NCBI GenBank assembly: GCA_002027195.1
Contig: MWJO01000001.1
Coordinates: 124,001 to 188,000, forward strand
Length of the DNA stretch: 64,000 nucleotides
Source of the DNA: Streptomyces sp. GKU 895
GTDB lineage: Bacteria > Actinomycetota > Actinomycetes > Streptomycetales > Streptomycetaceae
Direction: 5' to 3'
The translations under genes and the position numbers were made by a program. The notes under the pieces are model-generated. The model was not told where the DNA came from and made no database searches. It saw only the letters and a list, made by a program, of their open reading frames with translations. Positions 1 through 64,000 of the stretch are shown piece after piece; the first letter of the stretch is position 1; each line of letters begins with the position of its first letter.

Positions 1-89
1 GCCTGTGCTTGGGTCGCTGCCGTCAGGGAGAGGGCGGCCGTCGTCGGCAGGATCGCCGCGACAGTGCAGATGGCGAGACGATGACGCAT
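1..89 (-). CDS. Secreted protein, N-terminal signal peptide only (cut by window edge)
   Basis: Only the first 29 codons are inside the window. The reading begins with ATG behind a strong AAGGAGAA ribosome site. It encodes a basic start (MRHR), a hydrophobic stretch rich in Ala, Leu and Thr, and an Ala-rich region (residues ~24-28) fitting a Sec signal peptide. The mature protein lies beyond position 1, so function cannot be assigned. Confidence 0.6.
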   Translation of the reverse strand, partial: MRHRLAICTVAAILPTTAALSLTAATQAQ

Positions 90-289
90 GGCTTCTCCTT
101 GCTTGTCGGCACGCGTCGGGAACGGCTGCGCGCGCAGCGCGCAGGCACGGGATGCCGATGAGCCGTCCAACGGATGCGCTGATGGGGGCCGTCTTCCAGG
201 CTCCGGTTTCAGTGGGCAGCGAACAAGGGCAAGGTCTGCCCACCACGTGTGGGCACAGCTACCCACGGCAGCCGTTCACGGCGGCCTGG

Positions 290-544
290 TCACTGGCTGG
301 TGAACCCGTGTTCGATGGAGAACAGACCAGTAGGGTCGCTGCTGTTTACTGGGTCCCCGCCGGCGTAGAGGTAGGGATTCGGTTCCTGGCCAAAGGGGTC
401 GGACTGGGTGAAGCGGCCGAGTTGGGGGCGCACGCCGCTGGCAGCGTCATCAATGGGAGGGTGGTTCGGCGAGCGGATTTCGTTTGGATCAGCGGGCGGT
501 CGTACGAGCCCTCGTTCGGTTGCCCGAAGGCGGCTGTAGGTCAT
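290..544 (-). pseudogene. Rhs/YD-repeat protein, C-terminal core fragment
   Basis: The 84-codon frame contains the closing signature of actinobacterial Rhs cores: GRFTQSDP, then NPYLYAGGDPVN, then DPTG, followed by about 13 residues and a stop. In intact Rhs proteins this segment ends the shell that encloses a variable toxin. The large upstream part with repeated YD motifs is absent here, and residues before the signature do not look like an Rhs core, so this is a relic. A second Rhs relic sits on the other strand near 3.0-3.5 kb. Family signature is seen directly; the relic status is inferred from length. Confidence 0.6.
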
Positions 545-595
545 GACCAGTCGCTGTGTTGGCTGTACTTCGCTGCTGTACCGCTATGGGCGAGG

Positions 596-1039
596 TCACT
601 CCGAGTGCTGTGCTTGGGATGGCCACTGCCCTTCGGTGAACTGCAGGCCCCAGTAGTAGGGGTTCACTTCCGACAAGGTGCGCGCCGTCCAACGGGTCGG
701 GTTGCCTTCCTGCGGGACGGCGACTTCGACGGACGGCCCCCAGAGCGCGAGCCGTTCCTGGCAGACGCCACAGGGCGGCAAGATCAGAATCCTGTCGCGC
801 TCCACGTCACGGCACACGCAGACGGACGCGGTGATGGTTCGGTCTTGGGTGTAGGCCTGGATGAACGCTCCGGTCTCCTGGCAGAGTGCAACCGGGCCGT
901 TCATGTTGTCGAGGCCAAGGCTGGTCAGGATGCCACCGTCAGCGAGCCGCACAGCGGCTGCCCCGCCAGGTTCGCCCGCAGGCCAGCGTCGCTCCATAAG
1001 TTCCACGGCCGCGTCTACAAGCGCCTGGTCGAGTTTCAT
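596..1039 (-). CDS. Cytidine deaminase-like zinc enzyme
   Basis: A 147-residue protein with the two zinc-site motifs of the cytidine deaminase fold: ALCQETGA (Cys in place of the usual His, plus the catalytic Glu) near residues 51-58 and PPCGVCQERL (PCxxC) near residues 88-97. Length fits free-standing cytidine/blasticidin-type deaminases. The likely reaction is hydrolytic deamination of a cytosine nucleoside; the exact substrate is not evident. The start at ATG 1039 has no clear ribosome site and may be leaderless. It lies just upstream of an Rhs C-terminal relic on the same strand. Deaminases occur as Rhs toxins, but this one precedes the Rhs piece and has its own start, so a housekeeping enzyme is the simpler reading. 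Confidence 0.65.
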   Translation of the reverse strand: MKLDQALVDAAVELMERRWPAGEPGGAAAVRLADGGILTSLGLDNMNGPVALCQETGAFIQAYTQDRTITASVCVCRDVERDRILILPPCGVCQERLALWGPSVEVAVPQEGNPTRWTARTLSEVNPYYWGLQFTEGQWPSQAQHSE

Positions 1040-1458
1040 GCACCGGATTTTGGCACGAGCTGTGAATGCGGCACGGGCTGGGAAGGAGATCGAGGATTGG
1101 CACTACCGCAGCACAGGGGACCCCCTGTTCCCGTCGCCGACACATGGATTTGTGGAACCTGTGCTGCCTGCCCCCAAGACGGAGGCGCCACCGTGGTGCC
1201 CCACGTCCCGACGCCATCGCACCGCTCGTGCGTAAAGTGCGCGCCGCATCCGCGTGGTCATAGTGCCGCTATCCGCGCTGGTCACTCCTCAGGGATGCTT
1301 CTGTGGGCGCTTTGAGCGGTCCGGTCATAGCCTGGCTGGTGCTCGGGGCTTTCGCGGAGGTCCGTCAAGCCCCGAACCATCTGGTCAGGTGCCATCACAT
1401 CCCGACCCAGCCATGCCCTGTTCCCGGCCCACTCGGCTGGACGAAGCGACGGCGCTTG
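1040..1458. other. Intergenic stretch without a supported gene
   Basis: Open frames exist on both strands but show no recognisable family, no convincing ribosome site and no consistent third-position bias. It separates the deaminase from the amidohydrolase fragment. Confidence 0.4.
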
Positions 1459-1841
1459 GGCGGCAACATGGCTGCGCCGGGCACGCCTGGCGCCTTCGGG
1501 ATCTGCGCGACGCGGGCGCAACGGTCGCCCTGGGCTCGGACTGGCTCATCGCCCACTACGACGCCCGGACGGTCCTGGCCGCGGCGCACGCACCAAGAGG
1601 CGGGGCCTCGGTCCGGGCGGGGCTGACCGGCCTCGAAGCCCTCGAAGCCCGCGAAGGCGTCACGACGCGCGCGGCACGGGCGGCAGGGGAGGCCGAGGTG
1701 ACGGGCCGTATCGCCGCTGGCTGCCGCGCAGACCTCACGGCCCGGGGCCTGGACCCGGTCCAGGCCCCGGCGGACGAGCTGGCTCAGGCGCCGGTGCTGC
1801 TGACGGTGACCGGCGGGCACGTGGTGCACCGCACGCAGTGA
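1459..1841 (+). pseudogene. YtcJ-type amidohydrolase, C-terminal fragment
   Basis: The frame reads like the last quarter of a YtcJ/amidohydrolase_3 enzyme: a WRLRDLRDAGATVALGSDW segment (the SDW aspartate belongs to the metal site), then GLTGLEALEA, AARAAGE, GRIAAGCRADLT and a final VLLTVTGGHVVHR. Intact relatives are about 500-550 residues; the N-terminal metal-binding HxH part is missing, so it cannot be active. The stop is intact. It was probably a cytosolic metal-dependent hydrolase before truncation. Confidence 0.6.
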
Positions 1842-2060
1842 GGCGGCAGGGTGCCGTGCTCGTCGCTTCCCAGGGCTCATCGGCGTCGTCGGATCGGTCT
1901 CCAACACCCCGTGCTCACCGCCTGCTCCTCTTATGGGTGCTGGGCGGCGCGGTCGTCGATCGATCTCGTGGTAGCTTCACGGCGGAGGCGCACTGGTGCC
2001 AGCCCCGGACGAGACGTGCGCCGTACCCGGCCTGCTAAGACGACGCACTCAGGAGGCGTC

Positions 2061-2939
2061 ATGGCAGCAGGCACATCCGTCATTGACTTCGACAACCCGG
2101 TCCTGCGGCCTCGCGAGTTGAACGTCCGCTGGATTCACGGCTCACCGTCGTCCAAGCACAACACCGATCCGGACATCCAGGTCTACGCGTACGACGAGCA
2201 CACGGTCATCCTGCGGCAGAACATGGCGATCGACTACGAAGCGCCGTTCCTTTTCCTGCTGTTCGGCAACGCGCGGGCTGTGCTGATCGACACCGGCGCC
2301 ACCGCCTCCAGCGAGTTCTTCCCGCTGCGCCAAGTGGTTGACGAACTCATCGAGGGCTGGCTCGATCGCCACCCCCGACAGGTCTACCACCTACTGGTGC
2401 TGCACACTCACGCCCACGGCGACCACATCGCGGGCGACAGCCAGTTCGCCGGTCGCCCCGACACCACTGTGGTCGACGCGGACCTCGCCACGGCCTGGAA
2501 GTACTTCGGATTCGACGAGGACCCCACCGCCGTGGCCCGGATCGATCTGGGAGGCCGCACGCTGGAGTGCCTGGCGACTCCCGGACACCACGAGGCAGCG
2601 GTCACGTACTACGACCCGTGGACCGGGATCCTGCTCACCGGCGACACCGTCTACCCCGGCCGGCTCTACGTCCAGGACTGGTCCGCCTTCACCCGGACCA
2701 TCGACCGCCTGATCGAATTCTCCGAGCGCAGACCCGTCACCCACGTCCTGGGCTGCCACATCGAAATGACCACCGAAGCGGGCGTGGACTACCCAGTCCG
2801 CACCACCTATCAGCCCCACGAACCCCCGCTGCAGATGACCACCGGCCACCTGCGCGAAATCCGCGCCGCACTCAACGAGATCGGCGACCAACCCCGGCGG
2901 CTCGCCTACCCGCTCTTCATCATCTGCCCAGATGACTGA
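2061..2939 (+). CDS. Metallo-beta-lactamase-fold hydrolase
   Basis: A 292-residue protein starting at ATG directly after a strong AGGAGG site. The metal motif HTHAHGDH spans residues 115-122 (H117, H119, D121, H122). Later come TPGHH, the bridging aspartate in LTGDTVYPG, and LGCHIE supplying a last histidine. The full zinc-site set of the superfamily is therefore present. No signal peptide is visible, so it is likely cytosolic. The superfamily covers glyoxalase II, lactonases and others; the substrate cannot be told. It stands between an amidohydrolase relic and an Rhs relic, with no operon partner. Confidence 0.8.
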   Translation: MAAGTSVIDFDNPVLRPRELNVRWIHGSPSSKHNTDPDIQVYAYDEHTVILRQNMAIDYEAPFLFLLFGNARAVLIDTGATASSEFFPLRQVVDELIEGWLDRHPRQVYHLLVLHTHAHGDHIAGDSQFAGRPDTTVVDADLATAWKYFGFDEDPTAVARIDLGGRTLECLATPGHHEAAVTYYDPWTGILLTGDTVYPGRLYVQDWSAFTRTIDRLIEFSERRPVTHVLGCHIEMTTEAGVDYPVRTTYQPHEPPLQMTTGHLREIRAALNEIGDQPRRLAYPLFIICPDD

Positions 2940-2978
2940 GCCACACTCAGGAGCACCGCCCGCCCGGCGTTCTCGCCC

Positions 2979-3530
2979 TTGGACAAGCCTGGCTGCTTTC
3001 TGCTTCGACAAGGCCGATCTCGCCTCACCTCCCAGGACGGCACCGCCTCCACCTGCCCGGGCAGCGCGGTCTTCACCTACAACGACGACGGCCAACTGAT
3101 CGCCCAGACCGGCTGCCCCACGCCGTGGACATACGACAAACTCGGCAACGAGGAGACCGACGGGAGCGTCGCGGCTTCCGCGCGCACGAACGAGACCTGG
3201 ACGGAGTACGGCCAGCTCTCCGGCGTCTCCGTCGGTGCCACGGCCTACGAGCTGGTCCACGCGGACACCGACAACTCCGAACGCACCAAGCTCGCTTGGA
3301 CGTAATGCCGCCACGCCGCCCTCGGCCTGGCGTTCACGACCGCCAACGGTGTCAACACCGGATTCTTCCGCGAACCGGCGGGCACGCTGCATTCCATGAC
3401 GACTGGGGGAGGACCTACTACTACCTCGCCGACGCCATCGGCGACGCGCTGGGCCAGGTCGACGATGTGGGCAAGTGCACGGCGCTGTCATTGGACTGCG
3501 ACTGGCAGCGGCTGCCGGAACCGAAGCTGC
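2979..3530 (+). pseudogene. Rhs/YD-repeat protein, frameshifted core fragment
   Basis: The first frame (to 3305) holds YD-repeat sequence (FTYNDDGQLIAQT, TYDKLGNE, ELVHADTDNSERTKLAWT). An in-frame TAA at 3303-3305 interrupts it. The Rhs match then continues in the same frame with HAALGLAFTTANGVNTGF, REPAGTLHSMTTGG, and after a shift near 3405-3415 in another frame with YYYLADAIGDALGQVDDVGK. The order matches the region just before the Rhs C-terminal signature, which is missing here. One stop, one shift and loss of both ends make this a dead gene. Confidence 0.65.
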
Positions 3531-3632
3531 CCTGTAACCAAGCCACATGAACGGGTCGAGGAGCCGCAAGGGTCCCCGACGCGGAGGTGCACATGAGGTG
3601 CTCCGACTTCAGCGGAAGAAAGGGCACGGCAG

Positions 3633-3773
3633 TTGAGAAATCTTGTCCGTGCGGAGATGACCGAATCAGGAATAATCGTTCCGTCACTCGATGCATCGGC
3701 GGAATTGGTCATCGGAGCTTTCGTTATAGCGCTGGCCGTTATTTTCTCGTATTACTTCACACGGAGAAGATGA
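3633..3773 (+). CDS. Small single-pass membrane protein, AT-rich, unknown
   Basis: A 46-codon frame from TTG 3633 (AGGG eight bases upstream), or 38 codons from ATG 3657. It encodes a short polar N-terminus, one clear membrane helix (LVIGAFVIALAVIFSYYF) and a basic end (TRRR), the usual N-out/C-in charge pattern. Base composition is clearly lower in GC than the flanks (codons such as AAT, TCA, ATA, GTT), suggesting foreign origin. No family is recognised; small toxins and phage holin-like peptides share this layout, but nothing proves that. Confidence 0.4.
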   Translation: MRNLVRAEMTESGIIVPSLDASAELVIGAFVIALAVIFSYYFTRRR

Positions 3774-3810
3774 CACGCCAGTTGTAACTGATCGGCGATC
3801 CGCGCGTCCC

Positions 3811-3885
3811 GCCGAGAAGTGGCCCCGCAGAGAGATCGTCGACGGCATCAGCTACCTCGTCGACAACGGGGTAAAGCGGCGCAGC
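3811..3885 (+). mobile_element. IS5-family transposase N-terminal scrap
   Basis: About 25 codons read EKWPRREIVDGISYLVDNGVK, which resembles the conserved start of IS5-group (DUF4096) transposases, where WRxLP normally follows. Here the frame runs into unrelated sequence at once. No terminal repeats were found. Confidence 0.4.
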
Positions 3886-4035
3886 CGCGCTCGCTGTACG
3901 GCGGCGGCCGTCACACACCCGCTCCGCGGCCCGCTCCGTGTCCGCGGGCGCCACGCGAGCGTAGAGCCCGCGGCTGCCGATCCTACGAATGACCGGCATG
4001 GAGCCGCGCTGGAACGGTAGGACAGGTACTGAGGG

Positions 4036-5025
4036 TTACAGCCAGCCGTTGCGGCGGAAGGCCCGGTACAGCAGTCCCGCGCCGAGGGCCATCACGGCGA
4101 GCGCGCACGGGTAGCCATAGCGCCAGTCCAGTTCGGGCATGTGGGCGAAGTTCATGCCGTAGATCCCGGCGATCATGGTGGGGATGGCGAAGATGGCCGC
4201 CCAGGCGCTGATGCGGCGCATGTCGTCGTTCTGCCATGTGCCCACCTTCGCCAGGTGGGCGTCGAGGACGGAGGCGAGCAGGTCGTCCAAGGCGCGGACT
4301 TCGGTGTCGGTGCGGGTGAGATGGTCGGCGACGTCACGGAAGTACGGCACGACCTGCCGCGGCCAGTCATCGCGCGCCGTGGTGAAGGGCTGCATGACGG
4401 GGACGAGCGGCTGGACGGCGTCGCGGAACTCCACCACCTCGCGCTTGAGCGAGTAGATCTGCTCGGTCAGGTCCTCGCGGGCGGGGGAGAACACGCACCG
4501 CTCCAGCTCGGTCAGGTCCGTCCGCACCTGGGCGGCGGCCTCGGCGTAGGCGTCGACGATCACATCACTCACCGCATGCAGGATGCTGACCGGCCCGAAC
4601 TGTGCCATGTCCGGTTGCTCCGCGAGCCGGCGCTGTGCCTCCACGGTGGGATCGTTCGCCCCGTGCCGTACGGTCAGGGCGAACGACGGGCCGAGAAAGA
4701 CCATCACTTCGCCGGTTTCCACATCCGCGCTCTGCTCGACGAACCACAGCGTCTTCACCGCGACCGCCAGCACGTCACCGTAACGCTCCTGCTTCGGCCG
4801 CTGATGGGCCTGGACCGCGTCCTCGATGGCCAGGGGATGCAGCTTCAGATAGGCGCCCAGCCGGTGCAGCTCCTCCTGGCCTGGTCCGTCCACGCGGATC
4901 CAGGCGAACTCCTGCGGCTTCAGCACAGCCAGACGGTTCAGGACCGCCTCACATCCCCTGTCTGCCTGTCGGCAGTCGATCTGCTCGCACTCGCCCGTCG
5001 GCTCCTGGTAGATCACACACTCCAT
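4036..5025 (-). CDS. corA: CorA-family magnesium/cobalt transporter
   Basis: A 329-residue protein with the CorA plan: a long soluble N-terminal domain, a helical stalk rich in charged residues (~170-260), and two C-terminal membrane helices. The signature YGMNFAHMPEL, with the GMN selectivity motif, lies between the helices at about residues 293-303. CorA forms a pentameric channel for Mg2+ and sometimes Co2+ or Ni2+ in the cytoplasmic membrane. The start ATG 5025 lacks a strong ribosome site. No partner genes; neighbours are relics on one side and a small membrane ORF on the other. Confidence 0.9.
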   Translation of the reverse strand: MECVIYQEPTGECEQIDCRQADRGCEAVLNRLAVLKPQEFAWIRVDGPGQEELHRLGAYLKLHPLAIEDAVQAHQRPKQERYGDVLAVAVKTLWFVEQSADVETGEVMVFLGPSFALTVRHGANDPTVEAQRRLAEQPDMAQFGPVSILHAVSDVIVDAYAEAAAQVRTDLTELERCVFSPAREDLTEQIYSLKREVVEFRDAVQPLVPVMQPFTTARDDWPRQVVPYFRDVADHLTRTDTEVRALDDLLASVLDAHLAKVGTWQNDDMRRISAWAAIFAIPTMIAGIYGMNFAHMPELDWRYGYPCALAVMALGAGLLYRAFRRNGWL

Positions 5026-5193
5026 GCTCTGTCAGATGCTTCCGCCGCCGCTTTCTATGCCTCCCGCGAGTGCAAAGGCCGACTGCCGTGGGTCATCCGC
5101 GCTGGCCGTCACCAGACCTTCACATGGGTCGGCTGCTGGGCAGCAACCCGGTGGAAACCCGGCTCGATGTCGCCGGCCGAAGGGACTTTCGCT

Positions 5194-5580
5194 GTGATTG
5201 CCGTCGCTGTGTTGCTGCTGCCTGGGCTGGGCCTGCTGCTGTACGCAATGGACCGCGTCGAGGACTGGATGGCGGGCAGGCCACGGGCGGCGCATCGTGC
5301 CCGGGGCCGTCATCTGCGTCTGGTCCACAGCACGAGCCGCCACGTCATCGGTCTAATCGGCCTCGACACCTCGACGCGGCCTGATCGCGTCGTATCGCAG
5401 CCGCCCATGGGGCTACCCGCCGCGTGCGGGGTTCGGCAGCAGCCCCGCGCTGAGCTCTCCGAGTCCAGGCTCGGAGAGCTCAGCTCTCTCCAGTCAGTGA
5501 CTGTGGCGTTCCCGCAGCCCAGGCAGATCGACAAGGCAGGCGGGCATGCGTCTCTGCTCCGCCGACGGCACTTCGGGTGA
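5194..5580 (+). CDS. Small membrane protein, probably altered C-terminus
   Basis: From GTG 5194 (GAAGGGA nine bases before) the frame encodes MIAVAVLLLPGLGLLLYAMDRVEDWM, one membrane helix followed by an amphipathic segment and a basic stretch (RAAHRARGRHLRLVH). This pattern is common in short Streptomyces membrane proteins of unknown role. An upstream ATG at 5167 is possible. After about residue 50 the frame loses family character and runs through a perfect hairpin at 5449-5484, so the natural C-terminus may have been lost. Confidence 0.4.
   Translation: MIAVAVLLLPGLGLLLYAMDRVEDWMAGRPRAAHRARGRHLRLVHSTSRHVIGLIGLDTSTRPDRVVSQPPMGLPAACGVRQQPRAELSESRLGELSSLQSVTVAFPQPRQIDKAGGHASLLRRRHFG
5449..5484. 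terminator. Perfect 15-bp hairpin
   Basis: GCTGAGCTCTCCGAG at 5449-5463 pairs with 5470-5484 across a six-base loop. It is strong enough to end transcription, yet it lies inside the frame annotated 5194-5580, hinting that this frame's 3' part is not original. Confidence 0.5.
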
Positions 5581-5689
5581 TACGCATGGCCTCCCGCCCG
5601 CTCCCGGGCCGAGAACCCGGGACTGGTACCTGCATCGACGGCCTCGTGCAGGAGGTCGAGCAGCTGCGGGCGGGGTAGCGCTCTGAACG

Positions 5690-5890
5690 GCCTCCACGGC
5701 CCCGATGGTCCGGCGCTCGCGTCGGCCAACGTGGTCGGCATCCTCACGGGCATCTCGGTGAACCCGGCGGGCAGCCGGGTACGGCCGTCTTCGGTGCCCG
5801 GCTACGCTGTCGGGCTGGTCCTGGTCGCGCCCCTGGCCTGCGACGCGCTCGCCGCGACAGTGCACCGCATGCCTCACTCCACTGCCGCAG
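5690..5890 (+). pseudogene. Possible aquaporin/MIP family remnant
   Basis: A segment reading NVVGILTGISVNPAGS followed by a hydrophobic VGLVLVAPLACDALAA resembles the second NPA half of MIP channels. The usual NPAR is NPAG, no first half is present and an upstream in-frame stop lies near 5677. The call is weak and rests on the NPA motif and hydrophobic pattern alone. Confidence 0.25.
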
Positions 5891-6076
5891 AGGGAAGGAC
5901 CTTCCGCAACCAGCCAGGGGCTTGCCCCTGTTGGTGCCGCTGATGGCGGCGGCGTTCGGCGTGCTGTCGTAGCTGCGCTCCCGGTACGGCGACGGCGCCG
6001 AACTCCCGGTGGTTGAAGGAGATCGCCTGAGGGGCGGGATGCCCCCCCGGGGCCCGCCGCCTGCCTAAGGGGAGGA

Positions 6077-6101
6077 ACCCCAGCCGACGTTCGGCTGGGG
6101 T
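6077..6101 (-). terminator. Terminator of the GH62 gene
   Basis: ACCCCAGCCGA at 6077-6087 pairs perfectly (11 bp) with 6091-6101 over a three-base loop, 26 bases past the GH62 stop codon. Confidence 0.7.
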
Positions 6102-6127
6102 CCCCTGGGTTGTGCTTGCCGAGCGGG

Positions 6128-8152
<2,025 letters not shown>

Positions 8153-8160
8153 TCAAGTAC

Positions 8161-8195
8161 AGGGCGGTACGGCCCGTTCGGTGCCGTACCGCCCT
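8161..8195 (-). terminator. Terminator of the benzoylformate operon
   Basis: AGGGCGGTACGGC (8161-8173) pairs perfectly over 13 bp with 8183-8195, nine-base loop, just past the MFS stop codon. Confidence 0.75.
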
Positions 8196-8206
8196 TCTGT
8201 GGTGGG

Positions 8207-9490
8207 TCAGACGGCGGGTTCGGCGGCCGGCGCGACCGCGGTTGCCTCCGCCTGTGCCGCGGCGGGCCGGCCGGGCAGGGTGAGCACGGCCAGGAAGCCG
8301 GCGACCGCCACGGCGGCGAAGAAGTAGAAGCCCCAGGGGTGTCCGATGCCTGACGCCACGAGGGCACCGGTGATCGACGGGCCGACGATGGAGCCGATAC
8401 GGCCGATGCCCGAGGCCGAGCCGAGGGCGGTGCTGCGGACCGAGGCCGGATAGAAGTTCGTCACGTACGCGTAGATCAGCACCTGGGCGGAGAAGACGAA
8501 CACGCCGGTGAGGAAGACGACGATGTCGAGGAGCAGGTCGCTGTGCATCCTGATGCTGAGGCAGGCCAGCATGACCACCGATATCGCGAACCAGCCGAGC
8601 GTGGTGGGCTTGATGCCGCGCCGGTCGGCAACGAAGCCGCCCAGCACCAGGCCGACGACCCCGCCGACGTTGAGGATGAGCAGTTGGGTGACCGCCGTGG
8701 GGATGGGATAGCCGGCCTCGTTCATGAGCTTGGGCAGCCAGGTGTTGAGGCCGTAGACCAGGAGCAGGCCCATGAAGGAGGCGACCCAGATGCCGATGCC
8801 GGCGCGGAGGTAGGCCGGCTTGAGGAGTTCGCTGAAGGCGACGCGCTGGGAGGCGGGCGCTTCCTTGGTACGGACGAACGCCTCCGACTCCGGCAGGCGG
8901 AACCACTGGATGACCGCGATGACAAGTCCGGCGATGCCGAGGACGTAGAAGAGGACCTGCCAGTTGTCGGTGACCTGCAGGGCCAGCAGGGACGTGATCA
9001 CGGCACCGGTGTGGTAGCCGGTCATGGTCAGGGTGCTGGCGCGAGCCCGGCGTGCGGCGGGCATGCGCTCGGCCATCATGGTCAGCGACGCCGGCATGCA
9101 GGCGCCGAGACCGATACCGGCGACGAGCCTGAGCGCCGCGAACATTCCGACGGACGTGGCCAGAGGCAACAGGAGGGTGAAGACGGAGAACTCCACCACC
9201 GAGCCGATGACCAGCAGGCGTCGTCCGAAGCGGTCGGCGAGCGGGCCGACCAGGATGGCGCCGATGGCGACGCCTACGAGGGAGAGTGTGGCGACCGTGG
9301 TGGCGTCCGCGGCTGTCATGCCCAGGTGATGGGTCTTGAGCAGGGTGGGGATGATGGCGCCGAGGACGACGAGGTCGTACCCCTCGAGCATGACGGTGAT
9401 CCAGCACAGGACCACGGTCCAGACGTTGCGGTCGGACGAGCCTGTTCTTGAGGGGGAGTCGGTGGTGTCCGGTGAGGCGATGGGTGTCAT
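8207..9490 (-). CDS. MFS aromatic-acid:proton symporter (AAHS type)
   Basis: A 427-residue, 12-helix major facilitator. The N-terminal half has the AAHS hallmark EGYDLVVLGAIIPTLL in helix 1 and the MFS loop signature GPLADRFGRR between helices 2 and 3; a second copy (GGFVADRRG) follows helix 8. Relatives BenK, PcaK and VanK import benzoate, 4-hydroxybenzoate or vanillate with protons. Its place last in the operon with benzoylformate decarboxylase and benzaldehyde dehydrogenase suggests uptake of benzoylformate, mandelate or benzoate. Start ATG 9490 follows AAGGG. The gap to the upstream gene is 58 bases. Confidence 0.85.
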   Translation of the reverse strand: MTPIASPDTTDSPSRTGSSDRNVWTVVLCWITVMLEGYDLVVLGAIIPTLLKTHHLGMTAADATTVATLSLVGVAIGAILVGPLADRFGRRLLVIGSVVEFSVFTLLLPLATSVGMFAALRLVAGIGLGACMPASLTMMAERMPAARRARASTLTMTGYHTGAVITSLLALQVTDNWQVLFYVLGIAGLVIAVIQWFRLPESEAFVRTKEAPASQRVAFSELLKPAYLRAGIGIWVASFMGLLLVYGLNTWLPKLMNEAGYPIPTAVTQLLILNVGGVVGLVLGGFVADRRGIKPTTLGWFAISVVMLACLSIRMHSDLLLDIVVFLTGVFVFSAQVLIYAYVTNFYPASVRSTALGSASGIGRIGSIVGPSITGALVASGIGHPWGFYFFAAVAVAGFLAVLTLPGRPAAAQAEATAVAPAAEPAV

Positions 9491-9548
9491 GGCTGCGTTC
9501 CCTTTGTAGCGGCTACGGGGGAGGGGATGGGGGACGGGGGAGCGGGGA

Positions 9549-10967
9549 TCAGAACGGGTAGTCGGCGATGTCCGGGCGGACGGTGACCCACTGGACCTCG
9601 GTGAAGGCCTCGACGTTGGCGGCGGCTCCACCGAAGCGGGACCCCGTGCCGGAGGCCTTGACTCCGCCGAACGGGGCGTTGGGCTCGTCGCTGACGGTCT
9701 GCTCGTTGATGTGGACCTTGCCGGAGTCGATCTGGTCGGCGAGCTTCATCGCCGTACCGACGTCGCCGAGGATGCCGACGGACAGGCCGTACTCGCAGTC
9801 GTTGACGATCCGCGCGGCCTCCTCGAGCGTGGAGAAGCCGATGACGGGTGCCACCGGGCCGAAGATCTCCTCGCGCCATGCCCGCATGTCGGTGGTGACG
9901 CCGGTCAGGACGGTGGCCTGGTAGCCGGCGCCGTCGATCTCGCCGCCCGCGGCCAGCGTCGCGCCCGCCGCGACGCTGTCGGTGACGATGCCGTGCACCC
10001 GCTCCAGCTGCCGCCGGTCGATGATCGGGCCGAGCGCCACGTCCTCGCGGGCGGGGTCCCCGACGGGCAGCGCCCGTGCCTTTGCGGCCAGCGCGGCGCT
10101 GTACTCGTCGAGCAGCGACTCGTGCACGATGTGGCGGCCGGTGGTCATGCAGATCTGCCCTTGATGCAGATACGAGCCGAAAGCACCGGCGGAGGCCGCC
10201 TTGTGCACGTCCGCGCCCGGCAGCACCACGAGCGCGTTGTTCCCGCCGAGTTCGAGGTGGGCGCGCTTGAGCAGACGGCCCGCCTGTTCACCGATCGCGC
10301 GGCCGACCGGGGTGGAGCCGGTGAAGGAGATGACCCGTACCTCGGGGGCTTCGACGACGGCCTGGCCGACCGTGCCGTCGCCCGGCAGCAGGTGCAGCAG
10401 TCCGGAGGGCAGCCCGGCCTCCTCGAAGATCCGGGCGATGACCACGCCACCGCTGACCGCCGTACGCGGATCGGGCTTCAGCAGGACCGCGTTGCCGAGC
10501 GCCAGCGCGGGTGCCACCGAACGCAGGCCGAGCGCGAGCGGGAAGTTGAACGGCGCGATCACGCTTACGACGCCGGCGGGGCGTCGCCGGGCCAGCGACC
10601 AGCGAACCTCCTGGGACGTCAGTACGTCTCCCTGAGGGTGCGTGGGCAGTGCCGCGCACTCGAATGACTCGCCGATCGCCAGCTGCACCTCGAACGCCGC
10701 CTTGGCCCGTACCGAGCCCGCCTCGCGTATCAGCCAGTTCTCGATCTCGGCGGCGTGCTCGGTGAACAGCTCGCCCGCGCGGCGCAGTACGGCCGCCGCT
10801 GCTGGGAGCGCCCAGGCCGCTGCGCCTGGGCCCCGGGGCGGCCGGCGCACGTCCTGGGCTGGCCAGCCGGCGGTGCCGAGGTGCGCGCCGGTCGCCGTTG
10901 GTGACCTGGTGCTCACGGCGTCCCGCGGTCGCATTTCTGCTCCAGAGTCATTGTCCAGGAGTGTCAT
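9549..10967 (-). CDS. Benzaldehyde dehydrogenase-like ALDH
   Basis: A 472-residue NAD(P)-dependent aldehyde dehydrogenase. Visible signatures are IAPFNFPLALG and LLKPDPRTA (cofactor region), FTGSTPVGRAIGEQAG, the catalytic base in HLELGGNNALVV, the nucleophile in HQGQICMTTGRH and EEIFGPVAPV near the end. It would oxidise benzaldehyde, made by the upstream decarboxylase, to benzoate. Start ATG 10967 follows AGGAAGGA. The first ~65 residues match the family poorly (DVRRPPRGPGAAAW where an Ala-rich helix is expected), suggesting small compensating indels. It sits 62 bases after mdlC. Confidence 0.8.
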   Translation of the reverse strand: MTLLDNDSGAEMRPRDAVSTRSPTATGAHLGTAGWPAQDVRRPPRGPGAAAWALPAAAAVLRRAGELFTEHAAEIENWLIREAGSVRAKAAFEVQLAIGESFECAALPTHPQGDVLTSQEVRWSLARRRPAGVVSVIAPFNFPLALGLRSVAPALALGNAVLLKPDPRTAVSGGVVIARIFEEAGLPSGLLHLLPGDGTVGQAVVEAPEVRVISFTGSTPVGRAIGEQAGRLLKRAHLELGGNNALVVLPGADVHKAASAGAFGSYLHQGQICMTTGRHIVHESLLDEYSAALAAKARALPVGDPAREDVALGPIIDRRQLERVHGIVTDSVAAGATLAAGGEIDGAGYQATVLTGVTTDMRAWREEIFGPVAPVIGFSTLEEAARIVNDCEYGLSVGILGDVGTAMKLADQIDSGKVHINEQTVSDEPNAPFGGVKASGTGSRFGGAAANVEAFTEVQWVTVRPDIADYPF

Positions 10968-11029
10968 CGGTCTTCCTTCCTGTGAGGGGGGCGCTTCTGT
11001 GAGGTGTGTTCGTGGGGCGGGCGTCGTGG

Positions 11030-12610
11030 TCAGGACGGTGTCGTGAGCGCTGTGTCGACCTGGACGAGCCGGGGTCCGTCCGGGCGTCGGGACAGCACCG
11101 CCCGTAGTTCGTCCACGCTCTCGACGTGCTGGGCGGACACGCCGTAGCCCTCCGCGATGCGGGTGAAGTCCAGGCCCGGGATGTCCATGCCCGGTGCGTC
11201 CGGGACACCCAGCAGGCCGCTGAACCAGCGCAGCGCGCCGTAGGTTCCGTTGCGCAGCAGCACCACGGTCATGGGCAGGCGGTGCTGGGCGGCCGTCCAC
11301 AGGGCGGTGATGCCGTAGTTGGCCGAGCCGTCCCCGATCACGCCGACGACCGGCCGGTCGGGCTGGGCCATGGCGACCCCGACGGCGCCGGGCAGCCCGA
11401 AGCCGAGTCCGCCGGCTGCCGGGAAGTAGTAGGAGCCGGGGCGCCGCAGGTCCATCTGGCGCCACCACGAGGAGTTCGTCGAGGTCGACTCCACCACGTA
11501 CGCCGTGTCGTCGGGCAGTTCGTCCCGGAGGGAGGCGAAGACCTCCTCGGGATGCAGCCGCGTCCCCTGCCCGGTGGCCGGCGCGGGGGTGGGCAGGTAG
11601 TCGCCCGCCGGCTCCGTCGCCGCGTCGAGCTCCTTGAGCAGCAGGTCGATGACGGCGGCCGGGTCGGCGACCAGAGCCTCGCCCATCGGCGCGCGGGCGG
11701 CGGCGGAGGCGTCCTCCGTGACCTGGATCAGCCGGGTGCCCTCGGGCAGATACCGGCCGGGCTGGTACTCGTGATAGCGGAAGACCGGTGCACCGAGCAC
11801 CAGCACGAGGTCATGCCCCTCGAAAGCCTGGGAGACGGGTTCGATCCCTGCCGGCAGCACCCCGCGGAACTGCGGGTGGCGGTTGGGGAAGGGCAGCCGG
11901 AACAGCGACGGTGCCGCCCACACCGCAGCGCCGAGCCGCTCCGCGAGCCGCACCGCGTCGTCGAAGAGACCGGCGGAGTCGATGTCACCACCCAGCACCA
12001 GCGCGGGCCTGCGCGCGGCGGTCACCGCATCGGCCAGCCGGCGCCCCTGCTCCGCGCCGGGCACTGCGGCGCGGTGCACCTGCCGGTCCAGCACGGCCGA
12101 CGCGTTCTCGCCCGCGTCAACCGCCCAGTCGTCATAGGGGACGGAGAGGTAGGTGGGCCGGCGCTGCAACTGCGCCTCGAAGACGGCCTGGGCGAGGGAC
12201 CGGGGCACGTCCTGGGCGCAGGCCGGTTCGGCGGCCCAGCCGACGAGCGGCTTCATCAGCGACGGGGCGTCGACGTTGGCGAGGTTGGCCTCCGGCCCGA
12301 TGGCCGGCCGCACCTGCTGGCCGGCCACGACGACCAGCGGAGTGCGCGAGGCCACGGCGTTGGTGAGCGCGCCCATCGCGTTGCCGGAGCCGGACGCGGC
12401 GTGCAGGTTGACGAGCACCGGACGTCCCGTGGCCTGCGCATAGCCGTCCGCCATGCCCACCACGGCGCCCTCGTGCAGCCCCAGGACGTACCGGAAGCCC
12501 TCCGGCAGGTCGGCGAGGAAGGGCAGCTCGTTGGAGCCGGGATTCCCGAAGACGGTGGTGAGCTCCTGACGTTGGAGGAACTCATGGCAGACACGGCGCA
12601 CGGATGGCAC
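11030..12610 (-). CDS. mdlC: Benzoylformate decarboxylase
   Basis: A 526-residue thiamine diphosphate enzyme that turns benzoylformate into benzaldehyde and CO2. Residues known to matter in Pseudomonas putida benzoylformate decarboxylase fall at the same positions: Ser26 (NPGSNELP), Glu47 (LHEG) and His70 (NLHAASG), with a His at 280 close to the known His281. The C-terminal ThDP-Mg motif GDGSANYG ends about 26 residues later with LLRN. Start GTG 12610 follows AAAGGA. It leads the operon with the dehydrogenase and the importer; no mandelate dehydrogenase is nearby, so benzoylformate itself or external mandelate oxidation would supply substrate. Confidence 0.9.
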   Translation of the reverse strand: MPSVRRVCHEFLQRQELTTVFGNPGSNELPFLADLPEGFRYVLGLHEGAVVGMADGYAQATGRPVLVNLHAASGSGNAMGALTNAVASRTPLVVVAGQQVRPAIGPEANLANVDAPSLMKPLVGWAAEPACAQDVPRSLAQAVFEAQLQRRPTYLSVPYDDWAVDAGENASAVLDRQVHRAAVPGAEQGRRLADAVTAARRPALVLGGDIDSAGLFDDAVRLAERLGAAVWAAPSLFRLPFPNRHPQFRGVLPAGIEPVSQAFEGHDLVLVLGAPVFRYHEYQPGRYLPEGTRLIQVTEDASAAARAPMGEALVADPAAVIDLLLKELDAATEPAGDYLPTPAPATGQGTRLHPEEVFASLRDELPDDTAYVVESTSTNSSWWRQMDLRRPGSYYFPAAGGLGFGLPGAVGVAMAQPDRPVVGVIGDGSANYGITALWTAAQHRLPMTVVLLRNGTYGALRWFSGLLGVPDAPGMDIPGLDFTRIAEGYGVSAQHVESVDELRAVLSRRPDGPRLVQVDTALTTPS

Positions 12611-12649
12611 AGACGTTCCTTTCGCGGCGACGTCGAAGTGACGCAGGCC

Positions 12650-12720
12650 ACGCTAGGCACCGCACGACTGTCGGACTAATAAATGTTGGCGGGATGCGAT
12701 ATAGACTTGTTCGATATGAG
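12650..12720. promoter_or_regulatory. Divergent control region, mdlC operon and LysR gene
   Basis: The 105-base gap between the divergent starts is AT-richer than its flanks. CGATAT occurs twice (from 12698 and 12712) as a 14-base-spaced direct repeat next to the LysR start. LysR proteins usually bind such shared regions; no convincing T-N11-A palindrome was pinned down. Confidence 0.35.
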
Positions 12721-13648
12721 CAGCTTCGATCTCAACCTCGCCCGCGTCTTCGTGCTGCTCTACGAGACCGGCAGCGTCACGGCGACGGCGGAGACGCTGC
12801 ACGTCACCCAGCCCACGGTGAGTTACAGCCTGGCCAAACTGCGCCGGCACTTCGACGACGAGCTCTTCCGGCGCACCGGTCGCGGCCTGACCCCGACCGC
12901 CGGCGCCCAGCGCCTCTACGAGCCCTTGCAGCGCGCGCTGGCCGGCATGGACGCCGTGATCCGCCAGGACAACGACTTCGACCTGACCGCCATGTCAGGG
13001 CGTTTCACCATCGCCCTGTCCGACCTGGGCCAGGCCACCCTGCTGCCCCGGCTGGTCGCGGCGGCCCGCGAGCGGGCTCCTGGTGTCTCCTTCACCGTCC
13101 GCCCGCTGGACGTGGACGCCGTCGAGAGCCAGCTGCGCCGCGGTGAACTCGACGCCTTCGTCGCCACGCCGGTCCTCACGTCCCACCGCACCGTACGCAT
13201 CCCGCTCTTCCACGAGCGTTACGTCGGTATGGTCGCCGCCGACCATCCCCGCATTCGCGGCGCCTCCGTCACGCTGGCGGACCTCGCGGCCGAGCACCAC
13301 GCGACGGTGTACGGCCCCCACGGCCACGTCCTGCCCCGCTTGCTCCTCGCCACCCACGGCCTCTTGGATCGCGTCGCCGTGGACGCGACCCGCTTCACGG
13401 TGCTGCCCTACCTGCTGGAACACACCGACCTCATCGCGATCGTCCCCGAATACGTCGGTGAGGTTTTCACCGCTTCCCACCGCCTCCGCCTCGTGAGTCT
13501 CCCGTTCGAGACGGAACCGATCGAAGTGGCGCTCTACGCCCGGCACGAGGCATCACGCAGTCCGTCCCAGCGGTGGCTGGTGGAGTTCATGGCTGATGTT
13601 CTGGGGGAGCTGGTCAGCCCTGCACAGCTGCCGCCGAGTGCGGGCTGA
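12716..13648 (+). CDS. LysR-family regulator of the benzoylformate operon
   Basis: A 310-residue LysR protein. Residues ~4-62 are the winged helix-turn-helix (FDLNLARVFVLLYETGSVTATAETLHVTQPTVSYSL as separate helices), and residues ~90-300 form the effector-binding domain. It is divergent from mdlC, the classic arrangement for a LysR activator that senses the pathway substrate. An ATG 33 bases further upstream is in frame; neither has a strong ribosome site. The ATG at 12716 was chosen because the family normally starts close to the helix-turn-helix. Confidence 0.85.
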   Translation: MSSFDLNLARVFVLLYETGSVTATAETLHVTQPTVSYSLAKLRRHFDDELFRRTGRGLTPTAGAQRLYEPLQRALAGMDAVIRQDNDFDLTAMSGRFTIALSDLGQATLLPRLVAAARERAPGVSFTVRPLDVDAVESQLRRGELDAFVATPVLTSHRTVRIPLFHERYVGMVAADHPRIRGASVTLADLAAEHHATVYGPHGHVLPRLLLATHGLLDRVAVDATRFTVLPYLLEHTDLIAIVPEYVGEVFTASHRLRLVSLPFETEPIEVALYARHEASRSPSQRWLVEFMADVLGELVSPAQLPPSAG

Positions 13649-13831
13649 GCGGCCGGCCGCGGTCTCGCCGTGCGCAAAACGCGCCGGTCGGGCCTTGCAG
13701 GGCGGCCTGATCGGCGGCGGAACCGCCGTTGATCGCCAGTAAGTTGCGGCGGTGCGCGCAGCCGAGCTGCTGTTGGACCAGTCGGCAGAGCTAGCGGTCC
13801 CGTCCGCGGCCTGCCCCACGGCGCATACCTG

Positions 13832-14257
13832 ATGGCGGCCATGCACCTCATCGCAACCGGCCGCGACCTCGTCCACTACCCCGACGCCATCGGCCTCTAC
13901 TTCACCATGTGCGCCGACTTCGCCGACGCCTGTCGCACCAGTGAGGTATGGGTTGCACGCCGCAGCATGGCCGACCGCATCGCCCAGCACCCCCTCGTGA
14001 ACAACAACAGCGTGATCGTCGGAAACCTGGAAGACGCAGCCCCCGCCCGCGACGGACTCACCTGCTTCCCCACTCCGATCTACTTCGACGACCTGCATCC
14101 CATCCACGCCATCGCCTGGCATATGGAAGGCACCGGCAACGACCTTGCCTTCTGCGTCGAGACGATCACTCCCACACGCCACGCCCCCGCCCGCCTGCCG
14201 CCCCGCGTCGCCACATTCACCAAGCTGCCCCGCGCCTCCTACTGGGCAGTGTTGCGT
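13832..14257 (+). CDS. Unrecognised protein, possibly a C-terminal fragment
   Basis: About 142 codons with strong Streptomyces codon bias begin MAAMHLIATGRDLVHYPDAIG and include an acidic-aromatic stretch (YFDDLHPIHAIAWHMEG). The bias fades after about 14250 although the frame stays open to 14803, where it overlaps the esterase on the other strand. No ribosome site is seen and no family is recognised. It may be a gene fused to foreign sequence by a deletion. Confidence 0.35.
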
Positions 14258-14551
14258 CGTGAAAAGTGCAGGTCGGGCGGGCTGGTGTGCGTAGGCGGCG
14301 GGATGCTCGGCCAGGTCCGGGGCGGTAACTTTGTCCGTGTCCAGCGCCGACACGGACCGCCCACTGGTCCGGGTACTCCAGCACTGCAGCGCTCGGACCG
14401 GCGGCCGCTGTTGGCGCGTCGCCCGGCCCGAAGTCGGTGCGGATACGGGTTGTGCGTACCGGATGGCGCCGCCGTCCCGCCTGGTCCCTCGCGCCGTCCA
14501 CGGCGACCTCCGCCACGACGTCCCCAAAGCCTGTGCCAGAACCCCAAGACT
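14258..14551. other. Intergenic stretch without a supported gene
   Basis: Frames on both strands lack family features. It lies beyond the decayed end of the unknown gene at 13832 and before the esterase stop codon. Confidence 0.35.
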
Positions 14552-15487
14552 CTAGGCGCCGGCAGCCGCCTGCCGTATGTGGCGAGCTATCAGAGCATAG
14601 GTCTCACGGGCCCGTTGATCGTCCGAACCGTCGTACCCGTGGTCGACTCCCGGCACATCCTGGTGCTCCACCAGCGCCCCCGCCGTCCTGAGCCGGTCGG
14701 CATAGCGCACGCCCTCCACCTTGAGCAGGTCGAGCTCGGCCGTGATGACCACCGCCGGTGCGATCCCCTTCAGGTCGGCCGTGTCCGACGGGTGAGCGGG
14801 TGACACCAGCCGGTCGGCGCGCATCGCCGGGTCGGGAACGTACGAGGTGTCGAAGACATCGGCCATCCAGGGCCGCAGCACCGGCCTGGCGGCGGCACTG
14901 TGCTTCTCGCGGGCGTTCGTCACCAGGTCCAGCGGCGGATAGTGCAGGACCTGGAGGGCGATCGGCGGTCCGCCCTGCTCCAGTGCCTGCCGAGCCACGG
15001 CCGCCGCGAGGCCGCCCCCGGCGCTCTGACCGCCGACGGTGAGCCGGGAGCCGTCCCAGCCGTGTTCCGGGCCGTGTTCGGCGACCCATCGCACGATTTC
15101 GTACGCCTGCCGGGGCGGCGCCGGGAACGGATGCTGCGGCGCGACGGCGTAGTCGACGTTGATGACGACCACCGCCGCCTCGGCGGCGAAGAAGCGGCAC
15201 AGGGGATCGTCGCCCTCGGTGAGTGCGACGACGTACCCGCCACCATGGAAGTTGACGTGGACGGGCGGCGCGGCTCCCTCGACCGCCGGGCGGTAGACCG
15301 TGGCGCGGGCCGGGGCCGTCGCTGCCGGGATGGTCAACTCGTCCACGTTCCGCGGGTATTCGGGGAACCTGGCGTGTGAGGCGGCGGCGGATCCGGGCCC
15401 GCTGGGACGCCGGTCGGCCAGTCGGGTCAGGCGCTGCATCGTTCGGGCGGCTACGGCGGCCACCGCCGGCCGGGCCAACAGGGACAT
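14552..15487 (-). CDS. Alpha/beta hydrolase, hormone-sensitive lipase family
   Basis: A 311-residue esterase-like enzyme. HGGGY (oxyanion hole) lies near residue 90, the nucleophile elbow GQSAGGG near residue 155, an acidic residue in TAELDLLKVEG and the histidine in GVDHGYDG near residue 290, completing the HSL triad. It probably hydrolyses short acyl esters in the cytosol. ATG 15487 was preferred because AGGGAG stands four bases upstream; an ATG 36 bases earlier has a weaker site. No operon partner. Confidence 0.85.
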   Translation of the reverse strand: MSLLARPAVAAVAARTMQRLTRLADRRPSGPGSAAASHARFPEYPRNVDELTIPAATAPARATVYRPAVEGAAPPVHVNFHGGGYVVALTEGDDPLCRFFAAEAAVVVINVDYAVAPQHPFPAPPRQAYEIVRWVAEHGPEHGWDGSRLTVGGQSAGGGLAAAVARQALEQGGPPIALQVLHYPPLDLVTNAREKHSAAARPVLRPWMADVFDTSYVPDPAMRADRLVSPAHPSDTADLKGIAPAVVITAELDLLKVEGVRYADRLRTAGALVEHQDVPGVDHGYDGSDDQRARETYALIARHIRQAAAGA

Positions 15488-16187
15488 ACCGGCTCCCTTC
15501 GAGGGCATGCTTGAGGTCACCAACCATCAGGATTCCTGCTGATCGATGGGTGGGAAGGTAGCACGCCGACGGGTGCGGCAGGCGATCAGAGGCGTGCGCC
15601 GACGTCCGCCCGGACCCCGAAACTGACATCTGTCGATCATGCCGACGTGGTGAACACGGCTCCCGAAAACATGGGGCGGCCCGCCGGGGCTACGGTTCCA
15701 CGATCCTGGCTCGCCGCGAGGCCGGCGTGATCGTCTTTCTGGTCTGGTTCTTGCGCCGCCCTCGGTCCGCGCCGGCGCGGACCGCGCCGAGCGGGCGGGT
15801 CAGGCGTGTGTGGCGAGTGGCGGCTGAGCTTCTCGCGGTCGCTGTCGTGCCGGGCGGACAGATCGAGCAAGTCCGCGCAGGGGGCCCTGCGTCCCTGACC
15901 GGCTACGCGCGCGAGCTGTACGGGATCCTGCGTGAGCTCGACCAGCAGGGGTGCGATCTCAGCGTCGCCTCCTTGCCGGTGGGGGAGAGGCTGGGACTTG
16001 CGACCGCCAATCGCCGCGCCGCGGGGCCTCGGCTCACTGGGACCAGCCCTGATGGCGGGGCTGTCGGACCTGACGTCTCCAGAGCGCGGTGTCTGTCGGG
16101 TCGGGCAGTCCTCCTCCGGGCGGGCGATCCTAGCCGCCAAGTGAGCGGGCTTGCCCCTGGCCAGGCCACGCAGCCCCGCCGGTGCGG
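15488..16187. other. Intergenic stretch without a supported gene
   Basis: Seven hundred bases with open frames on both strands but no family I can defend. A weak match to the end of a Sua5-like protein is listed among rejected items. It separates the esterase and the carbonic anhydrase, both read leftward. Confidence 0.35.
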
Positions 16188-16829
16188 TCAGGATGCCGCG
16201 GGGACCGCCTCTTCGAGGCCGCGGGCTGTGACGAGCTGCGCGCTGCCGTCGGCGAGGCTGTAGCGCAGGCCCACCACGGCAGCCTCGCCGGCGGCGACCT
16301 TGTCGGCGAGGACCCGGGAGCGATCCAGGAGCAGGTCGGCGGTGTGCCGTATGTGCTCGGCGAGGATCTGATCGGGCTCGACGTGCCCGGCGGCCCGCGC
16401 TGCCAGCACGCTGGGGGTCACCCGCTCGACGACGTCCCGGACGTACCCGGCCGGTGTCATGCCGTCCTCCAGTGCGGCGCAGGCGGCGCCGACCGCGCCG
16501 CATGAGTCGTGGCCGAGGATCACGACCAGCGGGCAGCCCAGCACCTCCACACCGAACTCGATGCTGCCCAGCACCTCCGGGCCCATGACGTGGCCGGCGG
16601 TGCGGACTACGAACAGGTCGCCCAGGCCGCGGTCGAAGATGATCTCGGCGGCCAGCCGGGAGTCGGAGCATCCGAACAGCACGGCGAAGGGCTTTTGGGA
16701 CGGCGCGGTCTCCGCTCGGCGGGCGGCGTCCTGGTTGGGGTGTTCAGGGGTGCCTGCGACGAAGCGCTGGTTACCGGCCAACAGGAGCTCGAAGGCATCG
16801 CCGGGCGTCGGGGTCTGGATCTCGGTCAT
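16188..16829 (-). CDS. Beta-class carbonic anhydrase
   Basis: A 213-residue zinc enzyme interconverting CO2 and bicarbonate. Zinc ligands and the catalytic dyad are visible: C54, D56 and R58 in CSDSR, and H107 and C110 in GHDSCGA. RTAGH (76-80) and IEFGVEVLG follow the family. No signal peptide, so cytosolic. The ATG at 16829 gives the expected length but has only a weak ribosome site. It stands alone; a role in supplying bicarbonate for carboxylations is the usual one. Confidence 0.9.
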   Translation of the reverse strand: MTEIQTPTPGDAFELLLAGNQRFVAGTPEHPNQDAARRAETAPSQKPFAVLFGCSDSRLAAEIIFDRGLGDLFVVRTAGHVMGPEVLGSIEFGVEVLGCPLVVILGHDSCGAVGAACAALEDGMTPAGYVRDVVERVTPSVLAARAAGHVEPDQILAEHIRHTADLLLDRSRVLADKVAAGEAAVVGLRYSLADGSAQLVTARGLEEAVPAAS

Positions 16830-17237
16830 GGCGGCAGCCTAGAACCCGCCATCTGCCATCGCACCGCCTGGTCGCGCCGCCGCTCGCCTGATCGTGTCCC
16901 GCTGACGAATTGGGCGGTACTCCCAGACGCCTGGCCAGGCCAGCCTCAGGGAATCGCAGTGCCCGGCGCAGCTGCCCCACCGCGTAGGGCCGCCCCTCTG
17001 CGTGCGCGGGAGGCGGCGGGCCACAGGACAAGATCAGGACACCGGCTCGGTGCGGTAGTCGGGCGCGGGGTTGAGCTGCGGCGCTCGGGTTACCCGCATG
17101 GTCGCGGCCTGAGTGCGTCGCGGCGGCGGCCTGGCCGGCTTGTCCGCGTGCGTCCGGCAGTTGGGGCTGGCGGGCACACAAGCGTCGCCCGCTCGAGCAG
17201 GTTCCGAGCGGGCCGGCGCGTGCAGGCGAAAGGCGGC
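16830..17237. other. Intergenic stretch without a supported gene
   Basis: No recognisable coding sequence on either strand. A short tail reading RVTRAPQLNPAPDYRTEPV on the minus strand before about 17040 could be the end of a lost gene but matches nothing I know. Confidence 0.35.
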
Positions 17238-17360
17238 CTTCGATTGCCGCGGTCGTCGGCTGCGCCTTCGGTCTCGATCTGCTCCTTGCGGAGCTGGCCG
17301 CGCACCGTCTCCTTAGGCAGCCGTGCTGTCACTACTTCCGGGTCTCCCTCTTCGCGCACA
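17238..17360 (-). pseudogene. DUF2382-like C-terminal remnant
   Basis: The minus-strand frame reads VVTARLPKETVRGQLRKEQIE, like the repeated beta-strand ending ETVTxxxxVRKEQIE of DUF2382 stress-associated proteins. Only about 35 residues fit and no start is evident. Confidence 0.35.
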
Positions 17361-17704
17361 GACAGACAGGTTGCATGGCCCGTTTTGCATCGCTCCGCCT
17401 GGACCGCCGCATCGGCGGTGAGCGCCCCGGGTCGCGGCAACGCCGGAGTGTCGGTTGGGCAGCGATGTCGCTCGCCCGTTCGGGCGGGCTCCGTGTGCGA
17501 TGTTCCCGGGGGAGAGGGACCCGGGGACGAAGCAGGTCCGTGTAGGCGCCGCGGGGTCATCCGCAGCTCGCCAAGCAAGCCCCGGGGCTGCTGAGTTCCC
17601 GCGGGCGCAACGGTGTACCGCGGGGCGAAACGCCGCTGCGCGGGCTGCCGGCGACGGTCCGTGCCTCCCACCCGCGGTCGGGAGACACGCTCGCAGTGAT
17701 ACGG
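17361..17704. other. Intergenic stretch without a supported gene
   Basis: Between the DUF2382-like remnant and the PAP2 stop codon; no family match or credible ribosome site on either strand. Confidence 0.35.
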
Positions 17705-18271
17705 CTAGAGCCAGTGGCGCAGGATCAGGTGCGGGGCCCGCCGGGTGAACCAGGCGCTGGCCAGGCCGATGGCGGCACCGGCGGCGACGTCGCTGGGGTA
17801 GTGGGCGCCGCTTTGCACGCGTTCGATGGCCACCATGGCGGCCGGCACCGTGCACAGGGCACCGGCCAGCGGCCATGTGGGAGCAATGGCGGTGGTGAAG
17901 GCGACCGCGGCGGCGGTGTGCCCGGAGGGGAAGGAGGGGGAGTCGGGACGGTCCTCGACCTCGTCGTGCGGGAACCAGTCCTTCGGTGGCCGGGGTCGGT
18001 CGGTCAGCTGTTTGCACACGCCGTTGGACACCAGCTGCGCGACGGTCACAGCGGTCAGGCCCGCGACGGCGGCCCTGCGGCCGCGCCAGCCGTCCATCAG
18101 GGCCATCACCGCAGCGGCGCCGCACCACAGCTTGGTCCCCTCCGCTGTCTCCTCCACCGCCGACAGCGCACGGTGAAGGCCGGGCGAGGCGCGGGCAGCG
18201 AGCTGCTTGGCCACATTCCGGTCCGTCTCACGAATCCCTGCCAGCAACCTCATCACCTGCTCGTATCCCAC
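17705..18271 (-). CDS. PAP2-family membrane phosphatase
   Basis: About 188 residues with the three PAP2 motifs: KQLTDRPRP (KxxxxxxRP), PSFPSGH and SGAHYPSD (SRxxxxxHxxxD type), each beside predicted membrane helices. The family removes phosphate from lipid phosphates such as phosphatidic acid or undecaprenyl diphosphate on the outer membrane face. GTG 18271 was chosen for the GGTAGG upstream; an ATG at 18286 or a longer start at 18352, overlapping the YihY remnant, is possible. It may once have been co-transcribed with YihY. Confidence 0.85.
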   Translation of the reverse strand: MGYEQVMRLLAGIRETDRNVAKQLAARASPGLHRALSAVEETAEGTKLWCGAAAVMALMDGWRGRRAAVAGLTAVTVAQLVSNGVCKQLTDRPRPPKDWFPHDEVEDRPDSPSFPSGHTAAAVAFTTAIAPTWPLAGALCTVPAAMVAIERVQSGAHYPSDVAAGAAIGLASAWFTRRAPHLILRHWL

Positions 18272-18330
18272 AGACCTACCAAGCATGCCCGGCGCCGGAG
18301 CCACGCTGATGCGACGTCGGTGCGGCGCGT

Positions 18331-18561
18331 TCAGGTCCGGCCCAGACGGCACCGGTCCACCTCATCCCACTTCCGCGTGTCGCGCGGCTCGACGTACGGC
18401 TCCTCCGGCGGATGACCGCCCGCCACTGCGCGCTGGCGGGCCAGCTCCGCGTCGACCTCCAAGCCCAGCAGGATCGCCAGATTCGTGATCCACAGCCACA
18501 CCAGGAACACGATCACCCCGGCGAAAGTGCCGTAGGTCTTGTTGTAGGAGTAGCTGTTCCG
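18331..18561 (-). pseudogene. YihY/BrkB membrane protein, C-terminal fragment
   Basis: The frame reads NSYSYNKTYGTFAGVIVFL, then VWLWITNLAILLGLEVDAEL and an acidic-basic tail ending in DTRKWDEV. This is the last membrane helix and tail of YihY proteins, which have six helices and about 300 residues. Everything upstream is missing at 18561. The matching N-terminal piece lies 1.1 kb away on the opposite strand. Confidence 0.7.
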
Positions 18562-18836
18562 TCAGCCACTGTCGGGGCCGTCCCTGGGCGGCTGGCAGGT
18601 AGTCGATTTTGCGCGGACGATCGTGCCAGCCGTGGAGTCGAAGTCCGGTACCGCTGGATGCGGTACCCCCTCGTACTCCGACAGCAGCAGCCCCGGTTGC
18701 ATGGCCGCCGTGTCTGTTCCGTGCAGCACCCCGGCGTCTGCCGGATCACACCCCAGCCGTGATCAACCCTGTCATCACCACCCACTCCTGCGAACCCGTG
18801 GGCCAGGGTGAGGACCTCGCAGCTGACGTCGACGCT

Positions 18837-19247
18837 TCAATTGTCAGGCGAGTCCGCTTCGTCGTGTTCGGCAAAGACCTCGCGTGCCACGGTGTAACTG
18901 TCAAAGGCACGAGCCACACCCGCGTACACGGCCATCTGGATGAAGGCTTCGACGATCTCCTCCTTGGTCACGCCATTGTGCAAAGCGATCCGCAGCTGGC
19001 CCCGGAGCGGCTCGAGGATGCCCAGGCTCGCCGTGATGGTGACCGAGATGAGAGCACGGGTGCGCAGGTCGAGATGCTCGCTGCGAGTCCAAACGTCACC
19101 GAAGGCGTGCTCGGTCGCGATCCGTGTGAAGTCGTAGGCGTTGACGGGTTCCGTCGGCCCTGGATCGACATACGGCGCCAGGCTGAACCCGAGGATCTCC
19201 TCAGCGTTGTTCAACGCGCGCGTGTAGTCAGCGCTGTGTTCCGTCAT
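18837..19247 (-). CDS. Carboxymuconolactone decarboxylase-family protein
   Basis: A 136-residue CMD-family protein. The core RTRALISVTITASLGILEPLRGQLRIALHNGVTKEEIVE shows the usual helices, split here by pattern: DLRTRALISV, then LHNGVTKEEI, then FIQMAVYAGVARAFD. The CxxC of AhpD peroxidases is absent, so it is closer to the decarboxylase/gamma type. The substrate is unknown. ATG 19247 has no strong ribosome site. CMD proteins are frequent ECF41 partners, but no ECF gene or TGTCACA motif is adjacent. Confidence 0.8.
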   Translation of the reverse strand: MTEHSADYTRALNNAEEILGFSLAPYVDPGPTEPVNAYDFTRIATEHAFGDVWTRSEHLDLRTRALISVTITASLGILEPLRGQLRIALHNGVTKEEIVEAFIQMAVYAGVARAFDSYTVAREVFAEHDEADSPDN

Positions 19248-19414
19248 GGCGCCATTCTGCGCGCTGCCGACCCAGGGCCATCGGACCGGCACGACGCTTT
19301 CCTCCACTGTTGCCGAAGTACACGTGAATGTCCCCGCCCATGTGCGGGGCACCCTATGGTTCTGGTCAAGCGCGGAGCTCGATACTGGGCATTGAGCGCC
19401 TCTACGGGGGGTCA

Positions 19415-19636
19415 ATGAGTGCGTGGGCGGAGCTCGTATCGGGCCTAGTCTTCGGGGTCGCCATGGTGGTGGTGGCGTGCAACTATCGCGATGTTGCGTG
19501 GCGGATCCCCGGCTTCATGTCGAACACGATTGGTGCCAACCGGCTGCTGACGCCGACGATAGTGAGATTCGTTTGTGGTGCTCTGGCCACTGTTTCAGTG
19601 GTGAGCGTCGCGTTTGGGCTGGCAGGCTCCGAGTGA
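19415..19636 (+). CDS. Small two-helix membrane protein, unknown
   Basis: Seventy-three residues from ATG 19415 with GGGGGG before it. Helix one is LVSGLVFGVAMVVVACNY and helix two IVRFVCGALATVSVVSVAFGLA, joined by about 25 mostly polar residues (RDVAWRIPGFMSNTIGANR). It ends just before the YihY N-terminal remnant. No family recognised. Confidence 0.5.
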   Translation: MSAWAELVSGLVFGVAMVVVACNYRDVAWRIPGFMSNTIGANRLLTPTIVRFVCGALATVSVVSVAFGLAGSE

Positions 19637-19637
19637 C

Positions 19638-19829
19638 TGGCGACATTTGAAAGGCGCCCTGAAGGAGTTCAACAAGGACGAGCTAACCGACCGGGCCGCG
19701 ACGCTGACCTACTACGGGATCCTGGCGCTGTCCCGGTCCTGCTGGCGCTGATCTCGCTGCTCGGCATCGTCGAGCAGGCGCTGGGCAACATCCAGAAGCT
19801 GGCCCCGGGAGCGGCGCGGGACTCCGTGA
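19638..19829 (+). pseudogene. YihY/BrkB membrane protein, N-terminal fragment
   Basis: It reads WRHLKGALKEFNKDELTDR, then AATLTYYGILAL, and after loss of one T near 19731 resumes in another frame with VLLALISLLGIVEQALGN and IQKLAPGAARD. This is the conserved YihY start. It is cut at about 19829 where a transposase remnant begins. With the 18331-18561 fragment it accounts for the two ends of one gene, now in opposite orientations. Confidence 0.65.
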
Positions 19830-19833
19830 GTGG

Positions 19834-19925
19834 GGGGATTACTACACCTACCATCGCCCGCACGGCGCCCTCGGTGGCCAAACCCCCTACGAACGCCTCA
19901 AGCAAAGGACCCAGACTTGGGCGTA
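19834..19925 (+). mobile_element. IS481/IS3-type transposase, C-terminal scrap
   Basis: About 28 codons read DYYTYHRPHGALGGQTPYER, the end of the DDE integrase core typical of IS481-group transposases (YNxxRPHxALGGxTP). No inverted repeats found. It abuts the broken YihY end, suggesting the insertion or a later deletion caused the break. Confidence 0.6.
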
Positions 19926-19948
19926 CCCCAGCTCCGGCAGATGCAGAG

Positions 19949-20839
19949 TTAGAGCTGGCCCCCTCTGGGAAGGCCCTGGTCCGTTCCCTGGCGGTCGGGC
20001 GCATCGGTCGCCCAGGACGCGAGCATCCGCAGGGCTTCGTCGGAGGGCGATCCGGGGTCGGCAAGGAAGGTGAAGAGGGTTTGGTCGGGGTCGTCGGGGA
20101 AGGTGAGAGCTTCCGTGCGCAAGGTCAGGTCGCCCACCACCGGGTGATGCAGCACCTTGGTGTCGTGACTGATCCGGACAACCTTCTGCACCGCCCACCA
20201 CTTGCGGAAGGACTCGCTCTTCATCGACAGTTCGCCGACCAGTTCCGCCGTGCGGGCGTCGTCGGGATGACGCGCAGCATCCATCCGTAGCGTCCCGACG
20301 AACACCGCGGCCACCTGATCCCAGCTGTGAGCGAATACCTCGCGGGCTGTCTCGTCCAGCATGATCCACCGCACCGCGTTGCGCTCACGCGTCGGCATCG
20401 CATCGAAGTCGGCCAGAACAAGACGCGCCATACGGTTCGTCGCCAGGACGTCTGTGCGCCGCCCCAGGACAAAGGCGGGGGTGTCTCCCAGACGCGCGAG
20501 GAGCGCGTGCACTCCGGGGCGAACTTTCTGCGTGCTTCGCACGCCGCGGCGCCGTGTAGTGGAGGGGCGGCGTGCCACTGCATGCAGGTAGCTGCGCTCG
20601 GCTTCGTCAAGCTGCAAGGCCTGCGCCAAGGCGTCCAGCACCGACTCCGAGGGCGTGATCGGCCTGCCCTGCTCCAGGCGCGTGTAGTAGTCCACACTCA
20701 CGCCCGCCAAGGCCGCAAGCTCCTCTCGGCGCAATCCCGGCACTCGACGCGGGGAGGCGTCCTCGATGCCCAGCTGGTGAGGATCGATCGCAGCGCGGCG
20801 AGCGCGGAGAAAGTCGCTGAGACCTTCGTTGCGGTCCAT
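19949..20839 (-). CDS. XRE-family regulator with MmyB-type ligand domain
   Basis: A 296-residue regulator. Residues ~8-80 are an XRE helix-turn-helix with the typical PGLRREELAALAGVSVDYY and RLEQGR; residues ~105-275 match the MmyB-like PAS-type ligand domain (NRMARLVLADF, RWWAVQKV-like stretch). These proteins in Streptomyces usually repress a divergent oxidoreductase. Here the divergent neighbour is an SDR, its likely target. ATG 20839 lacks a strong ribosome site and the mRNA may be leaderless. Confidence 0.85.
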   Translation of the reverse strand: MDRNEGLSDFLRARRAAIDPHQLGIEDASPRRVPGLRREELAALAGVSVDYYTRLEQGRPITPSESVLDALAQALQLDEAERSYLHAVARRPSTTRRRGVRSTQKVRPGVHALLARLGDTPAFVLGRRTDVLATNRMARLVLADFDAMPTRERNAVRWIMLDETAREVFAHSWDQVAAVFVGTLRMDAARHPDDARTAELVGELSMKSESFRKWWAVQKVVRISHDTKVLHHPVVGDLTLRTEALTFPDDPDQTLFTFLADPGSPSDEALRMLASWATDAPDRQGTDQGLPRGGQL

Positions 20840-21023
20840 ACGGCAAGGATCACCCCGTTGCCGCGGTACAGCCAGAGTGTGGGTGGTCCTCTCAGTCCCA
20901 GGAAGCATGAGGCCACTCCACCCCTCGTTTCACCGAGGTGCGAGCGGTTCGCTGGAAGCACGGCCGCCTGGCCGTTCCACCCCGTCGACCGCGCAATCGT
21001 GCGGCACTCTCAGGAGCATCGAT

Positions 21024-21851
21024 ATGTCTTCCACCTGGCTTGTCACTGGAGCAACCTCCGGCTTCGGCCGCCTCGTCAGCGAACGCGCTCTCGCCGAAGG
21101 GGCTCATGTGATCGCCGTAGGCCGGCGCCGGGACCGCCTCGACGAGCTCCTGCGTCTGGCACCGCAGGGACAGCTGACCGCAGTGGAACTCGACCTCACG
21201 GACACCAAGGCAGAAAGCGTTCTCGCAGACACTGTCCGCGCCGCCGGTCGGCTGGATGTACTGGTCAACAACGCCGGCTACGGACTCTTCGGAGCGATCG
21301 AGCAGATCGACGCAGCCGAGGCACGAGCGATCTTCGACACCAACGTCCTGGCCAACCTGACCGTTCTGAGGGCTGCCCTCCCGGCCCTACGCGCCGCCCA
21401 GGGGCGCGTCCTGCAGACGTCCTCACTCATCGGCCAGTTCGCCTGGCCCTCCTCCGGCCTCTACGCAGCCTCCAAGGGGGCTGTCGAACTCATCAGCGAA
21501 GCCCTCGCCCACGAGGTGGCTCCCACCGGCGTCAGGGTCATCATCATCGAACCCGGCACGTTCGGAACCGAGTTCGGCACCAACCTGCGCGTCGTCCTTC
21601 CCAGCGACGCCTACGCACCCACCGTCGGTAAATTCCTCACCGACTTCTCCGCACTCCCCGCGGAGGCCTTCGGCGACCCCCGTGCCGTCGCCGACGCCAT
21701 CATGAGCGTTGCCTCCCTGGACGAACCGCCCCTGCTCCTGGCCGTCGGCGCTGATGCCGTTCAGCACATCCGCGCCTCCCTCCAGGCCCGGCTGGACGAG
21801 CTCAACCGCTGGGAGACCCTCTCCCTCAAGGGTGAGGTCCGAACCGCCTGA
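21024..21851 (+). CDS. Short-chain dehydrogenase/reductase
   Basis: A 275-residue classical SDR. The NAD(P) motif TGATSGFG is at residues 8-15, NNAG near residue 85, the active-site Ser in QTSSLIGQ and YAASK near residue 155. Basic residues after the second strand (GRRRDR) favour NADP. Start ATG 21024 follows CAGGAG. It is divergent from an MmyB-type regulator, a pair repeated in many Streptomyces genomes. Substrate unknown. Confidence 0.9.
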   Translation: MSSTWLVTGATSGFGRLVSERALAEGAHVIAVGRRRDRLDELLRLAPQGQLTAVELDLTDTKAESVLADTVRAAGRLDVLVNNAGYGLFGAIEQIDAAEARAIFDTNVLANLTVLRAALPALRAAQGRVLQTSSLIGQFAWPSSGLYAASKGAVELISEALAHEVAPTGVRVIIIEPGTFGTEFGTNLRVVLPSDAYAPTVGKFLTDFSALPAEAFGDPRAVADAIMSVASLDEPPLLLAVGADAVQHIRASLQARLDELNRWETLSLKGEVRTA

Positions 21852-22081
21852 CCTCGGCGGAACCCGAAGGGCCCGGCTGCGGCAGCCTGCCGCGGCCAGG
21901 CCCTCAGCCACAACGGGCAACCCCGCCCGGCCGGTTCGCTCGTGGCCCCCTGCCACACTCCCAGAGGAGCATGTCGCCAGTGGCCTGCTCTGCATACCCG
22001 CAGCCCGGTCAGTCGGGCCGCAAGAACCACCTCGTGAAAGACCTGGAACACCCCACGAAACGGCCTCGCACCGCCCAGGCA

Positions 22082-22202
22082 GATCCACGCAATCCGATGG
22101 GGGCGGGGCGGGCAGTAGCCGGGTGCCTAGGCTGCCCTCCCTTTCTTTGGGGTTGGGCATGATCGCGGTAGCCGCCGTGGGCGGGCTGTCGGACCTGCCT
22201 GC
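22082..22202. repeat. Dispersed ~120-bp repeat, copy A
   Basis: It shares long identical blocks with 25394-25511, including GATCCACGCAATCCGATG, GGGCAGTAGCC, GGCATGATCGCGGTAG and GGCTGTCGGA. It sits about 230 bases past the SDR stop codon and holds no gene. Confidence 0.6.
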
Positions 22203-22269
22203 TCCACCGGGCTGGCGACGGCTTCTCTAGTGCCGTGACCGTGAGCGTTTGCCGGGGTGATCGTGCACG

Positions 22270-22764
22270 GTGTCAAGTAGTGTCAAGGCTGTGGAGACAA
22301 CGCATCGGCCCGCCGCGCGCGTGATCTGCCTGGATGCCGCCCAGCGTCTGCTCCTTCTCCATTGGCGTGACCCGCTTGACGGGACGTTGCTCTGGGAGCC
22401 GCCCGGTGGCGGCATCGAGTCAGGCGAGACACCGCTGATGGCGGCCCGACGGGAAATCTCGGAGGAGACCGGCCTGGCCCCCTCTGCGATCCTGAACCGG
22501 TCTGTGCCAGTCGAACGTGACGTTTGGTGGAACGGGAAGCGATATGTCGGGACGGAGGATTTCTTCGTCGCCCATTTCGCCGAAGAGCAGCCGACGCTGA
22601 GGCCGACCGGCCTCCTCCCCGATGAACAGGTCAATCTCCACAAACACGCCTGGGTCCCGTGGTTCGACCTGGATACGCTGGTCGATCGGATCGAGCCGCC
22701 GACATTGATGTCCGTTCTCGCCGCCCTGGTTCCGGACGGCCCTTGGTGCGACCTGGTGCGCTGA
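22270..22764 (+). CDS. Nudix hydrolase
   Basis: About 164 residues with a complete Nudix box, GGIESGETPLMAARREISEE followed by TGL, giving the metal-binding Glu pair. The family cleaves nucleoside diphosphates linked to other groups; substrate not evident. GTG 22270 gives the longest form; GTG 22291 (VETTHRP) is an equally likely start, and neither has a clear ribosome site. No operon partner. Confidence 0.85.
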   Translation: MSSSVKAVETTHRPAARVICLDAAQRLLLLHWRDPLDGTLLWEPPGGGIESGETPLMAARREISEETGLAPSAILNRSVPVERDVWWNGKRYVGTEDFFVAHFAEEQPTLRPTGLLPDEQVNLHKHAWVPWFDLDTLVDRIEPPTLMSVLAALVPDGPWCDLVR

Positions 22765-23139
22765 CCGGGAACCCTTCGCTCATGCCGGATGCGGATGGGT
22801 GAAAAGTTCCCCAGGCGCGACCATTCTCCCCACTTGGTTGACATGGCAACGAAGTCCTGGAGCCGCCCGTCTCCGGAGGGCCCCAGGCCGACCCAGCAGG
22901 CCCTGGGGGACACGATCGGTGCCTGCGCGCCTACCCGTCACAGTGCGCTCGCTGACGTGCCACAGCCGGACAACCGCACGGGTGCAGCGAGTTCTCTGAA
23001 CTAGCGATCTTTGCTGCCAGGCCCTCGCCGAGGCTCGCTTCTCCCACCCCGTGACCCACATCACACGCGGCTGCTGTCAGGAATCGGGAGGCTGCCCCGC
23101 TCAAGTCACCAGGAGCAAGTCAACCGACAGGAGCGAGAC
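22765..23139. other. Leader region of the NDH-2-like/sigma operon
   Basis: No gene seen. The TCACA-containing stretch near 23058-23065 does not match the TGTCACA-N15-CGGTC motif found farther right, because no CGGTC follows at the right distance. Confidence 0.35.
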
Positions 23140-24349
23140 ATGAAGCACCGCATCGTCGTCCTCGGCGCCGGCTATGCCGGGTCCTACGTGGCGGGGACCC
23201 TGGCCCGCCGGTTGTCCCCGGCGGACACCGAGATCACCGTGGTCAACGCCGAGCCGGACTTCGTCCAGCGCCTGCGGCTGCACCAGCTCGCGGCCGGCCG
23301 GGAGATCGACGCTCCCCCGCTCGCCGACGTCTTCGCGGGCACGGGGGTCAGGCTGCGCCTGGCCCGTGTCACCGCTGTCGACCCCGAGCACCAGGTCATC
23401 GCCGTGGCCGACGCCGACGGCGGGGGCGAGCTGGGCTACGACACACTTGTCTACGCGCTCGGCAGCCACGGCGCCACCCACGGTGTCCCCGGCGCGGCTG
23501 AGCACGGGTTCGACGTCGCCAGCCGGCCCTCGGCGTTGCGCCTGCGCAAGCGCCTGAACAGCCTTGCCAGCCAGGGCGAAAGCGGGCGGGTCGTGGTCGT
23601 CGGCGACGGGTTGACCGGCATCGAGACCGCCTCTGAAATCGCCGAAACGCGGCCCGGCCTGTCGGTTGCGTTGGTGGCCCGCGGCGAGCTGGGCGCCCCC
23701 CCTCTCCGTCGGAGCCCGCCGCCACCTGCGGCAGGCCCTGGACCGGCTGGCCGTCACGGTCCTGGAGCACGCCGAGGTCGAAGCCGTCGAGGCGGCGCGG
23801 GTGCTGTGTGCCGACGGCACTGCCCTGGCGTCCGACGCCACGGTGTGGACGGCCGGGTTCGCCGTCAGCCGCATCGCCGCCGCCGGCGGGCTGGAGGTCA
23901 CCGAGAACGGTCGGATCGTCGTCGATCGCACCATGCGCTCCCTCTCGCATCCGAACGTCTACGCCGTCGGCGACAGCGCCTTCGCCGTCGCCGACAACGG
24001 CCGCCCGCTGCCGATGTCGTGTGCGTCGGCCGGCTACACCGGCGTGCAGGCGACGGCCGCGATCGTGGGACGCCTGACCGGCGGCCAGATCCCGAACACC
24101 AAGCTGGAGTACGTGGGCAACCACATCAGCCTCGGGCGGCGGGACGGGATCCTGCAGATGGTCGACGACGAAGGGCAGGCCAAGCCGACGTACGTGGGCG
24201 GCCGGACGGCCGCGCGGATCAAGGCGGTTATCCTCAAGATGTCGTTGTGGACCACCTCACACCCGACCTTCGGCCTGCCCAAGCGCAAGCACCGCCTGGC
24301 CGCCGCGCCGCACGCGTCCGCCGACAAGGCGTCTCGCGTAGCCGCCTAG
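23140..24349 (+). pseudogene. NDH-2-like FAD/NAD(P) oxidoreductase, single-base frameshift
   Basis: ATG 23140 follows GACAGGAGCGA. The product, about 400 residues, has the FAD motif VLGAGYAGSYVAGTL, a second dinucleotide fold (VVVVGDGLTGIETASE as GDGLTGIE) and NVYAVGDSAFAV near the end. A run of seven C at 23696-23702 shifts the frame; with six C the protein continues LGAPLSVGARRHLRQALDRL without loss. So the gene is either freshly broken or carries a sequencing error. It would pass electrons from NAD(P)H to a quinone or other acceptor. It is 14 bases before an ECF41-type sigma gene, the oxidoreductase-sigma pairing typical for that group. Confidence 0.75.
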
Positions 24350-24363
24350 TTAGGGTGATCCGA

Positions 24364-25320
24364 GTGGACAACACCGCGACCGACCGCTTCGACATCAGCC
24401 AGTTCGAGGCCAGCCGGAACCGCCTGGCCTCGCTGGCGTACCGGCTGCTGGGCTCCGCCGTCGATGCCGAGGACGCCGTACAAGACGCGTTCTTGCATTG
24501 GCACGCCGCCGACCGGCAGCGGATCAAGGTGCCGGAAGCATGGCTGACCAAGGTCGTCACCAACCTCTGCCTGGACCGGCTCCGTTCGGCGCAGGCCCGC
24601 CGTGAACGCACCGCGGGTGCCTGGCTGCCCGAACCGCTCCTCGACGGCGACCCGATGCTCGGCCCGGCCGACACCTTCGAGCAGCGCGAATCGGTCTCCC
24701 TGGCCGTACTGACGCTCATGGAGCGCCTGGCACCCCTCGAGCGGGTCGTCTACGTCCTGCGTGAAGCGTTCTCCCATACTCACGCCGAGATCGCCGAGAT
24801 CCTTGATGTCACCGAGTCCGCGAGCCAGCAGCACCTCCACCGGGCCCGGCGCCGCATCACCGGTGCGCGACGGGGCGGCGAAGAGGAAGTCGATGCGGCC
24901 TCCGCCCGCAGGATCGTTGAGGAGTTCCTCGCCGCCGCTTCCTCGGGCCGCACCGAACGGCTGGTCGCGCTGCTCACCGACGACGCCACCGCGATCTCCG
25001 ACGGCGCCGGCCTGACCGAGAAGCTGCTGCGGTTCGACACCGCACAGCGCATCGCCGCCGTCGCACGCGCCGGCTTCACACCCACACCCGCGAAACGGCG
25101 ACTCGCCGGCGGCACGCCCGCCGTCCATTACGCGCTCGTCAACGGCGCCCCCGCCATCCTCTTCGTGGTCGGCGACCACGTCATCGGCGCCGTGACGTTC
25201 GACATCACCGGAGGCAAGATCGCCACGGTGCGCGGCATCGCCGCCCCCGCCCGCCTCGTCCGACTCACCGAAGACTGGAGGCAGCACGAACCGGGCGCGC
25301 CGCTCATCACCCGGTGGTGA
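24364..25320 (+). CDS. ECF41-type sigma factor with SnoaL-like C-terminus (SigJ-like)
   Basis: A 318-residue sigma factor. Residues ~12-80 form sigma-2 (YRLLGSAVDAEDAVQDAFLHW), ~125-180 sigma-4 (LAPLERVVYVLREAF, EIAEILDVTESASQQHLHRAR), followed by an NTF2/SnoaL-like domain to ~300. The linker motif WLPEPLL and YVLREAF are ECF41 features; the C-terminal DGGGK appears as SDGAGL. In this group the C-terminal domain controls sigma activity instead of a separate anti-sigma factor. GTG 24364 was chosen for the AGGG eight bases upstream. It is co-transcribed with the oxidoreductase. Confidence 0.85.
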   Translation: MDNTATDRFDISQFEASRNRLASLAYRLLGSAVDAEDAVQDAFLHWHAADRQRIKVPEAWLTKVVTNLCLDRLRSAQARRERTAGAWLPEPLLDGDPMLGPADTFEQRESVSLAVLTLMERLAPLERVVYVLREAFSHTHAEIAEILDVTESASQQHLHRARRRITGARRGGEEEVDAASARRIVEEFLAAASSGRTERLVALLTDDATAISDGAGLTEKLLRFDTAQRIAAVARAGFTPTPAKRRLAGGTPAVHYALVNGAPAILFVVGDHVIGAVTFDITGGKIATVRGIAAPARLVRLTEDWRQHEPGAPLITRW

Positions 25321-25393
25321 GCCCCTTGCTGACCGCCGTCAGGTGCAGTGCCTCGTTCGCAGCCGGAAGCCCGTTGAACGGGCCGCCCACGCG

Positions 25394-25511
25394 GATCCAC
25401 GCAATCCGATGAGGGCGGGCAGTAGCCAGGTGCCGAAGTCGCCCTCCCCTCTGGCTCTGGGGTTCGGCATGATCGCGGTAGAGGCCATGGGCGGCTGTCG
25501 GATCTGCCTGC
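25394..25511. repeat. Dispersed ~120-bp repeat, copy B
   Basis: Roughly 80 percent alike by eye to 22082-22202, in the same orientation, 74 bases past the sigma stop codon. The rest of 25321-25733 shows no gene. Confidence 0.6.
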
Positions 25512-25733
25512 CGGCCGCACCTGTTCAACCTCGCGTGCAGGTCGGCGGCCGCGACCGCCGTCGCATAGGGGGGTGCGTGGTGTCGTGCGGTGCGGACGCC
25601 AGGCATGGCCTGCGCGGACCGGTCGGAAACCAGCGGATTCGCAGACTCTGAAGGCCGACTGGAGCGAACCTGCTGGCAGGAGGCGGTCGTTGAGGGGACG
25701 GGCCCTCGGGTTGAGTGCTGCTTCAATGCTTAA

Positions 25734-25880
25734 GTGATCGAACTGGTGGGCCTACTTGCGGTGTCCTGGCTGACGGCTTGGCTGTTTCGCCGGAAGGTGA
25801 AGCAACGTGCAGACAGGGCCGCGCAAGGAAACGAGATAAAGGTCCCCTGCCTGTTCACCAGGGTGCCGAGTGACGCGTTG
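25734..25880 (+). other. Possible small membrane protein start, truncated
   Basis: GTG 25734 opens a frame beginning MIELVGLLAVSWLTAWLFRR, one membrane helix then basic residues and GNEIKVPC. The start resembles short DUF2550-like membrane proteins, but after about 45 codons the frame runs antisense through the monooxygenase gene, so the rest is missing. Confidence 0.3.
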
Positions 25881-26234
25881 TCAGGAGGGCTGCAGCTCGA
25901 CGACAACGCGGTAGGTTGCCGGTTCCGAGGTGATGTGCAGGTCAGGGTCGTCGAACATGCGTTGCAGGGAGGCATGCCACTCGGGATTGCCGGTGGCCTT
26001 GTCGAGCGCGGTCCCCGACGTCCACTCCGCGATGTGGACGAAGCGGGTCTCCGGGCCTTCGGCGAGGGGCCGGTGCAGGCGGGAGCGGAGGAAGCCGGGC
26101 TGGGCCGCCATGATCCGGGCGTTCTCCTGGTACACGTCGGTGAAGTGGTCGGCTTCGTCCGTCGGCACGGTGTAGTTCTTGATGACGGTGACAGGCTCGT
26201 CGGTGCTGGTCTTCGATACGAAAGAATGGCTCAT
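25881..26234 (-). CDS. Antibiotic biosynthesis monooxygenase-domain protein
   Basis: A 117-residue ABM-fold protein: VTVIKNYTVPTDEADHF, an ARIMAAQPGFLRSRLHR segment and FVHIAEWTSGTALDKA form the ferredoxin-like half-barrel. Members act as cofactor-free monooxygenases or heme-degrading enzymes; which applies is not clear. ATG 26234 follows AGAAGGGG. No operon partner. Confidence 0.75.
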   Translation of the reverse strand: MSHSFVSKTSTDEPVTVIKNYTVPTDEADHFTDVYQENARIMAAQPGFLRSRLHRPLAEGPETRFVHIAEWTSGTALDKATGNPEWHASLQRMFDDPDLHITSEPATYRVVVELQPS

Positions 26235-26325
26235 GCCCCTTCTGACCGACGACGCCTCGCGAGTGTGACCGGTCGTCGGGTGCTGATCTGAGCGCTGGGG
26301 CGATGGAGGCGTGAGAGCCAGGGTG

Positions 26326-26371
26326 AGGGCCCTCATGCGGGGTGCCCGACGGCACTTCGCGTGAGGGCCCT
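26326..26371 (-). terminator. Nested hairpin after the amidase gene
   Basis: AGGGCCCTCA (26326-26335) pairs with 26362-26371, and the loop holds a second hairpin, GTGCC-CGAC-GGCAC (26342-26355). It lies 32 bases past the amidase stop codon. Confidence 0.6.
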
Positions 26372-26402
26372 GTGAGGGCGGCCAACGGCCTGGACGGCAG
26401 GC

Positions 26403-28331
26403 TCAGCTGCCGTCGTTCTCCCAGTGGTGCACGGCCGTGGTCGCGGTGACGTCGTTCGCGTAGACCAGGGCGACACGGTGGTTGTACTGGATGGTGTACA
26501 TCTTCTTGCTTCCGATGACCACGGCTGAGCTGGAGGGGAAGTAGTCGTCAGTGGCGACGGGCTCTCGCGTGGCCACGTATGCCTGTCCGGTCGGGATGGC
26601 GTACATGCTCAGCGGTGCCTGTGTGGAGGCGCCCAGGCCGGCCGGGTACTCGGCCTTGTCGGGGTAGCTGGAGCCGTAGAGGGACACGGGAGTGGTGCCC
26701 GCAGGCCTGATGATCTTGACTCCGTAGCTGGTACGGGTGCTGACTCCGCCGGGGTTGTGGAACCACACCTTCGCACCGCTGAACCAGATCGCGGTCCAGT
26801 CGTCCTGGACATCGGCGACGACGAACTGTTGCCCGGCCTGAGCCGTGCTGCCCCAGTCGTTCACCCGATCGGTGCCGGGCGCGGTGCCGTGGATCGCCTG
26901 GTCGCCGAAGAGCGGGGCCGTCTCGCTCGGCGCGGTGTGCAGGTAGACGAAGTTGGTCGGGTGCTGCTGCTCGATGCAGGTGGGCGTCTGGCCGGTCGGG
27001 TCGTCGGAGGGGCAGACCTGGAGGGTCTGCACGTTGTCCGCGAACGACGGCTTGATCGACACGACGGAGCCGGGCTGCGGCACCTCGGAAACGCCGCTGA
27101 CCGGGGCGCCGAGCAGACTCATGAAGTGATTCCAGTCCCAGGCGTAGCCCGGGTCCCAGTGCATGCCGGAGACGAGCGCGGAGTTGGGCCCGGCAACGTT
27201 GTCATGACCAACGATGTGCTGCCGGTCCAACGGGATATCGAAGCGCGCGGCCAGGTACTTCACCAAGTCCGCCGTGGCCTGGTACTGCGCCTCCGAGTAC
27301 CAGGCGGCGCCGTGCGCGGCGTACCCCTCGTGCTCGATGCCGATCGAGTGCAAGTTGGTCGAGTAGTTGCCCGCGTGGAAAGCGGTGTCCTTGGTGGGCA
27401 CCATCTGGGTGACCGCGCCGGCAGAGGACATCACGTAGTGGGTCGCGGCGGGGTTCGAGGGATTGGCCAGACCCGTGACGCCGGCGTCGTAGGTGGACTC
27501 CAGGTCGTGGATGACGATCGTGTCGATGCGGATGCCGTTGGCCGGCCGGTCGGCGACCTGACGGCCGGCCGGCGATCCGGTCACGAAGGTGCAGTCGACG
27601 GTCGTGGGACACTCGGTGGCCACCGCCGTCGACGAGGTCTTCAGGCGGAGGGAGTGGATCTGCTCTCGGGCAGGGGCGACGGAAGGTCCAGCGGACAGAC
27701 GTATGCGCTGGCCGTCCTGGGTCGTCGCCGAGGCGCCGCTGCGGATCGTGCGGAAGACGCGGTCGGCGAAGGAGGCAGCCGCCTGCTCCTGCTTGGCCTG
27801 GCTGTACCGGGCCACGGCCCCGTACCACTGGGAGGGGTCCGCGGGGGTCGCCCCGAGCAGCTCTTTTTCGTACGACGCGAGCAGCGCAGCACCGCCGCGG
27901 ATGTTCGTGGTGTCGTCCTCGCGCAGGGATTTGACGGAAAGTCCGGTCAGCTCGGCCGCTTGGCGCAGAGTGTGCAGCGCGGGGTCTGCAGCGAGGGAGT
28001 CGAGGTCGGCGCGGCCCGCGGCGCCCGCGTCACCGGCCGCCAGCATGGTGGGGGTGACGTCCGTGAGGTTCATCGGTCCGTACCCGCCGTCGGTGCTCGG
28101 AAGGGCACCGTGGCCCTCCCAGGCCGACTCCTGGTGGGAGAGAGCGAGCAGCACGCTCGACGGGATGTCGAACTCTTCGGCAGCGGCCAGCAGCGCCTGT
28201 TGGCGAGCGTTCGCAGACGCGCTCGGGTCGTCGGCGAGTGCGTGGCCGGGCAAGGTGAGCAGGGAGCCTGCGACCAGCGCGCTCACGGCAATGCCGACGG
28301 GCACGCCAACGGCCCTCTTTCTTCTGTGCAA
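26403..28331 (-). CDS. Secreted N-acetylmuramoyl-L-alanine amidase with lysozyme-like N-terminal domain
   Basis: A 642-residue exported cell-wall enzyme. TTG 28331 was chosen because GAGGAG stands seven bases upstream and gives a compact signal peptide (HRRKR, then a hydrophobic core to GHALA); an ATG 27 codons earlier lacks a ribosome site. Residues ~35-190 look lysozyme-like (IPSSVLLALSHQESAW, with a Glu placed like a transglycosylase base). Residues ~265-430 are an Amidase_2 zinc domain (TIVIHDLEST, HSIGIEHEGYA, QHIVGHDNVAG). The C-terminal ~200 residues include SH3-like stretches (FVYLHTAPS, VWFHNPGG). It likely trims or recycles peptidoglycan outside the cell. Confidence 0.8.
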   Translation of the reverse strand: MHRRKRAVGVPVGIAVSALVAGSLLTLPGHALADDPSASANARQQALLAAAEEFDIPSSVLLALSHQESAWEGHGALPSTDGGYGPMNLTDVTPTMLAAGDAGAAGRADLDSLAADPALHTLRQAAELTGLSVKSLREDDTTNIRGGAALLASYEKELLGATPADPSQWYGAVARYSQAKQEQAAASFADRVFRTIRSGASATTQDGQRIRLSAGPSVAPAREQIHSLRLKTSSTAVATECPTTVDCTFVTGSPAGRQVADRPANGIRIDTIVIHDLESTYDAGVTGLANPSNPAATHYVMSSAGAVTQMVPTKDTAFHAGNYSTNLHSIGIEHEGYAAHGAAWYSEAQYQATADLVKYLAARFDIPLDRQHIVGHDNVAGPNSALVSGMHWDPGYAWDWNHFMSLLGAPVSGVSEVPQPGSVVSIKPSFADNVQTLQVCPSDDPTGQTPTCIEQQHPTNFVYLHTAPSETAPLFGDQAIHGTAPGTDRVNDWGSTAQAGQQFVVADVQDDWTAIWFSGAKVWFHNPGGVSTRTSYGVKIIRPAGTTPVSLYGSSYPDKAEYPAGLGASTQAPLSMYAIPTGQAYVATREPVATDDYFPSSSAVVIGSKKMYTIQYNHRVALVYANDVTATTAVHHWENDGS

Positions 28332-28851
28332 GGTGATGCTCCTCAGAGGAAGAAACATGCGCATCAAGGTGCGCTGGCGGCATGTGCCGCTCATGGGGGA
28401 GGCCCGGGGCGACAACTCGATGCGCGGATGACTATAGGGCCATGCTCGTTGCAGTGGCCACGGAAAGAGTAGCTGTTTTCCGTCACACGTGTGTTGCGGC
28501 GAGACTGAACGGAAAGGGCATAACAGCCCGTTCCGAAGGGCGAGTTGCCGAAAAGTTCAGGGAGAGGGGGCAACCGCGAAGGCGAAGGCCAGGCGTGAAC
28601 TGGGGCATCAGGGGAGGAGCGCACCCTGGAGCGGGCCGTGCGATTCAAAGGCAGTGTGGATTGCTATACACTCTTCACAGTGACTCCGACACCGTGTGAC
28701 ACGCTTGGTTACCGGTATGGGAGCCGCTCGCCCACCCGCGGGCCGTCCGCCAGCGGGTGCGTGCCTCGGGCGCCTGTTCGATCCCCCGCGGGCAGGTGCC
28801 CGAGGCACTTTGTGGCTTTCAGAGCACGGAGCCGAGAGGGTTCCGATCGGG
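28332..28851. other. Intergenic stretch without a supported gene
   Basis: Upstream of the amidase, with short frames of no known family. A TGTGACAC sequence near 28696-28703 lacks the CGGTC partner at 15 bases, so it was not counted as a promoter. Confidence 0.35.
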
Positions 28852-29403
28852 TCAGGACTTCTGGGCGCGGTAGAGACCGCGGCCGGCTCGGCGTAGGCGG
28901 GAGGTGCCGACCAGACGGTCGAGCGTGCTGCGCACCGCATTGATGCTTCCGGAGTCGGTGTCGCGGCCTAGCGCCGCGGCCACGTCGCGGGCGCGGACCT
29001 CAGCGTCGCCGACGCCTGCGAAGTACTCCAGGATCTGTTCGGTGAGCGCCCCGTAGCTGCGCGATTCCTCGGCCTCCGCAGGCGAGGAGGCTGCCGGCCT
29101 GCCTTTCTGCGGGGGCCTGGTCTGTCGCGGCGCGGACTGCTCCTGCGGCGTGCGGGCAGTGGACGCGACGACCGGAACGTCGGCCTTCGCCTGCTCGGGC
29201 TGCTCCGCGGCGCGGCGGCCGGATGGCTCGCCCATGAGGACGGTCAGGGCGCTCAGCGCGCGCTGCACGGAGTCAAGGTGGGCGGCCACGGCGGCCAGCT
29301 CCCTCTCCAGTGCCTGCTTCTGAATCTCCAGGCGGGCGAGGTCCTCCTGGAGGCTCTCCGCAGTGACCTCAATCTCATGCGCCGTGCGAGTTGCCGAGAC
29401 CAT
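28852..29403 (-). CDS. Coiled-coil plus winged-helix-like protein, unknown
   Basis: A 183-residue protein. Residues ~8-60 are a long amphipathic helix (SLQEDLARLEIQKQALEREL) suited to a coiled coil; ~65-115 is a Pro/Ala/Gln-rich linker; ~118-180 looks like a small winged helix (GALTEQILEYFAGVGDAEVR, then ALGRDTDS, VRSTLDRLV, RAGRGLY). The layout suggests a DNA-binding or nucleoid-associated role, but no family is recognised. ATG 29403 follows AGAGGAAG. Confidence 0.6.
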   Translation of the reverse strand: MVSATRTAHEIEVTAESLQEDLARLEIQKQALERELAAVAAHLDSVQRALSALTVLMGEPSGRRAAEQPEQAKADVPVVASTARTPQEQSAPRQTRPPQKGRPAASSPAEAEESRSYGALTEQILEYFAGVGDAEVRARDVAAALGRDTDSGSINAVRSTLDRLVGTSRLRRAGRGLYRAQKS

Positions 29404-29770
29404 GTCTTCCTCTCATCCTCAACCCTCCGTGCCGCGCCTCGCTGAAGTCAGCTGCGGTACCGCTCGGCTCGGACCCGGGATGTGTGGGTGCATCGTATGT
29501 CACAGCGTACGAGGTTTGGACCTGGAAGATGCAAGATGGCGATGCGAGGTGCTATCGCGCAAGGTGATCACCACTGTCCGTGGGAGTGTGGCCGGGTGCC
29601 GGCGAAAGTGATCACGAAGGTGGCGCAGTCGAGGCCTCGGTCCTGGCTGCGGGTGCCGATATCTTCAAGAGCTTCTTGAAGGATGCGGATCCGCGTCCCG
29701 AGCACGACCCCGTCCGCAGCCAGTCAGACACCGGCGGCACGCAAATCGAAGTCCCGGCCCGCGTTGTCCT
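29404..29770. other. Intergenic stretch without a supported gene
   Basis: Short frames on the plus strand carry no recognisable family. It separates the coiled-coil gene from the 3' end of the first SigJ-like sigma gene, both read leftward. Confidence 0.35.
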
Positions 29771-30637
29771 TTATTTCTCGCGCGTGGCTGCCCGGTTCCA
29801 CTGGCGGAGCTTGTCAGGGTTGAGGACAGCCCAGATCTGCACGACGCGGTCGCCCGCAACGTCCAGGCTGATGACCGCGGCGACCTCTTCGCCGTAGCGC
29901 ACCACTATGCCAGTGCGGCCGTTGACGGACTGGCAGTGCAATGTGGTGCGAGGCCGGCCGACCAGGAGGCCCAGCAGGCTGCGGGTGACGCGCCGTGCGC
30001 CGTGGACGGGCCGGGGCAGGGTTCTGACCTTGCCGCCTCCGTCAAAGAACACCGTGGCGTCCGGTGCCAGTAGGGCCGTCAGACGGGCAGGGTTCTCCGC
30101 CACGCAAGCCTGTCGAACCGCTCGCACCACACGGTCGTGCTGCTGTGGTGTCGTGGGGTGCGCCCACCTGGTCCGAAGGCTGTGCCGGGCCCGGGCGGCG
30201 AGTTCGCCGCATTCCTGTTCCGTCTGTCCGACGATGGCGGCGACCGTCTCCGGAGGCATCCCGAACGCGTCGTTGAGGACGAATGCGGCCCGCTCGGCCG
30301 GTGACAGCGTGTCCAGCGCTTCGAGGAGAGCCTGGCTCACCTCTTCGTCCAGGTCCTCAGGCAGCACCGCGCCGACCGGGCCCGGGTGTGACCGCCCGGT
30401 TGGCGCCAAGCGCTCCAGACAAATGACGCCGAGGGTCGTCACCAGCCAGGACCGGGGCTCGGCGACGCTGTCCCTGTGGTCGTCGGACAGGCCGTACCAG
30501 CGCCGGTAGGCCTCCGCCACGACGTCGTCGGCGTCCTGGCTCCGGCCCAGCATCCAGTAGGCCACATTGAGCAGTCGGCGTCGCTCGTCGACCAGCTCCG
30601 CGAGCGGCACCGTCTCGTCGTCCTGTACCCGGTCCAT
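29771..30637 (-). CDS. ECF41-type (SigJ-like) sigma factor
   Basis: A 288-residue sigma factor with sigma-2 (AYWMLGRSQDADDVVAEAYR), sigma-4 (LSPAERAAFVLNDAFGMPPE then VAAIVGQTEQEC) and a SnoaL-like C-terminal domain carrying FFDGGGK and NPDKLRQWN. The last two are known ECF41 signatures required for regulated activity. ATG 30637 has AAAGGG upstream. A perfect TGTCACA-N15-CGGTC promoter lies at 30763-30790, so the gene is likely self-activated or under a sister sigma. It has a close paralog at 55890-56612 that lacks sigma-4. Confidence 0.85.
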   Translation of the reverse strand: MDRVQDDETVPLAELVDERRRLLNVAYWMLGRSQDADDVVAEAYRRWYGLSDDHRDSVAEPRSWLVTTLGVICLERLAPTGRSHPGPVGAVLPEDLDEEVSQALLEALDTLSPAERAAFVLNDAFGMPPETVAAIVGQTEQECGELAARARHSLRTRWAHPTTPQQHDRVVRAVRQACVAENPARLTALLAPDATVFFDGGGKVRTLPRPVHGARRVTRSLLGLLVGRPRTTLHCQSVNGRTGIVVRYGEEVAAVISLDVAGDRVVQIWAVLNPDKLRQWNRAATREK

Positions 30638-30762
30638 CTGGCATCACCCTTTCGCACAGCACCCGACAAGGCGGTGCCACCCCTGAGTCCGGCCGGCGTC
30701 CGCCGAGGCCCCCTGGAATAGGGCAGTCCGCTTTCATCGGGCGGGTCCAACCGGTGCACTGC

Positions 30763-30790
30763 TGACCGGACAGGAACATATTGTGTGACA
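30763..30790 (-). promoter_or_regulatory. ECF41-type promoter before sigma gene 29771-30637
   Basis: Minus strand: TGTCACA, 15 bases, CGGTCA. Exact match, about 125 bases before the start codon. Confidence 0.75.
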
Positions 30791-30847
30791 CGGTTTCCCG
30801 GGCAGTAACCTGCGGCCCGCGTGCCGCAGTCAGCTTCGCGGCGGTCG

Positions 30848-32080
30848 TCAGGGCAGAAGACTGGCCAAAGGGGTCTGCGGATCGGACAGGGCCACGTCCG
30901 CCACGGAGACGCCGGACTCGACGAGGGCGCGGACGGAGTCGATGACGTTCCACACGTTCACACTCATGCCCGCCAGGACCCGGTCCCCGGACAACCAGAA
31001 GGCGACGAACCGCCGCTCGGCCAGGTTCCCGCGGAAGACGACGCGGTCGTAGCCGCCGGGCTCGGTGTATCCCGTGTACTCCATCCCGAGGTCGTACTGG
31101 TCGGTGTAGAAGTACGGCAGCCGGTTGTAAGCCGCCTCGCTGCCGAGCATGGCCTGCGCCGCCGTGCGGGGCTGGTGCAGGGCGTTGGCCCAGTGCTCCA
31201 CACGCAGATGCCGGCCGAGCCGAGGATGGTAGGCGTTGGCCACGTCCCCTGCGGCGTGCACGTCCGGGGCCGAGGTGCGCAGACGCTCGTCGGTGACGAT
31301 GCCGTTGCGCACCTCCAGTCCGGCTGCCTCTGCGAGCCGGACGTTGGGGGTGATCCCGATGCCCACCACCACAGCGTCGGCGGGCAGCCGGGTTCCGTCG
31401 GCGAGTTGGACGCCGTCGGCGCGGGTGCCGTCACCGGTGATGCGCTCGACGGCGGCGTGGGGCCGCAGGACGACCCCATGGTCCCGGTGCAGGGCGGCGA
31501 AGACCTCGGCCGCCTCCCGGCCGAGCACCTTCAGCAACGGCAGCTCGGAGTGCTCCAGGACGGTCACCAACGCCCCGGCCGTCCGGGCTGCCGCAGCGGT
31601 CTCCAGACCGATCCAGCCGCCCCCGACGACCACGATCCGGGCGCCGGGAGTAAAAGCGGCCTTGAGCCGCTCGCTGTCCCCAACGCGGCGCAGATACAGC
31701 ACGTTGTCCAGGTCCGCGCCAGGAACAGTCAGTCGGCGGGGGGACGATCCGGTCGCCAGGAGCAGCTTGGTGTAGGACATCCGGCGCCCGCCGGTGATCT
31801 CGACCTGGCGGGCGTGTGCGTCGACGGCCGTGACGCGCGTTCCGGTCATGAGGTCGACGTCGTGTTCGCGGTACCAGTTCTCGGAATGCACGAAGATGGA
31901 CTCGCGGTCCTCCTTGCCGAGCAGGTACCCCTTGGACAGCGGCGGTCGGATGTAGGGGCGCTCCGCCTCGTCACCGACGACGACGAGCGGGCCGTCGTAG
32001 CCCTGTTGCCGGAGTTCCTCGGCGGCCTTGCCTGCGGCGAGGCCGCCGCCGACGATCACGAACCCGTTTTCTCGCGACAT
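30848..32080 (-). CDS. Ferredoxin reductase-type FAD/NAD oxidoreductase
   Basis: A 410-residue enzyme of the rubredoxin/ferredoxin reductase family. FAD motif IVGGGLAAGKAAEEL near the start, YIRPPLSK typical of the family, the NAD motif VVVGGGWIGLETAAAA near residue 150, and the FAD-closing VHAAGDVANAY near residue 280. It would move electrons from NAD(P)H to a ferredoxin for an oxygenase or other redox partner. A 7Fe-type ferredoxin with the same promoter motif lies at 60595. ATG 32080 has a modest GGGA site; exact promoter motif at 32131-32158. Confidence 0.9.
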   Translation of the reverse strand: MSRENGFVIVGGGLAAGKAAEELRQQGYDGPLVVVGDEAERPYIRPPLSKGYLLGKEDRESIFVHSENWYREHDVDLMTGTRVTAVDAHARQVEITGGRRMSYTKLLLATGSSPRRLTVPGADLDNVLYLRRVGDSERLKAAFTPGARIVVVGGGWIGLETAAAARTAGALVTVLEHSELPLLKVLGREAAEVFAALHRDHGVVLRPHAAVERITGDGTRADGVQLADGTRLPADAVVVGIGITPNVRLAEAAGLEVRNGIVTDERLRTSAPDVHAAGDVANAYHPRLGRHLRVEHWANALHQPRTAAQAMLGSEAAYNRLPYFYTDQYDLGMEYTGYTEPGGYDRVVFRGNLAERRFVAFWLSGDRVLAGMSVNVWNVIDSVRALVESGVSVADVALSDPQTPLASLLP

Positions 32081-32130
32081 GATGTTCCCGTCTCTGCGCG
32101 CACCGGACACTGGTGTGCCCTGGTGCGGAG

Positions 32131-32158
32131 AGACCGTGACAACCCGCAGGTTGTGACA
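32131..32158 (-). promoter_or_regulatory. ECF41-type promoter before the ferredoxin reductase gene
   Basis: Minus strand: TGTCACA, 15 bases, CGGTCT. Exact match, about 50 bases before the start codon. Confidence 0.8.
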
Positions 32159-32286
32159 CCGGCCCGCCCCGTGGAGGGAACGTGCGGGGCTGCGAAGGCA
32201 GGGCGGGGAGTGCGACGAGGGCGCGAAGGGCGTCCGTGGCCGAGGCGGCCCGCAGATCCGCGCCTCTCGTCGCTTGGCCGTGCGGG

Positions 32287-33021
32287 CTAGCGTCCGGTGG
32301 CCTGCGCCCAGTGCGCCGTGAGGGCGGCGGCCACCTCCGCGGGCCGCTCCAGCACTGTCCAGTGGTTGCAGTCGAGATGGAGGACGCGAGTGGCGCGCAG
32401 GGCGGCGCCGAGTTCGTCGCCGAACTCGATCTGGCAGGCCGGGTCGCGCTCACCCCAGAACACCAGTGCGGGTGCGGTGACGTCAGACAGGGCCGGCTCC
32501 CACTCCGTCCCCATGGTCACGGCGGACCGGTACAGCCGCAGGATGCTGTCCTTCATCGTGTCGTCCAGGTGCCGGACCATCTCCGCCACCGGTACGGCGG
32601 GCGCGTCAAAGCCGTTCACCAGCTCCTTCGCGAAGGACTCAGGGTGCAGCTCGGCCATGAACCGCTCGCCGGCGACGGGGTCCTGCCAGGTCTCGGCCAG
32701 CGGGTGCCAGACGTAGCGGGAACTGACGGGTCCGTTGCCGCCGGCCCAGGTTCGTACCAGGTCGGGGCGGAGGGAGGCGACGCGGGCGGTGAGGATGCAG
32801 CCCCAGTCGTGACCGACCAGGTCCACGGGCTCGCCGACCCGCTCCAGGCGTTCGACGAGCCAGTCCACGTACTCCTCCTTGCTGGAGCCGAAGCCGGTGG
32901 GGCGTGGGGTGCCGAATCCGGGCAGGTCCCAGGCCTCGACGTCGGAGCGGGTCAGGTGTCTGCGAACGCCGTCCCACACGCGGTGGGTGTCGGGAACGCC
33001 GTGGATGAGGATGGCGGGCAT
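32287..33021 (-). CDS. Alpha/beta hydrolase, epoxide hydrolase/haloalkane dehalogenase type
   Basis: A 244-residue hydrolase. ILIHGVPDTHRVWD gives the HGxP oxyanion site, VGHDWGCI the nucleophilic aspartate typical of epoxide hydrolases and dehalogenases, WGERDPACQ the acid and DCNHWTVLE the catalytic histidine. Soluble. ATG 33021 follows AAGGGAT. The family opens epoxides or removes halides; substrate unknown. A palindromic operator-like site lies 111 bases upstream, and no TGTCACA promoter is present, unlike its neighbours. Confidence 0.8.
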   Translation of the reverse strand: MPAILIHGVPDTHRVWDGVRRHLTRSDVEAWDLPGFGTPRPTGFGSSKEEYVDWLVERLERVGEPVDLVGHDWGCILTARVASLRPDLVRTWAGGNGPVSSRYVWHPLAETWQDPVAGERFMAELHPESFAKELVNGFDAPAVPVAEMVRHLDDTMKDSILRLYRSAVTMGTEWEPALSDVTAPALVFWGERDPACQIEFGDELGAALRATRVLHLDCNHWTVLERPAEVAAALTAHWAQATGR

Positions 33022-33131
33022 GGGCGGTACATCCCTTGAGGTAGGGGCCGCGGCGGGGATCCGGGGAGGCTGTGCGGCCGCGGCGGGCCGGAACGACGAG
33101 CATCATGTGCTGCGCCGGATGCATCTAACAT

Positions 33132-33150
33132 AGTGGCACACAGTGTCACT
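33132..33150. promoter_or_regulatory. Palindromic operator-like site
   Basis: AGTGGCAC-ACA-GTGTCACT: two 8-base arms with one mismatch, upstream of the epoxide hydrolase-like gene. Size suits a dimeric TetR/MarR/GntR repressor. Confidence 0.45.
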
Positions 33151-33615
33151 GGTGTTCGCCGTGAGACCGGGGGAGGACAGCCAGCAGGGGGAGATCCCAC
33201 GCCAGGGGCCCGTGCTGTCGCTCCAGGGCCCGTATTTCCGTCACAGGTGAGGCGCCGGACCTAGTGAGTGGGATACGCACGTGCCCTCGTCCCGTCCGCC
33301 TGCCCATTCGACGATCGCGCACCGCCGCGCACGCGCGAGAACGGCGGCCGTGTCAGCCTGCTGATGCGTATCGTCCACCCGCTGCCCACCCAGACACTCG
33401 GGCGGCACGAGGACGGCTTGCCTACGGTGCCGAGGTTTTCTGGATGTGGCCGGTTTCCCAAGACGACATCGTCGCGGAGCTGGCCGGGCACGGCTTCGCC
33501 CCGGTGCCCGACGCGGGCAGTCCCGCGGTGCTGACCGTACAGCGCGCCTGGCAGCGACCCGTTGACGCGTCGGCACCCTCTGACATGCCAAACGCCGTTC
33601 CGGCGGCGGGCTCGG
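33151..33615. other. Region with a possible gene remnant
   Basis: Around 33420-33560 a plus-strand frame reads AEVFWMWPVSQDDIVAELAG then HGFAPVPDAGSPAVLTVQRA, with normal codon bias but no start. It could be the tail of a lost enzyme; I cannot name the family. Confidence 0.3.
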
Positions 33616-33643
33616 TGTCACAGGCGCGGGTCCTCACCTGTCT
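33616..33643 (+). promoter_or_regulatory. ECF41-type promoter before the YceI gene
   Basis: TGTCACA, 15 bases, CTGTCT: one change in the -10 element. It lies 120 bases before the YceI start codon. Confidence 0.55.
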
Positions 33644-33762
33644 GTCCTTCTGCGGACCTCGCCCGGCCTTCCCCGGCCGTGGTCCGCTCCACCACCCGGC
33701 AGGCACACGGCGACGGCTCGCAGCGACTGATCGTCGTGACCAGCGACCGCAAGGATCCCCCT

Positions 33763-34335
33763 ATGTCGACCGTCGTCCCGTACGCAGCGCTGACCGGTGT
33801 CTACACCATCGACCCGGCGCGCAGCACCATCGGCTTCTCCGTCCGGCACGCCATGATCGCGAACGTGCACGGGCGGTTCGGCGTGTTCGAGGGGCTGGTC
33901 CAGCTGGACGGGTACCAACCCAGCCGCTCCGAGGCCTACTTGAGCGTCCAGACCGGCAGTATCGACACCAGCAGCCCTGACCGGGACACCCGTCTCGCGG
34001 GTGCTGACTTCCTCGACGCCGCCACCTATCCGCTGATGGTCTTCCGCTCCGCGGGCCTCGCCGATCGCGGAGACGGCCAGTTCCGTCTGACGGGACACCT
34101 CAGGATCAAAGACGTCGAACTCCCTCTCCACATCCACCTCGCCTTCGACGGGGCCACGCAGGACGAGAGCGGAGACCACCGAGTCGGCTTCTCCGGCACC
34201 GCCCTGGTGCGCCGCTCCGACTGGGGGCTCGGCTGGAACACGCCCGCCGAAACCGGCGGTGTCCTCATCAGCGACAAGGTCAGGCTCAGCTTCGACATCT
34301 CTGCTGTCCGTCTCTCCCGCGCGGATGCCGCATGA
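33763..34335 (+). CDS. YceI-family lipid-binding protein
   Basis: A 190-residue YceI lipocalin-like protein: YTIDPARSTIGFSVRHAMI at the start, GRFGVFEG, a TRLAGADFLDAATYPLMVF segment and GHLRIKDVELPL. The family binds amphiphilic molecules such as isoprenoid quinones. No signal peptide is present, unlike many proteobacterial members, so it is likely cytosolic. ATG 33763 follows AAGGAT. Quinone binding would suit the redox genes nearby that share the promoter motif. Confidence 0.85.
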   Translation: MSTVVPYAALTGVYTIDPARSTIGFSVRHAMIANVHGRFGVFEGLVQLDGYQPSRSEAYLSVQTGSIDTSSPDRDTRLAGADFLDAATYPLMVFRSAGLADRGDGQFRLTGHLRIKDVELPLHIHLAFDGATQDESGDHRVGFSGTALVRRSDWGLGWNTPAETGGVLISDKVRLSFDISAVRLSRADAA

Positions 34336-34455
34336 CCGGCCTCGCGCCACAACACCGACCGCCCCGCGCGGTCCACGCCGGCAGCGATGCCGGTGCCCAC
34401 AGGTCGGTCCGCAACCGCGGCCGGATCGTACGTACGAAATGCAGGTGAGCCCCCC

Positions 34456-35517
34456 ATGAATCATCAAGACACCACCGGCCAGGCCCGGTTCCGCTCGATC
34501 ACGACGATCGAGGACCTGCGCGAGCACCTGCAGTGGGCCATCGAGCTGGAGCACGCCACGCTGCCGCCCTACCTCACAGCCCTCTATTCGCTCGACCCCG
34601 AACGGAACGCCCACGCCGTCGAAGTGGTCAGCAGCGTGTTCGTCGAGGAGATGATCCACCTCGCGCTGGTGGCGAACCTCCTGAACGCGGTCGGCGGGCA
34701 ACCTCGCGTCGACACCCCGCGGATACTGTCACCGCATCCGCGGCCCATGCCGCACGCGGACCCCTCCATGCAGCTGTCCCTGCTGCCGTTCGGAGAGGAG
34801 GCGGTCGCGATGTTCCTCCGCCTCGAACAGCCGGCCCACCCGGGCGACCCGGCGGAGGGCGACGCCTACATGACGATCGGTCAGTTCTACGACGCGGTCG
34901 AGAAGGGTCTGCGGCACCTGTGCGCCGAGCTCGGCGAGGAACAGGTCTTCACCGGTGATCCCGCTCGTCAGGTGGCCGCGGGACCCTTCGGGCACACCGG
35001 CGGGCGGCTGAGCCCGGTCACCGATCTCGCCTCGGCGCTCGCCGCCTTGGAGGAGATCGTGGAGCAGGGTGAGGGCGCGGCGCGTGTCGACGTGTGGGAC
35101 GGGGACATGGACATGTTCCACCCGCAGAGCAAGGCCGTCTCGCATTATTACCGCTTCCAGGAGCTCGCACAGGGCCGGCGCTACCAGCCGGGGGATACAC
35201 CAGAGACGGGGCCCACGGGGGAGACGCTCACCGTGGACCCCGCCGGGGTGCGCCCGATGCGGCCCAACCCGCGGCTGGAGGACCATCCGGAGGGCAGTGC
35301 GATCCGCACGGCGCAGGAGGCGTTCAACATCGCGTACGGCAAGCTGCTGCAGCTTCTGGAGCAGGCGTTCAACGGCAATCCCGCGATGCTCGGGGTGTCG
35401 GTGGGCACGATGTACGCGCTCAAGGGGCAGGCACAGAGCCTGATGGCGATGCCCGACGGCGAGGGCCTGACCGCGGGGCCGACCTTCGACTACGTCGCTC
35501 CCGAAGATCGCGGCTGA
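34456..35517 (+). CDS. Ferritin-like domain protein (VioB/RebD-type domain)
   Basis: A 353-residue protein. The first ~220 residues match the ferritin-like domain found in VioB and RebD (iminophenylpyruvate dimer synthase): LREHLQWAIELEHATLPPYL, then FVEEMIHLALVANLLNAVGG, with Glu/His residues placed for metal binding. The rest is a less conserved helical tail. VioB and RebD are about 1000 residues, so this is a free-standing form whose chemistry is unknown. ATG 34456 follows AGGTGAG. It lies 120 bases after YceI with no own motif seen, so it may share that transcript. Confidence 0.75.
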   Translation: MNHQDTTGQARFRSITTIEDLREHLQWAIELEHATLPPYLTALYSLDPERNAHAVEVVSSVFVEEMIHLALVANLLNAVGGQPRVDTPRILSPHPRPMPHADPSMQLSLLPFGEEAVAMFLRLEQPAHPGDPAEGDAYMTIGQFYDAVEKGLRHLCAELGEEQVFTGDPARQVAAGPFGHTGGRLSPVTDLASALAALEEIVEQGEGAARVDVWDGDMDMFHPQSKAVSHYYRFQELAQGRRYQPGDTPETGPTGETLTVDPAGVRPMRPNPRLEDHPEGSAIRTAQEAFNIAYGKLLQLLEQAFNGNPAMLGVSVGTMYALKGQAQSLMAMPDGEGLTAGPTFDYVAPEDRG

Positions 35518-35532
35518 ACCGTGCACACATGC

Positions 35533-35563
35533 TGGCCCCCTGGACCGATGGTGCAGGGGGCCA
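35533..35563. terminator. Hairpin between ferritin-like and hydrolase genes, first
   Basis: TGGCCCCCTG (35533-35542) pairs perfectly with 35554-35563. It follows the ferritin-like stop codon by 16 bases. Confidence 0.6.
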
Positions 35564-35574
35564 CGAACGTGAAT

Positions 35575-35614
35575 GCGGCTTGGGGGATGCAGCATGCCTG
35601 CGCCCCCAAGCCGC
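35575..35614. terminator. Hairpin between ferritin-like and hydrolase genes, second
   Basis: GCGGCTTGGGGG (35575-35586) pairs perfectly over 12 bp with 35603-35614, with an inner GCAG/CTGC stem. It can serve both convergent genes. Confidence 0.65.
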
Positions 35615-35655
35615 GTTGCCCATGGGTCAGCGAACGGTCCGAGCTGCTGCCTCGA

Positions 35656-36474
35656 TCACCCCGGCGACGTCGGCGGGTGGGAGACACTCACGGCGTGCGA
35701 TGCCCGTACGCGCGTGATGTGGGCGTGCGCGCGCTGTGCCATGAAGACTTGGGTCTGCGCCGGGATGTTGCGGTCCTGGGTGGCGACCACGGCCCAGGAG
35801 GGGATGTCCTTCCAGCCGGGCTCGGAGGCGTCGTCCGCCAGCGCGGCATTGGTGATCGGGCGCTGCGTGACGGCCATCAGGTCCGTGGTGTTGCGGGGGA
35901 CATCAGCGGCGAACTGCTGCTGGAATTTGCTCGGGTCGATCGTCAGGTCCGCGTCGTGGGAGCCGTCCGGCAGGGTGACGGGCACCGAGCGAAGAGCGTC
36001 ACCGAGGGTGCTGCCGGGGAACTTGCCCGCCAACTCGGCAGCGCTCTCTCCCTTTTCGGGGAGGAAGGCGGCGACGAACACCAGGGCCTTGACGTTGGCG
36101 GCGTCGTGGGCGGCGTCGCTGATCACCGAGCCGCCGTAGGAGTGTCCGGCCAGGACCACCGGGCCGTCGATGCCGGCCAGGACCTCCTTGAGGTAGGCGG
36201 CGTCGTTGTCCAGCCCACGCAGCGGGTTGGCCGCGGCGACGACGGGGTAGCCCTCGTGCCGCAGCTTCCTGATGACGCCGTTCCAGCTGGTGGAATCGGC
36301 GAACGCGCCGTGTACGAGCACGACCGTGGGCTTCTTCTCGCCGTCCGTCGCGGACGTGCTCCTGTCGGCGTGGGCGGGGACGACGGCCGTGGCGATGAGG
36401 GCGGTGGCGACGGAGGCGGTGGCCAGCAGGGAGAGGGGGGTGCGGACCCGCTGGTAGGTGGAACTGCGGTTCAT
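35656..36474 (-). CDS. Secreted alpha/beta hydrolase, frameshifted last residues
   Basis: A 272-residue hydrolase with a signal peptide (residues 1-~36, ending VPAHA). VVLVHGAFADSTSWNGVI gives the oxyanion site, AGHSYGGSVIS the nucleophile Ser, and the final ASHAVSVSHP the catalytic His. It is a secreted paralog of the cytosolic 52806-53525 enzyme. After SHP the frame ends in PTSPG; adding one C before it gives ADVAGVIEAAA, the family's usual ending, so a one-base deletion near 35690 is likely. ATG 36474 follows AAAGGG. An exact TGTCACA promoter motif stands upstream. Confidence 0.8.
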   Translation of the reverse strand: MNRSSTYQRVRTPLSLLATASVATALIATAVVPAHADRSTSATDGEKKPTVVLVHGAFADSTSWNGVIRKLRHEGYPVVAAANPLRGLDNDAAYLKEVLAGIDGPVVLAGHSYGGSVISDAAHDAANVKALVFVAAFLPEKGESAAELAGKFPGSTLGDALRSVPVTLPDGSHDADLTIDPSKFQQQFAADVPRNTTDLMAVTQRPITNAALADDASEPGWKDIPSWAVVATQDRNIPAQTQVFMAQRAHAHITRVRASHAVSVSHPPTSPG

Positions 36475-36513
36475 GGGAGGCCCTTTCGGGAAACGGTGTG
36501 TTGTCACCTTCAA

Positions 36514-36541
36514 GGACCGTGCGTGTGTCGCGAGTGTGACA
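36514..36541 (-). promoter_or_regulatory. ECF41-type promoter before the secreted hydrolase
   Basis: Minus strand: TGTCACA, 15 bases, CGGTCC. Exact match, 40 bases before the start codon. Confidence 0.8.
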
Positions 36542-36543
36542 CT

Positions 36544-38184
36544 TTATATCTCTAGGTCTTTATTGCTCGTGAAGTGATGTTCGCCAGTAATTTCCCGGTA
36601 CTGCTGGACGGTGGGCTTGAGGATCTGTGTTCCCTCGCCGTAGAAACCGCGACTGAGTCGCGCCCGCAGTCGGCGCGCCCTTCCGTTCGCGTGGCCGTCT
36701 TTGTCGCGTTGTCCGGGATCGAGGGGCCTGTACTGCTCGTGCATCGTGAGGGCATGGCGTTCGTAGGGGTCGAGGGGTTGGTGCACCTCGATGTACCCGC
36801 CGTGCGGCAGGCGCTTGATGACGCCGGTCTCGCGGCCGTACAGGACCTTGTCCCGATCACGGCGTTGCAGGCCCAGGGCGATGCGCTGGGTGACGAGGAA
36901 CAGGGCGACCGGTACGGCGAACAGGGCGATGCGCACCGTCCAGGTGACCGTGTTGACAGACATGTGGAAGGTCACGGCGATGATGTCGTTCGCGGCGCCG
37001 AGCAGAGCCACCAGGTAGACGCCGAGCCATGCCACGCCGAACGCCGTGCGCACGGGCCGGTTGCGTGGCCGTTCCAGCAGGTGGTGTTCGCGGTCGTCGT
37101 CGGTGACCCAGCCCTCGATGAACGGGTAGGCGCCCATGACGAGGAAGAAGCCGAGGCCGGCTAGGAGAGGGATGAGATTGTCCAGGGCCAGGGTGTGGCC
37201 CCAGAAGTTCACCTCCCACCCGGGCATGACACGCAGCAGCCCGTCGGCGATGCCCATGTACCAGTCGGGCTGGGAACCCGCGGAGACCTGATCGGCGCGA
37301 TAGGGGCCGAACTCCCAGACGGGGTTGATCTGGGCGATCGCCGCGATGGTGAAGATGACCCCGGCGACCAGGCAGAAATAGCCGCCCGCCTTGACGACAT
37401 ACACCTGCATCGGCAGGCCGACGACGTTTCGCTCCGTACGGCCGGGCCCCGGGTACTGGGTGTGCCGGTGGCGGTGCCCGAGGAAGCCGTGGAAGGCGAC
37501 GAGCGCCAGCATCAGGGCCGGAATGATCAGGACGTGGATCAGGTGGAAGCGGGGCACCAGGTCGTGCCCGGGGAACTCGCCGCCGAACAGGAACATCGAC
37601 AGGTAGGTGCCGACGATCGGTACCGACAGCAGTGTCCCGTTCACCACGGCGAGCCCGGTCCCCGACAGGAGGTCGCCGGGGAGGTCGTAGCCGGTCAGAC
37701 CACCGAACATGCCGAGGACGAGCAGGGCGAAACCGGTCACCCAGTTCAGCTCGCGCGGCTTGCGGAAGGCGCCGGTGAAGAACACGCGCATCAGATGGGC
37801 CAGCAGGGCGGCGACGAAGATCAGCGCCGCCCAGTGGTGGGCCTGGCGGATGAGCAGGCCGCCGCGTACGTCGAAAGAGATGTGCATCGTCGAGTCGAAC
37901 GCCTCGGACACCAACTGGCCGCGCAGGGGAGCGTAACTGCCGTTGTAGACGACCTCGTTCGACGACGGGTGGAAGTAGAACGTCAGATACACACCGGTGA
38001 TGAGCAGCACGACGAAGCTGTAGAGACAGATCTCGCCCAGCAGGAACGACCAGTGCTCCGGACGGGCCCTCCGTGTGCCGGTCGTGGTGGCGGGCCCCGT
38101 ACCCATCCGCGTTCTCGCCCACTGGGCGAGTCTGTCACCGCTACGGCTGCCCGCCGTGGTGACCGGTTCGATTGAATCGCTCAT
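36544..38184 (-). CDS. qcrB: Cytochrome b of bc1-type complex (QcrB), orphan copy
   Basis: A 546-residue membrane protein. The N-terminal four-helix half carries heme-ligand histidines in RQAHHWAALIFVAALLAHL and HLIHVLIIPALMLALVAFHG; GYDLPGDLLSGTG and WYMGIADGLLRVMPGWE (quinol-site region) match actinobacterial QcrB, as does the long C-terminal tail. It would accept electrons from menaquinol. The usual qcrC and qcrA partners are absent, so this is a second, lone copy. ATG 38184 follows GGTGGGA. An exact TGTCACA promoter motif is 112 bases upstream. Confidence 0.85.
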   Translation of the reverse strand: MSDSIEPVTTAGSRSGDRLAQWARTRMGTGPATTTGTRRARPEHWSFLLGEICLYSFVVLLITGVYLTFYFHPSSNEVVYNGSYAPLRGQLVSEAFDSTMHISFDVRGGLLIRQAHHWAALIFVAALLAHLMRVFFTGAFRKPRELNWVTGFALLVLGMFGGLTGYDLPGDLLSGTGLAVVNGTLLSVPIVGTYLSMFLFGGEFPGHDLVPRFHLIHVLIIPALMLALVAFHGFLGHRHRHTQYPGPGRTERNVVGLPMQVYVVKAGGYFCLVAGVIFTIAAIAQINPVWEFGPYRADQVSAGSQPDWYMGIADGLLRVMPGWEVNFWGHTLALDNLIPLLAGLGFFLVMGAYPFIEGWVTDDDREHHLLERPRNRPVRTAFGVAWLGVYLVALLGAANDIIAVTFHMSVNTVTWTVRIALFAVPVALFLVTQRIALGLQRRDRDKVLYGRETGVIKRLPHGGYIEVHQPLDPYERHALTMHEQYRPLDPGQRDKDGHANGRARRLRARLSRGFYGEGTQILKPTVQQYREITGEHHFTSNKDLEI

Positions 38185-38295
38185 GTCATTCCCACCATCA
38201 ACACATCACCGGAAGCGCCTTGCGGCCGGGTCTGCGCAACGAAACGGTGCATGGCGGCGAGCTGCCGCGTCGGGTTTCGTTGCCCTCATCGGAAA

Positions 38296-38323
38296 GGACC
38301 GAGAAAGTGGTGAAAATGTGACA
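38296..38323 (-). promoter_or_regulatory. ECF41-type promoter before the orphan qcrB
   Basis: Minus strand: TGTCACA, 15 bases, CGGTCC. Exact match. Confidence 0.8.
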
Positions 38324-38360
38324 TGACATCGTAAGACACGATCACGACGAGATGTCTTGA

Positions 38361-38627
38361 TCAAGACGCTCTCGCGCCGACCCCCTCGACGTTCTTGCGC
38401 GCCGAGCGCCGTCGTGTCGCGCGGCGCTCGCTCTCCGTCGTGCCACCCCAGATGCCCTCGACCTGCCCGACGTCCAGCGCCCACTGCAGACAGCGCTCCC
38501 GCACGGGGCACCGGGCGCACACGGCCTTCGCCTCGTCGATCTGGACCAGCGTCAGACCCGCGGTGCCGATGGGGAAGAACAGATCGGGGTCGACATCCCG
38601 GCAAGCCGCTCTCTCGCGCCAACTCAT
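38361..38627 (-). CDS. WhiB-like Fe-S regulatory protein
   Basis: An 88-residue Wbl protein with the four cluster cysteines C9, C37, C40 and C46 (CxxC plus flanking) and the turn GIWGGTTESER followed by a basic tail (RRATRRR). Wbl proteins hold a [4Fe-4S] cluster, sense O2, NO or redox state and bind the main sigma factor. ATG 38627 follows AAGGAGG. An exact TGTCACA promoter motif lies 42 bases upstream, placing a redox-sensing regulator in the proposed regulon. Confidence 0.9.
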   Translation of the reverse strand: MSWRERAACRDVDPDLFFPIGTAGLTLVQIDEAKAVCARCPVRERCLQWALDVGQVEGIWGGTTESERRATRRRSARKNVEGVGARAS

Positions 38628-38668
38628 GGCAGCGCCTCCTTATTCGTCGCGGATGCCTCTCATGCAAC

Positions 38669-38696
38669 TGACCGTCCGGAGGGAGGCCCTGTGACA
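38669..38696 (-). promoter_or_regulatory. ECF41-type promoter before the WhiB-like gene
   Basis: Minus strand: TGTCACA, 15 bases, CGGTCA. Exact match. Confidence 0.8.
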
Positions 38697-38791
38697 TTCC
38701 ATGGCGGAGAGCAACGATGTGAAAAATACAGTGTGACAACAGGCACAATGTCTTGAGTGGGGCTCCGGGGACGCCGCACCATCTGGGAGTT

Positions 38792-39718
38792 GTGAACGCC
38801 ACACAGGGCCCGAGGCCCCTTCCCAGTCCAGCCGTCGATCCCCGGGACCCCCTCTCCCCGGGCACCCACACCCTCGTCGTCCGGCACGGTACGGCCGCCG
38901 TCGACCAGCGCTACCACGTCGCCGGAACCGGCCCGGTGTGCGTCGCCCACTCCGGAGGGCCGGGCATCGGCTGGGAGTACCTGCGCATGCCCGAGCTGGA
39001 GCACAGCATGACCGTCGTCTACCTCGAGCCGGTCGGCACGGGCGACTCGGGCCGGCTGTCCGACCCGCGCGACTACACCCTCGCCACCTACACCCACTTC
39101 CTGCACGCGGTGATCGAGCACCTGGGCGTCGCCGAGGTGGCTCTGCTGGGCCACTCCCACGGCGGATTCGTCGCCCAGCGCTACGCCCTCGACCACCCCG
39201 AGCGCCTGGCGTCCCTCGTCCTGTACGACACCTCACCCATGACGGGAGAGGAGTTCTGGGCGGCCGCCGTGGCCAACATGACCGGCTTCGTCCAGCGGCA
39301 CGCCGACGAGCGGCCGGAAGTAGCCACCTACATCGTGGGTCTCACCACGCGACTCGACCGGTCCGACGACGCCGGCGCGACGAAGATGCTGCGCACCATC
39401 TCCCCGGCCTACTTCCACGACTACTGGGGCCGCGAGGAGGAGTTCGCGGCCGGGCGGGCGTCCCTGCGTATGTTCGCGGCACCGGCCTGGGGCGCGGAGC
39501 CTCCGTTCGACGTCCGCGGGGAGCTGTCCCGGCTCGCCGTCCCGACGCTGGTCCTGGTCGGCGACGACGACTTCATCTGCGGGCCGCGCTGGGCACACAT
39601 GCTGCACCGGCTCCTTCCCGACGCCCGGCTGGTGATCCTGGAGAAGACGGGCCATCTCGGGCACATCGAGCGTCCCGAGATGTTCACGGCGGCCGTACGC
39701 GACTTCCTCAGCGAATGA
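38792..39718 (+). CDS. Alpha/beta hydrolase, proline iminopeptidase-like
   Basis: About 308 residues from GTG 38792; TTG 38753 would add 13. VCVAHSGGPGIGWEYL matches the HGGPG oxyanion motif of proline iminopeptidases with HSGGPG, LLGHSHGGFVAQ holds the nucleophile Ser, LVGDDDFICGPRWA the acid and KTGHLGHIERPE the His. It likely cleaves an N-terminal Pro amide or a similar ester; exact substrate unknown. Its 3' end overlaps the convergent MarR gene by 11 bases. No TGTCACA motif faces it. Confidence 0.8.
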   Translation: MNATQGPRPLPSPAVDPRDPLSPGTHTLVVRHGTAAVDQRYHVAGTGPVCVAHSGGPGIGWEYLRMPELEHSMTVVYLEPVGTGDSGRLSDPRDYTLATYTHFLHAVIEHLGVAEVALLGHSHGGFVAQRYALDHPERLASLVLYDTSPMTGEEFWAAAVANMTGFVQRHADERPEVATYIVGLTTRLDRSDDAGATKMLRTISPAYFHDYWGREEEFAAGRASLRMFAAPAWGAEPPFDVRGELSRLAVPTLVLVGDDDFICGPRWAHMLHRLLPDARLVILEKTGHLGHIERPEMFTAAVRDFLSE

Positions 39719-40223
39719 CCGTACGGGCTTCGCCGTCGCCGGTGAGGAACTGCCGCAGGAGCGGATCCGTGTCCTGTGAGCCGAGATCGCGGACCGCGTC
39801 CCGGACGGCCTGTTCGTAGCGGGACGAGGTGCGGCGCAGTGCGGCGTGTCCCGCCGGGGCCAGCAGTATCTGCACGCCGCGCCGGTCGTGGTCGACGGCG
39901 CTGGAGATGATCAGGCCCTGTCGGCGCAGGCGTGCCATCAGCCTGCTTGTGGCGGACTGACTCAGGCCGAGCCTGGTGGCCACGTCCCCGAGCCGCAAGG
40001 GTTCGGCGTCCGCGGCGGAGTGGCCGCCCATGTGGCGCAGGGCCTGTACTTCGCTCACCCCGAACCCGGTCTCCTCGCGCAGCCGCCGTTCCACCGTCGC
40101 CTGGACGCGGCGGTGGAGGCGGTCGAGGGCGTCCCATCGGTCGGTCGCGCAGGACTGCGTGCGGTCGTCGGCGGAGCCGGGGCGTCCTTCGCACACCACG
40201 TCCCCGTGCGCCGTGCCGGTCAT
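39708..40223 (-). CDS. MarR-family regulator
   Basis: A 171-residue regulator with the MarR winged helix: LRLGDVATRLGLSQSATSRL as recognition helices, then RRQGLIISSAVDHDRRGVQI for the wing (DxRxxxI). Flanking helices form the dimer interface. Its ATG overlaps the TGA of the preceding sigma gene in an ATGA, so the two are translationally coupled. MarR proteins repress and respond to phenolics or oxidants; targets may include the coupled sigma gene. Confidence 0.85.
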   Translation of the reverse strand: MTGTAHGDVVCEGRPGSADDRTQSCATDRWDALDRLHRRVQATVERRLREETGFGVSEVQALRHMGGHSAADAEPLRLGDVATRLGLSQSATSRLMARLRRQGLIISSAVDHDRRGVQILLAPAGHAALRRTSSRYEQAVRDAVRDLGSQDTDPLLRQFLTGDGEARTVIR

Positions 40224-40951
40224 GCGGTGGCCCGGTGGGACGGCGCACCGTCGCGTGCGGCCGTTCCCTCGCCGGAGTACGGCGTGTCCTGGCCGGTCAG
40301 CACGTGCTCCAGATGGCCGAGGTCTCCGGTGCGGGCGGCGGTGAAGATCGCCTGGACGAGCCGTCGATGGGTGGCCGCGTCCACGTGCTGCCGGTGCCGC
40401 CGGTTGTTCAGTCGGTCCTGGGCGCGGGAGACCTGCTGCCGTGCGTTCCCCACGGACAGGTGGAGCAGGTCGCCGATCTGGGTGTACGAGTAGCCGAACG
40501 CCTCGCGCAGCACGTACGCCGCGCGCTGGTTGGGGGTCAGGGTCTGCAGAAGCAGCAGAACGGCATGCTCCACCGAGTCCTGGCGTTCTGCGAGGGCCTC
40601 CGGTGTCGTCCCGGTGTCCGTGGACTCCGGCAGCCAGGGGGTGGCACTGGACTCGCGGCGCCTGCGCGCCGACTGCAGCACGTTGATGGCGAGCCGGACA
40701 GTCGTGGTGCGGAGCAGCGCACCGGGGTCGGCGACGACGGTGCGATCCGTGCCTTGCCACCGCAGCCACGCCTCCTGGATGACGTCCTCGGCTTCGCCGG
40801 GATCTCGGAGAATCCGATTGGCGATCTTGAGCAGTCCTGGCCGGATGCGGCCGAACACGGAGGCCGCGTCGTTGAGTTCGACGGGCGCGGCAGTGATGGA
40901 CATCATCACCGGCTGGGGACTCTGCCGGATTGCGATCACAGATGTGTCCAC
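40220..40951 (-). CDS. ECF41-type sigma factor with shortened C-terminal domain
   Basis: A 243-residue sigma factor. Sigma-2 is clear (ANRILRDPGEAEDVIQEAWL), as are the linker motif WLPES and sigma-4 (LTPNQRAAYVLREAFGYSYT, then LLHLSVGNARQQVSRAQ). The SnoaL-like extension stops about 45 residues after sigma-4 (GHLEHVLTGQDTPYSG), so DGGGK and NPDKL are missing. GTG 40951 was chosen because GAGGAG lies seven bases upstream; an in-frame GTG at 41005 exists. In ECF41 work, partial removal of this domain gave constitutive sigma activity. It is coupled to a MarR gene, a likely replacement control. Confidence 0.8.
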   Translation of the reverse strand: MDTSVIAIRQSPQPVMMSITAAPVELNDAASVFGRIRPGLLKIANRILRDPGEAEDVIQEAWLRWQGTDRTVVADPGALLRTTTVRLAINVLQSARRRRESSATPWLPESTDTGTTPEALAERQDSVEHAVLLLLQTLTPNQRAAYVLREAFGYSYTQIGDLLHLSVGNARQQVSRAQDRLNNRRHRQHVDAATHRRLVQAIFTAARTGDLGHLEHVLTGQDTPYSGEGTAARDGAPSHRATA

Positions 40952-41411
40952 GATCGGCTCCTCTGCTGGTTGGGGATCGGCGGCTTCCCTCACCGCCGAC
41001 ACCAACTTCGCGCCGACACGGGCACTGCCGCGCCCCTGATAGACCGTGGGGCACCCCGTGGTCGTACCGTGGCCACCACGTGGCCAGGGCCGCCAACCCC
41101 CTGGCCCACGGGCCCTCGGAGGGGCCTGTCATGCCCGGTCGCGCAGGCGCCTGGGGCCCGTCACCCCTGGTTCCGGGCGGCCCTGGGGGCCGTCGCCCCC
41201 TTGGGCCGTCACCCCGTGACCCCCCACGCCTCGGGTCTCTGGCCGGGTCCGGACCTCGACAGGGCCGGCCATGCGTGGTCCGGGGCCGCGGGCAGCGGCC
41301 AGGGGGCCGGGGCGCACGGCGTGGCGGGGATGCCGTCGGTGCGGCCCGCGCGGGCTCCCGACGGGGCGCGGCGCAGCACGCGGATCGCCCGGCGTAACGA
41401 TTCGCCGGGGG
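40952..41411. other. Intergenic region with three short repeats
   Basis: No gene seen. GG(C/G)CCGTC(A/G)CCCC occurs at 41155-41167, 41187-41200 and 41203-41215. They lie upstream of the sigma-MarR pair and downstream of the LAL gene; a role is unproven. Confidence 0.4.
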
Positions 41412-44174
41412 TCAGGCGGGAGTCGCTGCACCGCCCGGCAGCACGGCGGTCAGCTGTTTGCGGGACCGGATCCCGAGCTTCGTGAACACCTTCCGCAGGT
41501 GCCACTCGATGGTGTGCGGGCTGAGGAACAGCTGCGCGCCGATCTCGAGGTTGGTCAGCCCTTCGCCGGCCAGCCGGGCGATCTGGGCCTCCTGGGGCGT
41601 GAGCGCCTCGTCGTGGCCGGTGGCGCGCCTGCGCACCGTCTCCCCGGCGGCCTCCAGCTCCCGGCGGGCGCGCTCGGCGAAGGCCTCCGCGCCCGCCCGG
41701 TCGAGGATCTCGTGGGCGCGGGCCAACTGGTCCCGGGCCTCGGCGCGGTGGTTCTCGCGGCTGAGCCACTCGCCGTACAGCAGCCGTGTGCGGGCGAGCG
41801 CCGTCCGCACCGGGGTGCTCTCCAGGCGGGCGATCGCCTCCCGGTACAGGGCGTCGGCCGTGCCCCCCTCACTGATCAGGGCACGGGCTGCCGCGGAGGT
41901 GCCCGTCGCCCAGGCCGTGCCGCTGGCCTCGCAGATGGCCGTGAGGCGGTCGGCGGCCTCGACGGCGAGGTCCCGCTGCCCGCTGCGGGCCGCCGCCTCC
42001 ACCAGCTCGGGCAGGGAGGACAGGGCCAGCCCCAGCTCCTGCGGGTACTCGCAGCCCTTGGCGGCGGCGGCGCAGGCCTCCTCGTACCGCCCGAGGCCGT
42101 TGTACAGCACGGCCAGCGCCCACTGGGGAGCCGTGAGCGTCTTTCCCTCACCGCTGAGGGTCCGGTCACCGGTGATCGTCGCGATCGCCCGCAGGGTCTC
42201 GGTCTCGCGGCCGCGCCAGGGTTCGATCACCAACGCCCCGTAGTGTGCGAGGAAGTGGCTGCCGGTGGCCTCGCCGATCGTTACCGCCTCCGCGGCGAGC
42301 GAGTCAGCATCGTCCAGATCACCGGCGAAGACCCGGTTCGCCAGCCGCAGCAGGAGCGCCGAGGGCAGCACGGACAGCGTTCCGGTCTCCCGGGCCAGAC
42401 GGACAAGCTTGGCCGACAGACCGCTCCAGCTGTCGAAATCCCACACGTTGTGGGCCATGCGGCAGGCGAACGGGAGCCAGCCCAGCGACTGCTCCGCGGT
42501 GAATCCGCCGCACCGCAGCGTGCTCAGCGCATTGCGCAGAATCGGGGCGCCCGCCGCGTAGCCGTCCGTGGTGGCCACGGCCAGGCCGTCCAGGAAGAGG
42601 TCGGTGGGGCCCGGGTGAGCCGCCGGAGGCGCGGTGCGTGCGGCCCGGGCAACCTCCTCGAGGCCGGGGCCGCTGGACACGCGGCCCGCGGTGAGGGCCG
42701 CGTAGAACGCGTCCCGGTAGGTCTCCCGGGCGATGTCGGAGTCGAGCGGCTCGAACTCCCGGGCCGCCGTGAGCAGCAGCGGCACCGTGGCACCGGCACT
42801 GCGCGATCCGAAGGTGATCTGCCCGCGCAGCAGGCTGGCCTGGGCGTGCTGCAGAGGGTCGAGCGCGCCCATCTCGGCCACGTTGAGCAGCTCCAGCGCG
42901 GCGTCGAACGCTCCGGCGAGATACTTGGCCCGCGCCGCTGCCAGCGCTCTGCTGCGGCGGCGGGCGGGCTCGGGCGTCAGCTCGGCCGCTCGTTCGAGGA
43001 AGGCCGCCGACGCGCGATGCCGCCACGCGCCTGCGCGCGTTCGGCCGAGCGGGCCAGTTCTTCCGCCACGGCCTCGTCGGGCTCCGCCGTGGCGCGGGCC
43101 AGGTGCCAGGCGCGGCGGTCGGGATCGGACCGTGCGTCCGTGGCCTCGGCCAGTGCCCTGTGCGCCTCCCGGCGCTCGGCCGGTCCTGCCGCGCGGTAGA
43201 CGGCCGAGCGCACCAACGGGTGCCGGAACTGGACTCGCGTGCGCACTTCCAGCAGGTGCGCGGCCACCGCGGGGAGGCCTCGCTCATGGACACGCCAAGA
43301 ATGTCGGCGGCGCGGCGCAGCAACGAGACATCGCCGACGGGCTCGGCCGCCGCGAGCAGCAGCAGCCGCCGTGTCTGCGGGGGGAGTTCCTCGACACGCA
43401 GGCTGAAGTTGTGCTCGAGCCTGCCGACGACCGGCCCCATCGACGGTGAGGCGTAGCCGCCCGCCAGTTCGGCCGCGGAGGTGCTGCGGGGCAGCTCCAG
43501 CAAGGCCAGTGGATTGCCGCGCGCCTCGGCGAGAATCCTGCTGCGGACCGGCTCGTCGAACCGGCCGGGAAGCACCGAGGCCAGCATGGCGCGGGCCTCG
43601 GGCTCGCTCAGCCCGCCGAGAGTGAGTTCGGGCAGCCCCTGCAGGGCGCGTTCGCCGTCCGCCTCGCGGACGGCGAAGATCAGTCCCACGCGCTCCGCCA
43701 TCAGGCGCCTGGCGACGAACCCGACGATCTGGGCCGAGACGCCGTCGAGCCACTGCACGTCGTCGATGAGACAGATCAGTGGCGTCTGCTCAGCTACATC
43801 GGCGAGCAGGCTGAGGACCGCCAGACCCACGAGGAACCGGTCCGGGGGAATGCCCGCGCTCAGCCCGAAGGCGGTCTCCAGGGCCGTCCGCTGCGGATCG
43901 GGGAGGTGCCCGAGACGATCGAGGAAGGGCGCGCACAGCTGGTGCAGACCGCCGAAGGCCAGCTCCATCTCGCCTCGACTCCCGCCGCGCGCACCACGGT
44001 GCAGTCCTCGGCGGTCTCGGCCACGTAGTCCAGCAGGGCGGACTTGCCGATACCGGCCTCGCCGCGCAGTACAAGGACCGCGCTGTGGCCGTCGCGCACC
44101 TTGGCCACCTGCCGGTCCAGCACCGTCCGCTCACTCTGCCGCCCGTGCAGGAAGCCCGGATTCTTGCCTTTCAT
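41412..44174 (-). pseudogene. LAL-type LuxR regulator with three single-base frameshifts
   Basis: Together the frames encode about 920 residues: an N-terminal AAA-type ATPase with Walker A ([12 protein letters not shown]), Walker B ([13 protein letters not shown]), a long TPR-like middle and a C-terminal LuxR helix-turn-helix (LTPQEAQIARLAGEGLTNLE, then LFLSPHTIEWHLRKVF). Frame changes occur near 43972, 43272 and 43018, each repaired by adding one G or C, after which the family sequence continues. LAL proteins are pathway-specific activators in Streptomyces. ATG 44174 has GGGG upstream. Clean repair of all three breaks favours sequencing error over decay. Confidence 0.75.
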
Positions 44175-44368
44175 GAACACCCCCGGCTGCGAGCGTATAG
44201 ATCTGGTCTTCGGCCGCACAACTCATCTGCGGCGCTGGTCAGGTCGTCGGTGAGGCTCAGGGCAGTGGTGTCCCGCGGGGCCTTGGCCGAGCTGCAGCGG
44301 GGCCGGCCGGCGTGCGCTGCCGGACCTTCGGACAGGCGTCCGGCCTATCCACCGACACCGCAGTCGCG

Positions 44369-45575
44369 TCAGCGACTGTCCTCGAACGCCGCGGCCTCGA
44401 CGATCTTCTTTACGGTGGTGAGGTAGCGGGCCGCGTCCGCGCCGTCCACCAGCCGGTGGTCGTACGAGAGCGAGAGGTGGACCAGTTCGCGGACACCGAT
44501 GAACTCCTCGTCGCCGTCCTGCACGACCGCCGGCCGTCTGACCGCGGCTCCCACGCCCAGGATCGCCGCCTGGTGCGGCGGGACGATGAGGGTGTCGAAG
44601 AGGGCGCCGCGTGCTCCGGTGTCGCTGACCGTGAAGGTGGCTCCGGCCACGTCCGCGGGCGTGAGCCGGCCGGCGAGGGCGTGAGAGGCGAGGGCGTGGA
44701 CGGCACGGGCGATGCCGCTGACGGTGAGATCACCCGCGCCTCGCACCACCGGGGTCACCGGCCCCTGGTCGGTGTCGACCGTGATGCCGACGTTCTCGGT
44801 GTCGTAGTACGTGATCGAGGCGCCGCCCGTGTCGAGCCTGACGTTGATGACGGGGTGCGCCTTGAGCGCCTGGGCGGCGGCCAGGACGAAGAACGGCATC
44901 GGTGTCAGGGCGAAGCCCTCGCGGGCCAGGAAGCCGTCCGCTGTTTGCCGCCACAGCCGCAGCAGGCCGGTGGCGTCGGCCTCGATGGTGGAGGTCAGCT
45001 GTGCCTGCTCCAGCAGCGCCTGCTTGAGGCTGTCGCCGACGGCCTTGCGCAGGCGGGGGACGGCGGTGGTGTGCCCGCGCAGGGCTGCGCTCGGCGGAGC
45101 CGTTGCCGCCGCCGGGATCGGGTGCGGAGCCGCAGCGGCTGCGGGCGCGGATGCAGGCATCGCGACGGGCGTGGACACGGCGGGGGGTGCGGGTTGCGGC
45201 GTCGGCGCCGGTGCGAGCTGTGGAGCCGGTGGGCGCCGCTCGGGCGACGTGGCGGGCGGCTGCGCGAGCGGCGCAGGTGCGGGTGCTGGTTGCGGCGGGG
45301 TCGGGGCGGCGGTGGTCGCGGCCGCTGCTGCGGTTCGGCGCGGCGGGCGATGACGGCGAGCTCGGCACCACCTCGACCGTCTCATCCTCGCCGACGACGA
45401 TGGTCAGCAAGACGCCTGTGGCAGGCGCGGGGATCTCGGTGTCCACCTTGTCGGTGGACACCTCCAGCAGCGGTTCGTCCTCCTGAACGGGCTCGCCGGG
45501 CTGCTTCAGCCAGCGGGTCACGGTGCCCTCGGTGACGGACTCGCCGAGCGCGGGAAGGGTCACGGAGATCGTCAT
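44369..45575 (-). pseudogene. Dihydrolipoamide acyltransferase (E2), frameshift in linker
   Basis: ATG 45575 follows GAAGGAG. Residues 1-~75 are a lipoyl domain with the lipoylated Lys in [14 protein letters not shown]. Near 45380 the frame is lost: the expected [11 protein letters not shown] can be read only after adding one or two bases. An Ala/Pro-rich linker and the catalytic domain ([20 protein letters not shown] to SLSYDHRLVDGADA, with His and Asp of DHRxxDG) follow in another frame. No E3-binding domain is visible between linker and core. E2 moves the acetyl group from E1 to CoA. It is 17 bases behind aceE, so co-transcribed. Confidence 0.75.
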
Positions 45576-45592
45576 GGCGGCGTATGGCTCCT

Positions 45593-48279
45593 TCAGGTGT
45601 CCAGGCCGTAGTGCTTGCGGGCGCGGTCGACGGTGTCGAGGTCCACTTGTCCGGCCCGAGCCAGCCGGTCCAGGGCCGTCACGGTGATCGATTCGGCGTC
45701 CACGCGGAAGTAGCGCCGTACGTCCTCGCGGGTGTCGGACAGGCCGAATCCGTCCGTGCCCAGTGAGTAGTAGTCCTGCTCGATCCACTGGCCGATCTGG
45801 TCGGGGACCTGGCGCATCCAGTCGCTGACGGCCAGGACCGGACCCGGCGCACCTGTGAGCGACTCGGTCACGAAGGGCACGCGGGTCTCACCGCGCGTGC
45901 GGGCGGTGTCAGCGTCCATCGCGTTCCGGCGCAGCTCCGTCCAGGACGTCACCGACCAGACATCGGCGCGCACGTTCCAGTCGGCGGCGAGCAGTTCCTG
46001 CGCGCGCAGTGCCCAGTGGACGGCGGTGCCGGAGGCCAGGAGCTGCACCCGAGGGCCGGACACGGCGCGGTCGCCGGGCCGGAACGGGTACATGCCGCGG
46101 ACGATGCCCTCCTCGATGCCGGGCCACGCAGGAATGGGCGGCTGCGGCTTCGGCTCGTTGTAGACCGTGAGGTAGTAGAAGACGTTATCGGGCCGCTCCC
46201 CGAACATCCGGCGCAGGCCGTCGCGGACGATGACCGCGATCTCGAAGGCGAAGGCCGGGTCGTAGCTGACGGCCGCCGGGTTGGTGGCGGCCAGGAGGTG
46301 CGAGTGGCCGTCGCCGTGTTGGAGACCTTCGCCGGTCATGGTGGTGCGTCCGGCGGTGCCGCCGACGACGAATCCGCGGCCCATCTGGTCGGCGAGGGCC
46401 CAGAACTGGTCGCCGGTGCGCTGGAAGCCGAACATCGCGTAGAAGATGTAGAACGGGATCATCGGCTCGCCGTGGGTGGCGTACGAGGTCGCGGCGGCGG
46501 TGAATTCAGCCATGGAACCGGCTTCGGTGATGCCCTCGATGAGGAGCTGCCCGGTCTCGCTCTCCCTGTAGTGCAGCAGCTGGTCGGCGTCGACGGGGTC
46601 GTAGGTCTGGCCCTGCGGCGAGTAGATGCCGGCCGTGGGGAACATCGACTCCATGCCGAAGGTACGGGCCTCGTCGGGGATGATCGGCACCCAGCGGGCG
46701 CCGGTACGGCCGTCCCGCATCAGGTCCTTCACCAGGCGGACCAACGCCATGGTGGTGGCGACCTCCTGATGGCCGAAGCCCTTGAGGAGCGCCTCGAACG
46801 GCTGCGCGGCGGGCTCCGGCAGCGGCTTGGGGATCACGCGGCGCGCGGGGACGGGGCCGCCCAGTGCGGCGCGCCGCTCGTGCAGGTACCGCACCTCGGG
46901 CGAGTTCTCCCCGGGGTGCCAGAAGGGAACGACGTCACCGGCGAGGGCGCTGTCGGGGATGGGCAGGTCCAGCACTTCGCGCAGCTCGCGGAACTGCGCC
47001 ATGGTCAGTTTCTTCATCTGGTGGTTGGCGTTTCGGGATTCGAACGCGACCCGAGGGTGTGCCCCTTGACCGTCTGGGCGAGGATCACCGACGGTGCTCC
47101 CCGGTGTTCGACGGCGGCCCGGTAGGCGGCGTACACCTTCAACGGCTCATGCCCACCGCGGGAGTTCTCGAAGAGTTCCACCACCTGGGCGTCGCTCAGG
47201 GTGGCGGAGAGGGTGGACAGGGCGTCCCCGACGAAGAAGTTCTTGCGGATGTAGGCGGCGTCCCGCGCGGCGAAGGTCTGCATCTGGGCGTCGGGCTCCT
47301 CGCTGAGGCGGCGTACCAGGTCACCGGTCGTGTCCTGGGCCAGCAGCGGGTCCCAGGCCTCGCCCCACAGGGTCTTGACGACGTTCCAGCCCGCCCCGCG
47401 GAACCGGGTCTCCAGCTCCTGCACGATCTTGGAGTTGGATCGCACAGGTCCGTCGAGGCGCTGCAGGTTGCAGTTGATCACGAAGGTGAGGTTGTCCAGA
47501 CCCTCACGGGAGGCCAGCGTCAGGGCTGCCGTGGCTTCGGGCTCGTCCGTCTCCCCGTCGCCGAGGAACGCCCACACTCGGGAGGCGGAGGTGTCCTTGA
47601 TGCCGCGGGCCTGCAGATAGCGGTTGAAGCGTGCCTGGTAGACCGCGCCAAGAGGGCCGAGGCCCATGGACACGGTCGGGAACTCCCACAGCCACGGCAG
47701 CCGCCTGGGGTGCGGATAGGACGGGAGGCCGTGACCGCCGGCCTCGCGCCGGAAGCCGTCCAACTGCTGCTCGCTCAGGCGGCCTTCGAGGAACGCCCGG
47801 GCATAGATGCCCGGTGAGGCGTGCCCTTGGAGGAACAACTGGTCGCCCGAGCCGTCCTGTTCCTTGCCACGGAAAAAGTGGTTGAAGCCGATCTCGTACA
47901 GCCAGGCCGCCGACGCGTAGGTGGAGATGTGTCCGCCCAGGCCGAGCCGGGAGCCGCGGGTCACCATGGCCGCGGCGTTCCACCGGTTCAGGGCGGTGAT
48001 CCTGGTTTCCATGGCGATGTCGCCGTCGAACATCGGCTGGGCGGCGGCCGGGATGGTGTTGACGTAGTCCGTGGTGAGCAGCCCCGGCACCCGCAGGCCG
48101 GCGCGGGCCGCGTACTCGTGCACGCGCCGGATCAGGTACACCGCCCGATCAGGTCCGGCGTTGCGTATGACGGCGTCGAGGGAGGCCTGCCACTCCGCGG
48201 TCTCCTCGCGGTCGCGGTCGGGAAGCTGGTCGAGCTCACTGCTCGGCGGGGACGCGGTGGGCCGGGACGAGTCACTCAT
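45593..48279 (-). pseudogene. aceE: Pyruvate dehydrogenase E1 (homodimeric AceE), one-base frameshift
   Basis: About 895 residues in two frames. The N-terminal part carries [16 protein letters not shown], the ThDP-Mg motif GDGETDEPE and, about 27 residues later, NCN; the C-terminal part starts [14 protein letters not shown] and holds EGITEAGSMAEF and GDGHSHLLAATNP. At about 47056 one G is missing (HTLGS then RSNPE); restoring it yields [16 protein letters not shown], the normal family sequence. The enzyme decarboxylates pyruvate for acetyl-CoA. ATG 48279 leads the E1-E2 pair; the next promoter motif upstream is at 48787-48814, in front of an epimerase relic. Confidence 0.8.
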
Positions 48280-48439
48280 GGGCGGCTTTCCTCAAGACGT
48301 AGGGCGGGGGAGACGGGCGAGGGTGCGGTGAGGGGTGCTGTGGGGCGTCGGTCGGTGCGGCGTAGGTGGATCAGCGGACTTCGAGGCATGGGCCAACGTG
48401 TGACGGCCGAGGTGGGAGTCCGGTCCGGGCAGCACCACG

Positions 48440-48690
48440 GGAGGGCGACGTCGCCGGCCGCGGCCGGCCGCAGCACCAGCGAGGCCACGTGCAGCCCGTC
48501 CTCGTGCACGCCCGCGCGGCGGCGCTCACCACAAACTCGAAGAACGGCGTGGTGCCCACCAGGGAGTACGGCAGTCCGGAACGGCGGACGAAGTCCTGCT
48601 GAGGGGCAGCAGCCGTGCCCCGTGGTTCCGCCGACGGGTAACCGCCCTCGAGCCGATCCGCTCCGTGGCGGCTGCAACGACGACTTTCAT
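48440..48690 (-). pseudogene. NmrA-type SDR/epimerase relic
   Basis: ATG 48690 follows AAAGGAG and begins MKVVVAATERIGSRAV, like the MKIVVIGGTGLIGSK start of the intact gene at 58560. About 100 residues are then missing; in a second frame comes DFVRRSGLPYSLVGTTPFFE, matching LIKASGIPWSIVHATQFFE of that gene, and in a third frame EDGLHVASLVLRPAAAGDVA. An internal deletion plus two shifts make it dead. It lies between an exact TGTCACA promoter and the PDH genes. Confidence 0.6.
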
Positions 48691-48786
48691 GCGGTCTCCT
48701 TTGCCGTGCGGGACGGCCTGGCATGACGGCCGGAGGTGCTGAGAGAGCGGTGGCGAGGTCGGATGCGCCCGCGCACCCTGCCCTAT

Positions 48787-48814
48787 AGACCGGACGAAAG
48801 GTGTTGTTGTGACA
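48787..48814 (-). promoter_or_regulatory. ECF41-type promoter before the epimerase relic and PDH genes
   Basis: Minus strand: TGTCACA, 15 bases, CGGTCT. Exact match, about 95 bases before the relic's start and 510 before aceE. With the epimerase broken, the PDH genes are the remaining intact-looking targets. Confidence 0.75.
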
Positions 48815-48915
48815 AGCTGCCCGATACGCGTGACCTGGGCCGTCCCGACGGTGGATGCCCCGCGACCACGACCGCGGAGAGGACGCGGGCGCCGCGGGAC
48901 ACCGGAGGGGCGGGC

Positions 48916-49410
48916 CTAGTCCACGAAGTAGGAGTCGTGCCGGTCGAAGAACGCGGAGCGTTCCTCCTCCGAGGCATGCGCCAGTGTCGACACCTGCTCG
49001 AAGTACTCCTCGCGCGGCGCGCCCGGTGTGAACAGCAGGAGCATGTCCGCCGGCGCGTCGGAGTCGTTGCGGAAAGCGTGCAGCCCGCCTTGCGGCACGT
49101 GCACGAAGTCGCCCTTGCGGGCGTCCACCCACCGCACACCGTCGAAGATGCGCACGGTGCCGTCCAGGATGTAGAACGACTCCGAGATCCGCTTGTGGTA
49201 GTGCGTCTTCGGGCCGCCGGCCCGCGGCCTCATCTCGACGCGGTAGAGCCCGAACTCGCCGCGGGTGGTCGCAGTGGTGGCCAGGTAGTGGGTGGCGTCC
49301 TTGCCGGGCCCGCTCTCGCCGAGATCGGGCGGGGTGTCGGCAGGCCGGAACACGGCGCTGACCTCGCCGTCGTCTCCGAAGTACTTCTGTTCCGGGTAGG
49401 GGTACGACAT
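48916..49410 (-). CDS. Cupin-domain protein
   Basis: A 164-residue single-cupin protein. Motif 1 is THYHKRISESFYILDG (two His and a Glu for metal) and motif 2 GDFVHVPQGGLHAFRN (third His). A C-terminal ~25-residue acidic tail ends the protein. Such proteins can be dioxygenases, isomerases or small-molecule sensors; the role is unknown. ATG 49410 follows AAGGAAG. A near-exact promoter motif lies 54 bases upstream. A second cupin at 62234 has the same control motif. Confidence 0.8.
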   Translation of the reverse strand: MSYPYPEQKYFGDDGEVSAVFRPADTPPDLGESGPGKDATHYLATTATTRGEFGLYRVEMRPRAGGPKTHYHKRISESFYILDGTVRIFDGVRWVDARKGDFVHVPQGGLHAFRNDSDAPADMLLLFTPGAPREEYFEQVSTLAHASEEERSAFFDRHDSYFVD

Positions 49411-49463
49411 GGTGTCTTCCTTTCCTGAGGCGGTCGGGTGGCTGTGCCCACCCGCACTCGATG

Positions 49464-49491
49464 TGACCGGTGGGCAGGACCCGATGTGACG
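49464..49491 (-). promoter_or_regulatory. ECF41-type promoter before cupin gene 48916-49410
   Basis: Minus strand: CGTCACA, 15 bases, CGGTCA. One change in the -35 element. Confidence 0.65.
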
Positions 49492-49530
49492 TCGGCGTGG
49501 CGCCGGGCCGCGGTGCCACGTGGTCGGGTG

Positions 49531-50478
49531 TCAGCGGGTGAGGCAGTCGTGGCGGGGGTGCCCCCGGCGCAGGGCCCGTACGTCCCGAACCGCCGCGGCG
49601 AATGCCTCGGGGCGTTCCTGTGGAAGGTTGTGGCCGGCGTCCGCGACCTGCAGATGCAGGCGGGGGCCGGTGAAGTGGTGAGCGGTCGACGTCCCGTCGG
49701 TCGCCGGGAAGTTGCCGTCGGCGGTGCCGTCCAGGGTGACTGTGGGGACGGTGATCGGAGGAAGGCCTGCGAGACGGGCCTCCAGATCGGCGTACGCGTC
49801 CGCGCCGGGTGCCAGGCCGAGCCGGTGCCGGTAGGAGTGGATGACGACGTCGACGTAGTCCGGATTGGTGAAGGCCTCGGCGGCCCGCTCCAGTTCGGCT
49901 TCGCCGAAGGCCCACACGGGGGAGTTGCGTTTCCAGATGACTCGGGCGACGCCCCGTGGATCGGCTGCCAGTCCGGTGCGGCCGCGCTCGGTGAGGAAGT
50001 AGTAGAAGTACCAGAAACCCGCCTCCAGTTCGGGGGAGAGGGGGTTCATCGCGGCGTCGATGTCCTGGATCAGGTAGCCGTTGACGCAGACCAGGCCGAG
50101 GACCCGTTCGGGCCACAGCGCCGCGGCGACCGTCGCCGCGCGACCGCCCCAGTCGTAGCCGGCGAGGTAGGCCCGCTCGATGCCGAGGGCGTCCAGGAGC
50201 GCGATGACGTCAGTCCCCAGTGCCGCCTGCTGACCGGATCGGGGAAGAGAGTCGGACAGGAATCTGGTGGGGCCGTGCCCTCGCAGGTGGGGGACGATGA
50301 CCCTGAATCCGTCTTCGGCCAGCAGCGGGGCCACGTCCACGTAACTGTGGATGTCGTAGGGGAAACCGTGCAGAAGGACGACGGTGTCGCCGTCGGGGGA
50401 GCCCGTCTCGTAGTAGGCGACTTCGAGCACGTCGGTCGTGACGCGTCGCAGTGGGGTGAGCAGGGGCAGGGCTGACAT
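49531..50478 (-). CDS. Alpha/beta hydrolase, epoxide hydrolase type
   Basis: A 315-residue hydrolase. VVLLHGFPYDIHSYVDVAPL gives the HGFP oxyanion loop, LAGYDWGGRAA the aspartate nucleophile, and ADAGHNLPQERPEAF the catalytic His. Asp as nucleophile suggests epoxide hydrolase or dehalogenase activity. ATG 50478 follows GGAGGATT. An exact TGTCACA motif lies 246 bases upstream, a long leader compared with the other sites. Confidence 0.8.
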   Translation of the reverse strand: MSALPLLTPLRRVTTDVLEVAYYETGSPDGDTVVLLHGFPYDIHSYVDVAPLLAEDGFRVIVPHLRGHGPTRFLSDSLPRSGQQAALGTDVIALLDALGIERAYLAGYDWGGRAATVAAALWPERVLGLVCVNGYLIQDIDAAMNPLSPELEAGFWYFYYFLTERGRTGLAADPRGVARVIWKRNSPVWAFGEAELERAAEAFTNPDYVDVVIHSYRHRLGLAPGADAYADLEARLAGLPPITVPTVTLDGTADGNFPATDGTSTAHHFTGPRLHLQVADAGHNLPQERPEAFAAAVRDVRALRRGHPRHDCLTR

Positions 50479-50723
50479 ACGAATCCTCCGACGAAGGAGC
50501 GGTGGGGGAGAGGAGCCGCGGTTCCGGTCGGGTGCGGCTGGGGTACCGGGGTTCGGGGCCGGTCGCCTTAACGGGGCAGGTCGTAACCGGGTCCGGCCTG
50601 CGGCGAGAGTGTGAATAGTGTGCACGAAGGCCTTGGTTTGTTAGTGTCAAAGGTGTTGGCGCCATAATGGGTACGCGTGTGCATGGCGTGATCTCCTCGC
50701 CACGGGGGACTGTCTCCCCGCAC

Positions 50724-50751
50724 AGACCGGCCTCCGCCATGTGCTGTGACA
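50724..50751 (-). promoter_or_regulatory. ECF41-type promoter before hydrolase 49531-50478
   Basis: Minus strand: TGTCACA, 15 bases, CGGTCT. Exact match; long 5' leader to the gene. Confidence 0.65.
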
Positions 50752-50899
50752 GCGAAACAAGCCCTGCTCAGCGCTGCGTGCAGGCATGGGCCGGACCGCG
50801 CAGTCCACGACGTCCCAGGCCGCCGGCGTACCGGGCGCACACCCCGCCCTTCTCCGGTCCGAACGGGCCCGGAGCATCCGACCGACTCAGGTGATGATC

Positions 50900-51676
50900 A
50901 TGGAAACCGAAAGTGCTCTGCATCCCAGCTTCCTCGTGCCCGTCGGGCACGTGGAACCGGTGCCCCGCCGTATCAAGGGCGTGATCGGCGGTCGCACCGT
51001 CTTCGACACGCGGCGCGCCCTGTACGTCTGGGAGTGGCAGGCCTATCCGCAGTTCAGCATCCCGGTGCGGGACCTCGTCGACGGTGTCCTCGACGACGAA
51101 GGGGTCGCCGAGGAGCACGGCGCGGGCACGGCGCACCGGCACACTCTGTCCGTGGGCGGGGACTCGCGACCCGGTGCCGCCTGGGTGTGGGGGAAGGACG
51201 CCCCGGCCCCGCTCCAGGACACGGTGCGCTTCGAGTGGCCGGCCATCGACTACTGGTTCGAGGAGGACGAACCCGTCTTCGTCCACCCCAGGAGCCCGTA
51301 CTCGCGTGTGGACGCCGTGCGTTCCTCCAGCAGTGTCCGCGTGGAACTGGAGGGCGTGGTCCTGGCGGAGGCGCCGGCGTGCGTCAAACTCTTCGAGACC
51401 GGCCTGCCGACGCGCTACTACCTCGACCGCGCGCACGTCGACTGGACCCGGCTGCGGCAGACCGACACGGTGACCCGATGCCCGTACAAGGGAACGACGA
51501 GCGGCTACTGGTCGTTCGACGGCCCCGCTGCCGCCCACAAGGACATCGCCTGGGCGTACGACTTCCCGACCATCCATGCCAACCGCATCGCGGGCCTGAC
51601 GGCCTTCTACAACGAGCACGTCGACCTCTTCGTGGACGGCGAGCTGCTGCCGAAGCCCGGCACACTGCGTCCCTGA
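50900..51676 (+). CDS. DUF427-domain protein, two copies in tandem
   Basis: A 258-residue protein with two DUF427 units. The first includes VFDTRRALYVWEWQAYPQFS; the second VRVELEGVVLAEAPACVKLF, then LPTRYYLDRAHVDW, CPYKGTTSGYWSF and WAYDFPT, the usual conserved core with Cys. The family is widespread in actinobacteria and has no settled function. ATG 50900 follows AGGTGA. A strong hairpin ends it. Only a weak -35-like sequence faces it. Confidence 0.8.
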   Translation: METESALHPSFLVPVGHVEPVPRRIKGVIGGRTVFDTRRALYVWEWQAYPQFSIPVRDLVDGVLDDEGVAEEHGAGTAHRHTLSVGGDSRPGAAWVWGKDAPAPLQDTVRFEWPAIDYWFEEDEPVFVHPRSPYSRVDAVRSSSSVRVELEGVVLAEAPACVKLFETGLPTRYYLDRAHVDWTRLRQTDTVTRCPYKGTTSGYWSFDGPAAAHKDIAWAYDFPTIHANRIAGLTAFYNEHVDLFVDGELLPKPGTLRP

Positions 51677-51697
51677 TTCCCCGCTCCGGAGGGTCGG

Positions 51698-51722
51698 TCC
51701 CGGGCTGTGTGACAGCCCGGGA
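51698..51722 (+). terminator. Terminator of the DUF427 gene
   Basis: TCCCGGGCTGT (51698-51708) pairs perfectly over 11 bp with 51712-51722, loop GTG, 21 bases past the stop codon and nine bases before the next promoter motif. Confidence 0.75.
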
Positions 51723-51731
51723 CCCTGTGGG

Positions 51732-51759
51732 TGTCACACATCTGCTCCGGGCCCGGTCC
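51732..51759 (+). promoter_or_regulatory. ECF41-type promoter before hydrolase pair 51805-53525
   Basis: TGTCACA, 15 bases, CGGTCC. Exact match, 45 bases before the first start codon. Confidence 0.8.
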
Positions 51760-51804
51760 CATGGTGTGAAAAGTCCTCCTTAATCGCCAGCGAAGGAACA
51801 CACC

Positions 51805-52755
51805 ATGAACGACATCGTTCTCGAGCCCGCCGCGCAGGATTTCGCCGACGCGACCGCCAAGCCCCCGCTGCTGTACGAGCTTGGGGTCGAGGGCGCGCGC
51901 AAGCTGCTCGACGACGTGCAGGCGCAGCCCGTCGAGAAGCCCGACGTGGACGAGAAGTGGATCAGCGTTCCGGCGTCGGTCGGCGACGTAAGGGTGCGAA
52001 TCCTCAAGCCCGTCGGCAGCACCGGCCCCCTGCCCGTCATCCTGTACGTGCACGGCGGCGGCTGGATCCTCGGCAACGCCGGCACGCACGACCGGCTCGT
52101 GCGCGAGCTGACTGTCGGGGCGAACGCCGCCCTGGTGTTCGTGGAGTACGACCGCTCTCCGGAGGCCAAGTACCCGGTCGCCATCGAGCAGGCCTACGCG
52201 ACCGCCCGGTGGATCACCACCGACGGCGCCGGCGAGGGACTCGACGCCTCCCGCCTGGCCGTCGCGGGTGACTCGGTCGGCGGCAACATGACCGCCGCCC
52301 TGACCCACATGGCCAAGCAGCGGGGCGACGTGGCCTTCGTGCACCAGTCGCTGTACTACCCCGTCACCGACGCGGCCCAGGACACCGAGAGCTACCGGAC
52401 CTTCGCGCACGGCCCGCATCTGACGGCCAAGGCCATGGAGTGGTTCTGGGACGCCTACACCACCGACCCCGCCGAGCGCGCCCAGATCACCGCCTCGCCG
52501 TTGCGGGCGACGCTGGAAGAGCTCAGGGACCTGCCGCCGGCGTTCGTCGTCGTCGACGAGAACGACGTACTGCGCGACGAGGGCGAGGCCTACGCCCGCA
52601 AGCTCATCCAGGCGGGCGTTCCGACGACCAGCATCCGCTACAACGCCTCCCTGCACGACTTCATGATGCTGAACACGGTCCGCGGCACCCAGGCGTCGAC
52701 CGCCGCCGTCGAGCAGGCCATCCACGTGCTGCGCACGGCTCTGGGAACCGACTGA
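51805..52755 (+). CDS. Alpha/beta hydrolase, hormone-sensitive lipase family
   Basis: A 316-residue esterase. VILYVHGGGWILGNAG holds the HGGGW oxyanion site, VAGDSVGGNMTAAL the nucleophile Ser, VDENDVLRDEG the Asp and NASLHDFMML the His. ATG 51805 follows AAGGAACAC. It is first in a two-gene unit with another hydrolase 50 bases downstream and has an exact TGTCACA promoter. Likely an acyl-ester hydrolase; substrate unknown. Confidence 0.88.
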   Translation: MNDIVLEPAAQDFADATAKPPLLYELGVEGARKLLDDVQAQPVEKPDVDEKWISVPASVGDVRVRILKPVGSTGPLPVILYVHGGGWILGNAGTHDRLVRELTVGANAALVFVEYDRSPEAKYPVAIEQAYATARWITTDGAGEGLDASRLAVAGDSVGGNMTAALTHMAKQRGDVAFVHQSLYYPVTDAAQDTESYRTFAHGPHLTAKAMEWFWDAYTTDPAERAQITASPLRATLEELRDLPPAFVVVDENDVLRDEGEAYARKLIQAGVPTTSIRYNASLHDFMMLNTVRGTQASTAAVEQAIHVLRTALGTD

Positions 52756-52805
52756 CACCACTCACCCGATCACCTTCCCCCGGAACGTTGAAAGGCCTCA
52801 TCTCC

Positions 52806-53525
52806 ATGAGTGCACACAAGCCCACCATCGTCCTCGTGCACGGCGCGTTCGCGGACGCCTCCAGTTGGAACGGCGTCGTCGACAAGTTGCTCGCGCACGA
52901 CTATCCGGTGATCGCCGTCGCCAATCCGCTGCGCGGACTGACCGCCGACGCCGACTACGTCGGGCAGGTCGTGACGTCCGTGGACGGCCCCGTCGTCCTC
53001 GTCGGCCACTCCTACGGCGGGTCCGTCATCAGCAACGCGGCCAAGGGACTGCCCGAGGTCAAGGCGCTCGTCTTCGTCGCGGCGTTCCTGCCGGAGGAAG
53101 GCGAGAGCGCCGTCACCCTCTCGGGCAAGTTCCCCGGCAGTACCCTCGGCGACACGCTGCGGCCCGTGCCGGTGACACTGCCCGACGGCAGCCAGGTCAT
53201 GGACCTGTACATCGAACAGGCCAAGTTTCACGAGCAGTTCGCCGCCGATGTCCCCGAGGAGACCACGGCCGTCATGGCCGCGACACAGCGGCCGGTGGCC
53301 GAAGCCGCCCTGGCGGAGGGGGCGTCCGCGCCCGCGTGGCGGGACATTCCCTCCTGGGTGCTGGTGGCGGACGGGGACCGGAACATCCCCCCGCAGGTGC
53401 AGACCTACATGGCCGAGCGGGCCGGGGCGACCGTCATGAAGGTCTCCGCTTCCCACGCGGTCAGCGTCTCGCGCCCCGGTGACGTGGCTCGTCTGATCAA
53501 CGAGGCGGCGCAGGCCACCGCCTGA
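52806..53525 (+). CDS. Alpha/beta hydrolase (HGAFADASSW type)
   Basis: A 239-residue cytosolic hydrolase. IVLVHGAFADASSWNGVV is the oxyanion region, LVGHSYGGSVISNAA the nucleophile Ser and SASHAVSVSRPGDVARL the catalytic His. It is about 70 percent alike by eye to the secreted enzyme at 35656-36474, without its signal peptide, and shows what that gene's C-terminus should be. ATG 52806 has AAGG about 11 bases upstream. Second gene of the unit; a 28-bp hairpin follows. Confidence 0.85.
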   Translation: MSAHKPTIVLVHGAFADASSWNGVVDKLLAHDYPVIAVANPLRGLTADADYVGQVVTSVDGPVVLVGHSYGGSVISNAAKGLPEVKALVFVAAFLPEEGESAVTLSGKFPGSTLGDTLRPVPVTLPDGSQVMDLYIEQAKFHEQFAADVPEETTAVMAATQRPVAEAALAEGASAPAWRDIPSWVLVADGDRNIPPQVQTYMAERAGATVMKVSASHAVSVSRPGDVARLINEAAQATA

Positions 53526-53532
53526 GCGCCGC

Positions 53533-53608
53533 AGGCCCAACGCAAGGACGCGGGGTGCGGGTCCAGCTTCACAGCCTGGTCCGCACCCCGCGTCCTTGCG
53601 TTGGGCCT
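53533..53608. terminator. 28-bp perfect hairpin between convergent genes
   Basis: The 28 bases at 53533-53560 (beginning AGGCCCAACGCAAGG) pair without mismatch with 53581-53608; the 20-base loop can form a further CCAG/CTGG stem. It starts eight bases past the hydrolase stop and ends five bases before the OsmC stop, so it can terminate both. Confidence 0.8.
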
Positions 53609-53613
53609 GATCG

Positions 53614-54018
53614 TCACGGCAGCGGCGCGGGCTCCGCGAGCAGCGTGGGCACTGTGATGATCGTGACGTCCTTGGTCAGCAGCCGATGGACAGGACAGCG
53701 TCCCGCGACTGCCAGGAGCTGATCCTGCTGCGCGGGAGTCAACTCCCCAACGAGGCCGATGTTCTTGACCACCTGCCCTTGTGCGCCGAAGCGGACCGCG
53801 ATGTCCACCCGCTCCAGCGGCCATTCGTGACGCTGCGCGTAGGCTCGCACGGCCATGGACGTGCACGCTCCGAGTGCGGCCAGGAGGAGTTCACCCGGGG
53901 TGGGGCCGGTGTCGGTGCCGACGGGCTCCGGCTCGTCGGCTGTCAGGCGGTGTGTACCGATCGCCACGGAGCGCGCGAGCTGTTTTCCTTCGGCCACGGT
54001 AACGATGCGCGTGTTCAT
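53614..54018 (-). CDS. OsmC/Ohr-family peroxidase-like protein
   Basis: A 134-residue OsmC-family protein with both redox cysteines: C52 in LGACTSMAV and C108 in AGRCPVHRLL. The family reduces organic hydroperoxides through a Cys pair, recharged by lipoylated protein in known Ohr systems. ATG 54018 has AGAGG upstream; a near-exact TGTCACA motif precedes it. Lipoyl recharging gives a possible link to the E2 gene of the same proposed regulon, which is inference only. Confidence 0.85.
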   Translation of the reverse strand: MNTRIVTVAEGKQLARSVAIGTHRLTADEPEPVGTDTGPTPGELLLAALGACTSMAVRAYAQRHEWPLERVDIAVRFGAQGQVVKNIGLVGELTPAQQDQLLAVAGRCPVHRLLTKDVTIITVPTLLAEPAPLP

Positions 54019-54073
54019 GCTTGCCTCTCAGCCGAGGTACGGGCAGAGGCACGACGTGTGCCTCCCGAAGCTC

Positions 54074-54101
54074 AGACCGTGCGGGGCGCCCGACTGTGAC
54101 G
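54074..54101 (-). promoter_or_regulatory. ECF41-type promoter before the OsmC gene
   Basis: Minus strand: CGTCACA, 15 bases, CGGTCT. One change in the -35 element. Confidence 0.65.
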
Positions 54102-54165
54102 GCCACGGTCCCGTACCCGGCTGCAAGCGGGTGGTGCGGGGCGGCGGTCGCCGCGCCGCGGGTGA

Positions 54166-54903
54166 TCAGCGGGACTGGTCGGTAGGGCGTACGAGGATCT
54201 CGTTGACCGCGACGTGGTCGGGCTGGGTGACGGCGTAGACCACCGCGGCCGCGATGTCTTCCGGCTGAAGGGTCCGCATCGACTCGGCCATGGCCTTGAC
54301 CGCGGCACGATGGGCCGGGTCGGCGATGTGGTCGGCCAACTCGGTCGAGACGAAGCCCGGCTCCACGAGGACGACACGGACTCCCTGCTCGGTCACCTCC
54401 TGGCGTAGAGCCTCGGCGAAGGCGTTGACGCCGAACTTGGTGGCGGAGTAGACCGCGGCGCCGGCCGAGGAGATACGGCCCGAGGTGGAGGAGATCTGGA
54501 CCACCGCGCCACGGGAGCGCAGCAGGTGGGGTAGCGCGGCGTGCACCGTGTACATGGAACCCAGCAAATTGGTCTCCACCATGCGGGTCCATTCCGCGGT
54601 GTCCGCGCCCAGGACGGGGCCGGTAAGCATGATGCCGGCGTTGTTCACGACGATGTCGAGGGTGCCGAAGCGTTCGACGGTCTGGTCGACGGCCTCGCGT
54701 ACCGACTCGGGGTCGCTGACGTCCATGTCCAGGACGAGGGTCTCCCCGGGTGCTTCCTGCGCGAGTGCTTCGAGGCGGTCGGCCCTGCGGCCGCCGACGG
54801 CCACGGTGGCCCCCGCCTTGGACAGCGCCAGTGCGGTCGCCCTGCCGATGCCGGACGAGGCGCCTGTGACGAGGACGACCTTGGGGTCGAGAACGGAACT
54901 CAT
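54166..54903 (-). CDS. Short-chain dehydrogenase/reductase
   Basis: A 245-residue classical SDR: TGASSGIG at ~14-21, GGRRADR (NADP preference), NNAG near residue 88, the active Ser in QISSTSGRI and YSATKFG near residue 155. ATG 54903 was preferred over 54909 because GGAG is then six bases upstream. It is divergent from a TetR gene, with a long palindrome between them, so TetR control is likely. No TGTCACA-CGGTC promoter faces it. Confidence 0.88.
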   Translation of the reverse strand: MSSVLDPKVVLVTGASSGIGRATALALSKAGATVAVGGRRADRLEALAQEAPGETLVLDMDVSDPESVREAVDQTVERFGTLDIVVNNAGIMLTGPVLGADTAEWTRMVETNLLGSMYTVHAALPHLLRSRGAVVQISSTSGRISSAGAAVYSATKFGVNAFAEALRQEVTEQGVRVVLVEPGFVSTELADHIADPAHRAAVKAMAESMRTLQPEDIAAAVVYAVTQPDHVAVNEILVRPTDQSR

Positions 54904-55008
54904 GATCATCTCCGAAAGAGGTGGTGAGTGGGACGGGCAGGCCGTGCCGTGTGCGAGGACAGGTCAAGGCGGCCCAAAGGTGACCGAGGGGTCATGTTGT
55001 GTCAGCGT

Positions 55009-55044
55009 AACACTGAACATGACCCGTGAGTCATATTCAGTGTT
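55009..55044. promoter_or_regulatory. Long TetR-type operator between SDR and tetR genes
   Basis: AACACTGAACATGAC (55009-55023) and GTCATATTCAGTGTT (55030-55044) form 15-base arms with one mismatch and a six-base centre. It lies 29 bases before the TetR start and about 105 before the SDR start. Confidence 0.75.
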
Positions 55045-55072
55045 AATGTTGTGACACGCAGAAGGAGGCGCC

Positions 55073-55729
55073 ATGACCGGGAGAGCCGCGGCGGGGCAGG
55101 CCAGGGCTGACAGCGTGCGCAATCGGCGACTGCTCCTGCGAGCTGCCACCGAGGCATTCGCCGAATCCGGGGTGGATGTGTCGATGCACACGATCGCCCA
55201 GCGGGCCGGTGTCGCCAAGGGCACGGTGTTCCGGCACTTCCCGACGAAGGACGACCTTCTCGCGGCGATCATGATGCAGCTGCTCGACCGGCTGCTCGAG
55301 ACGGCGGACCGGCTCCTGCGCGCCGACGACGCAGGCTGTGCGCTGAAGGACTTCATGGCCCTCGGAATCGGCCTGCTCGCCGCTGACCGGGCGTTCTGCG
55401 ACGTCATCGGCCGGCCCTCACTGCAGCACGCGGACGTACGCGAGGCGATCGACCGGCTCTGCGACACGGTCGAGGACCTCACCGCCCGGGCCAGAGCACA
55501 AGGAGCCGTCCGCGGTGACATCACCGGAACCGACATCGTCCTGCTCCTCGGCGGCGTCCACCAGACCGCCCAGCCGTTGCTGGACCGTGAACCGCGGGCG
55601 TGGGAACGCTTCCTGGAGATCGCGTTCGACGGGCTGCGGGCCCGCGACCGCGCGGCCCTGCCCCATCCGCCCCCGGCTCGGTTGCGGATGGCGGACCCGA
55701 CCCGCGCCTCAGCACCGACGACCAGTTGA
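55073..55729 (+). CDS. TetR-family regulator
   Basis: A 218-residue regulator. Residues ~18-65 form the helix-turn-helix (LLRAATEAFAESGVDVSMHT, then IAQRAGVAKGTVFRHFPTKD), the rest a helical ligand domain (LLGGVHQTAQPLL near the end). ATG 55073 follows GAAGGAGG. It probably represses itself and the divergent SDR through the palindrome 29 bases upstream. Ligand unknown. Confidence 0.88.
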   Translation: MTGRAAAGQARADSVRNRRLLLRAATEAFAESGVDVSMHTIAQRAGVAKGTVFRHFPTKDDLLAAIMMQLLDRLLETADRLLRADDAGCALKDFMALGIGLLAADRAFCDVIGRPSLQHADVREAIDRLCDTVEDLTARARAQGAVRGDITGTDIVLLLGGVHQTAQPLLDREPRAWERFLEIAFDGLRARDRAALPHPPPARLRMADPTRASAPTTS

Positions 55730-55777
55730 CACTAAGTGGCACATCATCGGTGTGTTGTGAAATCATGCCGCAGTTTC

Positions 55778-55805
55778 TGTCTCGATCAAGCCGGCTGACC
55801 GGTCG
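55778..55805 (+). promoter_or_regulatory. ECF41-like promoter before sigma-like gene 55890
   Basis: TGTCTCG, 15 bases, CGGTCG. Two changes in -35, exact -10 and spacing; 84 bases before the start codon. Confidence 0.45.
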
Positions 55806-55889
55806 GACACGAACGCGGGCGAGTAACGTCTGAGTCATGCCGTCACAGCGGCCGCGGCTTCGGACTTTCGCCGACGTGGGGGTCGCTCT

Positions 55890-56612
55890 ATGGATCATGT
55901 CGTTGGCGTGGTGCCGCTCGCCGAATCGGTCGACGAACGGCGGCACTTGCTGGACATCGCCTGCCGGGCGCTCGGCAGCCGCGTCGCGGCCGAGCACGTC
56001 GTCGACGAGGCTTACCGACGGTGGTACCGCCTCACCGATTCGGAGCGCATCCGGATGCCGTCCCCCCGCGTCTGGCTCGCCCAGGTCGTGGACGAGGCGT
56101 GTCTGACGCGGCAGACGTCGGCCTGGCCCGGTGGAAGGGAGCGGGAGATCCTGGCCCTGCGGGCGTTGTGCGGTGAGGACGCGGAACTGGTCGAGCGGGC
56201 CCGGTCGAGTGTGGGTGCGCGGCGTGCGCGGCCCGTGCCGGCGCGTCGTGAGCATGAGATCTCCGTTGCCGTACGGCAGGCGTGCAGTGATCAGGACAGC
56301 TCCCGGCTGCGGTCGCTGCTGGCTCCCGATGCGGCGGCCTTCTTCGACAGCGGCGGCAAGATCCGGGCGCTGACCCGCCCGGTCCACGGCGACGAGCAGG
56401 TCGCCGACAGCCTGTTGGTCCTGCTGACCGGGCAGCGTCGCGTGACCCTGTTCACCGGATCGGTCAACGGGCGCACCGGCCTCGTCGCGCGGTGCGACGA
56501 CAAGGTCGCCGCAGTGCTGGCCCTCGACATCGCGGACTCGCTGGTCCTTGAGGTCTGGGCGGTGCTCAACCCCGACAAGCTGCGTAGCTGGAATCGTTCC
56601 CTTCCCGGGTGA
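55890..56612 (+). CDS. SigJ-like protein lacking most of sigma region 4
   Basis: A 240-residue protein aligned along its length with the sigma factor at 29771-30637. It keeps a sigma-2-like start (VDERRHLLDIACRALG, VVDEAYRRWYRL) and the entire SnoaL-like end (AFFDSGGKIRAL, SVNGRTGLVARC, AVLNPDKLRSWNR). About 50 residues covering the linker and the LSPAERAAFVLNDAFG part of sigma-4 are gone, with the frame kept. It therefore should not bind a -35 element normally. It may be a decayed sigma or a trans-acting regulator of its sisters. ATG 55890 has GGGGGT upstream. Its last 47 bases overlap the convergent sigma gene. Confidence 0.7.
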   Translation: MDHVVGVVPLAESVDERRHLLDIACRALGSRVAAEHVVDEAYRRWYRLTDSERIRMPSPRVWLAQVVDEACLTRQTSAWPGGREREILALRALCGEDAELVERARSSVGARRARPVPARREHEISVAVRQACSDQDSSRLRSLLAPDAAAFFDSGGKIRALTRPVHGDEQVADSLLVLLTGQRRVTLFTGSVNGRTGLVARCDDKVAAVLALDIADSLVLEVWAVLNPDKLRSWNRSLPG

Positions 56613-57570
56613 GCTCACGTGCCACGGCGTTCTCGAAACGTGCCGGCAGGAGCGTGCGGCGGGTGCGGTGTCCGACAAGGGTGGCGATCTTGTCGGGGGC
56701 GAACACCCACAGAACCCGGTGGATGCCCCGCCGAGTGGCGGCGATGGTCATGAAGGTGGTGGGCCGGCCGTCCCGGTGCAGCAGGACCCCGGCGCGCCCG
56801 TTGGCCTGCACGGGTGCGATCTCCACCGTCGGCCAGAAGCGCGACGAGGCGGTCGAGAGGTTCGCCACCCGGGCACGCCCGACCACGGGAACGCGAGCCG
56901 CGCCGCGCAGTCCGTTGCCGTCGGACAGACTCACCGCCTCGGGCGTCAGGAGCGCTTCCAGCGAGGCCACGTCACCTTCCTGGGCGGCCGCGACGAAAGC
57001 ATCGAGCAGCCTGCGGTGCTCCCGGACGTCGACACTGTCCCTCTCATCGTCGGTGAGGTGCTTGCGCGCCCGGCTCACGATCTTCCTGGCGTTGACCGGG
57101 GTGAGGCGCAGGATCGCCGCGATCTCCGCGTAGCCGTACTCGAAGGCCTCCCTCAGCACGTAGGCGGCCCGTTCGATGGGGGCGAGCTTCTGCAGGACGA
57201 GGAGCAGGGCGAGTTCGAGGGCCTCGGCGCGTTCAGCGCCGGCCACAGGGTCGATGCTGGTGTCGATGGGTTCGGGCAGCCAGGGACCGATGTAGGTCTC
57301 GCGGCGGACGCGGGCGGACTGCGCCACGTTGATGGCCAGCCTCGTCGTCGTGCTCGACAAGAACGCCGCGGGGCTGACCACCGCGGAGCGGTCGGTACGC
57401 TGCCAGCGCAGCCAAGCCTCCTGCACGACGTCCTCGGCTTCCGTCGCACTGCCCAGGACGCGGTAGGCGATACCGAAGAGCCGAGGCCGCAGTTCCACGA
57501 AGGTGGTGACGGCCTCGGCGAGATTCCGGTCCGCGGCGGACGCCTGGGCTGGGGATGCCTCTGGATACAT
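56566..57570 (-). CDS. ECF41-type sigma factor, full-length
   Basis: A 334-residue ECF41 sigma. Sigma-2 is IAYRVLGSATEAEDVVQEAW, the linker signature GPWLPEPIDTS, and sigma-4 LAPIERAAYVLREAFEYGYA followed by ILRLTPVNARKIVSRARKHL. The SnoaL-like domain follows with SLSDGNGLRGA in place of DGGGK and FAPDKIATL in place of NPDKL, plus an unusual ~30-residue tail. ATG 57570 follows GGAG nine bases away. An exact TGTCACA-N15-CGGTCG promoter at 57656-57683 suggests autoregulation. Confidence 0.88.
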   Translation of the reverse strand: MYPEASPAQASAADRNLAEAVTTFVELRPRLFGIAYRVLGSATEAEDVVQEAWLRWQRTDRSAVVSPAAFLSSTTTRLAINVAQSARVRRETYIGPWLPEPIDTSIDPVAGAERAEALELALLLVLQKLAPIERAAYVLREAFEYGYAEIAAILRLTPVNARKIVSRARKHLTDDERDSVDVREHRRLLDAFVAAAQEGDVASLEALLTPEAVSLSDGNGLRGAARVPVVGRARVANLSTASSRFWPTVEIAPVQANGRAGVLLHRDGRPTTFMTIAATRRGIHRVLWVFAPDKIATLVGHRTRRTLLPARFENAVARELTREGNDSSYAACRG

Positions 57571-57655
57571 GTCCTCTGACTCCGTTCCTCCCGGGCCCGG
57601 TTGTCGCCATGCGTCCACGAGGCGCTCACAGACCCGGCAATCGTCTCCCCCTCAA

Positions 57656-57683
57656 CGACCGAGGACCCAGGGAGGCTGTGACA
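57656..57683 (-). promoter_or_regulatory. ECF41-type promoter before sigma gene 56566-57570
   Basis: Minus strand: TGTCACA, 15 bases, CGGTCG. Exact match, 86 bases before the start codon. Confidence 0.8.
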
Positions 57684-57762
57684 GTGCTTTTTTGAAGTTC
57701 CTTTCAGCGGCGTGGATGCGGAATCGGACCTGGGCGACGGCTGCTCTGCGGCGCCCAAAAGA

Positions 57763-57803
57763 ATGGGCCTGTCGTTCCACGGAATGTGAAACGACAGGCC
57801 CAT
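57763..57803 (-). terminator. Terminator of the NmrA gene
   Basis: ATGGGCCTGTCGTT (57763-57776) pairs perfectly over 14 bp with 57790-57803; 11 bases past the stop codon at 57814. Confidence 0.75.
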
Positions 57804-57813
57804 GACCACGCAA

Positions 57814-58560
57814 TTACTGCTGCTGGGCGAGCCAGTCGGCGAAGCGGGTCTCGCCAATGCGGGCGTCCGGGCCGGGAAGCAGCGTGGTCTCCTGCAGCTC
57901 GGCGCCGAAGTACGGGGCGTGCACGTCGGCAACGACCGTGCGCGGGTCGTTCTTGGCGGCCAGGCCCTTGCGGATCAGCTCGTCCAGCTGGAAGGTGTCG
58001 GGACCGGCCACCTCGACCACACCGTTGACCGGCGTGCCCACTGCGGTGCGGCCCACGGTGGCGGCGACGTCGTCCGAATAGACGGGCTGGATCTTCACCG
58101 GGGCCAGTCTGACGGTGTCACCCTCGGTCGCCGACTCGGCGATGCCCTTCATGAACTCGAAGAACTGCGTGGCGTGCACGATCGACCACGGGATCCCGGA
58201 TGCCTTGATCAGTTCCTCCTGGGCCTGCTTGGCACGGAAGTAGCCACTGTCCTGGAGCCGTTCCGTACCTACCACCGACAGGGCGACGTGGTGGGTGACA
58301 CCGGCGTTCGCCTCCGCCTTGAGCAGGTTGGTGGTGGAGGTGCGGAAGAACTCCATGACGGCGTCGTCCGCGAAGGAGGGCGAGTTGGAGACGTCGATCA
58401 CGACGGCCGCGCCCTCCAGCACCTCGGCCAGGCCCTCGCCGGTCAGCGTGTTGACGCCGGTGTTCGGGGCGGCCGCGACCGCTTCGTGGCCGTGTTCGTT
58501 GAGCTTGCCGACGACTTTCGAGCCGATCAGTCCGGTGCCGCCGATCACTACGATCTTCAT
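57814..58560 (-). CDS. NmrA-like NAD(P)-binding SDR/epimerase
   Basis: A 248-residue atypical SDR. MKIVVIGGTGLIGSKVV carries the GGTGxIG dinucleotide motif; DVSNSPSFADDAVMEFF, HHVALSVVGTERL and FRAKQAQEELIKASGIPWSI match the NmrA/epimerase group. These bind NADP(H) and act as reductases or redox sensors. It is the E of the ECF41-linked COE set (CMD, oxidoreductase, epimerase). ATG 58560 follows GAAAGGAA. An exact TGTCACA promoter lies 46 bases upstream. A broken paralog lies at 48440-48690. Confidence 0.88.
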   Translation of the reverse strand: MKIVVIGGTGLIGSKVVGKLNEHGHEAVAAAPNTGVNTLTGEGLAEVLEGAAVVIDVSNSPSFADDAVMEFFRTSTTNLLKAEANAGVTHHVALSVVGTERLQDSGYFRAKQAQEELIKASGIPWSIVHATQFFEFMKGIAESATEGDTVRLAPVKIQPVYSDDVAATVGRTAVGTPVNGVVEVAGPDTFQLDELIRKGLAAKNDPRTVVADVHAPYFGAELQETTLLPGPDARIGETRFADWLAQQQ

Positions 58561-58605
58561 GAGGGGTTCCTTTCATTCATTCTCAGCTGCTGCCTGTACG
58601 AGGTA

Positions 58606-58633
58606 TGACCGGGAATTGATCGGCGCTGTGACA
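58606..58633 (-). promoter_or_regulatory. ECF41-type promoter before the NmrA gene
   Basis: Minus strand: TGTCACA, 15 bases, CGGTCA. Exact match. Confidence 0.85.
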
Positions 58634-58675
58634 CCTTTCCCGAATTCCGGAAACCTTCTCCCGGGGAGAAGACTC

Positions 58676-60406
58676 CTATTCGACGAGCTTTCCGTCCGCC
58701 GAGACCTCTTCCATCAGGGCGGCGATCTCGTCGGGGACGGGGCTGATGGGTTCGCGGGTGACGCCGTCGGTCGGGGACCAGACGAGGTTCACCCGCAGCG
58801 CGGGATCCATGGCGGGGTAGTCGCTGCGGTTGTGGCATCCGCGCGTCTCGCGCCGCTCCAGGGCGGCTTCCAGCGTGGCCCTCGCCGCCAGTGCGGACGA
58901 CTTGAGGTCGAAGGCGTGGGCGAGGTCCTGGAAGCCCGCGATGTCCGGATGGACGCCGACGTTCTCCATGCGCTTCTCGATGGCGTCCAGCTCCGCCAGC
59001 CCGGTGCGCAGCCCGTCCTCGTCACGGACCACGCCCGCGTGCTCGGTCATGGTGTTGCGGATTGCGCGCTGCAGGGCGCGGACGTTCTCGGGTCCGTCCG
59101 CGGCGAGCAGGTCGTCGACCTCCGCCCGCGCCTGGGCCACCGCGGTGGCCGAGCGCGGCTGCGCGGTCAGTGCCGCGGAGTAGGCGGCGGCCGCCTGTCC
59201 GGTGATGCGGCCGTACACCAGCAGCTCGATGAGGCTGTTGCCGCCGAGCCGGTTGGCGCCGTGCAGTCCGCTGGAGGCTTCACCGATGGCGTACAGGCCC
59301 CGCACGTCTGTGCTGTGGTCCTCGGGGCGGACCCACACACCGCCCATGGAGTAGTGCGCGGTGGGCGCGACTTCGATGGGATCCCGGGTGATGTCCAGCA
59401 TCTGCAGGTCCAGCAGCGTCTGGTAGACGCGGGGGAGCCGGTTCATGATGGTCTGCCGGGGCAGGTGGGAGACGTCGAGCCACACTCCGCCGTTGGGTGT
59501 GCCACGGCCTTCCTTGATCTCGGTGTAGGAGGCGAGGGCGACCCGGTCGCGGGTGGACAGTTCCATGCGGACGGGGTCGTAGCGGTTCATGTACCGCTCG
59601 CCGAGCGCGTTGCGCAGGATGCCGCCTTCGCCGCGGGCTGCCTCGCTGACCAGGGTCCCGGCCGCGTTCTCCGGCTCGATGATGCCGGAGGGGTGGAACT
59701 GGACGAGTTCCGGGTCGCGCAGCCGGGCGCCGGCCTCCACGGCCAGCCGGAAGGAGTCGCCGGTGTTCTCGTCGCGCCGTGACGAGGTGCGCCGCCAGAT
59801 CCGGGTGTGGCCGCCGGCCGCGAGGATGACGGCGTCCGCGTGCACCAAGTAGCGCTTGCCGTCGCCGAGGCCGAAGCCGTAGGCGCCGAAGACGGCACCC
59901 TCGTGGACCAGGAGACGGGTGATGTAGACGCTGTCGAGCACCGGTATGTCCAGCTGGTTCGCGCGCCGGATGAGCGTGCGCTGGATCTCCAAGCCCGTGT
60001 AATCGCCCGCGAAGGCGGTGCGGCGGAACTTGTGGGCGCCGAAGAAGCGCTGGGAGATCCGGCCGTCCTCCTCCCGGGCGAAGGCCATTCCGTAGCGCTC
60101 CAGGTCGTCGATGCCTAGCGCGGCTCCCCGGGTGACGATCTCCGCGGTGCGGGGGTCGCCGAGGAGGTAGCTCTCCTTGAGGGTGTCGGCGGCGTGCTGC
60201 TGCCAGGTGTCCTCAGGGTCCATCGTGGCGAGGGCTGCATTGATCCCGCCGGCGGCGAGAGAGGTGTGGGTGTCCTCCTTGGGGCGCTTGCCGACGGCGA
60301 GGACATCGATGCCGGCCTCGGCCAGCTCGATGGCCGCGCGCAGGCCCGCTCCGCCGGTGCCGATCACCAGCACTGTGGTGGAAAGACGTTGTTCGGTGGC
60401 AACCAC
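58676..60406 (-). CDS. Fumarate reductase/succinate dehydrogenase-type flavoprotein
   Basis: A 576-residue flavoprotein. VIGTGGAGLRAAIELAEAG binds FAD, SLAAGGINAAL matches the succinate oxidase group, QFHPSGI and RDRVALA the substrate site, HYSMGGVWV the conserved HxxGG, and LYAIGEASSGLHGANRLGG the family signature. An Fe-S subunit and membrane anchor are missing nearby; the divergent ferredoxin could supply electrons. L-aspartate oxidase is an alternative, but the C-terminal HNRSDYPAMDP end favours the Sdh/Frd group. GTG 60406 follows GGGAG; ATG 60418 is possible. One-mismatch promoter motif at 60441-60468. Confidence 0.85.
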   Translation of the reverse strand: MVATEQRLSTTVLVIGTGGAGLRAAIELAEAGIDVLAVGKRPKEDTHTSLAAGGINAALATMDPEDTWQQHAADTLKESYLLGDPRTAEIVTRGAALGIDDLERYGMAFAREEDGRISQRFFGAHKFRRTAFAGDYTGLEIQRTLIRRANQLDIPVLDSVYITRLLVHEGAVFGAYGFGLGDGKRYLVHADAVILAAGGHTRIWRRTSSRRDENTGDSFRLAVEAGARLRDPELVQFHPSGIIEPENAAGTLVSEAARGEGGILRNALGERYMNRYDPVRMELSTRDRVALASYTEIKEGRGTPNGGVWLDVSHLPRQTIMNRLPRVYQTLLDLQMLDITRDPIEVAPTAHYSMGGVWVRPEDHSTDVRGLYAIGEASSGLHGANRLGGNSLIELLVYGRITGQAAAAYSAALTAQPRSATAVAQARAEVDDLLAADGPENVRALQRAIRNTMTEHAGVVRDEDGLRTGLAELDAIEKRMENVGVHPDIAGFQDLAHAFDLKSSALAARATLEAALERRETRGCHNRSDYPAMDPALRVNLVWSPTDGVTREPISPVPDEIAALMEEVSADGKLVE

Positions 60407-60440
60407 GATTGCTCCCATCGCTCGGGGTGGTCATCTGCTA

Positions 60441-60468
60441 CGACCAGGTGGAGTGATGGTTTGTGACA
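60441..60468 (-). promoter_or_regulatory. ECF41-type promoter before the flavoprotein gene
   Basis: Minus strand: TGTCACA, 15 bases, TGGTCG. One change in the -10 element. Confidence 0.7.
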
Positions 60469-60494
60469 CCGCCGCCCGGGCGGGCGCCCGCCGG

Positions 60495-60522
60495 TGTCAC
60501 ACCCTGCCGTCCGGGCCGGTCA
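60495..60522 (+). promoter_or_regulatory. ECF41-type promoter before the ferredoxin gene
   Basis: TGTCACA, 15 bases, CGGTCA. Exact match, 73 bases before the start codon and back to back with the flavoprotein promoter. Confidence 0.8.
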
Positions 60523-60594
60523 TACCGCACACCGGTCGGCGTACGAAGGCCGTGCGGTCCGCAACGACCGGCCGACGTGAGGGAGGTGGGGACG

Positions 60595-60978
60595 GTGACC
60601 TACGTGATCGCGGAGCCGTGCGTCGACGTCAAGGACCGGGCATGTGTGGTCGAGTGCCCGGTCGATTGCATCTACGAGGGCGAGCGGACGCTGTACATCA
60701 ATCCCTGGGAGTGCGTCGACTGCCACGCCTGCGAGCCGGTCTGCCCGGTCGAGGCCGTCTTCCACGAGGACGACCTGCCGGCACGGTGGGCGCGGTACCG
60801 GTCGGTGAACGCCGAGTACTTCCGCGACCCGCCGGGGGAGGGCGCCGGGCGGGTCGCACGGGCCGATCACCCCGCAGTCGCCGCCCTGCCCCCGCAGCAC
60901 GCCGTCAAGAACGGCCTGTCCGGGTTCGCCGCCCGCAAGGAGGAGTCCGCCGACGCCGACCTGTGGTTCCCGTCATGA
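60595..60978 (+). CDS. Ferredoxin, 7Fe (3Fe-4S/4Fe-4S) type
   Basis: A 127-residue ferredoxin. Cysteines C9, C17 and C21 (with C25 nearby) fit the 3Fe-4S site, and C40, C43, C46 and C50 (CxxCxxCxxxCP) the 4Fe-4S site, as in actinobacterial FdxA. A ~75-residue C-terminal extension follows, longer than the usual FdxA tail. GTG 60595 follows GGGAGG. It is divergent from the fumarate reductase-like gene with a paired promoter region, so the two are probably induced together. It may be reduced by the reductase at 30848-32080. Confidence 0.9.
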   Translation: MTYVIAEPCVDVKDRACVVECPVDCIYEGERTLYINPWECVDCHACEPVCPVEAVFHEDDLPARWARYRSVNAEYFRDPPGEGAGRVARADHPAVAALPPQHAVKNGLSGFAARKEESADADLWFPS

Positions 60979-61009
60979 ATGACCCGCACCGGCCCGGGCC
61001 ATTCATGAC
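60972..61009. terminator. Inverted repeat over the ferredoxin stop codon
   Basis: GTCATGAATG (60972-60981) pairs perfectly with 61000-61009; GC-rich 18-base loop. It lies between convergent ferredoxin and sigma genes. Confidence 0.6.
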
Positions 61010-61047
61010 ATGGGCCGGCACCCACGGACGGCGTGCGCGGATGCGGG

Positions 61048-61944
61048 TCAGGCCCCCAGGGAAAGGACGTAGGGGTTCAGCTTGACCGGGTTCATCACCC
61101 ACATGATGCGCTCGATGCCGGCCTCGGACGCGTCCACGCACAACAGGGCCAGCGGGGCGTTGTCGCGTGTGACGAGCACGGCCGGCCTGCCGTTGGCCTC
61201 GACGAACCGGGTCTCGGTGTCCGGCCAGAACCGTGGGGCGAAGGCGGCCAGGTAACGGGAGACGTGATCGCGGCCCATGACGGGGATCCTGGACGCGCCG
61301 CGGATGCCGCCGCCGTCCGAGTAACTGACGACGTCCGAGGTCAGCAGATCCTCCAGGGTGGAGAGATCTCCCGTGCGCGCGGCGGAGAGGAAGCCTTCGA
61401 GCAGGCGCCGGTGGGCCGCGGGGCTGACGCGCTCCTTGCGTTCGGCACCCAGGTGCTTGCGCGCCCGGCTGACCAGCTGCCGGGCGTTCGCGTCGCTGGT
61501 CTCCAGGATGTCGGCGACCCGCTGGTAGGGGTAGTCGAACGCCTCCCGCAGCACGTAGGCGGCGCGTTCGGTCGGGTTGAGCTTCTCCATCAGCAACAGC
61601 ACCGCCAGCTCGACCGCCTCGGCGCGTTCCGCCCCCAGGTGCGGGTCTTGGGCGGTGTCGACAGGCTCGGGGAGCCACGGCCCGACGTAGGACTCCCGGC
61701 GTACCCGCGCGGACTGGGCCAGGTTGATCGCGAGCCGGGTGGTGACCGTGGTCAGGAAGGCGGCCGGTTCCTGGATCTGGGCGCGGTCGGTGTTCTGCCA
61801 GCGCAGCCAGGTGTCCTGGACGATGTCCTCGGCTTCGACGGCACTGCCGAGGATGCGGTACGCGATGCCGAACAACCGGGGTCTGGCCGAGAGGAAGTCG
61901 TCGAGACCGTGATCGAACGGGTCGGGTTGGGCGCCGGCGCGCAT
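61048..61944 (-). CDS. ECF41-type sigma factor with intact DGGG and NPxKL motifs
   Basis: A 298-residue ECF41 sigma. Sigma-2 IAYRILGSAVEAEDIVQDTW, linker GPWLPEPVDTA, sigma-4 LNPTERAAYVLREAFDYPYQ then ILETSDANARQLVSRARKHL, and a SnoaL-like domain with SYSDGGGIRGASRIP and NPVKLNPY. Of the five sigma genes in this region it is closest to textbook ECF41, so it is the best candidate to read the TGTCACA motifs. ATG 61944 follows AGAAGGG. No such motif was seen upstream of its own gene. Confidence 0.9.
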   Translation of the reverse strand: MRAGAQPDPFDHGLDDFLSARPRLFGIAYRILGSAVEAEDIVQDTWLRWQNTDRAQIQEPAAFLTTVTTRLAINLAQSARVRRESYVGPWLPEPVDTAQDPHLGAERAEAVELAVLLLMEKLNPTERAAYVLREAFDYPYQRVADILETSDANARQLVSRARKHLGAERKERVSPAAHRRLLEGFLSAARTGDLSTLEDLLTSDVVSYSDGGGIRGASRIPVMGRDHVSRYLAAFAPRFWPDTETRFVEANGRPAVLVTRDNAPLALLCVDASEAGIERIMWVMNPVKLNPYVLSLGA

Positions 61945-62163
61945 GGGTCGTCCCTTCTGGCTTTGCGCCCTACATGCTACGCGCGAGGGGTAACGCTACG
62001 CGCTGCGGGCCGCATCCGCTCACGTTATCTCTTTCGCGATCCCCGGTCACACGGTGGTAATCGCCCCGCCTGATTCGCCGGGTTTGCTTTGCGGTTCCGC
62101 TGCCCGCCCCATACTCCGTGGGACTGCGGTCGACGAGTGAAAAGGCTGTGCGGAGAGGACGGT

Positions 62164-62191
62164 TGTCACACATGCGCCGGGTCCCCGGTCA
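62164..62191 (+). promoter_or_regulatory. ECF41-type promoter before cupin gene 62234
   Basis: TGTCACA, 15 bases, CGGTCA. Exact match, 42 bases before the start codon. Confidence 0.85.
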
Positions 62192-62233
62192 CCAGTGACG
62201 AACAATGTTCACGCCTACGGAAGGTGCAACACA

Positions 62234-62695
62234 GTGTCGGACAACATGACAGCACACGGCCACCACGGCCACCACGGGCACGGCGGCCAGGAGGGCACGG
62301 CCGGCTGGATGACAGCGGCGAAGGTGCTCCAGGACGCCGCACCGTTCACCGTCCCGGAGGGGGCGTCGGCGATGACCATTCTCGTCGAGTGGGAGCCCGG
62401 CGACCCGGGCACGCCCCCGCACCGGCACTCCGGCCCCGCCTTCGGCTACGTCGTCGAGGGCGCGGTCCGTTTCGAGCTCGAGGGCGAGCCCGAGCGCGTG
62501 GTGGAGGCGGGTGGCACCTTCTGGGAGCCCGGCGGCGACGCCATCCACTACCAGGACGGCAACGCGCTTGCCGACGCGCGGACCCGGTTCGTGGTGACCA
62601 TGATGTGTGCTCCAGGCAAGCCCATGCTGGAACTGGTCGATGAGAAGGAACTGGCGGAGCGCGCCCACCTGAGGGCACCGCGCCCCACCGTCTGA
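62234..62695 (+). CDS. Cupin-domain protein with His-rich N-terminus
   Basis: A 153-residue cupin. After a His/Gly-rich start (HGHHGHHGHGG), a possible metal-binding arm, come cupin motif 1 (PPHRHSGPAFGYVVEG) and motif 2 (GGTFWEPGGDAIHYQ). GTG 62234 was chosen because GGAAGG precedes it and because the promoter's -10 ends at 62191, which would leave the earlier GTG at 62195 at or before the transcript start. Possible roles are dioxygenase or small-molecule binding. It is followed closely by a membrane protein gene. Confidence 0.82.
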   Translation: MSDNMTAHGHHGHHGHGGQEGTAGWMTAAKVLQDAAPFTVPEGASAMTILVEWEPGDPGTPPHRHSGPAFGYVVEGAVRFELEGEPERVVEAGGTFWEPGGDAIHYQDGNALADARTRFVVTMMCAPGKPMLELVDEKELAERAHLRAPRPTV

Positions 62696-62712
62696 CCGGG
62701 CGCGGACCCGGC

Positions 62713-63336
62713 ATGGGCACGCCCGTCGTCCTGGTGCACTGCCTGCTGACGCTGTTGTTCACGGCGCTGCTCCTGCCCGGGCTGGCGCGGTGCGTCGGGC
62801 CACCCCCGGCCGGGTTGGGTGCCCGGGTGGACCGGCTGCTGGCCGCCGCCATGGCCGCGTCCATGGCGGCGATGCCCTGGGTCGACGTCCCCGCGGGGCC
62901 CGCTGCCGTCGCCAGCGGTTTCTTCACCGTCGGCGCGGTGTGGTTTCTCCTGCCGGTCGGCCGCCGCCGGGAGGCCGCGGGGACGGCGACGATGGCTCAC
63001 AGGGTGCCGCACGCGGCCGGTCTGGCCGCGATGGCCTGGATGCTGCGTGTGCCGCACATCGGCACCGGTGCGGCACACGCACACCAGGGGGCTGCTGCCC
63101 GCCCCACCGGCCCCGACGCTTCGGGTGCCGGCGTCCCCCTCGGCGGCTCCGTGATCACTCTGTCGCTGGCGTTCTGCCTGCTGGCGTACGCGCTGTGGTC
63201 CCTGAACCGCCCCATGCCCGCGCTGCGGTCGGCCGTGAGCGCGGCGCGCCATGCCGCGGCGGCGACGCCGTCACGGCACGTGGGTGAAGGGGCGATGGCG
63301 CTCGGGACGGCCGTGATGCTGGTCCTGCCCCACTGA
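62713..63336 (+). CDS. DUF5134 membrane protein
   Basis: A 207-residue integral membrane protein with about five helices (LVHCLLTLLFTALLLPGLA, LLAAAMAASMAAMPWV, VASGFFTVGAVWFLL, a helix around HAAGLAAMAWM, and ITLSLAFCLLAYALWSL) and a His-containing loop (HIGTGAAHAHQG). DUF5134 proteins are actinobacterial and uncharacterised. ATG 62713 is 17 bases past the cupin stop, so the two are probably one transcript. Confidence 0.75.
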   Translation: MGTPVVLVHCLLTLLFTALLLPGLARCVGPPPAGLGARVDRLLAAAMAASMAAMPWVDVPAGPAAVASGFFTVGAVWFLLPVGRRREAAGTATMAHRVPHAAGLAAMAWMLRVPHIGTGAAHAHQGAAARPTGPDASGAGVPLGGSVITLSLAFCLLAYALWSLNRPMPALRSAVSAARHAAAATPSRHVGEGAMALGTAVMLVLPH

Positions 63337-63383
63337 GCACGCGTAACGAGAAAAGGGCACGCGCCTGGGCACGCCGAAGGCGC

Positions 63384-63422
63384 GAGGGTCCGCGGTCATG
63401 TGCTGAGTGACCGCGGGCCCTC
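63384..63422. terminator. Bidirectional terminator hairpin
   Basis: GAGGGTCCGCGGTCA (63384-63398) pairs with 63408-63422 with one G-T pair and a nine-base loop, between the convergent DUF5134 and final partial gene. Confidence 0.7.
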
Positions 63423-63509
63423 GCCCCGGACGGCCGGCGCGACGGTAGTCGCCCTGCCGAGGGGCGGATGCCGCTCACAGCGGCCCCGCCCCGAGGAGGT
63501 GAGCGCCGT

Positions 63510-64000
63510 TCAGGACGGGCCCTCGTACACCGCCTTGCTCCGCATCAGGAAGTCGGAGAGATAGCTGTCGTGGGGGACACCCGGCGCCATCCAGTGGGTC
63601 GGTTGATCGCCGAAGTACACGTTGGTGATGCTGGGCTCCGCGAACAGGGACTCCCACAGGTCCCGGTCCCGGGTCAGCGCCGCCAGCACGAGCGTGTCGC
63701 GCAGCGGCGCCATGCCGTCCGCGCGGGTCCAGGGGGCGATCCACACGCAGGGGAAGGGCAGTTCGGTGCGCAGTTGAGGCGCTCGGGCGCTCGTGGTCTG
63801 GTGCACGGCGGGGCGCAGTACGGCGCTGCCGTCTCCGAGGTCGTCGGCGATCCCGTCGCCGCCGAGCCAGGCGTGCGTCCCGGCCGCCACCGTTTTCAGA
63901 TACGCGCTCAAGGCGCGAGCCCGCCCCTGTGGGCACACCGGCAGACGGGCCCTCTCGTCCTGCGGGGGAAGGCTGGGCAGGACGGCCAGACGTGCCGCGA
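63510..64000 (-). CDS. C-terminal part of an unidentified enzyme, possibly aldehyde dehydrogenase-like
   Basis: The frame is open from the window edge to a stop at 63510, about 163 residues. It includes TELPFPCVWIAPWTRADGM, LRDTLVLAALTRDRDLWESL, AEPSITNVYFGDQPTHWM and PGVPHDSYLSDFLMRSKAVY. The PSITNVYFGD stretch is reminiscent of the end of some ALDH-superfamily proteins, but no catalytic residue lies in this part, so the family is a guess. Codon bias is typical of a real gene. Confidence 0.5.
   Translation of the reverse strand, partial: AARLAVLPSLPPQDERARLPVCPQGRARALSAYLKTVAAGTHAWLGGDGIADDLGDGSAVLRPAVHQTTSARAPQLRTELPFPCVWIAPWTRADGMAPLRDTLVLAALTRDRDLWESLFAEPSITNVYFGDQPTHWMAPGVPHDSYLSDFLMRSKAVYEGPS

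Follow-up and report, generated by a model that had tools for sequence, protein, structure and literature searches.

ECF41 sigma factors are a large and widespread group, and their regulons are generally described as a single gene or operon (PMC3426412; PMC6180224). The described promoters have TGTCACA as the -35 element, and the linker between the sigma2 and sigma4 regions contains a characteristic WLPEP motif (PMC3426412). An ECF41 factor from Azospirillum has been linked to motility (cited in PMC8999054). Two other systems are relevant for comparison. SigmaAntA, which is grouped with sigmaMibX and sigmaPspX as the cluster-situated ECF sigmas of antibiotic clusters, is described as having two target promoters, near its own gene in the biosynthetic cluster, and no other predicted targets in the genome (PMC3933326). 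SigG1-RsfG of Streptomyces tsukubaensis involves a Streptomyces ECF sigma with a SnoaL_2 extension, but it belongs to a different ECF group (ECF56), and the available text of its description does not mention a clustered promoter set (PMC7730460).

In contrast to what is described for ECF41, the locus that we analyzed has about 26 supported sites in one block, and their -10 element is GGTC instead of CGTC. A whole-genome scan placed all 17 exact copies of TGTCACA-N15-CGGTC in this 8.3-Mb genome within a single 54-kb block (C1:154764-208779). Twelve of these are inside the window (the whole 64-kb stretch of DNA that was analyzed) and 5 are just past its end; in window coordinates, the exact sites run from 30764 to 84779, and the block extends about 22 kb beyond the window, where it stops at a contig end. 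The exact motif does not occur in the rest of the assembly, which is 84.8% complete, and the reversed pattern, as a control, has no matches in the genome. We think it very probable that the 17 exact copies serve as promoters in a clustered ECF41/SigJ regulon, and we predict that sigma factors from the block itself read them. The sites in the window and the genes that they precede are:

26244..26270, minus strand: variant site GGTCACA-N15-CGGTC, 10 bp before the ABM-domain gene 25881-26234; GTCACA and CGGTC retained in three relatives
30764..30790, minus strand: exact site before the divergent sigma gene 29771-30637; motif kept in 4/4 relatives
32132..32158, minus strand: exact site before the ferredoxin-reductase-type gene 30848-32080; kept in two relatives (the other two lack a usable alignment)
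33616..33642, plus strand: variant site (CTGTC) before the YceI gene 33679-34335; kept in 4/4 relatives
34456-35517: ferritin-like (VioB-type) gene, which follows the YceI gene behind site 33616
36515..36541, minus strand: exact site before the alpha/beta-hydrolase gene 35656-36474; kept in two relatives (the other two lack a usable alignment)
38297..38323, minus strand: exact site before the QcrB-type cytochrome b gene 36544-38106; kept in three relatives (the remaining one lacks a usable alignment)
38670..38696, minus strand: exact site before the WhiB gene 38361-38627; kept in 3/4 relatives, with one change in Streptomyces sp. P3
45593..48279, minus strand: two pyruvate-dehydrogenase-type E1 genes
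48391..48690, minus strand: NmrA-type reductase gene in frame-broken pieces, under site 48788
48788..48814, minus strand: exact site before the NmrA relic and the E1 genes; kept in 4/4 relatives
49465..49491, minus strand: variant site (CGTCACA) before the cupin gene 48916-49410; kept in 4/4 relatives
50725..50751, minus strand: exact site before the alpha/beta-hydrolase gene 49531-50478; kept in 4/4 relatives
51732..51758, plus strand: exact site before two alpha/beta-hydrolase genes, 51805-53525; kept in 2/4 relatives, with TGGTC in the remaining two
54075..54101, minus strand: variant site (CGTCACA) before the OsmC gene 53614-54018; GTCACA and CGGTC kept in 4/4 relatives
57657..57683, minus strand: exact site before the sigma gene 56566-57570; kept in 4/4 relatives
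58607..58633, minus strand: exact site before the NmrA-type reductase gene 57814-58560; kept in 3/4 relatives, with TGGTC in one
60442..60468, minus strand: variant site (TGGTC) before the FrdA-like flavoprotein gene 58676-60406; TGGTC or CGGTC in 4/4 relatives, with TGTCACG in P3
60495..60521, plus strand: exact site before the 4Fe-4S ferredoxin gene 60595-60978; kept in 1/4 relatives (NBRC 110468), with one change in S. canus and not found in P3 or WC-3605
62164..62190, plus strand: exact site before the cupin gene 62234-62695 and the DUF5134 gene 62713-63336; kept in 4/4 relatives

The first-pass annotation had proposed an ECF41-type regulon of 17 sites spread over 31 kb. Its 12 exact sites are all present, with minus-strand coordinates that were one base low. 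Of its five inexact sites, four (33616, 49465, 54075, and 60442) have one change each and are conserved; the fifth (55778) has two changes and is not conserved in the four relatives, so we rejected it. The clustering stands, and it is larger than proposed: counting the 17 exact sites and 9 one-change sites that are supported by conservation, there are about 26 sites over about 61 kb. Three other candidates were left unsupported: none of the four relatives gives a usable alignment at 77440, 86198 has two changes, and 86255 was found in one relative, with a 13-base spacer. If up to two changes are allowed, the window has 22 matches, as compared to 8.8 expected (100 shuffles; the largest count was 17). 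The constant 15-base spacer was also borne out, as we tried spacers of 8 to 25 bases and exact matches came from 15 only.

None of the 17 exact sites lies within a predicted gene, even though about 80% of the stretch is predicted to be coding, and 16 of them face a predicted gene start on their own strand at a distance of 35-256 bp. The annotation had named equal frequency of the motif across the genome or within genes as refuting evidence, and our counts do not show this. The other one (48788) faces the pieces of the NmrA-type gene, which fits the earlier claim that every copy faces a gene or a relic. (ORF 48276-48677 could be read as a gene under this site, but it is not conserved and has no family, and we prefer the relic.) The E1 genes are likely served by site 48788 across the relic; in one sequence from another genome, a site is 105 bp before the homologues of the E1 genes. 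In a second such sequence, a variant site is 10 bp before the homologue of the ABM-domain gene, as it is here. Across the block, 24 of 49 predicted transcription units have a listed site, or 21 of 49 if the unsupported sites 77440, 86198, and 86255 are set aside; over half of the units have none.

As the annotation had noted, the first half of the motif matches an ECF41 element: all 7 bases of the -35 equal the published TGTCACA at the 17 genomic sites. The match that it drew to the published -10 does not hold. The block's sites have C-GGTC, in the same register (TGTCACA-N16-GGTC here versus TGTCACA-N16-CGTC as published), and lack the published CGTC after a spacer of 16 +/- 1 bp. All 19 matches of TGTCACA-N16-SGTC in the block have GGTC, while the CGTC version occurs at three places in the genome, all outside the block. 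Three more one-change sites in the block, which this pattern misses, have CTGTC. We compared the residue columns that separate this clade of sigma factors from other ECF41 factors and found no obvious change at a residue that would contact the -10.

With six ECF41-like genes in the block or next to it, there are several candidate drivers. Those that we assign to the block are:

29771..30637, minus strand: divergent ECF41-like sigma gene, 288 amino acids, with sigma2, sigma4, DGGG, and NPDKL motifs
40220..40951, minus strand: second clade sigma gene, 243 amino acids, without the distal SnoaL-type regulatory domain
55908..56612, plus strand: ECF41-like gene without sigma4, 234 amino acids, conserved in three relatives; the upstream 55778 is not conserved
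56566..57570, minus strand: clade ECF41 sigma gene, 334 amino acids, with a WLPEP linker and site 57657 upstream
61048..61944, minus strand: clade ECF41/SigJ sigma gene, 298 amino acids, assigned by the tree and SigJ models

We propose that 61048-61944 is the main driver of the regulon. It contains sigma-70 regions 2 and 4 (PF04542 and PF08281, both above the Pfam cut-offs), and it matches the NCBIfam model TIGR02957 (355 bits; cut-off 323) and the SigJ model NF007214 (285 bits; cut-off 271) over nearly its full length. It also aligns to the SigJ structure 5xe7 (E = 3e-45, residues 10-241). The C-terminal SnoaL-type extension of about 100 amino acids is recognized through the full-length SigJ models only, with no separate match to a Pfam SnoaL domain. 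We found no site upstream of this gene or of 40220-40951; in contrast, 56566-57570 is likely autoregulated via site 57657. The linker motif is WLPEP in 61048-61944, 56566-57570, and 24364-25320, and WLPES in 40220-40951. The last of the WLPEP genes, 24364-25320, is probably outside the block, as it has only paralogous matches (38-43%) in the relatives' blocks. We considered whether 29771-30637, 40220-40951, and 55908-56612 might be relics, but they are full or near-full length in three relatives and their dN/dS is 0.15-0.45 (0.28-0.35 for 29771-30637 and 0.15-0.34 for 40220-40951). The block shares other features with Ecf41Bli, Ecf41Rsp, RpoE9 of S. meliloti, and SigJ of M. tuberculosis: sigma2-sigma4 with a C-terminal extension and the WLPEP linker, the TGTCACA -35, and CMD or NmrA/SDR partner genes. 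The COE partners (carboxymuconolactone decarboxylase, oxidoreductase, or epimerase) are represented by the NmrA gene 57814-58560 and by an NmrA gene that has two sites and lies ahead of a CMD gene (window coordinates 72819-74117). The single target gene or operon of ECF41 is not what the sites suggest, as the 17 exact and 9 supported variant sites precede many units.

In four other Streptomyces, 91-98% of the 12 motif bases are kept, while spacer identity is 57-82% (by species, 0.958, 0.907, 0.981, and 0.975 for the motif versus 0.814, 0.567, 0.818, and 0.800 for the spacer). The -10 variants CTGTC and TGGTC are conserved as well. Judging from these alignments, the -35 and -10 elements are under purifying selection. 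The motif is clustered in 10 of 10 genomes that we chose for having the sigma, including S. canus V4I20 (15 of 15 exact sites in 46.5 kb) and Streptomyces sp. P3 (13 of 14 in 50 kb). Across 61 genomes, those with a clade sigma have a mean of 5.4 exact sites (n = 16, including this genome) versus 0.5 for those without (n = 45; 15 of these have some single exact matches, up to 4 each). Furthermore, the sites follow one well-supported ECF41/SigJ clade: a GGTC-type site lies within 3 kb at 46 of 58 clade loci but at just 1 of 29 other ECF41 loci, and some of the 12 remaining clade loci carry CTGTC or TTGTC in its place. We also looked at 110 exact sites in 35 sequences from other genomes: 95 of them face a called gene start at most 350 bp away, 15 do not, and 5 are inside a predicted gene. 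The sigma genes in the block, the 7/7 match at the -35, the tracking of the clade, and the selection on both elements support the regulon that was first proposed, and we infer that the block's sigma factors would transcribe from these sites.

Site numbers vary widely: in Amycolatopsis or Microbacterium, 1-3 sites lie next to sigma and NmrA genes, while there are 4-9 in Actinacidiphila and two genomes of the same order, and 13-17 in the largest Streptomyces clusters. Together with the block analyzed here, genomes with intermediate numbers form a natural series that bears on the growth of a regulon and on what keeps it linked when it is not an operon. One small motif cluster is on a linear megaplasmid.

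A different view of the block is that it is one catabolic or natural-product cluster, with the sigma as a pathway-specific switch, as sigmaAntA is for antimycin. Cluster-situated ECF sigmas do exist (PMC3933326), and the block contains adjacent ligase-like and aldehyde-dehydrogenase/LuxC-like genes, a methyltransferase, hydrolases, and an MFS gene. Nevertheless, we consider this unlikely. No PKS, NRPS, or lanthipeptide family was found among the scanned block genes; the targets include the stress-type OsmC, WhiB, and CMD; and the islands differ in gene order and content but have recurring redox families in common (the recurring targets are NmrA-type reductase, FrdA-like flavoprotein, cupin, CMD, and cytochrome b). 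Like sigmaAntA, the block's sigmas would control promoters near their own genes, but they belong to a different ECF family, and the block has many short redox-enzyme units and no recognized biosynthetic core. It is much less likely still that the motif serves as the binding site of a repressor or activator from the block, which does encode TetR, MarR, LuxR, and WhiB proteins: the motif is non-palindromic with fixed -35/-10 geometry, begins with the ECF41 -35 consensus, follows membership in the sigma clade, and has conserved GTC-type -10 variants. Finally, many copies of one bipartite motif, a piece of a DDE transposase near the contig end, and the megaplasmid-borne cluster might hint at a mobile or repeated element, but we give this almost no credence because nothing but the 12 motif bases is invariant, the flanks and spacers show no relationship, all 17 exact copies are intergenic, and orthologous sites retain just those 12 bases while the rest drifts.

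Under the ECF41 regulon that we favor, sigma factors of this clade would bind TGTCACA at the -35 and C-GGTC at the -10, shifted from the published CGTC, and transcription would start a few bases downstream of the -10. A single sigma would switch on about two dozen genes or short operons together, with about two fifths of the block's units owning a copy. The predicted targets include redox proteins (ferredoxin reductase, ferredoxin, the FrdA-like flavoprotein, a spare cytochrome b, the E1 pair, and NmrA-type reductases) as well as OsmC, CMD, cupins, hydrolases, WhiB, and two sigma-family genes. This gene set suggests a response to redox or electrophile stress with back-up electron-transfer enzymes, and the recurring families argue for a shared physiological role of this group of sigma factors. 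The C-terminal SnoaL-type domain would restrain the sigma until a signal comes, as for Ecf41Bli, whose C-terminal domain reportedly holds the sigma back, and autoregulation at 57657 would amplify the response. The exactness of the motif makes target prediction and reporter tests direct.

The first-pass annotation had suggested that many ECF41 targets in one block would be new, and within the available text of the open-licence PubMed Central literature, we found no multi-target clustered ECF41 regulon; the block analyzed here has about two dozen candidate targets that are conserved. Its probable origin is the usual module of a sigma and one partner, enlarged by local capture of genes with the motif promoter. 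More tentatively, it may represent a new architecture, in which the regulon is inherited as a block of many separate promoters, built up around an ECF41 gene that shifted to GGTC in its -10 specificity, together with an unlocked amplifier, the second sigma without the distal regulatory domain. Several islands carry a second sigma that lacks most of this domain, and the tree has at least three branches on which the distal domain was lost. Laboratory truncation near the place of this natural loss reportedly raised the activity of Ecf41Bli about 20-fold and that of Ecf41Rsp about 120-fold.

A search of the window recovered the 12 exact copies of TGTCACA-N15-CGGTC listed by the first-pass annotation, all of them within 30764-62190, and among spacers of 8 to 25 bases, only the fixed spacer of 15 gave exact matches. 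With up to two changes allowed, the window has 22 matches, versus 8.8 expected and a shuffle maximum of 17. The motif is also not spread evenly over the genome: all 17 exact matches genome-wide lie in one 54-kb stretch (C1:154764-208779, or window coordinates 30764 to 84779), and the reversed pattern has no matches in the whole genome (8,296,413 bases in 190 contigs; a fragmentary assembly, 84.8% complete). If matches were placed uniformly, 16 further matches would join the first one in this 54 kb with a probability of the order of 10^-35, a rough figure because the length of the stretch was itself taken from the data. One-change matches number 11 more in C1:150244-211501 and 19 elsewhere. The block terminates at the contig end, where there is a piece of a transposase.

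None of the 17 exact sites is inside a predicted gene, in a stretch that is about 80% predicted coding (by our own codon-model gene calls, not an annotation). The earlier statement that the motif always faces a gene or a relic holds for the exact sites: 16 of 17 have a gene start on the same strand 35-256 bp ahead of them (median 63), and the other, 48788, is followed by the frame-broken fragments of an NmrA-type reductase gene and then by the E1 genes of a pyruvate-dehydrogenase-type complex. Apparently, this site now serves the E1 genes behind the relic. Among the fetched loci, L079 has an open NmrA-type gene (222 amino acids) with a variant site on one side and an E1-type gene on the other, and L045 has a site 105 bp before the E1 pair. 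Overall, 24 of 49 predicted transcription units (25881-87323) start with a listed site, or 21 of 49 without the unsupported sites 77440, 86198, and 86255; minus-strand sites were accepted at distances of up to 520 bp and plus-strand sites at up to 300 bp. Sites 36515 and 82247 are inside units as joined for this count.

We aligned 28 sites (17 exact and 11 inexact, including 55778 and 77440) to the orthologous stretches of four relatives: S. canus V4I20, S. sp. P3, S. sp. NBRC 110468, and S. sp. NRRL WC-3605. After dropping sites that had no alignment or flank identity below 0.5, 24, 18, 26, and 20 of the 28 remained, respectively. Identity at the 12 motif positions was 0.958, 0.907, 0.981, and 0.975, and the 15 spacer positions gave 0.814, 0.567, 0.818, and 0.800 (Fisher P between 6e-9 and 7e-18, although positions are not fully independent). 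Variants are kept as well: CTGTC at 33616 and 69561 and CGTCACA at 49465 are present in all four relatives, and at 26244, which was aligned separately, GTCACA and CGGTC are kept in three. The motif upstream of the NmrA relic (a decayed gene at 48391-48690) is kept in all four. None of the four relatives has an ortholog of the exact site 84753. The inexact site 55778, which had been proposed from the sequence, showed no conservation in these alignments, and we rejected it. This leaves nine supported variants (26244, 33616, 49465, 54075, 60442, 66163, 69561, 74207, and 87475, the last supported by one relative) and about 26 supported sites in total.

We then surveyed 61 genomes (our own, 36 more of its genus, and more distant ones). 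An exact match is present in 30 of them, and 6 of the 37 genus members, including our own genome, have at least three exact matches within 60 kb of one contig. Clusters were found in all 10 genomes that were picked for holding a relative of the sigma gene 61048-61944, which is a non-random sample; the reversed pattern has no matches in any of the 10.

Exact motif matches in clusters of other genomes
S. canus V4I20: all 15 within 46.5 kb, on a 10.48-Mb contig whose end is about 106 kb away
S. sp. P3: 13 of 14 in 50 kb
NBRC 110468: 16 of 18 in cluster
WC-3605: 13 of 14 in cluster
S. humi: 10 + 3, on two contigs
S. pseudovenezuelae: 7 of 7 in cluster
A. cocklensis: 9 of 9 in cluster
S. scabichelini: 7 of 7 in cluster
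LUP47B: 10 + 7, on two contigs
S. adustus: 4 + 4, on two contigs

In addition, the linear 1.5-Mb megaplasmid of S. sp. NBC_00841 has four exact and two CTGTC sites in 4.7 kb (L180 20847-25580, NZ_CP108854.1). Three sites are present on contig C2 of genome G019 (compare L048).

Six ECF41/SigJ-type genes lie in the block or at its edge. The proposed main driver, 61048-61944, scores above the cut-offs of two NCBIfam models, TIGR02957 and NF007214 (SigJ), and also has a match to SigJ structure 5xe7 (E = 3e-45); 56566-57570 is slightly under both cut-offs. The 16 genomes (including our own) that encode a sigma factor at least about 52% identical to 61048-61944 have a mean of 5.4 exact sites, while the other 45 have a mean of 0.5 (15 of these carry one to four). 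By coordinate comparison, an exact site is within 5 kb of the sigma gene in 13 of the 16 (the exceptions are G001, G032, and G051). Of the 92 sigma proteins in our tree, 61 form a clade (support 100/99) to which 61048-61944, 56566-57570, and 40220-40951 belong. TGTCACN-N16-GGTC occurs within 3 kb at 46 of 58 clade loci (a manual count that excludes CTGTC sites) versus 1 of 29 other ECF41 loci (the 18 top full-length non-clade rows, two paralogs from our genome, and nine from another search); the partial locus L111 and four weak matches from our genome were left out. Site labels change 12 times along the sigma tree, versus 29 in shuffles. Judging from these sequence comparisons, the sites are very probably real promoters of one regulon, and it is likely that the clade sigmas read them.

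From the fetched loci with sites, we chose 35 sequences of other genomes, in some cases more than one per genome, and found 142 sites in them, 110 of them exact; the relatives' sequences are partly near-copies, and the counts are not independent events. A called gene starts on the same strand within 350 bp of 95 of the 110 exact sites, and 5 of the 110 are in a predicted gene. The first genes after all of these sites, exact and variant, form repeating families.

First genes after sites in other genomes, by best match to proteins of our block
NmrA-type: 31
FrdA-like flavoprotein: 17
Cupin: 9
CMD: 8
Clade sigma: 6
Disulphide-oxidoreductase-like: 5
Cytochrome b: 5
Divergent sigma: 5
Ferritin-like: 4
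OsmC: 3
Ferredoxin reductase: 3
WhiB: 2
No match to block proteins: 11

Because gene order varies between islands, the promoter moves with, or is retained by, individual genes.

The first-pass annotation described ECF41 regulons as tiny, in line with the published accounts: ECF41 proteins are described as generally controlling one gene or operon (PMC3426412), and S. meliloti RpoE9 as likewise having one target (PMC6180224), where the motif precedes the start by 9 nt (PMC3616915). Its match to the ECF41 promoter, reported as TGTCACA, 16 ± 1 bp, and CGTC, on 5'RACE mapping of the starts in two species (PMC3426412), stands for the -35 element but not for the -10 element. All 19 block matches to TGTCACA-N16-SGTC have GGTC, in contrast to the published CGTC, which occurs at three places only, elsewhere in the genome. 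Three one-change block sites have CTGTC. Three more distant proteobacterial loci (L108, L109, and L112) carry CGTC in the site that lies no more than 3 kb from the sigma gene, so the -10 preference appears to have shifted in the clade. Near three other Streptomyces ECF41 genes (L147, L148, and L149) are TGTCACAT-type sites that end in CGGTT and might represent a third -10 class.

The clade sigma 40220-40951 ends early, as its match to TIGR02957 stops at position 195 of 281. We looked downstream for a remnant of the distal domain and found none. The gene is conserved (dN/dS 0.15-0.34). Similarly short clade sigmas are present in the islands of G020, G019, and LUP47B; the islands of S. pseudovenezuelae and A. 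cocklensis have shorter partial matches; and G034 encodes a short clade sigma with an unrelated tail, which may be a frameshift.

Clade sigmas without the distal SnoaL-type domain
L039 9261-9881
L048 6987-7562
L079 14600-15244

In a tree of the shared part, five short sigmas fall on at least three branches (some supports are moderate), which implies that shortening seems to have occurred more than once. PMC3426412 reports that cutting Ecf41Bli to 204 residues raised its activity about 20-fold, that cutting Ecf41Rsp to 206 residues raised it about 120-fold, and that removing the whole extension abolished activity. The natural short sigmas appear to end near a similar place, with only an approximate correspondence in position. 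We hypothesize that they might be functional parallels of these truncated proteins.

Genes with supported sites encode ferredoxin reductase, ferredoxin, FrdA-like flavoprotein, QcrB-type cytochrome b, the E1 pair, OsmC, CMD (behind an NmrA gene), NmrA-type reductases, cupins, alpha/beta hydrolases, YceI, WhiB, a SpoIIE phosphatase, and a weakly ligase-like and aldehyde-dehydrogenase-like pair. Our genome has four QcrB-type genes; the one in the block (36544-38106) is 54-64% identical to the others (C104:61596, C122:50239, and C158:103957). Also, a ketol-acid reductoisomerase in the block (L018:2885-3889), located 118 bp past the gene that site 66163 serves, is 92% identical to C156:9052-10041. 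Since back-up electron-transfer and central enzymes are combined with genes for detoxification of peroxides and electrophiles, we propose with moderate confidence, from the gene families, that the regulon would respond to redox or electrophile stress. The aldehyde-dehydrogenase-like and AMP-ligase-like genes (L179:510-1904 and L018:904-2004) are adjacent under an exact site; their matches to the LuxC and AMP-ligase models are both below cut-off, and the pair is reminiscent of a fatty-acid reductase pair.
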